Shown here piece after piece: positions 1 to 64,000 of a DNA stretch of 64,000 bases; within the stretch, counting starts at the first letter, position 1, and every line of letters begins with the position of its first letter. The translations under genes and the position numbers were made by a program. A model generated the notes under the pieces. It did no database searches, was not told where the DNA came from, and saw nothing but the letters and a program-made list of their open reading frames with translations. The DNA comes from Deroplatys truncata (Eukaryota > Arthropoda > Insecta > Mantodea > Mantidae): assembly GCA_030765065.1 (NCBI GenBank), contig CM060985.1:173498096-173562095 (forward strand). The letters run 5' to 3'.

Positions 1-1655
1 CACTAGTGGCCTTTAGTAAATGGTATACAGTGCTGTGATAGACCAGAGCTTATCTGTGTGTCTATCCTATATCATGATCATGGTCCCCCTTCACTGGGCT
101 GCAACAAAATGTATAGCACCACTAGTGACCTCTACTAAATGGTATACAGTGCTATGATAGACCAGAGCTTATCTGTGTCTATTCTTCATCATGATCATGG
201 TCCCCCTTCACTGGGCTGCAACAAAATGTATAGCACCACTAGTGACCTCTACTAAATGGTATACAGTGCTATGATAGACCAGAGCTTATCTGTGTGTCTA
301 TACTTCATCATGATCATGGTCCCCCTTCACTGGACTGCAACAAAATGTATAGCACCACTGGTGACATGTAGTAAATGGTATACAGTGTTATGATAGACCA
401 GAACTTATCTGTATGTCTATCCTTCATCATGATCATGGTCCCCCTTCACTGGGCTGCAACAAAATGTATAGCACCACTAGTGACCTCTAGTAAATGGTAT
501 ACAGTGCTGTGATAGACCAGAGCTTATCTGTGTGTCTATCCTATATCATGATCATGGTCCCCCTTCACTGGGCTGCAACAAAATGTATAGCACTACTAGT
601 GACCTCTACTAAATGGTATACAGTGCTATGATAGACCAGAGCTTATCTGTGTCTATTCTTCATCATGATCATGGTCCCCCTTCACTGGGCTGCAACAAAA
701 TGTATAGCACCACTAGTGACATCTAGTAAATGTATACAGTGCTATGATAGGCCAGCGCTTATCTGTGTGTCTATCCTTCATCATGATCATGGTCCCCCTT
801 CACTGGGCTGTAACAAAATGTGTAGCACCACTAGTAACCTCTAGTAAATGGTATACAGTACTATGATAGACCAGAGCTGATCTATGTGTCTATTCTTCAT
901 CACAATCATGCTCCCCCTTCACTGGGCTGCAACAAAATGTATAGCACCACTAGTGACCTCTAGTAAATGGTATACAGTGCTATGATAGACCAGAGCTTAT
1001 CTGTATGTCTATCCTTCATCATGATCATGGTCCCCCTTCACTGGGCTTCAACAAAATGTACAGCACCACTAGTGACCTCTAGTAAATGGTATACAGTGCT
1101 ATGATAGACCAGAGCTTATCTGTATGTCTATCCTTTATCATGATCATGGTCCCCCTTCACTGGGCTTCAACAAAATGTACAGCACCACTAGTGACCTCTA
1201 GTAAATGGTATACAGTGCTATGATAGACCAGAGCTTATCTGTGTGTCTATACTTCATCATGATCATGGTCCCCCTTAACTGGGCTGCAACAAAATGTATA
1301 GCACCACTAGTGACCTCTAGTAAATGGTATACAGTGCTATGATAGACCAGAGCTTATCTGTATGTCTATCCTTTATCATGATCATGGTCCCCCTTCACTG
1401 GGCTTCAACAAAATGTACAGCACCACTAGTGACCTCTAGTAAATGGTATACAGTGCTATGATAGACCAGAGCTTATCTGTGTGTCTATACTTCATCATGA
1501 TCATGGTCCCCCTTTACTGGGCTGCAACAAAATGTATAGCACCACTAGTGACCTCTAGTAAATGGTATACAGTGCTATGATAGACCAGAGCTTATCTGTG
1601 TGTCTATACTTCATCATGATCATGGTCCCCTTCATTGGGCTGTAACAAAATGTAT
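1..1655. repeat. Satellite array, ~119-bp unit, about 14 copies
   Basis: Head-to-tail copies of a 117-119 bp unit. Each begins near CACTAGTGACCTCTAGTAAA, passes through a TCATGATCATGG palindrome followed by CCCCCTTCACTGGGC, and ends ACAAAATGTATAGCAC. Unit starts fall near 1, 120, 237, 356, 475, 594, 712, 830, 949, 1068, 1187, 1306, 1425 and 1544. Copies differ by a few substitutions and a 2-bp deletion (TGTGTG to TGTG). Near-identical higher-order pairs (for example the units from about 1068 and 1306) suggest recent unequal exchange. The array runs off the left edge. Confidence 0.95.
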
Positions 1656-1860
1656 AACCTGTGGATTTAAAATTGGATTGCACCACTAGTGATCTCTTAT
1701 AACAGGACATGAACATTCAGTAGTGGATGACGTTAATTCTAAAGTCAGTTTCCTCATGCAAATTGTTTATCTTATTTGCATTCTATGGCAGTGGGATATA
1801 AGTTGATTCAGAAAATGTCATAAGTATTCGCTGGCGCTGCATTCATAATACGTGATTTAA
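1656..1860. repeat. Unique tail following the satellite array
   Basis: The last unit decays at about 1650 and continues into sequence (GTGGATTTAAAATTGGATTG, then CACTAGTGATCTC and TTCCTCATGCAAATTGTTTA) that is seen again at about 53160-53290 behind a single satellite unit. The satellite therefore seems to be an expansion inside a longer dispersed repeat. Confidence 0.6.
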
Positions 1861-1920
1861 TACCACCATGCATTCATTTGAAAGCTATGTATTAAGGGAA
1901 GATGCCTTTCAGTCTGGTTG

Positions 1921-1990
1921 TATGCTTGGTAGCCGAGTGGTGAATTGTCTCTCACAGTTGGAACAACCTGGGTTCAAATCCTTGGCATAA
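1921..1990 (+). repeat. tRNA-like sequence, probable SINE head remnant
   Basis: An A-box-like TAGCCGAGTGGT (about 1930) and a B-box-like GGTTCAAATCC (1971) are spaced as in a tRNA, with a T-run (a possible Pol III terminator) shortly after. The 5' and 3' ends do not pair into an acceptor stem, so it is not a working tRNA gene. A single-copy SINE remnant is the simplest reading. Confidence 0.35.
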
Positions 1991-2063
1991 TTATTTTTTT
2001 ATTGTTTAAATTTTAATTTGTTAAATATACGGCGATGTCGTATGTTTTCCATGCATAAAATAA

Positions 2064-2430
2064 AAAACTCTCTTCGTTTTCAAAATAAGTGCCATGTTAG
2101 TAACAATTTCTAAAGTGCATTCCACACAGTATCCATGGGATGTCATGGAAACAGTATGACAGCATATAGTGTCCAGTTGTTAAACATTTGACTATCGCTG
2201 TTCTCTTTGTATCTATAACGAAATGTGTAATGTAGCTGTTTCTGTAAAGGTTTATCTCAATTAAAATGTAGTAGATAGAAAAATAAGCTATAGAAAGAAT
2301 AATTTGTACGCCCACTAATGAAGATAGAGGGTAGAGAAAGTAATGTGAGCGTATCACATCAAATTTTTCAATCATAACTATAATATTTACTTACTTCTTA
2401 TTTAGTTTGAAAACGAAAAGGAGAGTGTTT
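2064..2430. repeat. Inverted-repeat-bounded segment holding a MITE-A fragment
   Basis: Arms at 2064-2089 and 2397-2430 are imperfect reverse complements (left core CTCTCTTCGTTTTCAAAATA, right core TTTGAAAACGAAAAGGAGAG). Between them lies a minus-oriented 3' portion of MITE-A ending GTAGAGAAAGTAATGTGAGC at about 2335-2355. It may be a small foldback element or flanking palindromic DNA. No clear target duplication was found. Confidence 0.4.
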
Positions 2431-3499
2431 CAGTTTTTATGTGCGACAATAAAATCATTTGGAAATTATAATATGTGTATTAAACGTTGCATTTTTCTGG
2501 GAAAAAAAACTATGCTTGTGATATGAACCTCAGTTGGCGTCATTACTACGTACCTGAGTATAGCCACTCGGCTGTCAGTGTGTATTTAGTGGTTGGGACT
2601 CAATATGAAAGGTGACAACAGAACGAAGCTAAAGGCATGCGTCCCCAGACACCATTGTGAGCTGGCTGCAGAAACGATTTGGATTTACAAAACATATGCT
2701 TTGAGATTCTGCTCTTTTTTTTTCTTTTTTTTTGTGTCAAAGGGTGTATATTTACTGTACTGAATAATTTATGTATTCAAAATTTCATGTCACTGCAAAA
2801 TTATTATGCTTTGCTGGATGAGGGACAGTTTTACAGGTTTCAGTTTTAGAAAGTTGGCAAGTATGTCTTTTTAGAATGTTCTTAAAGCAGAGTTCATTTT
2901 AACACACTCATATAAATTGACTATAGTTAAAGGTTATTAAACAGGTAATGGGAAAGTATAATATCTTTGGAGTTATCAATGAATAATGATGTCACTTGAT
3001 ATGAAGATATAGATACAAATGAGATGAGAAAAGAAAGCATCAGGAATGATGCAGTATATTTTGTGTTCCATGCTATAGCTCGCCTACGAAAACCAGAACT
3101 CATCATACGTGAGAACCAGCCAATAGAGTTACCTCCAGAGGTAGTAAGAGGTAGGATCAGCAGGAGAATGTTTGTGTGTTCATAACAGCACTAACCTGGT
3201 GATTATTAACACAAACTAAAATTCTGCCATTCCTACATACTTACAACAGTCTCATATTGTAAAATAACCTGCAAACATGTGATCTAATGCAAGTGCATAT
3301 GGAGACTTTAAACCTGGCATAGTGTGTGTGTAATACATTTATTTGCTTACTCGGTACAGCATGCTATATGATAAGGTTACTGTACCATGGTACACAAGGC
3401 AGGAGACCATTAGAATATGTCCACTCTTTGTTGAGGTATGGGGAGACAAGCTGCAACATGTAGAGTATGTTGCATAATGCAAAAGGAAAATAGGAATCA
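2431..3499. other. No recognisable feature
   Basis: AT-rich presumed intron or 5' flank of the host gene. No open frame with a recognisable product, no tandem repeat and no terminal repeats were found. Confidence 0.4.
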
Positions 3500-3885
3500 T
3501 TTACTTTAGCACATGATGACTGATTTGTTGCAAACATATTTTAGTATATGCTAAGTAAAACCCTAATGACTTTTTGGGTGTAAAAGTTAGTTCGAGAAAC
3601 AAGTGGGTTTGTTTGTTTTTAAATTAATGACCACTTGCTCTTTGCATTTCATTTATACCTTCCTGGTTTCCTCCCCTTCATCTCTAGTTATCCTCTTACA
3701 CTATCCTCTCACTTGGTTGCTTATCACTTGTCCTTTGAAAGCCACTCGGGTGTCAATTAGAGGGATGCAATGGTCCTTTTCTTATCAGTCCTCTACCCAT
3801 CTGTCGCTTACAATTCTACGACTCCAAAGGGGTTTCTACATTCACTTTTGTGGTTCAAATGCGTTAACGAAACCAGTTTTACTTT
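3500..3885 (+). repeat. Dispersed repeat 'Z', copy 1
   Basis: A pyrimidine-rich segment of about 380 bp (TTTATACCTTCCTGGTTTCC, then CCTTTGAAAGCCACTCGGGT, GTCAATTAGAGGGATG and CAATTCTACGACTCC) that recurs at about 9460-10560 and, more diverged, at 46620-46990. Its start shares the phrase TTTAGCAC...GACTGATTTGTT with the other copies. It has no coding capacity and its class is unknown. Confidence 0.6.
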
Positions 3886-3886
3886 C

Positions 3887-4737
3887 TTAGGTGCATTGTA
3901 CTGCCACCTACTGCCTGGTACTCATTATTTGCGACCTCAGTAGTCATTAGACATCGTGAAACAGCAGAATGGGATGCTCTGTGGAACTCACGGACTTCGA
4001 ACGTGGTCAGGTGATTGGGTGTCACTTGTGTCAGAAGTCTGTACACACTCCTAAACATCCCTAGGTCCACTGTTTCTGATGTGATAGTGAAGTGGAAACG
4101 TGAAGGGACATGTACAGCACAAAAGTGTACAGGCCGACCTTGTCTGTTGACTGACAGAGACCGCCGACATTTGAAGAGGGCCGTAAAGAGTAATAGTCAG
4201 ACATCTATCCAGACCATCATACAGGAATTCCAAACTGCATCAGAATCCACTCCAAGTACTATGACAGTTAGGCGTGAGGTTGAAAACCTTGGATTCCATG
4301 GTCGAACGGCTGCTCATAAGCCACACATGACGCAGGAAAATGCCAAACGACACCTCGCTTGGTGTAAGGAGCGTCAACATTACACGATTGAACAGTGGCA
4401 AAACGTGTGGAGTGACGAATCACGGTACACAATGTGGCGATACGATGGCAGGGTGTGGGTATGGCAAATGCCCGGTGAACGTCATCTGCCAGCGTGTTTA
4501 GTGCCAACAGTGAAATTCGGAGGTCGTGGTGGTGTTATGATGTGGTCATGTTTTTCCTGGAGGGGGCTTGCACCCCATGTTGTTTGCGTGACACGATCAC
4601 AGCGCAGACCTACATTGATATTTTAAGCACCTTCTTGCTTCCCACTGTTGAAGAGCAATTTGGGGATGCCGATTGCATTTTTTCAACACAATCGAGCAGC
4701 TGTTCATACTGCATGGGCTGTGGCGGAGTGTTATTTA
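3887..4737 (+). pseudogene. Tc1-like transposase, copy 1 (frameshifted, both ends lost)
   Basis: The frame starts at an ATG at 3969 and shows the Tc1 sequence VELTDFERGQVIGCH, then shifts frame at about 4045 and continues with the paired-like helix-turn-helix region, the WSDESRY motif (first catalytic Asp) and GGVMMWSCFSWRG. A second shift near 4580 breaks the C-terminal part, where TYIDILSTFLLPTVEEQF and a decayed second-Asp block can still be read in other frames. The homology ends abruptly at about 4730, before the DPDLNP-type Glu motif. The terminal inverted repeat seen on copy 2 (42061-43101) is absent here. Same family as copy 2 and longer at its N-terminus. A dead, end-truncated insertion. 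Confidence 0.85.
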
Positions 4738-4808
4738 CTTTATATTTTTGTACACTATAAAAAGTATTGTCTAGTAAATATTTTTTTTACCAATTTTAAT
4801 ATCTATTT

Positions 4809-5378
4809 TTACTTCTCTACTACGTATAGTAAGTAAGGGAAGTATTGCATTCCACCCAAAAATTCGATACCAAGATTTCACTGGAAATACATGTTTTGAG
4901 ATCTCCTGAATCCATAAAAAGCATTTTTGGAAATGCGCGTGCGCCAGTGTGTGTGTGCGTGCGTGTGAGAAAATTTTAATTTTCTCAAAAATGGCTCTAA
5001 CGATTTTGATTAAAATATCATATTAATATCATATTGCTTGTTATTCCCTTAAATTTTTCAATACTTATTTTCTCAAATGGTAATTTGTTATTCATTTTTT
5101 TGTCTTGGATATGCAAAGAGTATTAATCTGTGGTAAAGGGAATGGTGCTGCACCTAGCAACCAGCTATTAAGAGATATGTATGTGCTTAAAGGCTACTGT
5201 ATTTCTATATTGCCCTTGTAAATATATATTCCCCTTACATCTACAAGAAACTTGGCAATAAGGTAGACTCTGCAAATGTTTATCTCGATTAACATGAAGT
5301 AGATGGAGAATAAGCGTTCGTAAAAATAATTTGTACAAGAGTAGAGAAAGTCATGTGAGTGTAACACATCAGATTTTT
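4809..5378 (-). mobile_element. MITE-A copy, internally deleted
   Basis: Starts TTACTTCTCTACTACGTATA and GGGAAGTATTGCATTCCACC, and ends GTAGAGAAAGTCATGTGAGT then GTAACACATCAGATTTTT. These are the two recurring ends of the MITE-A family in minus orientation. About 250 bp of the interior is missing compared with the ~820-880 bp copies. The microsatellite position holds a GTGTGTGTGCGTGCGTGTG run. Confidence 0.8.
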
Positions 5379-5509
5379 ATGATAGGGTCACCATGATGCA
5401 TGCATGTTGTAATATTTACTGTTTTCAAAGATTTATTGTGACCAAACTAACTTTTTTTATGAATAGGATCGAGCAGCACAAGTGTGCTGCATAGACCATT
5501 GTTAATGTA

Positions 5510-5982
5510 CAGAGAGAGCCAAAATACTACAGACCGGCCGCGCTGTGTTTTTCCTTTCTGCGTCCTTGGCACTCGTTGCCGTCTGCCGCTATCATAGAAA
5601 GGCACGGATGAAACCATACAACATTTTTAAAACCACTTTTAAAGGTTTTACTTACCAACTTTATGAAAGGAGATGCTGAAACTGGCCACCGTCGTTGTCC
5701 AAACAAAATATCCGTCAGGAAATTGCCAGCATTTCTCAAATGAACTACGGCGAGTGATGGATAGTTTCCTAAAGAAGTGCCAAAAATGTATGTATAACGA
5801 TGGTGACCACTTTCAGCATCTCCTTTCATAAAGTTGGTAAGTAAAGCCTTTAAAAGTAGTTTTAAAAATGTTGTATGGTTTCATCTGCGCCCTTCTAAGA
5901 TAGCGGCAGACGGCAACGAGCGCCGAGGACGTGGATATCAAATACACTGCGCAGCCAGTTCGTAGTATTTTTGCTCACTCTG
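5510..5982. mobile_element. Foldback element with ~180-bp terminal inverted repeats, TA target duplication
   Basis: 5510-5700 and 5790-5982 are reverse complements at high identity, including TGAAACCATACAACATTTTT, CGTTGCCGTCTGCCGCTATC and ACTTACCAACTTTATGAAAG on the left strand. The termini read CAGAGAGAGC...GCTCACTCTG and each is flanked by TA. Only about 90 bp of unique loop remains. TA flanks point to a Tc1/mariner-type mobiliser; this is inference. Confidence 0.8.
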
Positions 5983-5984
5983 TA

Positions 5985-6565
5985 TATGTAGCATCAAAAT
6001 AACATTGAAATGAGTAAACCCGATTGAGCCCCTCATTGACAGTAATTAGTTCACATTATGTCGTTAGGGTATTATTTAGCACATATTAAAACAAGCTTGA
6101 AACACATCAGTCACTGGGTGATAAAGTAAATAGTTACCAGATAATAGCCCGAGCCGTGGTAGGAGCAAGTCCAAGGACATCATGTAAACCTCTATTGAAA
6201 ACATTAGGTATTCTTCCTCTCCTTTATATCCATATATTCAAAATAATAATGTTTATCTGTAAAATCATCAACAATACAGATTCATCTTTTATAAAGAATG
6301 ATGCAGTGCATTAATTCAATATAAGACAAAACACAAATGTACGTGTACATGATAAGCATGATACCTCTCTGCACTCTGGTATAAAGGTATTTGGTGAAAC
6401 TACAGTATCTATACACATGTAAAATAGTGTTAGAAAGCACTCTAAAGGTGAAAAGGATTATTGAAATTACCTTAGTATTGCATTTTGGGGTAGATGTTAA
6501 CATTTCCCTGTGACCCACCCAGCATTTTAAGGATTTTTTCTTTTATAGTAAAATCCTGGTGCGAC
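5985..6565. other. No recognisable feature
   Basis: AT-rich presumed non-coding DNA between the foldback element and the LINE remnant. No repeat or coding signal was recognised. Confidence 0.4.
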
Positions 6566-6569
6566 ATCA

Positions 6570-7215
6570 AACTTTGCCATATTGTCGATAGTGTGCATAG
6601 TATCAAAATATTTGGTTTTAGTGATTTTTCATTCTTTCAGATCATTTTTAGATGTGGATTAATACTATGGGGTAGTAACCCAAGCATAGCAGAAATATTG
6701 AAAATTCAGAAAAAGATTGTTAAAATATTGACAAACTCTCACAAAACTGAACACTGTAAACCATTATTTGTTACTTTGGGAATTCCTACAGTAGTAAATT
6801 TGTATACTTATCATGTTTTAGTTAATATGAAGGAGAATCTACATAATTATAATACAAGCAAATTAATACATGAACATCAAACAAGGAATGTAAATAGAAT
6901 TGATATGCCATACCACAGGCTGCAACAAACATTTCAATATTTTAAAGTAACTGCAGTAAAGCTTTTCAAGAAACAATGAACTTAAAAATTCAAATATTTA
7001 AGAACAGAATATATAAATAGTTAGTAGAAAATATTTTTTATTGAGTACGAGAATTTTATGAACAAGATAACAAAGTGTTAACTTGTATTTTGTATATTTC
7101 TAAAAAAAATCTTTTTTTCTTATTTTGTTTTGTTATCTTGACGAAGTCTATTGTAATTAATATAATTACTAAATGATGAATAAATATATTATTATTATTT
7201 TTATTATTATTATTC
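6570..7215 (+). pseudogene. LINE reverse transcriptase C-terminal remnant
   Basis: The frame to 6979 carries the conserved end of Jockey/CR1-type reverse transcriptases: a GLILWGSNPS motif (family form YGIIFWGNS), then ILKIQKKIVKIL, then an HQTRN block and a final FKVTAVKLFKKQ stop. After the stop comes an AT-rich 3' UTR ending in ATT-rich short repeats near 7190-7215, a common 3' end for such elements. It is 5' truncated, as is usual for LINE insertions. The same domain appears inside the large nest at 35070-36470 and at 59748-60160. Confidence 0.8.
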
Positions 7216-7284
7216 ACAGTGGGAATTGCTAACCTATCATGGTTAGGAAATCCGCTAGATTGGCAATGTTTTAACACATTGTTG

Positions 7285-8030
7285 TTCTTGGCGCAAGGAG
7301 TAGTAAAACTATAGCCACAACTGCTTCACTCCTGTGCTTATAAACAAATAAAACGAAATAAGTCAAGTTTATGTCTACTACTGCGAATAAAGAAGTGCAA
7401 GGAGTAGTAAAATTATGATCACAACTGCTTCTCTCCTGTGCTTATAAACAAATAAAAGGAAATAAGGTTATGTATATTACTGCAAATAAAGAAGTGCAAG
7501 GAATAGTAAAATTATGGCTACAACTGCTTCACTCTTGTGCTTATAAACAAATAAAAGGAAATAAGGTTATGTATATTACTGCAAATAAAGAAGTGCAAGG
7601 AGTAGTAAAATTACAGCTGCAACTGCTTCACTCTTGTGCTTATAAACAAATAAAAGGAAATAAGGTTATGTATATTACTGCAAATAAAGAAGTGCAAGGA
7701 ATAGTAAAATTATGGCTACAACTGCTTCACTCTTGTGCTTATAAACAAATAAAAGGAAATAAGGTTATGTATATTACTGCAAATAAAGAAGTGCAAGGAA
7801 TAGTAAAATTACAGCTGCAACTGCTTCACTCTTGTGCTTATAAACAAATAAAAGGAAATAAGTTGAGTTTAAGTATAGTACTGCAAATAAAAAAGTGCAA
7901 AGAGTAGTAAAATTATGATCACAACTGCTTCTCTCCTGTGCTTATAAACAAATAAAAGGGAATAAGTCAAGTTTATGTGTACTACTGTGAATAAAGAGGT
8001 GCAAAGGAGTAGTAATATTAACTGTGGAAT
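7285..8030. repeat. Tandem array, 99-bp unit, about 7.5 copies
   Basis: The repeated phrase AAATAAAGAAGTGCAAGGA...CTGCTTCACTCTTGTGCTTA then AACAAATAAAAGGAAATAAG recurs with a 99-bp period in the central copies (7470, 7569, 7668, 7767). Outer copies are more diverged. Because 99 is a multiple of three, an open frame runs through four units and translates as a 33-residue repeat; this follows from the period and is not evidence of a gene. Alternating copies (ATTATGGCTACAACTG versus ATTACAGCTGCAACTG) show a two-unit higher-order structure. Confidence 0.95.
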
Positions 8031-9445
8031 GCTTGGGGCTTAGCTTTGCGAATCCTACAGCTATGACCTGTTGTTGCTTCATAACTGCTCCACTCTTCTA
8101 CTTATATAAAACACATCTCAGCTATGCTTTGTGACTTGGGGCACCTTCTATTATTTGTGAAAGGATGACAGTGTTTGTTAGTGGCTCTACAGTTGTGGAA
8201 GCAAGCACAGCAAGAAGAAATAAGTGGCACCTGTAGGGAAACTCTGCAAGTACTGTGTGTGTATAGTTACTGTAGTTTAGCCAGATATATAATAATCTTC
8301 CAAAATACTTAACAGGAAATACACTAAGATAAAAGTTTTAAGCTGTCCCTAAAGGTACATCTAATTAAGTGCTGATTCTACTCAGTTCAAGATTTCCTAG
8401 TAAATGATTGCAAATAAGAGCATTTTCATTCGTGTACAGATTGTATATTCATATAATCTTATTTCCTGTTTATGCATTGTATCAAGTATCTCACTTTTGA
8501 TATTGTATTGTGTTTGATGTATTTATTTTTAGTACTATTTAAACTAGTGAACTATAAAATTTATACAGAAAGAGGTCAAAATCCAACAGATCAGTTGCTT
8601 AGTTTGAATCATAATCTTGCAATATTGTTCCACTATCCATTATACACATATCAGAATTGTCTAAGGAACATTCCTTTCAAAAGCTTGGCACAATCAGTTT
8701 TTGTTTCACCACTTTTTAAGTAATTCAGGTGCTGCAAACATTTAATCACAATATATATGATATCACTGTGTACCCACCATTTAACTGTCCTAGTTGAGTT
8801 GAATAATTTCACTAAGTAATAGTTTTTTTTCACAGATAACACTGATTTTTCATGCTTGTAGCTATGAACAATGTAAGTAAACAAAATCATTTACTGCTAT
8901 GGCAACACTGCATGGATAAATAAATAAAACACACATGTTTCCCATGTATTAAGTTTATTTGAATGTGTTCAAAACTGACTTCAGAATGTGCATGGTTCCT
9001 TAGACAATTTTTATGCATATATGGTGTATATGTATGTTTTAAATGAGCTGCTAATTGAAAATACTCTAAAATTCATCAGTGTATTGTGTCACCTTGAGTG
9101 TGATTTTTAATTGCTGTTAAGGTGGGTTGCAAGAATATATTTATTGATTTGACAATTGCTATTGAGCCTATAAACACACTGAGTAGTGTTGCAGAAATTA
9201 TGTATAAAGTTATTGCTTCATTAAAGCTTCTTATAGGAACCCATAAAGTGCTAAAGATCCATCAACTCTCAGTGCATTCCACCATTTAATAATAATGTAG
9301 TTGTCAGAGAATAGCATATGCATCCAGAGATGGCATTGTCAAAGATATTAACTATAAAAGACATTACATATTTACAATACACATGATTAGGTTATAACAT
9401 GATATTTACATCATTATGCATGAATTCCTCAACTGAATAAAAGGC
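8031..9445. other. No recognisable feature
   Basis: AT-rich presumed non-coding DNA. An 83-codon frame at 8472-8723 has no recognisable motif and no flanking splice logic. Confidence 0.35.
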
Positions 9446-9449
9446 TCTG

Positions 9450-10128
9450 TCACTAGTCAGTTGAGAAAACATATTCTTTAGCATCTGGTGACCAATTTGT
9501 TTCAAACCTATTTACTATGTTCCCCTTGTTTTGTATTTGCAAGGGCAACATAGAAATACAGTAGCCTTTAAGCATACACATATATCTTAATAGCTGGTTG
9601 CTAGGTGCAGCACCATTCCCTTTGCCACAGATTAATACTCTTTGCATATCCAAGACAAAAAAATGAATAACGAATTCCCATTTGAGAAAATAAGTATTGA
9701 AAAATTTAAGCGAATAACAAGCAATATCTCGAAAATGGTTCACTCAACATAAAAAATGTATATGACATAAATTTTATATTTTAACGTGAGCTACATTTTT
9801 TTGTGTAGTAAACGTTTGTCTATCTCTTATGGTTTACCAGTTATGCAAAAGTCGTTCACAATGAAGAATAATTTTGGAGACATTCCCAGAAAATTGGAGA
9901 TATACATTTCATTTCTCATGAAAATATCTTAAACATATAATATTTTAATTAAAATCGTTAGAGCCATTTTTGAGAAAATTAAATTTTTCGAAAAATGTTC
10001 CATGTAAAGGGTAACCTGGGGGGGGGGGATTTTCTTGAAAACCTTCGTGTCGCATCTCTGGAAGATACTGAACCTAAATACCAAGTTTGGTGTTTATCCG
10101 ACTGTTCGTTTCTGAGATGCTGTTCACA

Positions 10129-10168
<40 letters not shown>

Positions 10169-10560
10169 CGCACACTTTCCAAAAATGCATTTTTTGGATT
10201 CAGGGTGTATCAAAACATGTATTTACAGTGAAATCTCGGTATCAAATTTTTGGTTGGAATAGAATACTTCCCCTACTTACTATACGTAGTAGAGAAAGTA
10301 AAAATTGATTGAATTGACCAATTACTCCTTACGCCTCATTTATACCTTCCTCATTTCCTCCTCTTCATCTCTTACCCACCCTCTTACACTACACTCTCGT
10401 CCAGTTGCGTATCACTTACCTTTGTCCTTTGAAAGCCATTCTGGTGTCAACTGGAGGGATGTTTTCTGATCAGTCCTCTGTCCATCTCGACAGTTTCGTT
10501 ACTTTCAATTCTAGGACTCCAATTGGATGGAGCAAAGTGCATAGCTTTTAAGAGATTCTA
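9450..10560 (+). repeat. Dispersed repeat 'Z', copy 2, split by a MITE-A insertion
   Basis: The head (GGTGACCAATTTGTTTCAAA, about 9488) and body (CATTTATACCTTCCTCATTT, CCTTTGAAAGCCATTCTGGT, GTCAACTGGAGGGATG, 10335-10520) match repeat Z at 3500-3885. They are separated by the MITE-A copy at about 9505-10301. Confidence 0.6.
9505..10301 (+). mobile_element. MITE-A copy inserted in repeat Z
   Basis: Contains the family landmarks in order: GAATAACGAATTCCCATTTG, AAGTCGTTCACAATGAAGAA, GAGCCATTTTTGAGAAAATT, ATGTTCCATGTAAAGGGTAA, CTGGAAGATACTGAACCTAA, an (AC)n run at 10129-10170, and the end TACTTACTATACGTAGTAGA then GAAAGTAAAA. The 5' end is diverged. Confidence 0.8.
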
Positions 10561-10810
10561 AGAAAAAATCTGTTGTGTTGCACTCACATGACTTTCTTTT
10601 CTTGTAGATGCAAGGGGAATTGGTAGGCTTAAAGCGATAGTCAAATCTTTTAAGAGCTGGTTGATATGTGGAGCTTTTCATTCTCTTTGTATGTCCAGAA
10701 TATAAAACAAAATTAATAACGAATTCCCATTTGAGAAAAAATATAAGTATTGGAAAATTAAACAAATAACTAGGAATATCTCAGAAATGATTCACTCCAC
10801 CAAAAAAAAA

Positions 10811-11527
10811 ATCTGATGTGTTACACTCACATGACTTTCTCTACTCTTGTACAATCTATTTTTACAAACGCCTATTCTCCATGTGCTTGATATTAATCGA
10901 GATATCGAGATGTCAATCTTATTTGTAATTTTCTTGTAGATGCAAGGGGAATATGGTAGCTTTTAAGCGATAGTCAAATATTTTATCGCTGGTTGTTATG
11001 TGGCGCATTCCATTCTCTTTGCATTTCCAGGACATAAAAAAATGAATAACGAATTTGAGAAAAAGTATAAGTATTGGAAAATTTAAGGAAATAACAAGCA
11101 ATATCTCGAAAACGGTTCACTCAACAAAAAAAATGTATATGATATAAGTTGTGTATTTTAACGCGATCTACATTTTTCGTGATGTAAAATTTTGTCTATC
11201 TCTTATGGTTTACCAGTTATGCAAAAGTCGTTCATAATGGAGAATACTTTTGGAGACATTCCCAGAAATTTCGAGATATACATTTCATTTCTCATGACAT
11301 TATCTTAAACATATGATATTTTCATCAAAATCGTTAGAGCCATTTTTGAGAAAATTAAAATTTTCGAAAAATGTTCCATGTAAAGGGTAATCTGGGGTGG
11401 GGGGATTTTCTTGAAAATCTTCTTGTCGCATCTCTGGAAGATACTGAACGTAAATACCAAGTTTGGTGCTTATCCGACTGTTAGTTTTTGAGTTATGCTG
11501 TTCACAGACACACACACACACACACAG

Positions 11528-11558
<31 letters not shown>

Positions 11559-11687
11559 CATGTTTCCAAAAATGCTTTTTTTGGATTCAGGAGGTCTCAA
11601 AACATGTATTTCCGGTGAAATCTCGGTATCGAATTTTTGGGTGGAATGCAATACTTCCCCTACTTACTATGCGTAGTAGAGAAAGTA
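10811..11687 (+). mobile_element. MITE-A, near-complete copy nested in MITE-A
   Basis: Begins ATCTGATGTGTTACACTCAC then ATGACTTTCTCTACT, and ends TACTTACTATGCGTAGTAGA then GAAAGTA. Because it interrupts another member of its own family, it shows the family's ends directly. A 12-bp inverted motif ACTTTCTCTACT / AGTAGAGAAAGT lies near the two ends. The internal microsatellite is (CA)n with a GACA interruption at 11510-11555. It contains no transposase. Confidence 0.8.
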
Positions 11688-12277
11688 AAAAGTATATGAC
11701 ATAACTTGTGTGTTTTAACAAGAGTGTGTTTTTTGTGCAGTAAAATTTTCTCTATCTCTTACGATTTACCAGTTATGCTAAAGTCATTCAGAATGAAGAG
11801 GGCTTTTGGAGACATTCCCAGAAAATTCAAGATATACAATTCATTTGCCATGAAAATATGTTAAACATATGATATTTTAATCAAAATCATTAAAGCCATT
11901 TCAGTACTTCTGTCACTGTTTTAAAGTGCTGTTGCTATTCATTTGTTTCCCGTGTTTTCATGGAAGGAGTATGGAACTTCAAGGCCAGCATATAATGACC
12001 GAGTTTTACACATGTATCGATTCAATCTCCTGTGTCCCTCTTTTACTTAAAACAAAATTTGTAATGAAACTATTTATGCAAAGCTTTATCTTGATTAACA
12101 TGTATTAGGTAGTTTGGGGTGCAGGATTTTTTGAAAATCTTTGTGTCTCATACCTGGAAGGTGCTGAACTTAAATACCAATTCAACATTTTGTTTTTGAG
12201 TTATGCTGTTCACAGACAGATACACACATGGACCTTTTTCTAAACAGTTTTGAAATTTCAGAATTTTTGGGTGGAAT

Positions 12278-13788
12278 TAGGGTTGCCGTAATCTGATAAG
12301 CCAAAACCAACATTTTTTACCGTTAGATTAATCGATTTAAGGAAATGAAATTTTGAACAGCAAGGAACCCTAATGTGCATTTAATTAATAATTCAGAGTT
12401 TTGGAAGGAGTTTTGTATTTTACCTTCAGTAAGCACATATTATCAAAAATATATTAAATGTATTCAGTACAACTTAATGTATTCACTATCAACATTTAAG
12501 TTTTTGTACCAGTCGTATTTCTCAGAACCTGGAGCAAAAGAAAGGAACTTGGTATTGTTCACAATAAATTTATGAAACTCACTAAAGCTTATATTTTTCA
12601 TATTGCATTTGCAGCATTGTATTACTCTCAACCCATTCCTTTCTGCTGTCCCCTGAACAGTCATGAGGGAAAAACTCCTCTACATTGGTGTTATGACCAG
12701 GAATGGAGAAATAATACCCCTCAGTTTTTGGCAACTCTGAATACGCTCACTAAAAATCTGATGTGTTACACTCACATGACTTTCTCTACTCTTGTACAAA
12801 CTATTTTTACAAATGCTTATTCTCCATATGCTTCATGTTAATCGAGATGTTAATCTTATTGCTAATTTTCTTGTAGATGCAAGGGGAATATGGTAGGCTT
12901 TAAGAGATAGTCAAATGTTTTAAGAACTGGTTGCTATGTCGAGTATTCCATTCTCTTTGTATATCCAGGAAAAAAAAGAAATGAATAACGAATTTGAGAA
13001 AAAGTACAAGTATTGGAAAATTTAAGGGAATAACAAGCAATATCTCGAAAATGGTTCACTCAACAAAAAAAAATGTATATGACATAAATTGTGTATTTTA
13101 ACGCGATCTACATTTTTTGTGTAGTAAAACTTTGTCTATCTCTGGTGGTTTACAAGTTATGCAAAAGTCGTTCACAATGAAGAATACTTTTGGAGACATT
13201 CCCAGAAATTTCGAGATATACATTTCATTTGTCATGAAAATATCTTAAACATAGAATATTTTAATCAAAATCGATAGAGCCATTTTTGAGAAAATTAAAA
13301 TTGTCGAAAAATGTTCCATGTAAAGGGTAATCTGGGGTGGGGGGATTTTCTTGAAAACCTTCGTGTCGTATCTCTGGAAGATACTGAACCTAAATACCAA
13401 GTTTGGTGTTTATCCGACTGTTCGTTTCTGAGTTATGCTGTTCACACACACAGAGATGTTTCCAAAAATGCTTTTTTTTGGATTCAGGGGGTCTCAAAAC
13501 ATATATTTCCAGTGAAGTCAAATTTTTGGGTGGAATACAATACTTCCCCTACTTACTTTATGTAGTAGAGAAAGTAAAAATGCAATTATGAATGAAGGTA
13601 ACCCATTTCTTATGTGACAACAAATTCTCAAAACTTTCATCCTTGTCCTCCTCGAAAAAACATTAAATTTGTTGAAGTTGAGCTCAAATATAGTAAAAAT
13701 CACGGACTGTTGTCTTTTTGGTCAGGACCTTTTTATTTACTGTAAAATTGCAGGCAACCTGCGAAATCCGTGGCATATGGCAACCCTA
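12278..13788. mobile_element. Non-autonomous hAT element with perfect 8-bp target duplication
   Basis: The termini are TAGGGTTGCCGTA on the left and TATGGCAACCCTA on the right, i.e. inverted repeats with a TAGGGTTGCC core. The flanks are GGTGGAAT at 12270-12277 and GGTGGAAT at 13789-13796. An 8-bp duplication and a TAGGG/CAGGG-type terminus are hallmarks of the hAT superfamily. Without the MITE-A copy inside it the element is about 690 bp. No BED finger or hAT catalytic block is visible, so it depends on a transposase encoded elsewhere. Confidence 0.9.
12756..13575 (+). mobile_element. MITE-A, near-complete 820-bp copy inside the hAT element
   Basis: Starts ATCTGATGTGTTACACTCAC and ends TTTATGTAGTAGAGAAAGTA, with all internal family landmarks. 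Its microsatellite is very short (CACACACACA). An open frame of 84 codons from 13311 matches frames at 9995 and 31307 in other copies. Confidence 0.85.
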
Positions 13789-13826
13789 GGTGGAATGCAA
13801 TACTTCCTTTAGTTACCGTAGGAAGG

Positions 13827-14764
13827 TACATTGCATATGTGGAAGCTGTAAACATTAGGTACATGTGAGTGGCATAAATAAGCTTTCAGTTGCGTGGCCT
13901 GCACTGTTCAGTTTAACGTTTCATTTACAAAAGTTGAAAACAATGAGGTGGTATAATGAACGAATATCTTACAGGCTGTGTGCACATCATACTAACATTT
14001 AAACTGGGTGATTGTAAATAAAGTACATCACTAACACACATAATTGGGAGTGGCTATTACCAGTGCTAAAGAAAAGCTAATTGAACTGGAAGATGCAAAA
14101 GGTGACAGGTGACAAACACTAACAATAAAATCTTGTTAATTCCTGTAAAACATGTTCCGCATGGAAGTTATATATATTGATGTTACTAAATCTGAATTCT
14201 GTGAGTTGCTGTGATGCACATGTCACCTTTTTGCAAATGATGATTTTCCTGAATTATGCATCTTTGTTGTCACAAATAACAATTAAGTATCATTTTTCAA
14301 TTGAAATGTATGTATTACAATACAAAATAGGCATATCTTTGATTTATAGGACTTTCTTAAGGTGTTTTCTTCTTGTTCACTTACTGTCACTTATGTCAGA
14401 AAAAAATAGGTGATACACTGTACCCCATTTTTTCCCCCTATTTTTACATCCAAAATTGGAGGAGGGTCCTATAGGCGTGAACTTCTAATATCAATTGGTT
14501 TGGAGTAGAGTTAATACTAAGTCTTTAAACATCCTGTGCAGTGATAACTTCTGGAAAGATGCGTAATGTGGTGGATGGGCATGGCTTGTAGAAACTTGAA
14601 TAACAATTGGCTACCTATTGACAAAAAAATCCCTGTTTTTAATACTAGTATAGGTAAATATGTTTATGCTTCACAACAATATTTAAGAAGAGAAGAGTAG
14701 TAATATGGTACCTATTGTTATGGAATCACTGCCCAGCCTCGGCTCACCTTAAATTCTGAATCTG
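13827..14764. other. No recognisable feature
   Basis: Presumed non-coding. A TATA-like CATAAATAAGC followed by TTCAGTTGCGTGG at about 13873-13895 has promoter-like spacing, but nothing downstream supports a gene. Confidence 0.3.
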
Positions 14765-15055
14765 AGATCCTTCAGTTTTTTGCGCTCTCATGCACTTTAA
14801 ACTGCAGCATTTCATCTGTGACAGCGTGACCATTGTTCATTGTTTCAACAATCCATTCTAACACTTTTTTACCAACTTCTTTCCTTTCCAGATTCCATGA
14901 AAAGATTTGCAGTCAGTTCTCTTAACTAGCATTAGTTGATCCTTCTGATTGCACCAGTATCGAATAATTTTAGGTTGTACGTGGAATTCACGAGATGCTG
15001 CTCTTAAGCTATTTTTATTTGCAAACCCAACAGCATTTAATTTAAAAGACTGTAA
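14765..15055 (-). pseudogene. pogo/Tigger-type DNA-binding domain remnant
   Basis: On the minus strand, reading down from about 15050, the frame gives SFKLNAVGFANKNSLRAASR followed by EFHVQPKIIRYWCNQKDQL and a later SFHGIWKG block. This is the layout of CENP-B-like N-terminal helix-turn-helix domains in pogo/Tigger proteins (AASREFGVSEKLVRDWRKQ-type, then RRAFRGP-type). The frame is then broken by a stop at about 14850. No DDE domain follows, so this is an isolated 5' transposase fragment. Confidence 0.6.
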
Positions 15056-15627
15056 AAGTCATTATGCAATTCATGGTATTCAAGTTTTCTCACTCATAGT
15101 ACACATTGAAGGAAAAGACTGGACGTGTAAAGAAAGTGCAAAGCAAGCAGCTGCACAAGGGGTGGATCCAAAGAGGAGTTGGTTTTACCGTTCCTCTGTG
15201 ATTGGCTGTAGCCTGAAAGACTAATTGTCACTGGGTTTTACTGTGCCATTTGCTTGTCACAGAAGTTAGTAAGGCAGCCTTGTCAGATTTAGATTGATGT
15301 AAGTGAGTAATTTTTTTATTTCCTGGAATTTCAAATTTTGCCTCTCAAACATTAAAGGGGTTGTTACAGGCAGTGGGGGCCTATAGCAAGTAAGTGTACT
15401 ACTACACATATTGTGTTTTTGCACCTTTCCAAGGATTCCATGTTACTTTTTGTGCATATACAGCGCCACGACACATCACTTTTTTGCCCAGTGTTGTGCA
15501 TCTACTAGAACTGATACGCTGTTTAAAGTGGAAATTGCAAAAAAGTTATTCTTATTTTTCTCCGCTTATAATAAACTGTGATGAAAATTCTTCTGGTAAA
15601 TGACTGATGTTAGCTTGTAGGTATAAA
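15056..15627. other. No recognisable feature
   Basis: Presumed non-coding DNA between the pogo remnant and a MITE-A fragment. The 91-codon plus frame over 14949-15224 largely overlaps the minus-strand pogo remnant and has no known motif. Confidence 0.3.
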
Positions 15628-15957
15628 AAAATTGTGATGTGCTGCATTCACATAACTTTCTGTACTCTTCTACAAACTGTTCTTACAATACCTTATTCTT
15701 CTGTCTATTTCTTGTTAATACAGATAAAACTTTATTAATGATTTACACATTTCAATGTAGGTATAAAAACAATACAGTAAGCTAAAGCAATAGTCAAATC
15801 TTTTCAAAGCTGGTCGCAATGCGATGGCTTTAAAATTCTGTTCTCTTTGCATGAACACAAGAAAGAAAAAAAGAATAGCGATATGCAGTTTTGAAAAGTG
15901 TGAAGTATTTGAAAATTCAAAAAAATAACAAAAGAATATCTTGGAAATGCTTAAAGG
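15628..15957 (+). mobile_element. MITE-A, diverged 5' portion
   Basis: Has GTGATGTGCTGCATTCACAT, AACTTTCTGTACTC, AAGCAATAGTCAAATC and ATTCTGTTCTCTTTGCATGA in the usual order, then stops at about 15957. A diverged, 3'-truncated member. Confidence 0.65.
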
Positions 15958-15959
15958 GG

Positions 15960-16510
15960 AATAAAATACTGGTGGCATGGTCATAGAGATATAAAGTTGC
16001 ATACAACAACTAGGTCTTTGAACATTATGACAGCTGTGCCTATTATTAAAGTACAGGTATCTAATATACTATATACATCTTTATAAATTGCTGCTTTTAT
16101 AGTTATTACTAAGATCAAGTTATAATACTTGTTTACATTATGTACAATATGGAATGTATTTCTGTTGTTTTACATTTGTTTAATATATGTTTTGTATTCC
16201 TCAACTGAATAAGAAGAGATATCAAATAATTAATCTTTAACCTTTTGTAGTTTAATACTGTTATTTTTAACATTTTTTATGCCTTCTGGTAGATGGTAAT
16301 ATAAAACTGCCACATTATTTATTATGTTTTTGTTGCTGAGCGAACCCCTTAATGTAGTTTTAAAATAATTGTTTTTACCCCTTGTATTATGTTTGTGAAT
16401 ATAACTAATTTTTTATTGTTGCTTGCTGAGAGTATGATACTTCATGTTATTGTGCAGTAGAATAATACTGTTGTATATAGTTGAACATTTCTTAAAGCTT
16501 ACAAACATTA
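15960..16510. other. AT-rich intronic DNA with a possible antisense LINE end
   Basis: On the minus strand, about 16440-16200, a broken frame reads NVAVLYYHLPEGIKNVKNNS then KLQKVKD. This resembles the end of CR1/Jockey reverse transcriptases (the ...YNKLP..IK... block). It is too decayed for a firm call. Confidence 0.25.
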
Positions 16511-16523
16511 ATGATGTTTACAG

Positions 16524-16686
16524 CATCAGATAAGCCAGATCTGGGCCTGGAAGAACTTAGTGCACTGAATGTCAAGTCACGTTACCAGGTTTTTGAAAAA
16601 GCACAAGAAAGCGGCGCAGAAGTAGAGCGTTCCCCAAGCTCTGTCAGTGTGAAACGCTCTCCCAGCATCCTCAGCAAACTTGCCAG
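16524..16686 (+). CDS. Host gene exon 1 of the window: charged actin-scaffold-like protein
   Basis: Protein-coding exon ending at a consensus donor (CCAG|GTAACC), phase 2. It reads SDKPDLGLEELSALNVKSRY, then QVFEKAQESGAEVERSPSSV, then SVKRSPSILSKLAR, with the final Arg codon completed by exon 2. The 5' limit assumes acceptor TTTACAG at 16521-16523. An alternative is translation from ATGATG at 16511-16516, which is in frame with a stop at 16493, so this could instead be a first coding exon. The VKSRYQVFEKA and SKLARFQ motifs resemble short Lys-Ser-Arg-aromatic repeats in later exons. The Ser-Pro pairs look like proline-directed phosphorylation sites (inference). EPLIN (LIMA1)- or Xin-like actin-binding proteins are the nearest resemblance I can recall; not firm. 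Confidence 0.7.
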
Positions 16687-16765
16687 GTAACCAAACATTT
16701 CCTTACATACTACTACTTTCACATAATTTTATAGGATGGAACACAATATGACTGTGATGTTAGGG

Positions 16766-18228
16766 GCCATTCACAGCGATATAAGCATAACATAAACATA
16801 CAAACTTTTCATGTTATCTTAATGCTTGCATTCATATTGACATAAATATAGCCATAAACTAATAACATGAACATAGAAGTTTGCTCCGAGATCCTAGCGT
16901 GCATGTTCATGTCTATGTCAAACAAGGAACTACCCAATCAGAGTGATTCTTGTCACATGATCATTCTGCCATCTCCGTCACCATGTGTTGACTTACTAAT
17001 CGCCTTTCTGTGTAAGATAATGGACTGGGAATCACAAAGATTTATCTATACTATGTCTCAGACAAGAGTGATCCTAGCTATTAAAAACAGAAGCACTACA
17101 AACAGTGAAGTTTTCTTCATACGGAATTAGGAATCAGTCACATTGTTTGTACACAAAACCTTCAGTTACTAAATTAATAAAACTGGAACATTTTTACAAT
17201 CCTGTTGTAAACAACAGGAAGGCGCGTACTGCCATGTGTGCAGATAACTCTTGCAAAACTAACTTCTTGACAATAGACCAAGTAAGACATTGCCAGTAAC
17301 TTATAAATCTAGTGTTACAGAATTAATATTCTTGTGTAGTAGCATAAGGTTATTCTTTCTTAAGCATCGCAAAACAATGCCTCGCGTTGCTTCTTAAGGC
17401 TTTATTTTGGCAGATTGACAGGCCTGCTCCATGATGATAAACTGACTGATTTTAAATTGCATATAAGTGTTCTGTGCTTGTAAAGTAAACAAGAGGTCTT
17501 AAATATCAGAAGCGACTGCACGTTAAGCAAAAACATCTGAATCAGCATCCACCTCAAGAACTACTTTGTTCCAAGAAGTCTGTATGGTGTAGGAATACAA
17601 CTTTTCCATTAGTAATACAAAGACTGCATATTATTTAACAACAATAACTTATAACTGCACCTGTCTTTGGTTTAATCTATGTCTCTGTGCTTATGTATAT
17701 GTAAACATTGTAGGGTTCATGAGCCCAGAACGCATCTGTGGTGTATGTGTAGGATACAGAGAAATGAATCTAAACTTTTGTAGACTTTCTTTTCCCTGAA
17801 ACAATTTGTTCTGAGTAATGATTACAGAATTAATTACAGTGCTGCACTTTTTAGAGGTTGTTATTGTGCGATAACAAATAAAATAAAACATGCATGAACT
17901 TCCCTCCACCAATCAGCGACATCTCACTATATCTATCTCTCTCTTTCTTCCCTCCTATATGTTTACAAGAGGATCATTCTAGTTTGAGACAGATTGTATA
18001 AAAATAACAGCAAAAAAAATTGTGATGTTAGATGATACTTTTTTGTGAGTTGAACGTCCTTTAAGTGGGTAGGTAGCTGTTATTAATTTTGATACATGTA
18101 TATAACCTCTTTTGTCTTGTGTCTTGTGTACTGTTGATGGTCGCGTAGCGGATTGCCATATTAGCTCAGCCGGTTCACCTCTCTTCCGATTGGCTGCTGT
18201 TTATGTTCCTGTTGTGGTTGTGAATGGC
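16766..18228. mobile_element. Harbinger-like element defined by inverted ends
   Basis: The left end GGCCATTCACAGCGATATAA and right end GTTGTGGTTGTGAATGGC are imperfect inverted repeats. Both subterminal regions carry CATAAACAT/TGTTTATG-type repeats, as in several PIF/Harbinger families. A plus-strand frame from 16867 includes MDWESQRFIYTMSQ but no recognisable transposase. The flanks do not give a clean 3-bp duplication, so the boundaries are tentative. It lies in the intron between exons 1 and 2. Confidence 0.45.
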
Positions 18229-18608
18229 ATATTGTTTAAGTTTTGAATTATTATGTTAATGCTTAATTTGCATTGTAGAATGGCCTATTATTCATATATC
18301 TGTAAGTCACTGTGTGTGTTTGCAATGGCTGCAACATTTAAAAAATTTGATGCACCAATCACATGACACCAATCTACCCACCATAAGTTACTTTTATATC
18401 TATTCTGCAAATTATTCATAAAAAAAGGCTTGTTAATGATAAATGTTTTCCAGAATGATTTCATTACACATGTTGTAGCTACATACATGGCCCAAGTACT
18501 CTTTGCATGGTCTGATGAGAAACATAGCTTTTGAGAAGTCTGTGGCTTGAATTGCGATAATTTCAGCCTATAATAGGAAGTAACATCTAAAGCTACAAAA
18601 AAGGCGAT

Positions 18609-19570
18609 CCTATAGTAAAGAGAGGAAATATTTCATTCCACCCCAAAAATTCAATACCAAGATGTCACCAGAAATACAGAGACAAAAAGAAGCATTTTTA
18701 GAATGCAATGTGTCTGTGAACAGCATAACTAAAAAAAAAAAAAAAAAAAAAAACAGTTAAGTACCAAACTTGATATTAAAAGTTCAGTATCTTCCAAGAA
18801 TTTGACACAAAGATTTTCAGAATATCCCCCCACCCCAAACTCTACCCTTTATATTGAAAAATGTTTATTATTTTGTATTTTCTCAAAATGGCTGTAGTGG
18901 TTTTGATTGAAACACCCTATGTTTCAAATAAAATGTTTATCTTAAATTTTCTGAGAATGGCATATGACAGGCTAAGTTGCAATTGGTTTTTTACTCAGAA
19001 TCATTCAAAGAGAATGGAATTTCAAAGCCATCGAATAGCCACCCACTTTCAAAAGTTGTGTCCATCATTCAAATCTACTGCATTCTCCTTGTACCTACAA
19101 CAATGTGCAATTGGCAAATGTTCGTCTTGATCAACAAGAAGTTGTTAGAAGAATACGTTTTTGTAAGCATAGTTTGTAGAACAAGAGGAGGGAAAATTTT
19201 CTGCACAAAAAATGAAAGCTTGTTGAAAACAATTTGTCATATATATTTCTATTTTGTCGAGTGACGTATTTGTGAGATATTCCTTGTTATTTGTTTGAAT
19301 TTTCCAATACTTATACTTTTTCTTAAATGGGAATTCGTTATTTGTTTTTTTATGTCCTGGACATACAAAGAGAATGGAATTCTCCACATAGCAACCAGCT
19401 CTTAAAATATTTGACTATCGCTTAAAGCCTACCACATTCCCCTTGCATCTACAAGAAAATTAGTATAGTTCCTGCAAATGTTTATCTCGGTTAACGTGAA
19501 GTAGATGGAGAATAAGCGTTTGTATAAGAGTAGGGAAAGTCATGTGAGTGTAACACATCAGATTTTTCTA
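18609..19570 (-). mobile_element. MITE-A, near-complete copy
   Basis: Starts GAGGAAATATTTCATTCCAC and ends GTAGGGAAAGTCATGTGAGT then GTAACACATCAGATTTTT. It includes the usual CTTGCATCTACAAGAAAATT and GGGAATTCGTTATTTGTTTT blocks. A poly-A run (18730-18752) replaces the usual AC microsatellite region. Confidence 0.8.
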
Positions 19571-19580
19571 TATCTCCTGA

Positions 19581-20366
19581 TGCAGTAATTTGTATCATAA
19601 ATTACTTAAATGTAAATAATGATTGTAATATGAATATGCATTTTTATGTGACATTGATTTGAGATGTTTCTTGACTGTAATTATTGTTGATAAGTAAGTT
19701 TGTACGACCTTACTGAAACTGTCAATAATAGCGCAATAATGCAGCGAGGGGGGTGAGCTGTTTATCATTATTGGAAACAAGGAAGTTACGTAATGTTGAC
19801 GCGTTTTCGGTAGAAACTTCTGGAATGTTTCCCTAGAGCATATGTATTCATAATTTTCATTGGATATTAAAATAGACGCTAATGTTGGCGCGTTTTATTA
19901 GCCAATTGCAGTTCATTTATAATCTTTAGGGGTATCTGGATGAAGGCGTATAAATAAGGTAGGTTGGAGGTAAAGTCAGTCAGTCAGTCCTTCAGTTCGC
20001 CGAAAGCATTCATACATTACACGTCGTATTTGGCGTCAGTTCATCAAAAATCTGTGTACACTACACGTCGTCTTCAGTCAGTCAGTTCGTCGAAAGTATT
20101 AGTTCGTCATACATCGGATATAGATTCACAAGTTACGCGCAGCAGAATTATGAAAGATCTAAAATATGGTAAAGTTAATTATACAAAAGGTTGAAGTACG
20201 TTGATTAAAAGTGATCAGTAAGAAGTTATTATAACAGTTTCAGTTTGGCGAGTATCTAGATCAATATGTAAAAGTGATAGTGAACGTGTTCGACAATAAA
20301 AATTATAAAACAAATTTCTTCATCAGTGTTCTTTTTGGATAAAAGATTCCTTTCCGTTTACACAAC
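19581..20366 (+). mobile_element. LTR-like element with core promoter, possible solo LTR
   Basis: 786 bp flanked by CCTGA at 19576-19580 and CCTGA at 20367-20371. Inside are a TATA box (GTATAAATAAGG, about 19948-19959), then an arthropod initiator-type TCAGT cluster (AGTCAGTCAGTCAGTCC, about 19976), and a polyadenylation signal (CAATAAAAATTATAAAAC, about 20295). This is the layout of a retroelement LTR: U3 promoter, R, poly-A signal. The 3' end reads ACACAAC, not the canonical CA, so the exact boundary is uncertain. No protein-coding internal region was recognised beside it. Confidence 0.55.
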
Positions 20367-20371
20367 CCTGA

Positions 20372-21063
20372 TCAAGACACATGTTCGACCCAAGATAAGA
20401 TAATAGCTAGCCGGAGGACATTTGAAATGAAATCAAACAAAAGCTAACACTGATGCAAATTGCTAACACAAGATGGAGCTACAAACCGAACAAATGAATG
20501 ACGTCACAAGATGGCTTCAACACACATGATGTAAACAAACATTATAAGTAATACCACCTCACTCCTCTGGTTTTATAGGTAAACAAATTTCACTCACAAT
20601 GAAATGGTGTTCTCAGGTTGTTCGAGATATGCATGTTATTCCTCATGTCATTATATTTTAATGCAAACTCTTAGAGATATTTTTGGGAAACTAAAATATA
20701 ACAAAATTTTTTTTTGTATAAATGGCAATTTGATTTTGGAAATTTTCCTGAAAATCTTGATGTTGCATCCTTGGAAGTTAAATACAAAGTTGTAATATGG
20801 GTAGAATATGGCAAGATAACAGCTTGGGCTGATGTATAGCTATATTCTAAGGAAGATTGCTAGCACAAATAAATAAATAAAATACAAAGTTTATTTTCTA
20901 TCCAACATTTTAATTTTGAGTTAATGCTGTTCACAAACAGACATAGCAAATTAAATGTGTAAATATATGTAGCGACACTAGTTAATGTGCTGAAAGGATG
21001 CCTGTGGTAATATCTTTCTGTCGTGTTATAGCATAACCATTTTGATATCGTTTGTGTTGATAG
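20372..21063. other. Intronic DNA with MITE-A fragments
   Basis: Diverged pieces of MITE-A (CCTGAAAATCTTGATGTTGC at about 20748 and TTTTGAGTTAATGCTGTTCA at about 20912) lie just upstream of exon 2. The rest is unassigned AT-rich DNA. Confidence 0.45.
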
Positions 21064-21267
21064 GTTCCAAGCAAAAGGCATGGACATAGGTGTAACGGAT
21101 GACTCTCTGAATGGCATTCCAATTGAGGAATCATCTAGTTCCAGTGAAGAAGAAAATGAAGATGATGTAGGAGAGAATGGAGAGACTGACAAGGAGTTGA
21201 TACGTTCAAACAGAAAGCAAAGAGAGCAGCCTATCAGTTTTACAAAAATGGAGGATGTAAAGAGCAG
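21064..21267 (+). CDS. Host gene exon 2: acidic Ser/Glu-rich segment
   Basis: Acceptor TTGATAG|GTTCC and donor AGCAG|GTAATA, phase 2 at both ends, 204 nt. The encoded part reads FQAKGMDIGVTDDSLNGIPI, then a run of five Ser followed by EEENEDDVGENGETDKE, then SFTKMEDVKS. The acidic serine tract is a likely casein-kinase-2-type phosphorylation and disorder region (inference). The end MEDVKSR joins exon 3 to give VKSRWETG, another copy of the Lys-Ser-Arg-aromatic motif. The join with exon 1 restores an Arg codon (AG+G) and keeps the frame. Nothing here gives a catalytic function. Confidence 0.8.
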
Positions 21268-22520
21268 GTAATAGCTTCCTCAGTTTGTCTCATCTATTGC
21301 TTGTTGATATGAATGCTTAGATAAATGCTTGTCTTCACTAACCCGCTTCTTCTAAGTTTACTCCATAAGTAAGGATACCAAAATGTGTTACTCCACATAT
21401 GCTTTACCCCGATTGGCTAAAGCTGTTCGTGCCATAAAAACTTTTAACTTGAAACACCATTTATGAGGAATAACTAAGGGGATGCATAATGGAATGCGTC
21501 GATTTCCATCCCTTCTCTATTGACAACGTTTAGGCAGGCTGGCTCTTTCTTTTGTTAGCTGTCAATCAGTCACAGCAGCGTACTATCATTACGGTGGCTT
21601 AACTATTCTTGGTAGGGAACACAACAATGTGGACAGTGAGATACAGACCATTCTGCCACTTTTTCATAGAAGGGATTTCCCAGTTGCTGTCAAGTACCTA
21701 AACTAACGAGAAGGAAGTGAATTTACCTTTCTCTTTCTAAAAATCCTTGCCAGGTAGCGTTACGGTTTGTCAAAAGATGTGAAGAATCAAAGCCTTCTGA
21801 CGTTCTGTTAATGAAATGGTGGGGTGACTAGTGGCTAGAAAAAGAAGTGAAAAAAAAAATAAAAAGCTTTTTCAAACAAAATTAGTGTTGTATATTGCCG
21901 TGACCTCTTTATTAACTAGCTCAATGGGGGGTAGAGCGATGAGGTTACCGAAGATCTTAAAGTTAATAATTCATATTTACGAGGTCAGACGGGGGATGCG
22001 GCTGAGAGAAATTATAAAAAATATTAGAATATACTTATTAATAGCACTATTTCATGTTGTGGATGAGGGAAGGGACTATCTACTATAATAATTTACATCA
22101 AACAGGAGTGGATGGTTAGTGGGTTTATTAATAAAAAGGGATACATTACCTACGTGTTTCCATGTCTGTCGGTGAGGACGCCATACTGTTTGTATGGGTA
22201 GCGTGCACACACACACGTCTTCCTTGAACAGTAACTAGCCTCGACTCGACTAAACCCCCCATGCTCAACTTGGCGTGGTAACGCTATGCTAACTCGCTTA
22301 TCCCCACCACTCTTGCGCAATACCCGATCAGGGCAGCCAGGTCACATACGCAACAATGCTCGTACGTCACATCATGTAGCTAAAAATATTATATGCACTC
22401 TGCAACATCATTTGTTGTTTTTAGTTTTTTTGTAAATACAGTAGCTTGCATTTATTAAATACTTTAACATTGTATGTATATATATCGTCTTCATTTACTT
22501 TCACCTAAAACTTCAAAACA
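21268..22520. other. Intronic DNA without recognised elements
   Basis: Slightly more GC-rich than its surroundings. The 85-codon frame at 21831-22088 is rich in Lys and Arg but shows no motif. No terminal repeats were found. Confidence 0.3.
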
Positions 22521-22526
22521 CGCTTC

Positions 22527-22715
22527 TTAACCCATAAAAATTACATTTTTATTTTTATCCAAAATTTTGGTATCCGAAACCACCTTCTCTCCACCTTTGT
22601 TCCAATTAACAGGGATTCTACTGTAACTTGCTAGTGGTACAATTCCTTCCCTGTCAGAGTCTGATTCTGTGTTGTCAGGTTCACAGTCAGAAGAAGAACT
22701 TGAATCTCCTTTCAT
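22527..22715 (-). repeat. Possible pogo/Tigger terminus remnant
   Basis: On the minus strand CAGTAGAATCCCTGTTAATT (about 22605-22625, preceded by TA) resembles pogo/Tigger ends such as CAGTAGAACCCTGATTAACC at 63432. A short acidic Ser-rich frame covers the same bases. No second terminus was found. Confidence 0.3.
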
Positions 22716-23468
22716 TATTCCCCTACACTGCTAACACTTACATCACTAAGTTCAGATACAAACTCCTCAGTGTGCTGTTTACAAAGTTTGAGCTCAAAGT
22801 TACCCAGGAATTCTGCCATTATGCAACATTTACATAAAACCTGCATACAACTCACATACTTTGTATGTTAATGAATAACAGTCAATGTCAAAATTATTGT
22901 TGGAGTCGAATACAATGAAGCAATTCATAAAAATCTCATGCGTTACATTCGCATTACTTTCTGTACCCTCTATCTGTTTATTAGTGCTATACAAATTATT
23001 CCTATGAAAATTTATTTTCTTCTCTATTTCATTTTAATCAATATAAACCTTTCTGGAAATACGTGCATTTCACATTTTGTTATAGATATAAAGGAAATAG
23101 CGATAGTGAAATGTTTAATAACTGGACTCTATGCGCTGGCCTTAAAATTCCACAGTTTCCATGACATTGCCAGAAACAACTGAATGTTGAAAAGGACTTG
23201 AAGAGAATGACAAAGTATTGAACTATTTGAACCATTAATACTCAGAAATGGCTGATGCCACAAACAAAAGTTATTTGACATAAATTGTGTGTTTTAAACA
23301 GATCTACATTTTCTATCGCTAACGTTTGCCAGTTATACAAGATTATACAGTGCTCCTTCCGAATGATGAGGACTTCACAGGTTCTTTGCAGAAAGTTCAA
23401 CATATACATTTTATTTATGTAAATATTTTTAATATATAATATGTTAATCAAAATCGTTTTAGCCATTT

Positions 23469-24655
23469 TTATTTTCTCTACTATGTATAGTAAGTAGGAG
23501 AAGTATTGCATTCCACCCAAAAATTTGATACAATTCCGACTCACCTTTAAATAAATTGATACCAAGTTTCCACCAAAAATGCATTTTTTGAGGTGCTCTG
23601 AATCCAAATGCGCGCGCGCGCGTGCGTGCGTGAACAGCATAACTCAAAAATGAAAAGTAGGAAAAATATCAAACTTTGATATTTGAATTTAGTCTCTTTC
23701 AGGGATGTGACATGAAGATTTTCAAGAAATTCCCCCCATCCCAACTACCCTGTACATGGAACATTTTTCGAAAATTTTGATTTTCTAAAACATGGCTGTA
23801 ATGATTTTGATTAAATTAAATTTAGTTTTATTTATGGACGCTCTTTAACTTCTGTGGTCCTTAGCATCCCATTGTATATTGGGCATGAAAGGCCAGTAAT
23901 TTTGTTCATAGGCCTCTTTATCAGGCTTGAGGAGGTTCTTTTACGTGCTGTAAATCTGCGACACTGAACCACCGGCTTTACTTCCCTTCCGAAGGAAGCC
24001 ATGCTAAGGATTTTTACGCCCGAAAAAAGTCCATCGCCCTCTGCTGGGTTTGAACCCGCGACCTCAGGAACTAGAGGCTAGCATGGTAACCACTACACCA
24101 TGGAGGACAACAATTTTGATTAAGATACCATATATGAAGGTATTAACTTGACAAATAAAATGTATAACTTGAATTTTCTGGGAATAGCCAGTGAAGACAC
24201 CTTCATTTGGAAGAAATTTTGTATAATGTTGTATAACTTGTAAATGTTGAGCGATAGAGAAAATGCACCACACAAGAAATGTAGATCTCTTTAAGACACA
24301 CAATTTACTTATAATAAGTTTTTTTGTGCTTAAATTCTTTCTGAGATACCCGTTATTAATGTTTCAAATTGTTCAGTACTTGTGATTCAAAGTCCCATCA
24401 ATTTTCAGCTGTTTCTCATGATGTCATGGAAACTGTATGGAATTTTAAGGCCAGCATATAGCGTCCAGTTGTTGAACATTTGACTATCGCTGTTCTCTTT
24501 GTATCTATAACGAAATGTGTAATGTAGCTATTTCTGAAAAGGTGTATTTGGATTAAACGTAGTAGATATAAAAATAAGCTTTAGTAAGTATAGTTTGTAT
24601 ACCCACTAATAAAGATAGAGGGTAAAGAAAGTCATATGAATGTATGATTTTTTTT
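23469..24655 (-). mobile_element. MITE-A copy nested in reverse orientation, itself carrying a SINE
   Basis: Starts TTTCTCTACTATGTATAGTA and GGAGAAGTATTGCATTCCAC, and ends GTAAAGAAAGTCATATGAAT. Its microsatellite slot holds GCGCGCGCGCGTGCGTGCGTG. It is interrupted at ATGATTTTGATTAA by the SINE at 23815-24113. Confidence 0.8.
23815..24113 (-). mobile_element. tRNA-derived SINE (family S), full length, 10-bp target duplication
   Basis: Minus-strand head TCCTCCATGGTGTAGTGGTT followed by ACCATGCTAGCC, B box GGGTTCAAACCC, then a body with CCTTAGCATGGCTTCCTTC and CAAGCCTGATAAAGAGGCC, and an AAATAAAACTAAATTT tail. It is flanked by TTTTGATTAA at 23805-23814 and 24114-24123, the duplication expected of LINE-driven retroposition. 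The other copies are at 30011, 31950, 38296, 39905 and 63706. Confidence 0.9.
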
Positions 24656-24808
24656 TAGAAAGAAATTTAAAAAAATGTTCCATGTGAAATGTACTTTGGG
24701 GTAGAGGGATTTTCTTTAAAGTCTTTGTGTCACATCTTTGGACCATACTGAATCTAAATACCAAGTTTGATATTTGTCCAACTTTTCGTTTTTGAGTTAT
24801 GCTGTTCT

Positions 24809-24810
<2 letters not shown>

Positions 24811-24880
<70 letters not shown>
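24811..24880. repeat. Compound microsatellite C(n)(TC)n(AC)n
   Basis: A run of C, about 30 TC dinucleotides and five AC units, lying at the fixed microsatellite position inside a MITE-A copy. Confidence 0.95.
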
Positions 24881-25146
24881 GTACTAGTACACACCCTTTT
24901 TCTAAACATGCTTTTTTGGGATTCGGGGTGCATGAAAGTATGCATTTCTGGTGAAATTTTGGTATCAAATTTTTGGGTAGAATGCAATACCTTCTCTGCT
25001 TCTTATGTATGTGGTAGAGAAAGTAAATAAATCTGTACTTTAATGTGGATGTTGCTTTTTAATTTTGTGCTAATGCTTTCTGTTGTTTAATTAAAGATGG
25101 CAAGTTTGTAGAAGTATGTTGTTCAGCAGGTTAGGATAAGCACAAA

Positions 25147-25752
25147 ACGAAGCCAGGCCACCTGGTTGGTTACCTTGCAGGAAAGAATGAATAATGTTTT
25201 ATAATATAGGCATGCAGGACGGAGCTTGTTTGGTTGCTTGTGAGCAAGTTGGCTAACCTGCAGGTTTGGGAAGAATGGGTGCCCTCATTGCATTCGTTAA
25301 CTCGCTACTGGCTGGTTATTGTTTGCACAGGCATTATCTAATCCGAGCTTATTTCGCTCGTAGGTATATATATAAGACCCATTCTATGGAATCAAGTACC
25401 TCCCTACGACCAGAACAGATATGTCATAGCTAAGTTATGTAGCATCAGTAGTAAGTTGTTTAAAGTTTTCATAGCATGAACATTCTATGACATTGCATAT
25501 ACAAAAGAGCTAATATAATATAAATATTTGAGAGATTATTTGAAAACACTTTTCTAAAAAGTTGTTCAAACCTTTATATCAATGGTGATATTCACCAAAG
25601 ATATCTAGATACACTGGATGGACAGCTTATTTCCTTGTGGTTGATTATAATGCTTCCCATCTACTAACATTTCATCCGCACTCTTAGAATCCATAGTTGC
25701 AGCTGTAACCGCTATTAAACAAACCAGGTAACGGTGACCAGCCTGGCTTCGT
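25147..25752. mobile_element. Element bounded by ACGAAGCCAGGC inverted ends
   Basis: The left end ACGAAGCCAGGCCACCTGGT and right end ACCAGCCTGGCTTCGT are inverted repeats, with further pairing of GGTTACC with GGTAACG. The 606-bp interior has a TATA-like GTATATATATAAGACC at about 25362. No clear target duplication or coding frame is visible. It may be a MITE or an LTR-like element. Confidence 0.45.
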
Positions 25753-26323
25753 CTTTTATATATACCCTTAACATTGATGTTGTCTCCAAATATTTAAGTT
25801 GTAAGGACTAGTATGACTGAGTGGATTAGTAAAACTTTGGTATCAGCTACTACATTTTCATTCAGAATATATTTCAAAAACCTTTGTCTTCATTGTCAGT
25901 TTTGTATCCATTGGTGATACCCTAATTCATTGTTAGTTATACTGTGATCTACCTGTCTAGCGGAGAACTTCACTGGAACACCTAAGAAACTTAAAACTTA
26001 AGCAAGCAGACAAATGTGAAAATGCTTTTAAAACATGCCAAAACTCCAGGAGAACTCTAATGAATTTTGAATTCTGGCAGTAGATGACAAAGAAGTTCTC
26101 CTTAGGCAGCTAGATGGCAGTACAGGTGACACGGAATTAGGGATCCCTTCCAGATTCCAGTAGACATACAGCTGACAATGGAAATGACGTCTTCAAAACA
26201 TATTCTAAAGGAAAACTTAATAAGTAAAACTAAAGTGTCACCAATTCACTTACAATTTCAATTATGTTAGAAAGCTTCACTCTTTATAATCACTTTTAAT
26301 AACTTAGCGAAGGACTGGTGTGT
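25753..26323. other. No recognisable feature
   Basis: Intronic AT-rich DNA before the mariner element. No repeat or coding signal was recognised. Confidence 0.35.
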
Positions 26324-26325
26324 TA

Positions 26326-27627
26326 CGAGGGCTGTCCCAGAAGTACCTGACCTAACAAAGAAAACACAAAAATGTTGGGATAAAACATCTTTATTTCTCT
26401 ACATAGTCTCCTTCAGCTCGATGAACTTTTCGCAGCGATGTTCAATAGCTTCGATACCCTGTTTATAGTGAGAACCGTTGAGTTCTGCAAAATAGCCATC
26501 AACTGCAGACTCCACCTCTTCATTGTTGGCAAATCTTTTACCACCAAGCCATTTCTTCAACTTTGGAAACAGAAAATAATCAGAGGGGGCTAAATCTGGC
26601 AAATAGGGTGCATGAAGAAGCAATTTGAACTTTTAGCTCATTGATTTTGGCCATGGCAATAATGGATGTACGAACTGGTGCATTGTCTTGATGAGACAGA
26701 ACTTTCTTTTTGGCTAAATGCGGCTGTTTTTGCTTGATTTCATCATTCAAACACTGCATTTAGTTTGCATAATGCTTGCCATTGATTTCTTTTCCTTTTT
26801 GAAGATAATCAGGAAAATTATCCCATGTGCATCCCAAAAAACTGATGCCATGTCCTGGCCTGCATATGGAACTGTCTTCACCTTCTTTGGAGCTGATTCT
26901 CCCCTTTCAATCCACTTCGTCTCAGGTGTGAAGTGGTGGACCCACGTTTCATCCATGGTTATGAATCGATGCAAAAGCTGGGCTTCATTGCAGCGAAACA
27001 TCGCCAAACACTGCTGAAACATCCTCACGACATTTTTGTTCCATTGTGAGTAAATGCGGTACCCATTCTACACACGGCTTTCTCATATCTAAATTTTCAG
27101 TCAGTATGCGATGTACAACACGTTTTGAAATGCCTACGATGGCTGCTAGCTCGTGCACTGTCAAACGATGGCTGCTAGCTCGTGTACTGTCAGACGACTG
27201 TCATCCAATACCATTTTGTGGATTTTCCTCACAATTTCTGGCGTGGTCACCTCATTTGGTCGACCATTGCGATGTTCATCTTGGCAGCTCGTACGGCCTT
27301 GCTTAAACTCTGTCACCCAATATTTTACTGTTGTAAACGAAGGAGCAAACTCCCCCAGAGTAGAATCTAGCTCAGCTTTAATATCAGTTGGACTAAGACC
27401 TTTCGAATGAAAGTATTGTATCACATAACGATGGCCAGTTTTATCCATGTTTACAAATTCACTGAGAGAGTTCACTATTAATGGCTGCCAAACAATTACT
27501 AAACAACGTATAATCGCCAAATCTCAAACTTAAGCTTTATAAGGTTGGTACTTTCCACCATAGTCATTTATTTGAAACAACCACCACTATATATACATCA
27601 GGTCAGGTACTTCTGGGATTGCCCTCG
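26326..27627 (-). mobile_element. Full-length mariner element, TA target duplication
   Basis: 1302 bp, the usual mariner size, with termini CGAGGGCTGTCCCAGAAGTA and the inverted TACTTCTGGGATTGCCCTCG, each next to a TA. It carries a minus-strand transposase pseudogene. Because both ends and flanks are intact, it entered as a complete unit and then decayed in place. Confidence 0.95.
26399..27448 (-). pseudogene. mariner transposase (DD34D), inactivated
   Basis: Starts at an ATG at 27448 (MDKTGHRYVIQYFHSKG). The helix-turn-helix domain ends in WVTEFKQGRTSCQDEHRNGR, close to the mariner WF..F..G....D..R.GRP pattern. The catalytic blocks follow: ITMDETWVHHF (first Asp), VFWDAHGI (second Asp) and APYLPDLAPSDYFLFPKLKK (third Asp), ending in FIELKETM. 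The frame is broken by a 29-bp tandem duplication at 27137-27194 in the LTVHELAAIV region and by another shift between the second and third Asp blocks. Not functional. Confidence 0.92.
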
Positions 27628-27766
27628 TACATTATATCAAAGCAGTAGCACCATTTTCACTCTGACCTGACTATTATTGATTTTTGTTGGAATATCATGT
27701 TTTAGATTTATTGATACAGCTTTACATTTGCATGTTTTGAATACTGATGTTATTTTTGCATGCCAG

Positions 27767-27802
27767 CTGTGGCGTGAAGGTTCGTTGCAGAATAGATGAC
27801 AG
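27767..27802 (+). CDS. Candidate 36-nt microexon of the host gene
   Basis: TATTTTTGCATGCCAG (pyrimidine-rich acceptor) precedes it and ACAG|GTGAGG (strong donor) follows. The 36 nt are phase 2 to phase 2, so inclusion between exons 2 and 3 keeps the frame and adds SCGVKVRCRIDD before the shared Arg. It lies on the coding strand in the 17.9-kb intron and outside recognised transposons. Twelve residues are too few to judge coding potential; transcript data would decide. Confidence 0.4.
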
Positions 27803-28245
27803 GTGAGGGTGCCAACAGATCATTAATAGTAACTCTGGGACAGTTAATGTTTTTGTTCATATACACCTGTGCTTTAGCTCAGCATTCAAGTTTCATATAA
27901 ACTTATTCCCACAACATTATAGGATAAGGCCCCCTTATCTCCCCAAGCAAACCGTTGCCTGGCGCTGAAGGATGCCACCCTCCATATGATAAGCTTAGGC
28001 CATGGCTGCATCCCATTACATGTGAAAATCTAATTATACAATGCAAGATGTGTTCTACACATAGAGAAACTGCAGCAACATAATGGCAACTTTTGTTTCA
28101 TCAAAACTTGCACTCTTGATTCCTGTGCAGAATAGCTGCTTACTTTAGTTACCAGTTCAGAAGGAAGATAATAAAAAAATTGCCATAGAGAAAATTAAAA
28201 AAGTGTAAAACTCATGTATGAGTTAAAAAAATCATGTAAACTTAG
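27803..28245. other. No recognisable feature
   Basis: Intronic DNA. A short MITE-A start (TTTTTACTTTCTCTACCACA) appears at about 28246-28325. Confidence 0.35.
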
Positions 28246-28489
28246 GTCTTTTTACTTTCTCTACCACATATCTACTGTCCATTCCAACCCAGAGTGCCTT
28301 TCACTGAAAACAAACTCCTTGTATTATCCACGTGAAAGTAGTTCGCAATCCCCGCCCCTCCCACGTGCTTGTTGAACTCTGTGTAAAAAATCTATTAAAA
28401 TGCACCCTGTGTGAGAATCATAGTTCAAATGCAACCTGAGGTAAGAATCGATTTTATAAATATGAGGTAATGAATATTTTACTTACGTT

Positions 28490-28890
28490 AATCACAATCC
28501 TCGAGCAAAAGTGCAACACTGAAATCCGAATCCTCCAAAGATGACTCAGCTGCCATATCGGAATCAGAACTACTCTCCAAAATAATGACAAGCTTATCCA
28601 CAATTCCACAGCACTGTCACACTTAAAACAAGTTCCCACATTTGATTCTCATCTTCTATGTTCTATTATGTCTGTTTATATTCCTTGCGTGCTTTGGTTA
28701 CACTTCTCACTGAAATGCATGTAAAATCCGATATTAGTTTCGTAATATGCACTAATGCAAGTGTTGGGTATTTCTGTAATAGTGAGTTGAATATATGAAG
28801 TATTGTTTGTTTTCGCCTTTTCTTTAACTGTTTCCCGCTTTTGTGTTTGAACAGTTTGTTTGCACTACATGCACCTTCCTCTGCCATGAG
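28490..28890 (-). pseudogene. Internally deleted transposase-like remnant (helix-turn-helix head plus acidic tail)
   Basis: From 28887 downward the minus strand reads MAEEGACSANKLFKHKSGKQ, then KKRRKQTILHIFNSLLQKYP and a SVRSVTKARKEY block. This resembles the helix-turn-helix heads of a widespread insect Tc1/mariner-like (DDE_3) group. A further minus frame at about 28620-28490 reads IVDKLVIILESSSDSDMAAE then SSLEDSDFSVALLLEDCD, an acidic tail of the kind seen at the other end of such proteins. The catalytic middle is absent. Assignment rests on recall only. Confidence 0.35.
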
Positions 28891-30010
28891 ATCTCAAATA
28901 CCAACTGACTAAATCACAAGATTTAACCTGAGCTGAGCTAATGTGTGTTAGCGTATTATGAATGACTGTTTGCTTATCATATTTCCTGTGTTACGCAAAG
29001 TGTTTATTCGGTACTCAGATAGCACCTCTGGGAATTCATTGCTGCATTTCTTGCATATGTAAGAGAGTGGCAGTCATACATACGGTTGGTATTAACAAGC
29101 AAGATACTCTCGGTGATAGCGCAACAGCAGACGAAAATAATATTTTGTAATCTCTTAACAGCTAGGATATATCCATTACCTTTAACGATTAGTTCTTATG
29201 ATAACCGCAATAAAATGTGCAGTTCTATACCTTTCCTGCTCCAATATTTCATAATACAATGCATGTATTAAGAAACTATTTACGTTGACGTAAGAGTGTG
29301 TTCTTGGGTTTGTGACAACCAGAAGCACACGCTTCTGTTTACATCAGAGGGAACTCTGGTTTGGAATGGACAGTAGTAGGTAGAGGAAGTATTGTATTCC
29401 AACCAAAAATTTGATGTTGAAAATTTACCAGAAATACATGTTTTGAGGCTCCCTGAATTAGAAAAAGGCCTGTGTTTGTGTGTGTGCGTGTGCACGCGTG
29501 TGTGTCAACAGCATAACTAAAAAACAAAATGTCAGATAAATAAAAACTTGGTATTTAAGTTCCGTTTCTTCCAAAGATGTAACATGATTTTCAAGAAAAT
29601 ACTCCTACCCCAAACTATCCTGTGCATGGAATACTTTTCAGTATTTTTGATTTTCTCAAAAATAGCACTAACGATTTTGGCTAGGTGCTAGGTACAAGGC
29701 ACTAACTCAGAAAAATACACCCAGAAAATTAAATCTGACCCAGCAATGCCATTCAACAACTATTTTGTAAATATAATAAATCAGCTCTTGGGGAAAAGTG
29801 AAGACTTAAGGCAATATGAGCACATTTCTATAAATCCAGACACAGTGTTTCTGTAACCTATTTCCAAAGAAGAAATGAACAGCATTCTTAAAAATAAAAA
29901 ACAAACACACTCATGATTTAGATGAATTACCCGATTGTATCCTTAAAAAATGTGCTCAATATTTGGTAGACCTCCTTTGCTACTTGATAAGTTTCTCCCC
30001 CTCAATATTT

Positions 30011-30303
30011 GTTGTCCTCCGTGGTGTAGTGGTTACCATGCTAGCCTGTAGTCCCGAGGTTGCGGGTTCAAACCCGGCGGAGGGCGATGGATTTTTTTTG
30101 GGGGCGTAAAAATCCTTAGCATGGCTTCCTTTGGAAGGGAAGAAAGCCGGTGGTCCCATGTCGTAGATTTACATCATGTAAAAGAACCCCAAGCCTGATA
30201 AAGAGGCCTCTGTGTAAAATTTCCGATCTTTCACTCCCAATATAGAATGGGACACTAAGAACCATAGCAGTTAAAGAGTGTCCATAAATAAAGCTCAGTT
30301 TCT
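30011..30303 (+). mobile_element. tRNA-derived SINE (family S) in the LINE
   Basis: The head TGTCCTCCGTGGTGTAGTGG, B box GGGTTCAAACCC and a CGGCGGAGGG that pairs with the start keep a near-complete tRNA shape. The body and the CATAAATAAAGCTCAGTTTC tail match the copy at 23815. Sequence resembling TCTCCCCCTCAATAT occurs on both sides (second side TTCCCCTCTCTATAG), a worn target duplication. It lies between two RT blocks. Confidence 0.88.
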
Positions 30304-30751
30304 TTTTTCCCCTCTCTATAGGAACTTTTCCAAATTGCTTTAAAAGAGCTAAAATCGCACCAATCCATAAGAAAGAAGATAGGGACAAAGTTGAAAATTG
30401 CAGACCTATATAACCTGTGCTCCACATAAAAAATACTGTAAACGGCAATGTACACTCGAATTGACAACTTTCCTGAAGTATCAAGTATTAAGCACAGCTC
30501 AAAATGGATTTGTGAAAGGAAAATCGATAGAAACTGCAATATTTCGTTTCATTGCAGATGTACTTAATTCACCAGACAAAAAAAGAACGCAATGCAGGAC
30601 TCTTCTTGGTTCTCTTGAAGTCACTTGAGCTTGTCAAATACGACATATTATTAAAAAACTTGGATCTTTGTGGCATGAGAGGAAAAGCAACTTTTTTGGT
30701 TCAAACCATACCTAAGCGAACGAAGGCTGGTTGTTGAAATGACACAAAAAA

Positions 30752-31585
30752 ATCTGATGTGTTACACTCACATGACTTTCTCTACTCTTGTACAAACTAT
30801 TTTTACAAATGCTTATTCTCCATATGCTTCATGTTAATGGAGATATCGAGATGTTAATCTTATTGCTAATTTTCTTGTAGATGCAAGGGGAATTGCTAGA
30901 CTTTAAGCAATAGTCAAATATTTTAAGAGCTGGTTTCTATGTGGAGTATTCCATTCTCTTTGCATTACCAGGACAAAAAAAATGAATAACGAATTTGAGA
31001 AAAAGTATAAGTATTGGAAAATTTAAGGGAATAACAAGCAATATCTCGAAAATGGTTCACCCAACAAAAAGAATGTATATGACATAAATTGTGTATTCTA
31101 ACGTGATCTACATTTTTTGTGTAGTAATTTGTCTATCTCTTATGGTTTACCAGTTATGCAAAAGTTGTTCACAATGAAGAATACTTTTGGAGACATTCCC
31201 AGAAAATTCGAGATATACATTTCATTTGTCATGAAAATATCTTAAGCATATGATATTTTAATCAAAATCGTTGAGCCATTTTTGAGAAAATTAAAATTTT
31301 CAAAAAATGGTCCCTGTAAAGGGTATTCTGGGATGGGGGGATTTTCTTGAAAACCTTTGTGTCGCATCTCTGGAAGATACTGAACCTAAATACCAAGTTT
31401 GGTGTTTATCCGACTGTTCGTTTCTGAGTTATGCTGTTCACAGACACACACACGGACTTGTTTCCAAAAATGCTTTTGTTTTTATTCAGGAGGTCTCAAA
31501 ACATGTATTTCCGGTGAAATCTCGGTATGGAATTTTTGGGTGGAATACAATACTTCCCCTACTTACTATACGCAGTAGAGAAAGT
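30752..31585 (+). mobile_element. MITE-A, near-complete 834-bp copy in the LINE
   Basis: Starts ATCTGATGTGTTACACTCAC and ends ACTATACGCAGTAGAGAAAG then TA. It closely resembles the copy at 12756-13575. A 106-codon frame at 31307 reads KGILGWGDFLENLCVASLED, as in other copies. The microsatellite is short (CAGACACACACACGG). Confidence 0.88.
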
Positions 31586-31949
31586 AAAAATGAGAAGACA
31601 GGCCCGTATTACTCCCCATATATGTAAATAATTTACCAACCTATTTGCCATCCACATACCATCACTTTATTTGCAGATGATACCATGGTAGACATCAAAG
31701 GATACAAAACAATGAAAGAGATACAGACAAAGGTTTCATTGTTAACACAAAGAATACAAAAAATGAATTATTAATTAATACTGAAAAATGCATAGCTATA
31801 TTTTTTTGTCACTGACATCACCAAATCTGCATAAGCCACAGATAGTACTTGACAATTAAGGCTGGTTCACACTGGCCCGAGAACAGTAACCAAAACAGAA
31901 ACAAGAACGGGAAGCAATGCAGCACACAAGATTTTGGTTTACAATAGCG

Positions 31950-32218
31950 CAGTAACATACCATGAACTCTAGTTCCCGAGGTCACGGGTTCAAACCCGAT
32001 GGAGGGCATTGGATTTTTTCGGAGGTAAAAATTCTTAGCATGGCTTCCTTTGGAAGGGAAGTAAAGCTGGTGGTCCCGTGTCATACATTTACGGCATGTA
32101 AAAGAACCTCAAGCCTGATAAAGAGGCCTCTGAGCAAAATTACCAGTCTTTCACGCCCAATATAGAATGGGAGACTAAGGACCACAGCAGTTAAAGAGCA
32201 TTCATAAATAAAACTCAA
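31950..32218 (+). mobile_element. SINE (family S), 5' head worn
   Basis: B box region CACGGGTTCAAACCCGATGG and body CTTAGCATGGCTTCCTTTGG, CAAGCCTGATAAAGAGGCCT match the other copies. The A-box side is degraded. The tail is CATAAATAAAACTCAATTTA. Confidence 0.85.
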
Positions 32219-32733
32219 TTTAATTTTTAGCCTGGTAACGAGAATGGGAATGGTTTCACTGATCATACCAATCACAAAGTGGAAAGTCGATTTTGTGCAT
32301 TGGGATTTCATTTGTTTTTAACTGAGCAGTGATATTTTTTTCAGCTGTTTGCGTTTCAGTCAGCATAATGTGGGTCAGCAAAAACATTATTTAAATGCAT
32401 ATTTATTACATTTCTGATACCTGTAGTTGTACCAAGCTTTCATTCCTTTATTTAAAGGTGTACATTACAGCTGTTTATTGTTCTTTGTTACTAGTTTTTG
32501 CCATTGTTTCTGAGGCAATAGCCAGTTTTGAGTTGCATATAAACTACAGATGACCCTTTCATGAGAAAAACAAACGTTTAATGCATCTGGGGTGTCAGGA
32601 TTTTAGGTTAGGGAGCACATATGCTACTAATTTCTTGCAGTTTCATTTTCCAGCTATAGAACTATAGGGAGCACTAGTGGCTGTTTCATGTCACAGCCAC
32701 CTAGAATAACCTCTACAGTGAAGAGTCTTAATA

Positions 32734-34919
32734 GGTGGAATGCATAAAATCCAAGCTTTGTCTTGAAGATTAGTTTTTAAGTTAAAGCGAAAGCTTTAAG
32801 ATTAATCTACAAGATTAAGCTTTGGCTTGTTCAACTCATGCATAAAAAGAATCTTAATCTAGCAAGCTTTCGCTAGACGTTTTTCCAGCAAACGCTTGAA
32901 ATACATTGCGCGCGCAGCTGTCGTCTGCCAAATGCGGCTCATAACTGTTGTCTCATGTGGCGAGTACAGAAGTGTTTTGCGAATACGGTACCTAACCTAT
33001 ATCGAAGTTATATGCGTAATGGCAGACGAAGTGAATATTCAGAATACCTTTCTAGCAATTCTTAAGCAGTTTCCAATACTGTTGAATAAATCGCAAATCC
33101 CAAGCATCAAAGAAGAAAAAGTGAACGCTTTGCAAACCACCTGCATCAAACTGGTAGAAATTTTAGGCAGAAGATTCACACCACAGCAGGTGCAGAAAAA
33201 GATTGAGAATATGAAGACCGAATTAAAAAGAAAAACTGACCGTAAGGCCACGGGAAATCAGAAAATAAGGTTAAAAAGGTGGGACGAAGAATTTCTGCAG
33301 CTGCTTGATGGCGAAAGCAACCCAACCATTGGTAGGATTCCAGGTAAGAATGCGAGTCGATCTCAGGAGCCAATTATTTAGAAGTTTCTGTGTAATTGTT
33401 GTTTGCTTTGGTTTGTAGTATCAAATGCAATTTAAAACTTATTCTGTAATGTGATACATGTTATACGTAACTGCTATAAATATAAATATATCGTGAAATT
33501 ACAGCGAATGATGAAGTACGTAACAATATGATACTACTTTGGCAAAAAAGGACAGTTTCAAATTCTTTTTTTGCTTCATTATGAATTTTATCAGGTTCTT
33601 CAAGACAGTTTTCAAACGGGTTTACAATGACTTTCCTGTAAACAACACTAAAATTGCTTATTTTAGTTGCCTTTATTTCTGGTTAACAACTGGACGTTGC
33701 TGAGTTTACCATTTATATAAGTTTTATTGGAAAATCTTTCTTTTCTATTGTGGCTCCTCTAGTTCGAAGAGTTCCAAAATGTAACTGTCTATAGCTCTTG
33801 TTTGATGGAGCTAGTTTTACCAGCTTATAACTAATTTCTCTTAAGAAATTTCTCATTTTCATTGAGATTTGAAGTTATTATGAGCAAAAGTAATCTCAAC
33901 ATTTATACGTAAGATGTTAATTATTGAAAGAACAATGACAATTAACATCATCCCTCTGCTACTGAAGAAATTTTACTGTTAGGATCACCTCTGAATAATC
34001 TAATGAAGGTTACATTACTACTAACTAAGCCCCGGATTCTTAGGTTCTGACCTATTTTATTCCTGACCTCCTATACTCCAAACTTCGGTTTATATTAATG
34101 TTTTAGTTACCAATGAGTAATATACTTCAATTTTATAGAGCCTAAATTGACCTAATTTTACGTTAGGACCTAATAAAACCTAGATTTATGAATATAAAAG
34201 TATTTTTAAAACTAAGGGAGACCGTTCGAATAAGGAAACTATTAAATAATTAGATTATGAAATCTTGCGCAATACCTTACAATAATAAGCTTTAATTAAA
34301 CCGTCCGCCACAATAATAAAGTAATTAAAACGTTCGCCGCCTTCAGTTATCATTTTCTAGCTATGTCGAAAGATGTGGTCAGTGGCCAGTGGCACGCGGC
34401 ATTTCTGAAACGTGTGATGTTTACATGCCGCAATAATAGTTGAAAACTAGAGGCAAACATTTTAATAGCGCTGTTGAGTAGTATGCATTATTGCTTCTTC
34501 CGTTATAGGGAGCTTCTAACACGACATTTTTTAATTTGGTACTTTCAAATACATACTAAAGTTACAGTTAATTTAACTTTTTACACTTTTCTTTGACGGA
34601 TATTCATGAACTGTGCCATTTTGTGTGATAAAACAACTCTTAAGACTTCTCTTGTATGAATCAAGTCACCTACTGAGGTAGCTTGAAAAAAGTCAAGATT
34701 AATCTAGAGGAAGTGAAGCTTTCGCTTGTTTTATGCATCGGATTTGCACCTTAAAGTCAAGTCATTGCTGGAAAATTCAAGCTAAAGCTAGGCACCTAGC
34801 TGGCTCCAAAGCAAATGCTAAACGTAAGTCAAGTCGAAGCTGTTTTATGCATTAAAAGCCAAGATTACACTTGAAAATTAGCAAGGTAAAGCTTATGCTT
34901 GACTTTATGCATTCCACCC
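32734..34919 (+). mobile_element. Harbinger-like element carrying a Myb/SANT gene
   Basis: 2186 bp with termini GGTGGAATGCATAAAATCCA and the inverted TGACTTTATGCATTCCACCC, and flanking AATA at 32730-32733 and 34920-34923. Subterminal regions are dense in AAGCTT/TCAAG-type repeats in both orientations. Paralogous empty sites exist in the other family H MITEs (51130-51180 and 56750-56800), where the flanks run together with a single AATA-like site. It encodes a Myb/SANT-like protein but no visible DDE nuclease. Harbinger autonomous elements pair such a protein with a nuclease, so this is a deletion derivative or a partner-dependent element (inference). Confidence 0.8.
33019..33343 (+). CDS. Myb/SANT-like DNA-binding protein, first coding exon
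   Basis: Starts at ATG 33019 (MADEVNIQNTFLAILKQFPI); the frame is open from 32896, but this start is favoured because homologous domains begin close to here. About 108 residues follow a trihelix/Myb-like pattern: FLAILKQFPILL, KEEKVNALQTTCIKLVEI, then RRFTPQQVQKKIENMKTELK and KRKTD...RLKRWDEEFLQLL. A strong donor, CCAG|GTAAGA, at 33344 suggests the gene continues in a second exon; without splicing the frame ends at 33381. Such proteins guide PIF/Harbinger transposase to element ends. The frame is undamaged, unlike almost every other transposon protein here. Confidence 0.7.
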
Positions 34920-35373
34920 AATATGCATAATATGGATCTAATATGCCATGCCTGGGAATGAGAACGAGAAAGTTAAGTCTTCTTTCCCATTCCCGAGGCC
35001 CAGGAAGGCATCCCGTTGATTGTTACTGTTCTCATTGGTTAAGTTTTAAAACAATGAGGAACTGCTTGTGAGAATGAGAGTTTGCTTACTTTCATAGCAC
35101 AATAAAATTTGGCGTGATATTTTGGGGAAATTCAAGTGAAGGAAGTACAACTTTAAATTACGAAAAAGGGTAATCAGAATGATATTAAACCTAAACCCGA
35201 TAGATTCATGTAAGCCAGGATTGAAATTATTAAGCATACTACCTCTCCCATGTACACATAACTTACATGTTATAAAACATACAATAAGTTTTGAAGTGAA
35301 TGATAACAAACACAGCTATAACACAAGAAATATGGAACATTCGTCCATTATCTCACATAATACATCACTGTTT

Positions 35374-36346
35374 GAGGCAGTATTTTAACACTTAAATAAT
35401 TTCAGTATAATTATATAATATGTAAATTCAGTAACAGCCCGCCTTAAAGCAATATGTGTATTTAACAATATATAAAAAGTGTATATTACAGTCATTGTAT
35501 ATGTTTATATTATTGTATCCATGTATAATAATGTTATGCGAATATATTACATAATTTAATAATATAGGAGCTGTGAGAATAATAGGTTAAAAGTTGCTAA
35601 CAATGAGGTAACCTTGAGGCAATAATGAGTTACAAAGTTTAAATGTTACTTGTGATTCTTGGAAGCATTAATGTAATTTTAGTGACAGTTTATAAAAATA
35701 GCCAATCAACAACCAGAAAAAGCTTTAGTTAAATGAATGTATTCTATTGGATTAGGAATAGCCAATCACAGACTTGAAATACAGAAATTTACAAGTTTAG
35801 GTGGTTGAAATCGATTCAGTTGCCTGCAGACAGTGTTTGTAACTGGATGCGAGATGCGTCCTCAAGAGATTTAATACATATTCGTGTGAGACGAAAATAG
35901 TTTGTGTTATAAAGTGTAATTAATTAATAAAAGGAATCTCACAGCTCTCTATCAGTGAAGTGTTATATAAATCGTATCAAGCATTAATAAAAGGAGTGAA
36001 GTAAAATTATAATCTGTGTAAGCCTACATTCTTAGTTGCACTACAACCCTGCCAAGACATCCATGTCTCTAAAATAAATACTGACGCAGCCGAGACAAAC
36101 ATAAATATATAATATTTAAAGAAACAGTCAAATTACAAAGTTAATGTTTTTTTAAACTTGGGGCAAAGGCCACCTGAAAGTACATTTGGGGCGAAGGCTA
36201 CCGGAAACTGTTTACTATACGTGCAGTTGCAACTACTGCAAGTTCAGCTCCCCAACAGTTGAAATACAATACAACTCCTTCAATACAAACTACTTCAAAT
36301 TGGCTTTCCATACATGGGGCGGAAACAATTATGTACTCCTACTAAA
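35374..36346 (+). mobile_element. LTR-like element family L, copy A, 5-bp duplication TGTTT
   Basis: 973 bp starting GAGGCAGTATTTTAACACTT and ending ATGTACTCCTACTAAA. Flanked by TGTTT at 35369-35373 and 36347-36351. The flanking LINE frame closes exactly when the element is removed (SLF followed by NKNLIYCGIKIYNKLP), which proves the insertion. Contains two CCAAT boxes (AGCCAATCAACAAC, AGCCAATCACAGAC), a TTCAGTTGCC initiator-like site and AATAAA-type signals. No protein frame. Confidence 0.85.
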
Positions 36347-36617
36347 TGTTTAATAAGAATTTAATCTACTGTGGCATTAAAATATATAATAAGTTACCCA
36401 CTAAGCTTAAACACACCACCTCAGAAGCCATATTTAAGCACCAAATAAATTGGTGTTATTAGAAGATTGTTTCTACTCCATTGATAAATTTATGAAATAT
36501 TTTAGATAAATGCTTACTTTATATTATAATTATTGTGTACATAAATCTTTATCACCTTGCATATTGAAATATTGCTGTTTAATTTTATGCATAAACTGAC
36601 ATCAAGTAATACAGGGT

Positions 36618-37708
36618 GAGGCAGTATTTTAATGCCTAAATGATATTAATTGTATTTTTTATTAATTAAATTCAATAACAGCCCACCTTGAAAAACAGTA
36701 TGTATATAGTTATTATATAAATTGTATGTAAAGTCATTGTAAATACTTATTTTATTGTAAGCGTATTTATTAGTGATATGTAAATGTTTATATACTCTAA
36801 TAGTGCAAAAACTGTGAGAATACTATGTTTTAGAATGTTAATAATGAGGTAATAATGCAATTTTGGTGACAATAATGTGTCTGGAGTTTTAAAAAAATAC
36901 TGATTATGAAAAAATTGGTAATAACGTAATTTCGCTTAAAGTTTGGAATTAGCCAATCAAAAGTAAAGAAAGATTTTTAGTTTGAATACTTACATTCTAT
37001 TGGACTAGAATTTAGCCAATAAGAGAATGGCATTACCAAAGCTAAAGGTTTTTACTGTTGAATCTAGTCAGTCTCGGGCAAGATATTAGACAGAGCAGAC
37101 GTGAAAGTCGTGGGCAAGATGTAGTAGACAGCAGACATAAGAGTCGCGGACATGAAGCTGTAGAGAGTAGACGTGAAAGTCGTGGGTAAAAATGTTGTAA
37201 AGTATAAAATGATAACATTTGTGTTTTCCGCCAAAAATGTATTAAGTGCTCACAGTTTTATTTTATAAAGTGTTGTGTTTATAAAATGTGCAAATATAAA
37301 GTGAAATAAAAAGAAGTAAAAATTAAAAAGTAAATTGTGTGGCGTCTTATAATTTGTGTCTTATCACAACCCCACAAGAACTCGTGTTTCTATAGCGCAA
37401 CTGAAAGCAGCCAAGGCAAATAACTATAATAATATTACGTAAAAACAAGCATCATCTTCACTATAAAGTTTTTTGGCGTCCTAAAAATCAAACAACATCA
37501 AAGTGTGTCTTCATTACATAGCCTTAATAATATTTACGTAACCATAAAACTACCGCAAATTGACGCAAAACGTTGGGCTTACAAGAAACATCTCACATCA
37601 AAAACATCGCTAAATTGCCTTCTTCAAATTGGCATACAACTGTGGGGCAAAGTCCTCCAAATAATTACGCAATCTACTATCTAAAAACTGAAGAACAATA
37701 CTTCTTCA
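36618..37708 (+). mobile_element. LTR-like element family L, copy B, 5-bp duplication AGGGT
   Basis: 1091 bp starting GAGGCAGTATTTTAATGCCT and ending GAACAATACTTCTTCA, flanked by AGGGT at 36613-36617 and 37709-37713. CCAAT boxes lie at about 36953 and 37014, GTCAGTCTCGGGC at about 37068, TATAAAATG at about 37204 and GTGAAATAAAAAG at about 37300. Inserted in the 3' UTR of the LINE. Confidence 0.88.
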
Positions 37709-37884
37709 AGGGTGAAATAAACTTATAAAGTAGCATATATTTGTGGTATTTACATTGCAAATAAAATATATGTGTTGAATCTTCTGGGAATAGCTTGTGA
37801 AGTTCACTTCATTCTGAAGGAATTTTGTATAACTGATAAATCAAGAGAGATAGACAAAATCTTACTGAACAAAAAATATACAGT

Positions 37885-38290
37885 AGTTTTCCTACAACCC
37901 ATTCATAATTATATTTCTCCATAAATGCTATCCTCTGCATCTTCATCTGTTAGTCCTCTAGATGCCATGCTTCTTCAGACCCCATTCTAACACCATTCTT
38001 ACTATTCTATTGTTTCCCATTCTTTTCAAGTGGTCAAACCATTTTAATCTTCTCTCTTCTGTTATTTCCAATACTTCTTTTTTACATCCATTATTTCTCA
38101 AATTTTTGTATTTCTGCTTTTATCCCTTTTTGGGATTTAAGAAGCCCTCTGCCAAAAATCCATCTCTGTTGTTAATAATTTTCTTTCTTGTTGCCTATTC
38201 TTTGCCCATGTTTCTGCTCCATAGAGAAACATACTTTGTGCTATTGAATTGTAAAGATCTTTTTGCTTTTATTTAAAATGTTTCTGCTCC
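37885..38290 (-). pseudogene. RTE-type LINE C-terminal remnant
   Basis: The minus strand reads SIAQSMFLYGAETWAKNRQQ, then TTEMDFWQRAS, then EERRLKWFDHLKRMGNNRIV and MVLEWG. These are the ordered landmarks after the RT domain in RTE-like elements (LLYGAETW, EM.FWRR, R..W.GH..RM). Several stops interrupt it. Confidence 0.8.
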
Positions 38291-38295
38291 AAATC

Positions 38296-38370
38296 AAATT
38301 AAATTGAGTTTTATTTATGGACGTTCTTTAAGTACTGTGGTCCTTAGCATCCCATTACATATTGGTCATC
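38296..38370 (-). mobile_element. SINE (family S), 3' fragment only
   Basis: TTAAATTGAGTTTTATTTAT, GGACGTTCTTTAAG and GTGGTCCTTAGCATCCCATT match the family tail. The copy stops at ATTGGTCAT and the tRNA part is missing. Confidence 0.8.
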
Positions 38371-38421
38371 ATGGAGCTGATTACGAGCACAGGACTCGAC
38401 TTCTGGTTCACTTATGATTCA

Positions 38422-38676
38422 TCTTCGTCACGGTGTTAAAGTGTTTACCTCCAAGATGACCTTTGAGTCAGGGGAACATGTGAAAATCACTTGGGAAAAG
38501 TTCTGGTGAATACTGAGGATACGAGAAAACTTCCCAGTTGAAACTTCTGAACTCCGACTGGGTCAAGATTCAACTTGGAAGTTTTCTCGCATCCTCCATA
38601 TTCACTGGAGCTTGCCCCAAGTGATTTTCACATGTTCCTCCAACTCAAAGGTAAGTACTTTTAACACTGATGAAGA
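38422..38676. repeat. Long imperfect palindrome, ~110-120-bp arms, 26-bp loop
   Basis: Left arm 38422-38542 and right arm 38569-38676 are reverse complements with some mismatches and a small gap; matching pieces include CATGTGAAAATCACTTGG / CCAAGTGATTTTCACATG. An outer phrase (GAGCACAGGACTCGACTTCT, then GAGCACAGGACCCGACC) occurs on both sides in direct orientation. A foldback element or an inverted duplication. Confidence 0.85.
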
Positions 38677-39013
38677 CATATCAGTGAACAGCTGGTTGAG
38701 AGCACAGGACCCGACCTGGTACAACACTGGCTTGGAAAAACATGTTGACTATATAGAAACGTAACAGAAGGATTGTACGATATAAATAATTCAATAATAT
38801 ATAATTCAACATGATCAATTGTGTGTAATGTTGTTTATAAAATAGGGAAACTTACTTATTGCATGTCCCTCATACATTCAAATGCTCTGTTGGTATACAT
38901 ATCACCTAAAAGCATCAAAACAGAGATGACTTGAGAACTTGCATGGTCTACTAGTCCCTTTAAAACTAATGGTATTATAAAATTTTGCACACTTAATGGA
39001 GGATTAAGAGATT

Positions 39014-39150
39014 TTAATCAAAATGATTAGAGCAGAGCCACTAAAAATGGAATTTTCCACACAAATGGGTATTTCCAGTGAAATCGTAGTATTGAAATGC
39101 TAAATACAATGTTTAGGGCATTGGAGATGAGGAGTAGAAAAAGTGAAAAA
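39014..39150 (+). mobile_element. MITE-A 3' fragment abutting exon 3
   Basis: TTTTAATCAAAATGATTAGA, TATTTCCAGTGAAATCGTAG and GGAGTAGAAAAAGTGAAAAA are diverged MITE-A landmarks with the microsatellite region deleted. The fragment ends 18 bp before the exon 3 acceptor, so part of the branch-point region may be transposon-derived (inference). Confidence 0.65.
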
Positions 39151-39168
39151 CAAATGTTTGTTTTGCAG

Positions 39169-39256
39169 ATGGGAAACTGGGCAGGCTGCCTGGAGGGAGG
39201 AACAAAGACAAGAACGCAAACAGGAGATACAGAATCTTCGGAGCAAGCTGTTCATG
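39169..39256 (+). CDS. Host gene exon 3: basic coiled-coil segment
   Basis: Acceptor TTGTTTTGCAG|A and donor TTCATG|GTAAGC, entering in phase 2 and leaving in phase 0. After the shared Arg it reads WETGQAAWREEQRQERKQEI then QNLRSKLFM, a highly charged helix with coiled-coil-like spacing. The VKSRWETG join with exon 2 resembles Xin-type and EPLIN-type actin-contact motifs (family resemblance, inference). Good consensus splice sites and an open frame support it despite the short length. Confidence 0.8.
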
Positions 39257-39900
39257 GTAAGCATTTCAAACACTAATTGTAGAAATGCCTTTTAAGATTT
39301 ATGTAGTGCTAAATAAATTGCATATGGCCATAGCCATTTTCCTGCAAATATTCATACATTAAACTATCATTATTTTATCTCACTTTCAGTAATAAGTAAT
39401 TTACATAATCGGTGCATGCCAATTTTTATCCACTAACCATTTCCATTTCGTCTTAACATTCCATAAACTTTCTCCTTAACTAAGTTTGATCATTATGCAT
39501 TTTTTGTATAACACACTATATATTTCTGTTGTTCCTATGCGATTTCTCTCTGTTTTCCTCCATCCATAATTTCCTTTACATCCCATCAAAATATGGACCC
39601 CATTTTCTCTATCCCCACAAATTGGACATGTATCTTGCAAAATTTTACTCCTAAGACCTTATAATTTCCATACTCTCAATTGAAATCAAGCAATGCCATC
39701 TCTCTCCTTGTTGCAAATGTATATACTTCTCTCTCTGAATCAATTTGATTTAGTTGGTAAAAAAAGTAAGGTCGCTTAACATACATCTCAAGATGCATTT
39801 CCAAAATCGTGGTAGCTTTCTGTATCTTTGTAACATTATATCACCTAAACCATTGTTTTGCACTCGGCCAGTTACCAGATCTCAGAAGTTTTATCTTGAT
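39257..39900. other. No recognisable feature
   Basis: First part of the 13.3-kb intron between exons 3 and 4; pyrimidine-rich, without recognised repeats. Confidence 0.35.
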
Positions 39901-39904
39901 AGTA

Positions 39905-40135
39905 AATTTAAATTGAGTTTTAAAGACCGGAAATTTGGTGAGGCCTCTTTATTAGGCTTGAGGTTCTTTTATGTGCCGTAAACCTATGATACAGGACCAC
40001 CGGCTGTACTTACCTTCCAAAGTAAACCATGCTAAGGATTTTTGCATCCAAAAAAATCCATCACCCTCCACCAGGTTTGAAGCCGCAACCTTGGGAACTA
40101 GAGGGTAGCATGATACCGCTAGATCACGAAGTACG
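39905..40135 (-). mobile_element. SINE (family S), diverged
   Basis: Tail-side AAATTGAGTTTTAAAG is joined to GAGGCCTCTTTATTAGGCTT, then AACCATGCTAAGGATTTTTG and a worn B box (AGGTTTGAAGCCGC). About 60 bp of the body is deleted compared with the copy at 23815. Confidence 0.8.
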
Positions 40136-40205
40136 ATATATCTTGATACTAAGACGACATTTTAAAATACCACCTTCTGACATTTGACTCACTCGCTATT
40201 AACAC

Positions 40206-40232
40206 TTAATAATAATAATAATAATAATAATA
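40206..40232. repeat. (AAT)n microsatellite
   Basis: About nine AAT units in intronic DNA. Confidence 0.95.
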
Positions 40233-40849
40233 CAGTTGAACCTCACTTATACATTATTCACTTCTACTTTTTTGCAGATGTGTTCAATTTTTTAGGCACT
40301 GAACTTTTCCATTAATATTTAGCTCATTTATATCTTCTCATTAATATGTCGCAGTTTTCAGATCCCCATGTATGAAATATATTAATTTACTTACTCATTT
40401 ATACATTATGTTTGTGCTGTGTTAAGATATATTATGCATAGTTTCTGTGTACTGTATCCTTGCTGTCACAGTATAAAACAGTAGGCATGTGGACGAGGCA
40501 TTGGTATTTTCAGAACACATTATTACTATGCATGTGTTAACAATACAATCAGGCAGTCATTCTTTCCCAGATTTTGTCTGATGATACTGATGAGGACGGT
40601 GATAAAGAAGTAGGCCTAAATAAGAAAGTGTTCCCAGTGTGCATGCGACAGTTCAAGCTCTAGAAATTACATGATAATTTCTATCATTGCAAAGCCTAAG
40701 TGATGATAGCATTTCTGTAATTACTGCATATAATCGACTAGTGTGTAACTGTGTGGAAAAATCGAAGAAGCTAAGAAAAATTGCCTTTTTTTTTAACCAG
40801 CATAAAGCACCAGTACTACTTTTTTTTTCTTTTTCTTTCTTTTCTTTTT

Positions 40850-41325
40850 ACTTTTACTTTATTATGTGTAGTAAGTAGGGGAAGCATTGGATTCCACCCA
40901 AAAATGTTTGCTACCAGACTTCACCAGAAATACATGTTTTGTTGTGCCCTGAATCCAAATAAAGCATTTTTGAAAACATGTGTGTCTGTCTGTACAGCAT
41001 AACTCAAAAACGTAAAGCCAAATAAATACCAAACTTGGTATTTTGGTTCAGTATCTTCCAAAGATGTGACATGAAGATTTTTAACAAAATCCCCCCCAAC
41101 CCAAACTAAACTTTACATGGAACATTTTTTGAAATTTTTTATTTTCTAAAAAGTGACTAATGATTTTGATTAAAGTACCGTATATTAAAGATATTTACAT
41201 GACAAATAAAATATAAATCTTGAATTTTCGGGAAATAATCTATGAAGTCCTCTTCATTCGAAGAGAATTTTGTATAATCTTGTATAACTGGTAAACATTA
41301 AGTGATAGGTGAAAATGTTGTGGCA
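40850..41325 (-). mobile_element. MITE-A, 3' part truncated
   Basis: Starts TTTACTTTATTATGTGTAGT and GGGGAAGCATTGGATTCCAC, continues through ATGTGACATGAAGATTTTTA and ATAACTGGTAAACATTAAGT, and ends at about 41325. Confidence 0.75.
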
Positions 41326-42058
41326 GAATTATTAAAGTGGTCTGCTCTTCGATTGAAGATGATGACAAATCTTATAGTTGTAAGATTTTGTGAGAAATTA
41401 ATATAAGTTCGTGGGAAATACCTAATAATGTTAAGTAATGAATAATGAGATCTCCAGAATCCTCAGGGCGTGTTACGAGGAAGATTTATCTTCTTTGATA
41501 CATTATCAAGAATGAAATGAATTCAACTTTCCATAAATTAAACTTTTTCTTATTTATTTTCCTTTCTTTTACATTTCACGTGCTGCTTTACTATTTGAAA
41601 CCTCTCTTAGCATGCTACAATGTAATATCAAGAACCAAGTCTTAACGTCGATAAATATTACTACTAACTTTAAGGTACTGATGGGATACACAACCGTACT
41701 GTATGAGTACTAATGAGATACTGAACTTGCTACTGAGGAGAAGAAAATTATTTGTAGTTCCATGACAACATTCATTATTCTAATTCTTCACTTTTTGGTA
41801 TACTGTCCTTGCACAGAGTTTTTCACATATAATTTTTAACCACAGTTTGCCATGATTGCTACTAAAATAAATAAATTCAATTTCCAAATACAAACATAGG
41901 TTAACATAAAACAAATCCACAATATCTCAATAAATATAAAATAATGATCATGATAATGACATCAAGAACATGCAAATATCGCAATACATACATAAATGTA
42001 CCATCAAATGAAACCAATTGTGTATTTTCCATATATTAGCTTAAACAGGTAAGTTAAA
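41326..42058. other. No recognisable feature
   Basis: Intronic AT-rich DNA left of the second Tc1 element; no repeat was recognised. Confidence 0.35.
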
Positions 42059-42060
42059 TA

Positions 42061-43101
42061 CACTATGTGATCAAAAGTATCCGGACACCTGGCTGGAAAT
42101 GACGTACAAGTTCGTGGCGCCCTTCAACGGTACTGCTGGAAGTCAATATGGTGTTGGCCCACCCTTATCCTTGATGACAGCGTTCACTCTCGCAGGCATA
42201 CTTTCAATCAGGTGCTGGAAGGTTTCTTGGGGAACGGCAGCCCATTCTTCATGGAGTGCGGAACTGAGGAGAGGTATCGATGTCGGTTGGTGAGGCCTGG
42301 CACGAAGTCGGCGTTCCAAAACATCCCAAAGGTGTTTTATAGGATTCAAGTCAGGACTCTGTGCAGGCCAGTCCATTACAGGGATGTTATTGTCGTGTAA
42401 CCACTCCATCAGAGCCCATGCAGTATGAACAGGTGCTCGATCGTGTTGAAAGATGCAATCGCCATCCCTGAATTGCTCTTCAACAGTGGGAAGCAAGAAG
42501 GTGCTTAAAATATCAATGTAGGTTTGCGCTTTGATCGTGCCATGCAAAACAACAAGGGATGCAAGCCCCCTCCAAGAAAAACACGACCACACCATAACAC
42601 CACCACCTCTGAATTTCATTGTTGGCACTACACACGCTGGCAGATGACATTCACCAGGCATTCGCCATACCCACACCCAGCCATCGGATCGCCACATTGT
42701 GTACCGTGATTCGTCACTCCACACAACATTTTGCCACTGTTCAATCGTGTAATGTTGACGCTCCTTACACCAAGCGAGGCGTCGTTTGGCATTTTCCTGC
42801 GTGATGTGTGGCTTATGAGCAGCCGCTCGACCATGGAATCCAAGGTTTCTCACCTCATGCCTAACTGGCATAGTACTTGGAGTGGATCCTGATGCAGTTT
42901 GGAATTCCTAGTGACACCCAATCACCTGACCATGTTTGAAGTCTGTGAGTTCCACGGAGCATCCCATTCCGCTGTTTCACGATGTCTAATGACTACTGAG
43001 GCCGTGGATAATGAGTACCAGGCAGTAGGTGGCAGCACAATGCACCTAAGATAAAAAACGTATGTTTGTGGGCGTGTCTGGATACTTTTGATCAAACAGT
43101 G
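42061..43101 (-). mobile_element. Tc1-like element, copy 2, complete ends, TA target duplication
   Basis: 1041 bp. The left end CACTATGTGATCAAAAGTAT and right end ATACTTTTGATCAAACAGTG are inverted repeats flanked by TA on both sides. Compared with copy 1 about 200 bp of the transposase N-terminal region is deleted: CACTAGGAATTCC joins what in copy 1 lies at about 4028 and 4226. The missing part is the helix-turn-helix domain that binds the ends. Confidence 0.92.
42143..42871 (-). pseudogene. Tc1 transposase catalytic half, Glu-to-Lys at the DD34E site
   Basis: A single open frame of 242 codons: VRNLGFHGRAAAHKPHITQE, VVWSDESRYTMW (first Asp), GGGVMVWSCFSWRGL, DCIFQHDRAPVHTAW (second Asp) and SPDLNPIKHLWDVLERRL. 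Tc1 enzymes have Glu in SPDLNPIE; here the codon is AAA (Lys), so the catalytic triad is broken even though the frame is open. The DNA-binding N-terminus is also lost. The long open frame suggests a recent loss of function. Confidence 0.92.
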
Positions 43102-43109
43102 TATGTTTT

Positions 43110-43590
43110 ATGTTTGATTTTCTAAAAAAAATGGCTCTGATGGTTTTACTTAAAATATTATTTATTAAAGATATTTATGACAGGAAATATATATATCTTG
43201 AATTTTCTGGGAATAGCCTTTGAAGTCAACTTCATTCAGAAGAACATTTTTATAATCTTATATAACTGATAAATGTTAAGTGATGGATGAAAACATACTA
43301 CACAAAGAATATAGGTCTCTTTAAAATGCACAATTTATTTCAAACACCTTTTTTTGTGGCATCAGCTATTTCTGAGATATCCATTATTAATGGTTCGAAT
43401 TGTTCAATACTTAATCATTCCTTTAAAGTCCTGTCAATTTTCAATTGTTTCTCGTGGTTTCGTGGAAACAGTATGAAATTTTAAGGTCAGCATATAGAGT
43501 CCAGTTCTTAAACATTTGACCGTCACTATTCCCTTTGTATCTGTAACAAAATGTGTAATGTGTAATGTAATGTGTATATGTTGAATTTTC
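43110..43590 (-). mobile_element. MITE-A, 3' half
   Basis: TTTTCTAAAAAAAATGGCTC, GAATTTTCTGGGAATAGCCT, AGGTCAGCATATAGAGTCCA and AACAAAATGTGTAATG follow the family order in minus orientation. The start is missing. Confidence 0.7.
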
Positions 43591-43919
43591 TGTGAACTCA
43601 TCTGCATTCTTATTGGAGTTTATACATGTGAGAAACCTTGAAATACAAACAGACTCACTTCAGAAAAAATTGTAGAATCATTCAAATATGCAACTTGTGT
43701 TAAATAGCTTTTTCATAGCATTAGCCATTTCATACACATTTGAGTATTGTAAGCAAAACACTTACAAAAGGTTATATTTTCATCAACTCTAAGAGCATGC
43801 AGTATCACGGTTTACATTATCAACTAGCTTTTGGGTCTAGGGATTACAAAACAAGTGTCTGTTTGTGTTGAAATGTTGATTTTGGGTGTATTACATGCTT
43901 CTCTACCCATTACAGTACT

Positions 43920-45322
43920 AGGGCCCAGATTTTTAGGTTTTAATCTATATTTTTCCTCGCTATTTAATTAACACATTTCAAGATATATATTCGTTTCACA
44001 TTTCCTGGAGCAGAATATGCGAATTTCGTTATACCTAAAAAAACCTAAATGAGGGGTTGACACCCAAAATAAGCTAAATAGCTGTTTTTCCTTTATCGAA
44101 ATGAAGAATGTTATTTTCGGATTGAAGCTCATTGTAAAATTATTTCCACCACTTATAGCCAGTAGATAGTTGATGTTACTACAGTTACGCAGCACATGTG
44201 ACGTGGTGACACCTGGATGCAGTTGATAGAAGGTCAGAAGGAGCGTAACCTGCATAACGGGATCGCCTCCAATCCTTCACCAAGAGTACTTTTCTAAAGT
44301 ACTTGTAATTGTCGTATAGTGAAACAATGCCTAAATCATATTTATTGAAAAAGTGGATTGCTGTGGGTCCATTCTTCACTGTTTTTAGTGACAGGCTGTC
44401 TATATGTTGAAGGCCGGGCGGAGGTTCTGCAGTCCTTCCACCCGACCATGCTACATGTTGCATGACTGGCCCACGGCCTGCACCGCCTTGCGGAGGAGAT
44501 TAGAAGCCACTTCGATGATGTGAACAGTCTGATATCTTCGGTTAAGGAGGTTTTCTTTAAAGCTCCAACACATATACAATTGTTCAAAGAGAAATTACCA
44601 GCAACCCCTCTTTCACCGGAGCCGATACTTACCCACTGGGGTACTTGGCTGTCTGCTGCAATTTACTATGCCGAGCACTTAAAAGATGTTAAGAATGTTA
44701 TCAATGAATTGGATGAAACACAAGCTTCCATTGCCAAGGCTAAGAAATCACTCAAGTGCCCCACACTTGCTGCTTCCCTTGTGTATATTAAGACACCTTT
44801 TTGGTTTATACCAGGAGCTATTATCTGGTTGGAAAGTACAACTTTGCCACTGAAAGATGCTCTAGATATCATTGGCAATGTTTTCAGTAAAGAAATACCT
44901 GGACCAGTGGGAGTTGCATGTTCTTCCAAGTTGGAGAAGATTCTTCAACGAAATCCTGGTTTTGAAGATGTGAAACTCATTAATTCAGTATTGCAGAAAG
45001 AAAAGTATACAGGAAAACTACCCCTAGAACCTGCTGCACTGGCATCTATGTTCTATGCTCCAATGACGTAATGTTACATGATAATAGAAAATTGTTTACG
45101 TCAGAAAATGTGGGAATGTATGTAACTATCTACTGCAATGTCAAAAAATAAATCATACAACTAAGTACCAGAAAAGCAAAATTATGGATACCTGTATAGA
45201 TCAATGTAGCAAAACATAAAAAAAAACTATTATAATCAAGAAAAGCTACAAAAAAAACTATTTTAAGCATATAAGAAACCTAAAATGAAGGTTTATTCCA
45301 CCTAAAAATCCGGTCCCTAGTA
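43920..45322 (+). mobile_element. hAT-superfamily element with a decayed transposase
   Basis: The left end TAGGGCCCAGATTTTTAGGT and right end ACCTAAAAATCCGGTCCCTA are inverted repeats of about 20 bp with a hAT-type TAGGG start. The flanking 8 bp do not match, so the target duplication is lost or the boundary is a few bases off. It carries the coding region at 44380-45143. Confidence 0.7.
44380..45143 (+). pseudogene. hAT-type (CGGBP1-associated group) transposase C-terminal half
   Basis: Readable from about 44395: EVLQSFHPTMLHVA, a stop where Cys is expected, then LAHGLHRLAEEIRSHFDDVN. From 44520 it is an open frame of 183 codons with SVKEVFFKAPTHIQLFKEKL, PEPILTHWGTWLSAAIYYAE and PAALASMFYAPMT. 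This follows the RNase-H-like hAT proteins found beside CGGBP1-like genes in arthropods (LTRWGTW and K.APL motifs). After MFYAPMT a deletion and frame change remove the VERSFS-type dimerisation block, while the far end (NRKLFTSENVGMYVTIYCNV) survives in another frame. The N-terminal half is absent. Confidence 0.7.
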
Positions 45323-45549
45323 ATAACTTGGCTTCCAGATGGGAATGTAGGTCAGTAGAAGTAAAGGGGCAGAATGTAATATGATGGATTAAGCAAACCA
45401 TTTGTCTGTAGCTATTTGTTTACAAGAGAGCTTGTTTTAAAAGCCTAAAACAGATTACTAAGTACTGTAAAGTAGGAATATTTATTTTATAATTTTTTTC
45501 ATAAAACCATATGGTAAGCTTTGCCTTAGATGTTACTGTATCAACATTA

Positions 45550-46158
45550 AGGTAATGCATCTGTAAAATTTGGTATAAAAAATACATGTTCAATTTTTTT
45601 ATGTTTGCATTTTTGTTTTACTTTCATGCTATACAATTAGTTTTTTGATATCAGATTTAATCTGTCCTGTACCATTTATTCAAAGCAGCGTGTTGGATTT
45701 TTAACTCTATTGTTAACAATAATTCCTTCCTTTCAACATTTTTCATTATTTAATATGCCCCCTGGACCACAGTTTATAAGTTATCAACTTGAAATTTTCA
45801 GAGGAATTTAGGAATTTTGGATTTAAAACTTTCTGTGCACTAGTTAAAACATGTTAAATAACTCACATTGAAAAAGTTGAAAAATTATGTAACATGTGTT
45901 ACAAAATTTCTTAAACTAATTAAAATATGCCTGAGATTAATATATGGGAGTGATATAAACTGTGGGGTACAAGGAGCAATTCATATTAACATATCAAAAA
46001 GTGATTAATTATGAATAAAAAAATTGTCTTAACAGTTTGACGTAGCCTGTTAAAATTTTGTAAGCAGTATATGTTTTATGTTTACGAGTAATTGGTAAAA
46101 TAGTTAAAATAATCAGGAGAAAATTATGGATTTCTGTGGTTTCACAGATGCATTGCCT
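45550..46158. mobile_element. MITE with AGGTAATGCATCTGT inverted ends, TA flanks
   Basis: 609 bp. The left end AGGTAATGCATCTGTAAAA and right end TTTCACAGATGCATTGCCT are inverted repeats, each flanked by TA (TTA on the left, TAA on the right). The interior is AT-rich and non-coding. Single copy in this window. TA flanks fit Tc1/mariner, and TTA/TAA would fit Harbinger. Confidence 0.65.
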
Positions 46159-46620
46159 TAAAAAAAAAAAAGACAAGCAGAATAAAATTAGAATGAATAC
46201 AGTGGGCCATGATGGTTTTCAAACACATTAAGATTTTCTTTTATTTTTAATCTCATTTTTGAATTTATCTATCTTAAATTACAAGTATGGATGATAATGG
46301 GGATAAGCGACCATCTGAGGTAATAGAATACAGATATTTTGAAGTTATAATGTTAACATCTAAAGGCTTGCCTTGAATTTTGATTATTTAGCACTCATTG
46401 ACATTGTTGAACTTAATTCAAGAATTATTGCTTTGCTTTGTATTCAAAGCTATTTATAGCTTCAGTAATGCAATGCAAACATAAGTAATTGCTTGTTGCT
46501 AATGTAAATGTTGTAGGCATGCTAAATTAATGACTGCATTATTCACCAGCTTAACTTACTTAACCTAACTGTAGGTATTTGATTTGCTTCTTGTTCACGA
46601 GATACTTTACTTCATTTGTT
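46159..46620. other. No recognisable feature
   Basis: AT-rich intronic DNA. Confidence 0.35.
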
Positions 46621-46990
46621 ATTTACTTTAGCACCAGTGACCAATTTGTTTTAAACCATGCTTAGTATGTACTAAATACGATCCTAATGTTGATTTTTGG
46701 GCTCAAGTTTGGAAAGAAGTAAAAAGGATAAAAATGTGAAATGTTAACCCCGATTTCTCCTTGAACCTCATTACACCTTCAACCATATTTTCTCCTATTA
46801 ACCTCCTGCTACCCCTTATACCACATTCTCATCCTGATATTTACAGCTTATCTTTGTTATCTTCCACTTTGATTCACCTGGAGGGATATGGCAATCATTG
46901 TTGATTGTTCCTTTAGCAATCTTAATTGTTTGGTCACTGTATGGTCCTATACTTACAATTCTTTGTGGTTAAATTCGTTCATGTAATTTT
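46620..46990 (+). repeat. Dispersed repeat 'Z', copy 3 (diverged)
   Basis: TTTAGCACCAGTGACCAATT, GTTTTAAACCATGC and, farther on, CACCTGGAGGGATATGG and ACTTACAATTCTTTGTGG occur in the same order as in the copies at 3500 and 9450. Confidence 0.5.
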
Positions 46991-47221
46991 GTTTTTTGTT
47001 TTTAATGCAAGTTGCATAGTTTTTCAGGGAAGTCACAAAAAGCAATTTTGTCATTTTATATGCTTGTTCTGTGAGAAAATATGAGTTTAAATTCATTTAA
47101 TAATTTGTTAAATATAGCAAAGTTGATCTCATGCTGATCATTTCAAGTGAAACCAAATTGTGATTGTGTGAAATACATTTCATTGACATTTCACATAAAG
47201 AAGGTAAGATTATGTAGCTGT

Positions 47222-48140
47222 TTACTTTCTCTACTATGTCTAGTGAGTAGGGAAAGTGTTGTATTCCACCCAAAAATTTTATGTCAAGATTTCGCCGGAA
47301 ATATATGTTTTGAGGCCCCTTAAACCCAAAAAGGGCATTTTTAGGAAAAGGTCTGTGCGTGTGTGTATGTGAACAGTATAACTCAAAAACGAAATGTTGG
47401 ATAAATACCAAACTTGGTATTTAAATTCAATAATTTCCAAAGATGTGATACAAAGATTTTCAAGAAAATCCTCCCATTCCAAACTATCATTTACATGGAA
47501 CATTTTTCAGATTTTTTGATTTTCTGAAAAATAGCCAAATGATATTGATTAAAATACCATATATTAAAGATATTTACATGACAAATTAAATGTACAAGTA
47601 TATATTGAATCTTTTGGGTGAAGTCCTCTTCATTCAGAAGGAATTTTGTTATGTTGTATAATTGATAAACACTAAGTGATAGACGAAAACGTACTGTACA
47701 AAAGTTTAGATCTCTTTAAAATACACAATTAAACCATAAACCATTTTTTTCAAAAACTATTAACAGTTTGTGGATTCATTAGAATTGTATAACATACAAA
47801 TAAGTGAGCATAAACCATTTCTGAGATATCCATTATTAATGATTCGACTAGTTCACTACTTGGTCATTCTTTTAAAGTATTGTCTACATTCAGTTGTTTC
47901 TTGGGATTGCATGGAAAGAGTATGGAATTTTAAGATGAACATGTAGCATCCGTTTTTTAAACATTTTATTATTGCTGTTCCCTTGAATCACAGTGAAATG
48001 TGTAATGTAGCCATTTTTGCAAAGGTTTATTTGGATTAAAATGAAGTAGATAGAAAAATAAGCTTTAGTAGGAATAGTTTAATACCCACTATTAAACGAC
48101 AGTCTAGAGAAAGTCATGTGAATGTATCACATCAGATTTT
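47222..48140 (-). mobile_element. MITE-A, complete 0.92-kb copy
   Basis: Starts TTTACTTTCTCTACTATGTC and GGGAAAGTGTTGTATTCCAC, and ends TAGAGAAAGTCATGTGAATG then TATCACATCAGATTTTTT. It contains an extra ~45-bp piece (TTTGTGGATTCATTAGAATT at about 47765) also found at 50198, next to another copy. Confidence 0.85.
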
Positions 48141-48561
48141 TTTTTTTTTTTAAATAAAGGACAACATTCTGAGAAAGCTGGTTACATTTTAGAATCGTGA
48201 GCAAGAAGATATTTGTTTCAGTGCGGAAAAGCCTTAACAACCGAGAAAGACAAGTATAGTGTGGTTGGAACAAATCTGAATGCTCAGCGAAGAAGAGAAC
48301 TGACCCTAAGTATATTATCTTGATGGCAAATATATTGCATTTCAGAGAAATAAACCAAGGCAAGTTCAAATCCATTGCCTTGCGATTGTCTTTTGTCTTA
48401 ATGTGTGTGCTTATGGCGAATAGCTGTGGCTCATGCATGTTGCAGTATTGCTGTTTTCAAACATTTATTGTGGCCAAACTAAGCTTCTGCTCCAAAAAAG
48501 ACAATAATGTGCCATTAATGAATGTTCATTTTAGGATTATGTCAAAAATGAGTCTTTTTTT

Positions 48562-48567
48562 TAAAAA

Positions 48568-48628
<61 letters not shown>
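48562..48628. repeat. (ATT)n microsatellite, about 22 units
   Basis: A pure ATT/TTA run directly upstream of the 5-bp duplication of LTR-like copy C. Confidence 0.97.
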
Positions 48629-48629
<1 letters not shown>

Positions 48630-48640
48630 ATGCTCCACAC

Positions 48641-49721
48641 TGAAGAAGTATTTTGTTCTTCAATTTGCAGTTTGTATTTTTGGTTACGTAAATATTATTA
48701 TGTATATTTGAAAAAGTGTGCTGTTATGTAATTATTTAGCTGCATGCTTTGGGAGCCAATTTGCGATAGTTTATAGGTTACGTAGTTGTTTGGAGGAGTT
48801 TGCCCCACAGTTGTACGCCACTTTGAGAATGTTATTGAGCCTCGTATTTATTGCCAACTTTGAAAAAGTTATTTAGCTGGATATGAGATGTGAGAATCCC
48901 CATGTATGTGCGTCACTTTGAAAATGTATTTAGGTTATGTAATGAAGATACACTTTGATGTTGTTTGATGCTTGGGACGCCAAACTTTATAGTAAAGATG
49001 ATGCTTGTTTTACGTAATATTATTAAAGTTATTTGTCTCGGCTGCTTTCAGTCACACTATAGAAACACAAGTTCTTTTAAGGTTGTGATAAGACAAGAAT
49101 TAAAAGACGTCACAGAATTTACTTTTTAATTTCACTTCTTTTTATTTCTCTTTATATTTGCACATTTATAAAACACAACACTTTATAAAAGAAAACTGTG
49201 AGCACTTTATACATTCTAGCGGAGAACACAATTTTTACCATCCGTACTCTACAACATCTTACCCGCGACTGACTAAATTCAGTGGTAAAAATCTTATAGC
49301 TTCGGTAATGCCAGTCTCTTATTGGCTAATTCTAGTCCAATAGAATTTAAGTATTCAAATTAAAACTTTTCTTTACTGTTGATTGGCTAATTCCAAACTG
49401 TAAGCGAAATTAAGTTATTACGGATCTTTTCATAACCAGTATTTTTTTTAAATTCCAGACACATTATTGTCACCAAAATTACATTATTACCTCATTATTA
49501 ACATCCTAAAACATATTATTCTCACAGTTTTTGCACTATTAAAGTATATAAACATTTACATATCACTAATAAATACGTTTACAATAAAAAATAAGTATTT
49601 GCAATGACTTACATACAATTTACATAATAATTATATACATATTGTTTTCAAGGTGGGCTGTTATTGAATTTAATTATAATAAAACACAATTAATATCATT
49701 TAGGCATTCAAATACTGCCTC
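48641..49721 (-). mobile_element. LTR-like element family L, copy C
   Basis: Minus-strand start GAGGCAGTATTTGAATGCC and end GAACAAAATACTTCTTCA, 1081 bp. Flanks are CACAC (48636-48640) and AACAC (49722-49726), a 4/5 match to a 5-bp duplication. CCAAT boxes, the TCAGT-type site and AATAAA signals sit at the same places as in copy B. Confidence 0.82.
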
Positions 49722-49726
49722 AACAC

Positions 49727-50260
49727 GTAACAATGAAAATCTGCAGGGGCAGATTCAGAGTCTGCATTCTTAACCTTATAACTCCAGTCTTGGTGCGAAA
49801 ACCTTTTTATTCTTTGAACAGGTTCAAAATATTGCTCTACATATATGTTGAATCATCGTAAGTACATAATGCATTACTGCCCCTATTTAGTGATATTGCT
49901 GAAACTTTTCAGCTCCATAACTCAAGATGTGAGTGTGAAAATCTCATATGTCAGTATGTAGGGGTTGCATTGTGTTCAGTTTGATTGCGGTTCTCGAGGA
50001 TGGGAGTTGCATAGTATTAGCTGCAGTTGTTGTTAGAATAAGTCTAAACATGTAGCCATGCCTTGCTAGTGCTGGATTATTGGTGAACATGAATGTGTTC
50101 TAAGTATGGAATGGTATTGTCAAGGAGAAATATATGTACAATTAGCACTGGAACAGAGTCATCTTTTTGTCAAATTTTACATCATCCTGTACATTCTGAG
50201 TTTGTGGATTCATTTGAATTGTATAACATACAAATAAGTGAGTTTAGGAACACAGTAGTA
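49727..50260. other. No recognisable feature
   Basis: Intronic DNA between an LTR-like element and a MITE-A copy. The only link is the ~45-bp phrase at 50198-50243 shared with 47763-47808. Confidence 0.35.
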
Positions 50261-50265
50261 GTTTT

Positions 50266-51833
50266 TGAAAAATCTTATCTGTTACATTCACATGACTTTC
50301 TCTACCTCTATTGCTTATTTGTGAGCTTATCCACCTATTTCATGTTAATCAAAATAAACCTTTAGAGAAATAGCTACAATGCACATGTCATTATAAATAC
50401 AAAGGGAACAGTGATAGTCAAATTTTGAAGAACTATATGCTGGCCTTAAAATTCCACAAAATTTCATGACATTGCGAGAAACAACTGAATGTTGACAGGA
50501 CTTAAAGAGAATGGCCAAGTAATGAACAATTCAAACCATTACTAATGGATATCTTAGAAATGGCTTATGCCACAAAAAAACTTATTTGAAATAAATTGTG
50601 TATTTTAAAAAGTTTGCATTTTTGGTGTACTGCGTTTTGTCTGTCACTTAAAGTTTATTATTATACAAGATTATACAAAATTCCTTTCGAATGAAGAGTA
50701 CTTCACAGACTATTCCCAGAAAATACAAGATATACATTTTATTTGTCATGTAAATATTTATAATATATGGTAATTCAATTAAAATCATTAGAGCCATTAA
50801 TTTTAGAAAATCCAAAATTTCAAAAAAATGTCCCATGTAAAGATAGTTGATAGTTTGGAGTGGGGAATTTCTTGAAAATCTGTGTCTCGCATCTTTGGAA
50901 GGTACTCAACCCGAACATCAAGTTTGGTATTTATCTGACTTTTCAGTTTTGAGTTAAGGCTGGTTCACAACCAACGAGAACGGTAACCAGAATGAGAACA
51001 AGAAAGTTGAAATACATGTATTCAAATAGGAGTGTTCACAATCGACGGGAAGCTTTCCCGGGCCACGGGAACGGGAAAGAAGAGTTGCCCAACTTTTAAC
51101 TTTCTCATTCCCGGGCACGGCATATTAGATCCATATTGTGCATATTAGACCCTTCACTGTAGAGGTTATTCTAGGTGGCCGTGACATGAAACAGCCACTA
51201 GTGCTCTCTTTAGTCGCAAGCTGAAACATGAAACTGGAAGAAATTAGTAGTAAGTGTGCTTCCTAAGCTCATTCCGAAACCCACAAATCTAATCAGCGTT
51301 GGTTCCTCTGGTGAAAGGGTCATTTGTAGTTTGTTTATATGCCGTTCAAAACTGGCTATTACCTAAAAAAAATGGCAAAAGCTACAAAGAACAGCTAAAA
51401 CCGGTGCAAATGAAACAAGAACAATAAACGATTTTAATGTATGCCATTAAATAAAGGAATGAAAGCTTGGCATAAGTAGAGGGATAGGAAATGTAATGGA
51501 TATGCATTTAGATAATGTTTACTCTATCGAATTTTGACGTTGGCTTGGCTAAATTGGCAGTAGGTGAAAAAATATCATTGGTCAGTTAAAAACAAATGAA
51601 ATCCCAATGCGCAAAATTGACTTTCACTTTGTGATCGATGTGCATTTCCGTTCTCGGGCGGTTGTGAACCAGCCTTTATGCTGTTCACACATACATACAC
51701 ACACAATGTGCATGCTTTTGTTTTTATTTATTGAGGGAACCTCAAACATGTATTTCCAATGAAATTCAGTATTGAATTTTTGGGTGGCATGCCATACCTT
51801 CTCTACCTATTATGTATGTGGTAGAAAGAGTAA
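50266..51833 (+). mobile_element. MITE-A copy split by Harbinger MITE
   Basis: The first part starts ATCTTATCTGTTACATTCAC and runs to CAGTTTTGAGTTA. The second part, TGCTGTTCACACATACATAC, completes the standard GAGTTATGCTGTTCACA phrase and runs to GTGGTAGAAAGAGTAAAA. The break holds the element at 50957-51675. Confidence 0.85.
50957..51675 (+). mobile_element. Harbinger MITE (family H), intact copy, TTA target duplication
   Basis: 719 bp with termini AGGCTGGTTCACAACCAACG and the inverted GGCGGTTGTGAACCAGCCT, flanked by TTA at 50954-50956 and 51676-51678. The host phrase GAGTTATGC is restored when the element is removed. A 3-bp TTA duplication is the PIF/Harbinger hallmark. Non-coding. Copies 1 (31859) and 3 (56611) match over their full length apart from nested insertions. 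Confidence 0.93.
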
Positions 51834-51839
51834 AAATGA

Positions 51840-52410
51840 TATGAGTATTGAAGAATTTAAACCAATAATAATATATATCTCAGAAATGGCTGATGCCGTG
51901 AAAAAAATTGTGGTAAATTTGTGTGTTTTAAAGAGGTCTACGTTTTTTGTATAGTATATTTTTGTCTATCTCTTTACCTTTACCAGTTCTGCAAGAGTAT
52001 ACAAAATTCCTTGCAAATGAAGTGGACTTCACAGGGTATTTCCACAAAATTCAAGATATGCATTTAATTTGTCATTTAATGTCTTAAATATATGGTATTT
52101 TAATCAAAATTGTTTGAGCCATTTTTGAGAAAATCATGAATTTAAAGAATCTTCCATGTAAGGGATGGTTTTGGTTGTGGGAGGGGGGGATTTAATGAAA
52201 ATCATTGTGTGCCATCTTTAGAGGATGCTGAACTTAAATACCAAGTTTTGTGTTATGCTCTTCAAAGACACTGACTTTTTTCCAAACATTCTTCTGTTTT
52301 TTTATTCAGGGGGCCTCAAAACATGTATATCTAGTGAAATCTTGGTAGCAAATTTCTGGGTGGAATACAATACTTCCTCTGACTACTATGTACATGGTGT
52401 AGAAAGTAAA
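51840..52410 (+). mobile_element. MITE-A, 5'-truncated copy next to the previous one
   Basis: Begins within the family interior (GAGTATTGAAGAATTTAAAC) and continues through ATTTGTCATTTAATGTCTTA and GGGGGATTTAATGAAAATCA to GTGGAATACAATACTTCCTC and TGTAGAAAGTAAAA. The microsatellite is lost. Confidence 0.75.
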
Positions 52411-52587
52411 AACACAAGTTTTGAATAATTTTATGAACTTCTTTTCCAGCAATTGGTGTATGGCATGATTGCAATTATTTGCATCCACTGTCCACCTTAA
52501 TCCCAGAGTAATTTAAAATGTTATGAAAATTTGTTATAATCAGAAACTGCAGAATTGGAAATGAGTTACAACAAATTAATTTTGTAG

Positions 52588-52801
52588 GGTAAACAAGGGA
52601 AAATGAAGGAGATGTATGAACAGGCCGTAAAAGAGAGCGAGGGCTGCACACAGAAGAAAGAAGTAGGAATTCGATGTGAGAAGGCTAAGACCATAAAGGA
52701 GAAGTTTGAACGTGGGGAGGTGTTGCCAGACGACGACGAAGCTGGTGTACCTCGCGAGGAAAAGAAGGGAGTGAATGAGGACATGAGTGTTTTTGAAGCA
52801 G
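52588..52801 (+). CDS. Host gene exon 4: charged helical segment
   Basis: Acceptor TAATTTTGTAG|GGT and donor GAAGCAG|GTGAGT, phase 0 to phase 1, 214 nt. Reads GKQGKMKEMYEQAVKESEGC, TQKKEVGIRCEKAKTIKEKF, ERGEVLPDDDEAGVPREEKK and GVNEDMSVFEAG. The AKTIKEKFERGEV stretch is close in form to the short MFEKGE-type motif of EPLIN and to Xin-like repeats (from memory). Lys/Glu-rich helices fit a cytoskeletal scaffold. Frame and splice phases match exons 3 and 5. Confidence 0.85.
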
Positions 52802-53082
52802 GTGAGTGCATGCTAAGAGCAGTGGAAAGCAAGTCATCTCTCTGAGCTATAAAGCCACCAGAATGAAACAGCATGGCAGCTTCTGGTTTGCATTATACTA
52901 ATTTTATTCCAAAACTCATTTTCATTTTTTGGGCACATCTGCCATACTTGCCAACTTTTACAGTTTGCCCATAAAATGTATGGGAGCAGAGGCACTTTTA
53001 CAGCTTTGTGGGCAGATTCAAACTGTTATGAACGTAACAAAGCATTATATTGTAACTTAAGATTACAGACTGAGTAGTACAC

Positions 53083-53300
53083 AGTGCTATGACAGGCCAG
53101 AGCTTATCTGTATGTGTATCCTTCATCACAATCATGGTTCCCCTCACTGGGCTAGCATGTGGATTTAAAACTTAATTGCAGCACTAGTGAACACTCAATA
53201 CTATGTCTATGTGAATTGAAAAGTCAACTTCCTCATGTAACTTGTTTAGCTTTTTCATGCTCTATGGTTATGGGATACAAGTTTCCCATTTTTGTGACAG
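53083..53300 (+). repeat. Isolated single unit of the 119-bp satellite with its tail
   Basis: CACAGTGCTATGACAGGCCA, GAGCTTATCTGTATGTGTAT and CCTTCATCACAATCATGG match the 5' array. It then continues in GTGGATTTAAAACTTAATTG, GCACTAGTGAACACTC and CTTCCTCATGTAACTTGTTT, as at 1656-1860. Confidence 0.8.
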
Positions 53301-53361
53301 TTTTTGTTTAAAAATTTGATGTTTTGAAGTGTAAAATACTGATTAGAAATCTATGTACAGC

Positions 53362-54406
53362 TGAAGTAGTTGTGCCCCACGTGTGGAAGCCAACTTAAAG
53401 TTGTTGTTTTGTTTACGTAAATTATTTAGCTTCATGCTTGGGAAGCTAACTTGAAGAAGTATTGTTCTTGGAGTTACTTAGTTTAAGAAGTTTGCAACAC
53501 GCTTTGGGCGTCGGTTTGAATTGTTGATCACGTAATAGTTACTGTTGTTACGCAATATGCTGCTATGTACGAGAAGCTGATTTTAAGATGTAATTTTGTT
53601 GTTACACTCCAAGTTTTACACTATAATATTTAACTTTGTTATTAAAACTGCTTCTGTATTATTTATGTTTGAATTTGCCTCGGCTGTGTCAGTAATGTTT
53701 GTAGAGTCTTGTATCTCTTAGGCAGGGTGCGGTACGACAATAATTGTAGACATACACAGAATTTAAGTTTTTAAATTCACTTCTTTTATTAATCCTTGAA
53801 CATTTTTATAAAGCACTACACTTTTTAAGAACTGTGAGATTCTTTAATACTTTCACTTAGCCAACGTGTAGACATATTTTACGATTCACACGTAATACTT
53901 CTGTAGAGAACACATCTTCCATCTGGTCACTACCAAGGTTTGCCAGCAACTGAACATTATTTCAACCGTTAAACCTGTAAGCTTTGGTATTTCAAGTCTC
54001 TGATTGGCTAATTCTAGTCCAGTAGAATATCTGCATTTTACTTAAACTTTTTCCTTGCTATTGATTGGCTAATTTTAAAACTGTTACTGAATTTACATTA
54101 TCTTTGCTATAATCATGACTAGTAACTTTCACTCTCAAATTCATTATTGTTACAAGGTTACCTCATTATTACCTCATTGTTAGCAACTTAAAACTTATTA
54201 TTCTCACAGCTCTTGCATTATTAAAGTATGTAATGTATTCGCATAACATTATTAAACATGTTTACAATAATAATAAAGCATATGCAATGACTGTTACATA
54301 CATTTAAAAATAATTATTACATATATATTGTTTCAAGGCGTGCTGTTATTGAATTTACTTATTATAAAATACAATAGAAATTATTCAGGCATTAAAATAC
54401 TGCCTC
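53362..54406 (-). mobile_element. LTR-like element family L, copy D, 5-bp duplication
   Basis: 1045 bp. Minus-strand start GAGGCAGTATTTTAATGCCT and end GCACAACTACTTCA, flanked by ACAGC at 53357-53361 and 54407-54411 (GCTGT on the element strand). It holds the same CCAAT boxes (AGCCAATCAATAGC, AGCCAATCAGAGAC on the element strand) as copy E. Confidence 0.88.
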
Positions 54407-54411
54407 ACAGC

Positions 54412-55704
54412 CTAGGAAGTGGTGTTCTTTGTTTTTATACATGTACCAGCAAGAATTTCAGTTGTGACTGTATAGAAGGCTGGTGTTGCATTCACCAAGA
54501 GGCATAAACAAGGAAAAGAGAGTGAGCTACTCGTTTAAAGAGTAGTTTTTTCTTACTGGAAAATCTACTTTACATGAAAACTAAAGTACTAACTCTAAGT
54601 CATTGGACATGATTACAGTGATGCTTCAGTGAACAACTTATCCAGAGAGCATTGAACAGCAGCCTTTGTGTTGTTTATCAGGTACTTCTGAATGGTTTGT
54701 CCCTACATTTAGCTTTAGATTGCACTTCCGCAATAGCCTTGCATTTCTTTGGAGGCATTTCCATTTATTACACAAGATACTTAAAGAATTAATTAAAACT
54801 CTCAGGACAGTAATATAATGATGGTTTCTTGTGAATGCAGCTTAGTGACTTGTACGTCACATTCGGGTACCTCATCATTATTGTAGAGAAAATCTTGGTT
54901 GGGAACAAATAATAGTAGTTTAAATAAAACCAATATAAGCTTGCTTATTCTCAGTAACCATCATACATAAAACTACTAACAAAACACAAGAAAGACAAAA
55001 CATAGGAAAGGCCAAAATTAATAGCAGCAGAAGAAACAAACTTGCTGCATTCAAAAAAATGAACTATAAATTATAATAAATGAATATCCGAACACCTTGA
55101 CTGTGTTATTACACCATAACAACAACAACAACAACTACTTTGTTGCAGTCAATAGACTCTTACAAGTGCATCTGACACTGTCAATTATAGCTATAGAATA
55201 CAATTTACTTAACAATATTTACATATGTACATATATCCATAATAATTCAGTAATAGCATTTCTCTATCAGGAATGATTAATACAGTTGACTTAATAATAT
55301 TTACATAAGTATACATATCCATTATAATTCACTAATATTATACAAGCATTTCTCTATCAGGAATAATTTTAGGACAGTCTATGATCACTGCCAGAGACAA
55401 AATCAATGAATAATATGCAAACACCTGTTCCTTTATTATTTTATGAAGCCATGAAAGTCATAAGTATTGTGATTATCGTTGAGAAAGACACAGATGGTCT
55501 TGCGAGCTTTTGTAGACATAACATAAAATTAAATAATTAATCTTGTAAAATGGGGCAGAATTTCTAATTTTAAGCTAAACAGTAATTTTCCCTTGTGTCA
55601 AAGGTTATCTGTGCTAACTTTGATTGAAATTGGTGCTGCGGTATAGAAGCCTATAAGAAACATACACGCACATGCACACATACAGTGACTTCTATATATT
55701 TTTG
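54412..55704. other. Intronic DNA with a ~95-bp imperfect tandem duplication
   Basis: 55195-55280 and 55285-55370 share TTTACATA..TACATAT.TCCAT and GCATTTCTCTATCAGGAAT. The rest shows no recognised feature. Confidence 0.5.
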
Positions 55705-55990
55705 GGGTGCCAGGGTAGTGCAGTGATTTTGTCTCCTGCTCTTATAGTAACGGTCCAGGATTCGATTCCTGAGTCTGGGGTAGGAATTTTAAGTCAGCCC
55801 TATCCACGCCTTCACCTCTGACTTGCTCACGTGAAGTATCCCCAAGGCACCAAACTGTAAGTCTTCTCATTCCACCACCATCCTCGCCATCAGAGGCAAC
55901 AGATTCTGCTCACGGGTGTCTCCATCTCAGAAATGGGTCCAGTCATCCCTTGATGAAATGAGGTATCCCCTGAAGGTCATATAGGGAGCA
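55705..55990 (+). mobile_element. Second tRNA-derived SINE-like element
   Basis: The head GTGCCAGGGTAGTGCAGTGA followed by B box GGATTCGATTCC has tRNA spacing. The body (CTTGCTCACGTGAAGTATCC, CCCCAAGGCACCAAACTG, CATCCCTTGATGAAATGAGG) is unrelated to family S. Single copy here; the class is inferred from the Pol III boxes. Confidence 0.45.
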
Positions 55991-56610
55991 TTAGAAGTGA
56001 CAACTTTTATATATTTCGTACAGGATAAAGTCGTGTCATCAGTGAGGAGGAACATCGCCACAGAAAGACGGAAATCTCTGCTTTGTGTGACTCATGTTTA
56101 CAGACAGGCAAAATATAAACAATGCTTGCTATCATTATGGGAAAAAACAGTTTTACGTTCTGTAGTGTGTGAAATTCAGTGCACATAAAAAATTTCATAT
56201 TTTGAAATATTTTTGGAAAAATCTCCACATTTCTGCATATTTTGTAAGATTTATAATTTTTTTGCCTGTAAAATAGTTTATTTTAGCAATGAACTGGGCT
56301 TTTCGATATTCTATTTGGGCAGGTTTCTGTGAAACACATTTAGAAAAACCTGCATCAGTGTTTGCAAAAGTCAGGTACATTTGAGAAAAGTGGCATTTCC
56401 TCTAAGTGATGTTGCATGCGGAATAAAATGCCCTCTATTATTTTCATAACCCAGTGCTTTTAGTGGCATATTATAATAAAATTAGTATTAAGCAAGGACA
56501 AAGCAGCCAATAGCTTCTGTTTCTTTGTTTGTAAGTTTAAAGAGTTTCACAATGATAAATATCTATAAACTCCTTGTGGTTTATTGTATTTCATTTGATA
56601 TCTTATTATA
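55991..56610. other. No recognisable feature
   Basis: A 63-codon plus frame at 55997 begins near an acceptor-like TTTCGTACAG but has no matching donor. Otherwise AT-rich. Confidence 0.3.
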
Positions 56611-57165
56611 AGGCAGCTTCATGACTACTGAGAACGGTAACCAGAGCGAGAACAACGAAGTTTAAAGTTGACAAGCTCTCCTGGACCACAGTAATGGGAA
56701 AGAAGACTTGGCCAAGTTTTAACTTTCTTGTTCTTATTCCCGTGCATGGTACATTAGGTCCATGTTGTGCATATTCGACTCTTTGGTGTAGGCGTTATTC
56801 AGGCGGGCATGACATGAAATAGCCACTAAAGCTCTCGCTAATTGGAAGCTGGAAACGTGAAACATGAAACGGGAAGGTATTCTAGCATATGTGCTTCCTA
56901 ACCTCATCCTGTCACCTGCAGATCCATTGAGCGTTCATTCTTCTAATGAAAGGGCCATCTGTAGTTTGCTTATATGCAATTCAGAACTGCCTATTGAGGC
57001 AGTATTTTAATACCTGAATAATTTCAATTGTATTTTACAATAAGTAAATTCAATAACAGCCCGCCTTGAAACAATATGTATGTAATAATTATTTGAATTG
57101 TATGTAACAGTCATTGCATATGCTTATTTTTATTGTAAGCATGTTTTATTAATGTTATGTGAATA

Positions 57166-58540
57166 CAGTAAAATCTCGTTAGTACGTTTTTGCGGGGACC
57201 CAAGGATTTGGACGTCATAGACGGGAAAACGTGTTAACGAAAATACATAATCTGCAACTTAAGAACATATTTATGTAATAAAATCTAATAATACATCTTA
57301 CCTCAAAAACGGATGTGAAATATACACTATTTAAATTGGTTTGAAATACATATCGATAGTTGATTGCTTTGTTGGTTTTAATGCCAAAATTTTACTGTCC
57401 AACTTGTTTAGTAAAGTCATTACATCATCATCAACTTTGAAACTGCACACATATCGCTTCACTATGTCCATTGCCTGCATGGCTTCTGACACTGTAGGTA
57501 CTGGCTCAGGATCTGGTTCATCGTCACTTTTGTCTCCCACTAATGCTTCATCTTTCACTTGTTCTTCAAGTATTTCATCTATCGTCGCTGTTTCACACAC
57601 TGGAATTTCATTGTCAATGTTTACATAGTTTTCGAAAGACACGCCGGCATCGTCTGCTATTTGGCGCCATTCTTCACTCTCGGAAAACTCGTCTTCCTGC
57701 GTAATTTCATCACCAAGAACTCGGCAAAAACCGGCTTTATTAAAGCAGTTCCTAATGGTATCTTGCATCACACAATCCCAAGCAGTTCTAATAAAATGCA
57801 TGGCATCTAAGACGGTGATTTTTCTTGTCGTCGATTTCAGTGCAGCCAACCTTCTCTGTACCAGCCTCTTACGATACGCATGTTTCATGCACCGAATTAT
57901 GCCTTGATCTAAAGGTTGTAGCTTACTCGTGCAGTTTGCTGGGAAGAAAATGATCTTTATGTTTCTTAAATTTGAAACAGTTGGTGGATGAGCAGCACAC
58001 TGATCAATAAACAGTGCAATTTGCCGCACTTTCTTTTTCTCCATTGCGAACAAAAAGTTAAAATACTTTTACGTTTCGTCAACACTCAACAGCATAAACT
58101 AACCACACCAAGCCACTGTTAAACTAAAGCGTCACCGCAGAACACTAAAGAACGTCACTAAAGCATCCCCCCCCACACACACACACAAAACGCGTCCCAC
58201 AAATACGTACATGCATGGTATTGGCTGCCGGTTTCACCCCGCCTGGTTTGACCAAAGTAGCGAATGAGAACGTCTAACTTTGAATGTAGTAAATCTACTC
58301 CCGCTGGACCGTTACTTTTATGTTCTCAAAAATGACTATTAATACCGACCGACCAAGCATTGGCATTGGCCAAAATAGCGAATGAGGGCATCAAACTTCG
58401 AACGTAGTAAGCGGGAGCGAGAAAACGTACTAAACGAACGTTATTAATGCATTTGATGCATTTTGTGCCGGGACGTTTATAATTCAACGCAATACACGGG
58501 AAAACGTGTTAATGAGGAACGTGCTAACGAGATTCCACTG
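57166..58540 (-). mobile_element. pogo/Tigger element, TA target duplication
   Basis: 1375 bp with ends CAGTAAAATCTCGTTAGTAC and the inverted GTGCTAACGAGATTCCACTG, flanked by TA. Subterminal AAAACGTGTTAACGAA / GGGAAAACGTGTTAATGAGG repeats are present near both ends. Too short for a complete element (about 2-2.5 kb), and the 5' half of the gene is missing. Confidence 0.92.
57331..58053 (-). pseudogene. Tigger-type transposase, C-terminal half of the DDE domain
   Basis: An open frame of 240 codons. The visible blocks are RQIALFIDQCAAHPPT (second catalytic Asp), NIKIIFFPANCTSKLQPLDQ (third Asp in LQPLDQG), a GIIRCMKHAYRKRLVQRRL helix and an acidic Glu/Asp-rich linker (DDEPDPEPVPTVSEAMQAMD), ending in STIDMYFKPI. 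The CENP-B-like DNA-binding domain and first Asp are absent; upstream of about 58053 the DNA is non-coding, so a large internal deletion removed them. The remaining frame has no stop or shift, so the insertion is fairly young or this part is under constraint. Confidence 0.88.
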
Positions 58541-59747
58541 TACATTGTATACTTTAATAATGCAAGAGCTGTGAGAATAATAAGTTTTAAGTAGCTAACA
58601 ATGAGGTAATAATGAGGTAACCTTGTAGCAATAATGAGTTAGAGTGTTAGAAAAGTTACCAGTCATGATTATATCAAAGATAAGGTAAATTCAGTAACAG
58701 TTTAAACTTAGCCAATCAATAGCAAGGAAAAAGTTTAAGTAAAATGCAGATATTCTATTGGACTAGAATTAGCCAATCAGAGATTTGAAATACTGAAGCT
58801 TATAGGTTTAACCGTTGAAAGTTGCTGGCAAGCCTTGGTAGTGAACAGATGTAAGATGTGTTCTGTATGTGTGAATTGTAAAATATGTATACGTGCTAAG
58901 TGAAAGTATTGAAGATTTTCACAGTTCTTAAAAAGTGTAGTGCTTTATAAAAATGTGCAAGAATTAATAACAGAAGTGAATTTAAAAAAGTTAAATTCTG
59001 TGATGTCTACAATCACTGTCACACTCATCCTAACTAAGATATACGTGACTCTACAAACAAGACTGATGCAGCCGAGGTAAAATTCAAACATAAATAATAT
59101 ATAGAAGCAGTGTTAATAACAAAGTTAAATATTATAGCGTAAAACTTGGAGAGTAATAACAAAAACACGTCTTGAAATCAGCTTCTCATACGTAGCAGCA
59201 TATTGCGTAATAACAGTAACTATTACATAATCAACAAATTCAAACCGATGCCCAAAGCGTGTTCTAGGAACTCCTTAAATGCAACTAAATAAAAATATTA
59301 CGTAAAATACAATTACGTAAGCATATATCTTCTTCAAGTTAAATATATTATGTAAGCACATAACTTCTTCAAGTTGGCTCCCATACGTGGGACAGTTAAA
59401 ATTATGTAACCAAACAAAACAAAACAAAAGCAGCACAAAAATATCATCTTTAAGTTTTAAAAAAATATAACGTGAAGCAAATAACTATCTTACCTATTAC
59501 CTAAAAAACCAGTAAAAACTGGTAGAAATTAACAACAAACAACTTTAAAGTGTGCTATTAAATAAAGGAATGAAAGCTTGGTACACCTACAGGAATCGGA
59601 AATGTAATGAACCTGCACTTAGATAATGTTTACTCTATTGTATTTTGATGTTGGCTGAATTGGAAGGAGGTGAAAAATATCATTGGTCAGTTAAAAATAA
59701 ATGAAATTCCAATGCTCAAAATTGAGTTTCCACTTTGCGATCAATAT

Positions 59748-60160
59748 GCTAGAAACTGTGTGTTTTATACATATTAATATCAAGGATTTCAAAACAAATC
59801 AAGACTATCATGACTACTTCACAAGGACAACAAAACATATTCATCTTTCTACTCACTCTAACAGCCTAAAATCCATTGACCATCAAGGTATAAAATTATA
59901 TAACAAACTAAGTAGAGGATTTGATGATCTTAATGCTAGATTTAGAAAGAAAATTAAAAATATCTTAATGGAACACAAATATTATTCAATAAATAAAGTA
60001 TTAGAAACCATATAAATAAGTGTTAATTTTGTCCTTGACATCTGAAATTTAAATGTAACAATTTGCACATATGAATAATGTTGTAAGATTTCTTTGCTGA
60101 CGAAACCATAAATTGTAACAATTTTATAAGGTGAATAAAGAATTGAATTGAATTGAATTG
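59748..60160 (+). pseudogene. LINE C-terminal end with GAATT-type 3' tail
   Basis: Reads DYHDYFTRTTKHIHLSTHSN then SIDHQGIKLYNKLSRGFDDL and FRKKIKNILMEHKYYSI, the final block of Jockey/CR1-like RT proteins (HSYNTR..., G...YN.LP...K). After the stop comes a 3' UTR with GTGAATAAAG and a tail of (AATTG)n at 60141-60160. Severely 5' truncated, inserted in the Harbinger MITE at ATAT. Confidence 0.82.
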
Positions 60161-60289
60161 ATATGATCGGTTTGCATTCCCATTCTCGTTACCAGGCTAT
60201 TGTGAACCAAAATCTTGTATACTGCATTGCTTCCCGTTCTTGTTTCGGTTTTGGTTACCGTTCTCGGGCTATTGTGAACCAGCCTGTAA

Positions 60290-60624
60290 ATATTGATAAA
60301 AATCTACAAAGCCAATTTTTTTTAAACTAATGAAGTGAACCTGCTCCAAACCCTTGTTTTGGCTTTAAAATATATATTTCATATTTTGACAAATTTTCCT
60401 TCATATTTTGTCTTTCTGTGCTCATGCTTTGCAAATGGTTCTCCTTTTTCAGTAACCACAGATTTTGAACTTGTCAAACAGTCAATGGTGGTGTAAAATT
60501 TGTGTTTTTCATTAGAACAGCAGTTTATATGTACATAGGATTAATGCAAAATTTCACAAAATGAAATTTATAGAAATATCAAATAAGTAATGTTCATTAA
60601 AAGAACAAAGTTTTGTTATGTTAG
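60290..60624. other. Intron end before exon 5
   Basis: AT-rich, no recognised repeat. Ends in the acceptor GTTATGTTAG. Confidence 0.4.
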
Positions 60625-60755
60625 GTATTTCAAAGAAGTCTCGCAGTCTGTTTCTTGAACTGGATGCAACAGCCGCTAAGCAACCCCCAACACAGATGAT
60701 GTCTCCTGTCAAATCCCCTGTGCCCAAGGATGACTCGCGGAGAAGATCAAGAGAG
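60625..60755 (+). CDS. Host gene exon 5: Ser/Pro and basic segment
   Basis: Acceptor TTATGTTAG|GTATT and donor AGAGAG|GTGAGT, phase 1 in and phase 0 out, 131 nt. After a Gly codon shared with exon 4 it reads ISKKSRSLFLELDATAAKQP, PTQMMSPVKSPVPKDDSRRR, SRE. The SKKSRSLF start is a fifth example of the Lys-Ser-Arg-hydrophobic motif seen in exons 1 to 4. The two SPVK/SPVP sites look like proline-directed phosphorylation sites followed by an Arg-rich stretch (inference). The gene continues beyond the window. Confidence 0.85.
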
Positions 60756-61726
60756 GTGAGTTAACATCCGAGTTCTCAAAAATAAAACTGCTTGAAACGG
60801 AACAGTCTAGAAATGTTTGCAAACTGAGAGCTTGTTGTTCTTTCTATCATAAAATGAACATCTTAATTACAGTGGGGTTCATTTATTCTCAGATTTTCAC
60901 AGATATGGGTTTGAATGTAATGAAACTAATATTTCAACATTTCAGCATTGGTATAATGAAAGTGCTATTGTCAGTACAATTACGGCCAACATGCAGGTTC
61001 CCCAGTCAATTCCCTGTATTATAATTGCTGTATTATAACATGTACCTTGAGACAGTTCAGTGACACTGCAGCTACGTGTGTGACAGCCAATCACCACCGA
61101 TATCGCCCAACACCCCTTCATCTCCTCCGCTATAACCTCCAGCAAAACATAATACTTCTACTGTTGATGGATTCATTTATATGTATAATATGTTTCGGTC
61201 TCGTGAACCTGAAGGAATGCTTGCGCATGTAAAAAATAGACAAGGCCTTGACGTAATATATATAAATAGTAGTCAGTGTTCTTAGTAATAATAAAGTGAA
61301 ATATGCACAAGTGTGCAAAGATGAAGCAAATGTTTAGTTTTCGGCACTGAGTTCTGTCAGTGATTTTGAGCACTTGTGCAATATAGCATGTGGTATTTGT
61401 TGCACTTCTGTTCACGGAGTTTACAAATACATTTATTCGTTACTACATGAAAATTAAATTATTGTAGAGCCATTTTATGCACGACTGGTGACATTTCTTA
61501 TGCGTTGATTTAATTCCATTATCAAATGTTTGTTCTGTTATCAGAAATGACACTCACAAATATCTAGCCTTCCCTCTTCCCGCTATCTTATCCTGCAACA
61601 CCATAATTAAATATAGAAGGCTGTTCACTCCACTACAGTCATATTTCCTTTCAACCTGCAAAATTCTGAAATATTTAGCACTTGAGATGTATATTTTCTT
61701 CATTGCCATGCTAGAGACCTAAAGTA
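60756..61726. other. No recognisable feature
   Basis: Intron after exon 5; no repeats or coding motifs were recognised. Confidence 0.35.
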
Positions 61727-62953
61727 CAGGGTCTGGCAGAGGAACGGGTGATTTTAAATTACATTTATTCCATATAAGAAAACATTGTTTCATAAATATA
61801 ATATGTGGTTCTTAACCAACATAATATGGCATTTATTTCTTGAAAATAACTTATTTAAAGTGACAACCATTCACTTGCAGACACTCTTCAAACCTTGGCC
61901 GCAAGTGTGTATACAGCGACACAACATGCCCAGTGAACATTGGTGATTTCATGACGAATATTGGCTTTTAGTGTTTTGATATTTTGTGGGTGATCTTTAA
62001 AGCCAACACTCCTCAAGTATCCCCATAAGAAATCAACACAGTCAAATCTGGGGATCTTGCTGGCCAGGTGATGTCACCTCTACTGGAGATGATTTGCTTT
62101 GAGAAAAGTTTCCTTACAGCATTTAGGAGGCCCCCACAGTGTGAATAGTAGCTCCATTATGTTGAAACCAGGAAACATAAGGAAACGTGTAATTTCATTA
62201 GTAAGAAAGGTTTCAATCATGTTCATGTACCTGACTGAAGTCATGGGCATTGCTTTTCCCTCATCATCCTTGAAAAAGAAAGGGACAACATGACACACCA
62301 AGTGTTTACTTTCTCACTGTGCAATGGTTACTCATGTAAGAAGATGGTTTGAGACCAATATCTGAGATTCTGTTTACAAAGCTAGATAGATAAAAATGTG
62401 ATTCGTCAGACATCTGTTATTCGTCAATAAATTCTTCATCTTCATTCATATGATTTAACATCTCTTCACAAATGTTATTCATGAGAGAAAATCACAAGGC
62501 TTTAGTTTGTACACTACCTGAGGCTTGTAGCAATGCAAATGAAGATGTAAGTGTAATATTCTTTTTACAGTCCTCACTGACAAGTTCACTGCAGCAGAAT
62601 GCTTCACCTCCGAGCGCATTGGACTTTTGCTCCCAGTACTGTTAGCACATCAATATTTTCTGGTGTATGCTTGGTCCTTCTGCTACCTTCAGTGTAAACC
62701 AGTTTCCTCAAACTTATTAACTCACATTTTTATGGAATGAGCAAATGGGACAGGATTGTGGTGTCCAAAATTAAAATGACAATGAAATTGGTGTCTAGCA
62801 GCCTCTGCAAAATCGCGTTGACCTGACCACTGGTCCATGTTTATTGAATGGCATTGTAATAGTAACAGAATGCACATGCAGCTTTCATGTTATTCATTGA
62901 GCTATAAGGAAAAACACACATTGTAAAATCACCTGTTTCTCTACTGGACCTTG
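61727..62953 (-). mobile_element. IS630/Tc1-mariner-type element, heavily decayed
   Basis: The left end CAGGGTCTGGCAGAGGAACG and the right end TCTCTACTGGACCTTG are imperfect inverted repeats joined to GGTGATTTT / AAAATCACC. TA lies on the left only. On the minus strand the catalytic region survives as WPARSPDLT then a shifted SYGDT block (family form PDL.P.DFFLWGYLK) and FEECLQVNGCHFK. The helix-turn-helix region near 62700 reads ICSFHKNVS and GNWFTLKVAEG in broken frames. This matches a DDE group common in insects. Many stops; dead. Confidence 0.65.
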
Positions 62954-63425
62954 TGCTTTTGTTGTTCTTAAATAAATTTGAGAAATGTCTAAAAATATTT
63001 CTACAAACCTTAAACATACCACAACTTCCTATAAGCACATTGTTACGGAATACTATTCTAATTTCTTATTAACCTGCAAAATTCCAAAGTGTTTAGTAAG
63101 AATGCCCCTTTGATTTCCTCCATTTCAAATTAGTAATAATAAAACTAATGACGTATTGTACCACTTTCAAAATGTTGCTTCAGCTTTTATATAAGACTGC
63201 TTAAAATAAATTATAGTAGACTTTTGTCTTCCATGCATTCTCTGTGGGACAACAACAATAACAACAAAATGTCAAAGCCAACATAATAAATAAATATTGT
63301 CTAGTATGACTCCAACATGAATATAAACAGGTGTTCCACTCAAAAAGGGTCCCAGAAATTGTGTAATCAAGGTAATTGGAGATAGAATGAAAGAAAATTT
63401 AAATGTGCTATGTGTGAGAAATGAA
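62954..63425. other. No recognisable feature
   Basis: Intronic AT-rich DNA. Confidence 0.35.
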
Positions 63426-63431
63426 AGTACA

Positions 63432-63490
63432 GTAGAACCCTGATTAACCATTATAATGGAGGGGAGGGATTAACGGTTAACCGAAGATGA
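63432..63490 (+). repeat. pogo/Tigger-like terminus
   Basis: TA followed by CAGTAGAACCCTGATTAACC and an ATTAACGGTTAACC subterminal palindrome is typical of Tigger-type ends. No partner end is visible before the window stops. Confidence 0.45.
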
Positions 63491-63705
63491 GGATAGTACA
63501 TCTTTCTTAATATAAACAGTATGTGTAATAAGAAATTACACAAAAAACTCATAAAGCATATGAGTGCATACTTAGAAAAATGGCAGTAAAGGTGATTGCT
63601 GTCTGCAGGGCAGGGCTCTACGTTAAGAGTTAACACATTTTGTTCTGTAAAACCAATACAAATGTGCACAATTACGCACTTGCATCCAGTTTTGTAGGTA
63701 AAAAT

Positions 63706-63986
63706 TAAATTGGGTTTTATTTATTTATGCTCTTTAACTGCTGTGGTCCTTAGCGTCCCAATCTATATTGGGCATGAAGGACTGGTAATTTTGCTCAGAG
63801 GCCTCTTTATCAGGCTTGAGGTTCTTTTACGTGCTATAAATCTAAGACACAGTACCACTGGCTTTACTTTCCTTCTGAAGGAAGTCATGCCAAGGATTTT
63901 TACGCCCAAAAAAGTCCATTGCCCTTGCCGGGTTTGAATCCGTGACCTCAGGAAGTAGAGGCTAGCATGGTAACCATACATCACAG
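63706..63986 (-). mobile_element. SINE (family S), near full length
   Basis: Tail AAATTAAATTGGGTTTTATT; body CGTCCCAATCTATATTGGGC, AGGCCTCTTTATCAGGCTTG and GTCATGCCAAGGATTTTTAC; B box GGGTTTGAATCC; head GAGGCTAGCATGGTAACCAT. A minus-strand copy near the right edge. Confidence 0.88.
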
Positions 63987-64000
63987 TTTTGTAGGTAATT

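Follow-up and report, generated by a model that had tools for sequence, protein, structure and literature searches.

Five homologous repeats of about 1 kb, here called A to E, lie in the window, the whole 64-kb stretch of Deroplatys truncata DNA that was analysed (Table 1). A blastn comparison within the window recovers all five where an earlier note had placed a five-copy family, and an nhmmer search finds no sixth copy there, the three other matches having E-values of 3.9, 5.6 and 8.6. The repeats look like ordinary genomic relics, the lone LTRs of old insertions. They fall into three lineages (B with C, D with E, and A), a split suggesting that the family came from more than one source element, several related ones having been active at different times. 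Copies A to D are 974-1092 bp long, and copy E spans 2498 bp solely because a pogo-like DNA transposon sits inside it.

No paired copies enclosing an internal region are seen in the window. Two candidate pairs were considered and rejected. Copies A and B, which share a strand and lie 270 bp apart, were discarded as the LTR pair of a single small element because identity between them is only 65% over the first 500 aligned columns and each is flanked by a duplication of its own. Likewise, C and D were discarded as the LTRs of one element because they are 75.5% identical over the first 500 columns and have different duplications.

Table 1. Positions and strands of the five repeats, their putative promoter and poly(A) motifs, and the transposon inserted in copy E
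Feature	Position	Strand	Description
Copy A	35373..36346	+	Probable solo LTR, decayed 3′ end (CTACTAAA); TGTT duplication 35369-35372 / 36347-36350
Copy B	36617..37708	+	Probable solo LTR, TGAGGCAG...CTTCTTCA; AGGG duplication 36613-36616 / 37709-37712
Copy C	48641..49722	-	Probable solo LTR; minus-strand GTGT duplication 49723-49726 / 48637-48640; fifth base differs
Copy D	53362..54407	-	Probable solo LTR; minus-strand GCTG duplication 54408-54411 / 53358-53361
Copy E	56995..59493	+	Probable solo LTR split by pogo-like transposon; CTAT duplication 56991-56994 / 59494-59497; inside another repeat
Copy A initiator and downstream element	35816..35849	+	TCAGTT, GGATG at +28
Copy B initiator and downstream element	37068..37101	+	TCAGTC, AGACG at +28
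Copy C initiator and downstream element	49239..49272	-	TCAGTC, GGATG at +28
Copy D initiator and downstream element	53920..53953	-	TCAGTT, AGATG at +28
Copy A poly(A) signal	35986..35991	+	AATAAA, aligned site
Copy B poly(A) signal	37305..37310	+	AATAAA, aligned site, shifted by one column from A and D
Copy C poly(A) signal	49141..49146	-	AATAAA, aligned site, shifted by one column from A and D
Copy D poly(A) signal	53785..53790	-	AATAAA, aligned site
pogo-like DNA transposon in copy E	57166..58540	-	Ends CAGT...ACTG, flanked by TA; matches to DDE_1 and CENP-B dimerisation

Ends, target duplications and inverted repeats

We prefer to place the boundaries at TGAGGCAG...CTTCA, one base wider than in the earlier note, a choice between 4 and 5 bp of duplication that decides whether the ends look canonical. 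The exact start GAGGCAGTATTT occurs in all five copies (five exact matches), as had been claimed, and the first five bases are always TGAGG. With up to two mismatches allowed, the count rises to 15, where shuffled sequence gives 6.2 on average and 14 at most; the 3′ end of copy C supplies one of these 15. At the other side, CTTCTTCA or CTACTTCA, previously given as the end of every copy, closes only B, C and D; the 3′ end is CTACTAAA in A and CTATCTTAC in E.

The flanking duplications are real, and the description of them as 5 bp long stands at four of the five copies. It breaks down at C because the two sides mismatch at the fifth base (GTGTT/GTGTG), whereas a 4-bp duplication is perfect in all five (TGTT, AGGG, GTGT, GCTG and CTAT). 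Among random placements with fixed ends, 4-mers match by chance in 0.6% of cases and 5-mers in 0.15%; the 5-mer figure becomes 3.3% once the end may shift within 10 bases, a freedom allowed for A and E. The expectation that TG...CA ends appear once the duplication is taken as 4 bp is borne out in B, C and D; A and E share the TG start of all five and lack the CA. Knowledge of the empty sequences had also been offered as a warrant for the ends. This applies to E, with an empty site confirmed in two paralogous repeat copies, and is supported for A, where the host reading frame runs open through the junction; for B, C and D the window holds no unoccupied relative.

Terminal inverted repeats, earlier described as absent, are indeed lacking in A (6 of 13 bases) and E (4 of 13). 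However, a short imperfect one is present in B (10 of 13) and C (11 of 13) and, more weakly, in D (7 of the first 9, 8 of 13). It begins at a T/A pair, as the 4-bp reading places the ends. Matches as good as those of B, C and D occur at 32, 10 and 166 of the 127,600 window positions, and at 24, 10 and 112 of the 9,123 positions beginning with TG. Over all 13 bases, D is equalled at 461 of these 9,123.

A variant of the solo-LTR reading, with odds that overlap its own, holds that the duplication is truly 5 bp and that the element runs GAGGCAG...CTTCA with non-canonical ends. We think this unlikely. It draws on the four perfect 5-bp duplications and on the base that follows the right-hand 4-bp duplication, which is T in four of five copies (chance 0.043). 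Assuming a 10% chance of base change, an absolute target preference for T makes it fit eight times better than the 4-bp model, but without such a preference, under the same assumption, the odds favour the 4-bp model by a factor of 31. The mismatch in C falls at exactly the fifth base, the T/A pair opens the inverted repeat, and a one-sided preference for T would be odd for a symmetric integrase.

Promoter and poly(A) motifs

Paired CCAAT boxes, an initiator-like TCAGT site and AATAAA signals had all been attributed to every copy. The first attribution is confirmed, with two CCAAT boxes in each of the five; the other two hold for A to D and fail in E. In A to D there is a single sense TCAKTY per copy at base 444-455 (TCAGTY near base 450), and the downstream promoter element RGWYV lies exactly at +28 in all four of these copies that keep the initiator. 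As controls, the 218 TCAKTY sites outside the copies include 4 with the element at +28, and the 12 antisense sites within the copies include none, two of these 12 lying too near an end for scoring. The initiator is not preceded by a conserved TATA box; TATAAG occurs in copy C alone, at -28. AATAAA occupies an aligned site, within one column, in four of the five copies (AATAAC in E), and a stretch 3′ of it is GT-rich as judged by eye. By their motifs, the copies carry a putative promoter upstream of a same-strand poly(A) signal.

These motifs can be read as the layout of an LTR. U3 would consist of the paired CCAAT boxes and the initiator-plus-downstream-element promoter. Since that promoter would set the start, R would begin near base 445-455 and end where AATAAA and the GT-rich stretch mark it, leaving the remaining several hundred bases as U5, with both borders placed from motifs.

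Origin of the repeats

We consider it very likely that the copies are solo LTRs (U3-R-U5), produced by LTR-retrotransposon integration and subsequent LTR-LTR recombination, with Ty3/gypsy the likeliest parentage. This reading, which the earlier note had also favoured, is well supported because TG...CA ends, short inverted repeats and exact small duplications accompany a promoter with a poly(A) signal downstream of it; against it stand the failure to see paired copies or gag-pol in the window, and A and E, which have neither CA nor inverted repeat at the 3′ end. On insertion, the integrase of the parent would have recognised TG...CA short inverted repeats and given a 4-bp duplication of the target. 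The internal region would later have been lost as one LTR recombined with the other, and a single LTR would have stayed behind, flanked by the duplications. Earlier doubts weaken because the ends are canonical with 4 bp and three copies have an inverted repeat. Five solo copies had been called unusual, yet at least one well-studied family, HERV-K(HML-10), has many such copies: 63 of its 70 are solitary LTRs, compared with five of five here (PMC5142424). The solo counts of PMC6563192 were left unused as a ratio, since 'solo' is defined there as LTR retrotransposons without any protein domain.

None of the 116 window ORFs of at least 72 aa matches a reverse transcriptase, an integrase or gag in Pfam, and scanning the window for RNAs and tRNAs gives no match. 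A tandem-repeat ORF at 7419-7904 has 12 unrelated weak Pfam matches, which we take as low-complexity artefacts. Two degenerate patterns have 0 matches in viral-contig and genome-contig collections, which says little, as this is expected for animal DNA there, and a literature text search with the 12-base start returns only papers on unrelated subjects.

The missing gag-pol domain in the window would also suit a TRIM-like or other non-autonomous LTR element, its LTRs mobilised by a distant partner and without a coding family of its own. The LTRs here are about 1 kb, which is long for a miniature element. The remaining evidence does not separate this alternative from the solo-LTR reading, and we hold it to be quite improbable.

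A non-autonomous, MITE-like DNA transposon, its short inverted repeat TGARGMAGTATTT imperfect and its duplication 4-5 bp long, is less probable again. The inverted repeat of three copies, the exact small duplications and the want of any coding region or internal partner in the window agree with it, and Ginger DNA transposons, whose transposases are gypsy-integrase-like, can carry LTR-like ends and 4-bp duplications (PMC2836005). However, the inverted repeats here are only about 9-13 imperfect bases, in three of five copies, compared with 40-270 bp in Ginger1 and about 50-180 bp in Ginger2 in the same account. Further, a conserved initiator with its downstream element at the right spacing, and a conserved AATAAA after them, are what an LTR needs and would serve no evident purpose in a MITE. 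It is very doubtful that the copies are self-contained promoter-and-terminator units of about 1 kb, with LTR-like ends and multiplying singly with a borrowed integrase, and not gag-pol remnants.

Returning to solo LTRs, the parent was probably a Ty3/gypsy element and possibly one of the Osvaldo lineage, a lead suggested because LTR length and duplication length fit. Osvaldo LTRs are alike in being about 1-2 kb with mostly 4-bp duplications, a likeness of description. In Culex, 17 of 20 Osvaldo rows in Table 1 of PMC3286476 have 4-bp duplications, and the lineage is characterised there by LTRs of 997-2055 bp, a weak criterion that A to D match with A just below. Duplications of 4 bp are likewise given for the seven Mdg1 and Mdg3 rows of that table, whose LTRs measure 263-444 bp. 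The Osvaldo lineage uses a tRNA-Lys primer. In the window the present family shows no internal region, protein or primer-binding site. We do not file the family as Gypsy, which remains a lead, because TGAGG opens every copy, whereas TGTNR termini are given for the vast majority of Gypsy elements in PMC2836005.

The account of animal Metaviridae and retroviral LTRs in PMC3601003 lists short inverted repeats, AATAAA and a GT-rich stretch as common features and an initiator, TCAKTY, as optional. The family shares these, along with TG...CA, but differs from that model in having neither its general TGTTRNR...YNYAACA termini nor a conserved TATA box. Views on how LTR elements work are unchanged; what is added is an LTR family whose promoter, a clean pairing of initiator and downstream element, is kept in three lineages, which is useful in repeat annotation. 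HERV-K(HML-10) differs as a human retrovirus with a TATA box and the downstream element at +19, and we claim no sequence kinship with it, but one of its proviral LTRs likewise combines an initiator with a downstream element (PMC5142424).

Homologous copies and their insertion sites

The earlier note had placed five copies of one repeat family, here A to E, in the window, and homologous sequence was located at 5/5 of these places. Copy E owes its length to an inserted pogo-like transposon, and this insert was excluded from the five-copy alignment. The alignment separates the copies into three lineages. Over its first 500 columns, identity is 90.8% between B and C, 93.1% between D and E, 77.5% between A and D, and 73.6% between B and D. 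The second part diverges more (B-C 78.8%, D-E 82.6%, 47-61% between lineages) and contains large gaps. Visual inspection shows diverged repeats, centred on CTTCTTCAAGTTGGC...CATACGTGGG, inside the 3' third of the family (59300-59493, for example), and these may account for the strongest divergence lying in this part.

Copies A to E and the transposon within copy E (window positions as in the earlier note for the copies; CCAAT boxes by base of each copy)
Feature	Position	Strand	CCAAT boxes	Remarks
Copy A	35374-36346	+	330 and 390	Homologous copy
Copy B	36618-37708	+	337 and 400	Homologous copy
Copy C	48641-49721	-	337 and 398	Homologous copy
Copy D	53362-54406	-	340 and 401	Homologous copy
Copy E	56996-59493	+	1718 and 1779, past the pogo-like insert	Homologous copy with transposon insert
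Pogo-like transposon in copy E	57166-58540			Reverse-strand ORF; CAGT...ACTG ends, TA on either side

The empty sites cited in support of the ends hold for two copies. The host repeat of copy E has two unoccupied relatives in the window, at 51295-51457 and, reversed, at 32582-32445, each with a single CTATT at the junction. Copy A interrupts a LINE-like reading frame, which is continuous across the junction when one duplication is retained. The frame to its left resembles the window ORF 6494-6976 (E 1e-6, two-sequence comparison), and Pfam gave no LINE family match for either. At the search sensitivity used, the window contains no unoccupied DNA relative of the A, B, C or D sites, leaving B, C and D with no empty site there.

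Duplication length and terminal repeats

The 5-bp target duplications originally described are perfect in 4/5 copies, but break in copy C (GTGTT/GTGTG). When the T before GAGG is given to the element, 4-bp duplications are perfect in 5/5 (TGTT, AGGG, GTGT, GCTG and CTAT, from A to E), and B, C and D acquire TG...CA termini. Assuming a 10% chance of a changed base, the likelihood of the 4-bp model exceeds that of a 5-bp model with no preferred target 31-fold. A 5-bp duplication with an absolute preference for T in the target would fit 8 times better than the 4-bp model, and the right-hand base after the 4-bp duplication is T in 4/5 copies (chance 0.043); five copies are too few to settle the matter. 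The canonical TG...CA ends speak for 4 bp, as does a short inverted repeat whose first pair is formed by that T before GAGG and the A matching it, and on these grounds we favour the 4-bp duplication. The 3' ends of A and E were set so as to fit the duplication; when an end may shift by up to 10 bases in this way, a 5-mer matches by chance in 3.3% of cases.

Terminal inverted repeats had been reported as lacking, which is true of A and E and wrong for B, C and D. Compared with the 5'-end sequence TGAGGCAGTATTT, the reverse complement of the 3' end matches at 10/13 bases in B (TGAAGAAGTATTGTTC), 11/13 in C (TGAAGAAGTATTTTGTTC) and 8/13 in D (TGAAGTAGTTGTGC), including 7/9 of the first 9 bases in each; as B and C are close relatives, their inverted repeats are not independent. 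Over 13 bases, 32 of the 127,600 positions on the two strands of the window are as good as B, 10 as C and 1082 as D, and 166 reach 7/9. The 9,123 positions starting with TG include 24 as good as B, 10 as good as C, 461 as good as D and 112 that reach 7/9. The same 13-base comparison finds the repeat absent in A (6/13) and E (4/13), whose 3' ends (CTACTAAA and CTATCTTAC, respectively) we take as decayed.

Promoter and poly(A) motifs

Paired CCAAT boxes are present in 5/5 copies, as first described. The initiator-like site ascribed to every copy stands in A-D, each with exactly one sense TCAKTY (base 444-455), and is lost in E, where the alignment has a 9-column gap. The canonical spacing of the downstream promoter element is +28 from the initiator. 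Its motif, RGWYV, lies at exactly +28 in 4/4 initiator-bearing copies, the sole offset from +20 to +39 at which all four have it. The same spacing occurs at 4/218 TCAKTY sites outside the copies and at 0/12 antisense sites inside them (two were too near an end for scoring). Because the copies are related, this shared spacing is conservation and does not count as four separate events. PMC5142424 gives the consensus as RGWYVT and places it at +19 in one HML-10 LTR.

A conserved TATA box was not found across the copies; only C has TATAAG, at -28. The AATAAA signals are confirmed at an aligned place in A-D (within one column), with extra sites in A, C and E, but the aligned site of E reads AATAAC. 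The sequence after AATAAA looks GT-rich by eye. PMC3601003 describes the LTR anatomy of animal Metaviridae and retroviruses as short inverted repeats, AATAAA and a GT-rich stretch, the initiator TCAKTY being optional.

Solo LTRs, lineage and neighbouring sequence

The copies fit the earlier reading as solo LTRs, to which full elements would have been reduced through recombination: they have exact ends, 4-bp duplications and LTR-type termini, and the promoter precedes a poly(A) signal on one and the same strand. We consider it very improbable that the copies are MITEs. Table 1 of PMC3286476 gives 4-bp duplications in 17/20 Osvaldo rows, and this lineage is characterised there by LTRs of 997-2055 bp; the copies are alike in duplication and in their ~1-kb length (974-1092 bp, copy E left out). 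The seven Mdg1 and Mdg3 rows are also 4 bp, with LTRs of only 263-444 bp. Since PMC3286476 did not analyse Copia and BEL further, and the copies lack the TGTNR ends of most Gypsy elements, the Osvaldo lineage is a lead, not a membership.

Five solo copies had seemed unusual, an impression that fades beside HERV-K(HML-10), in which 63/70 are solitary (PMC5142424); at that rate, five of five would be solo with probability 0.59. Pfam searches of all 116 stop-to-stop ORFs of at least 72 aa in the window (115 plus the tandem-repeat ORF 7419-7904), a threshold that badly decayed gag-pol could escape, found DNA transposon domains but no gag-pol. ORF 7419-7904 gave 12 weak, unrelated matches. The ORF of the pogo-like element, stop-free over 245 codons on the reverse strand, has Pfam matches to DDE_1 and to the CENP-B dimerisation domain.

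Tc1-like transposase remnants lie at 4015-4623 and 42146-42907 (HTH_Tnp_Tc3_2 in both, DDE_3 in the second), and minus-strand pieces of mariner-type transposase at 26750-27523 (HTH_48 of Mos1, 27164-27523; Transposase_1, 26750-27067). The transposons of the window would point to an insect or another arthropod as their host. A stop-free 201-aa frame at 44466-45068 has no Pfam match at E 0.01. Neither has an open polar frame at 52588-52842, rich in lysine and glutamate, which looks like a host exon and may have a splice donor towards its end.

The five copies cluster in 22 of the window's 64 kb (P = 0.048 under random placement), a weak signal noticed post hoc. A 119-bp tandem repeat array occupies the window start (1-1781), and a lone diverged copy of this repeat (69%) lies at 53055-53142, about 220 bp from copy D.
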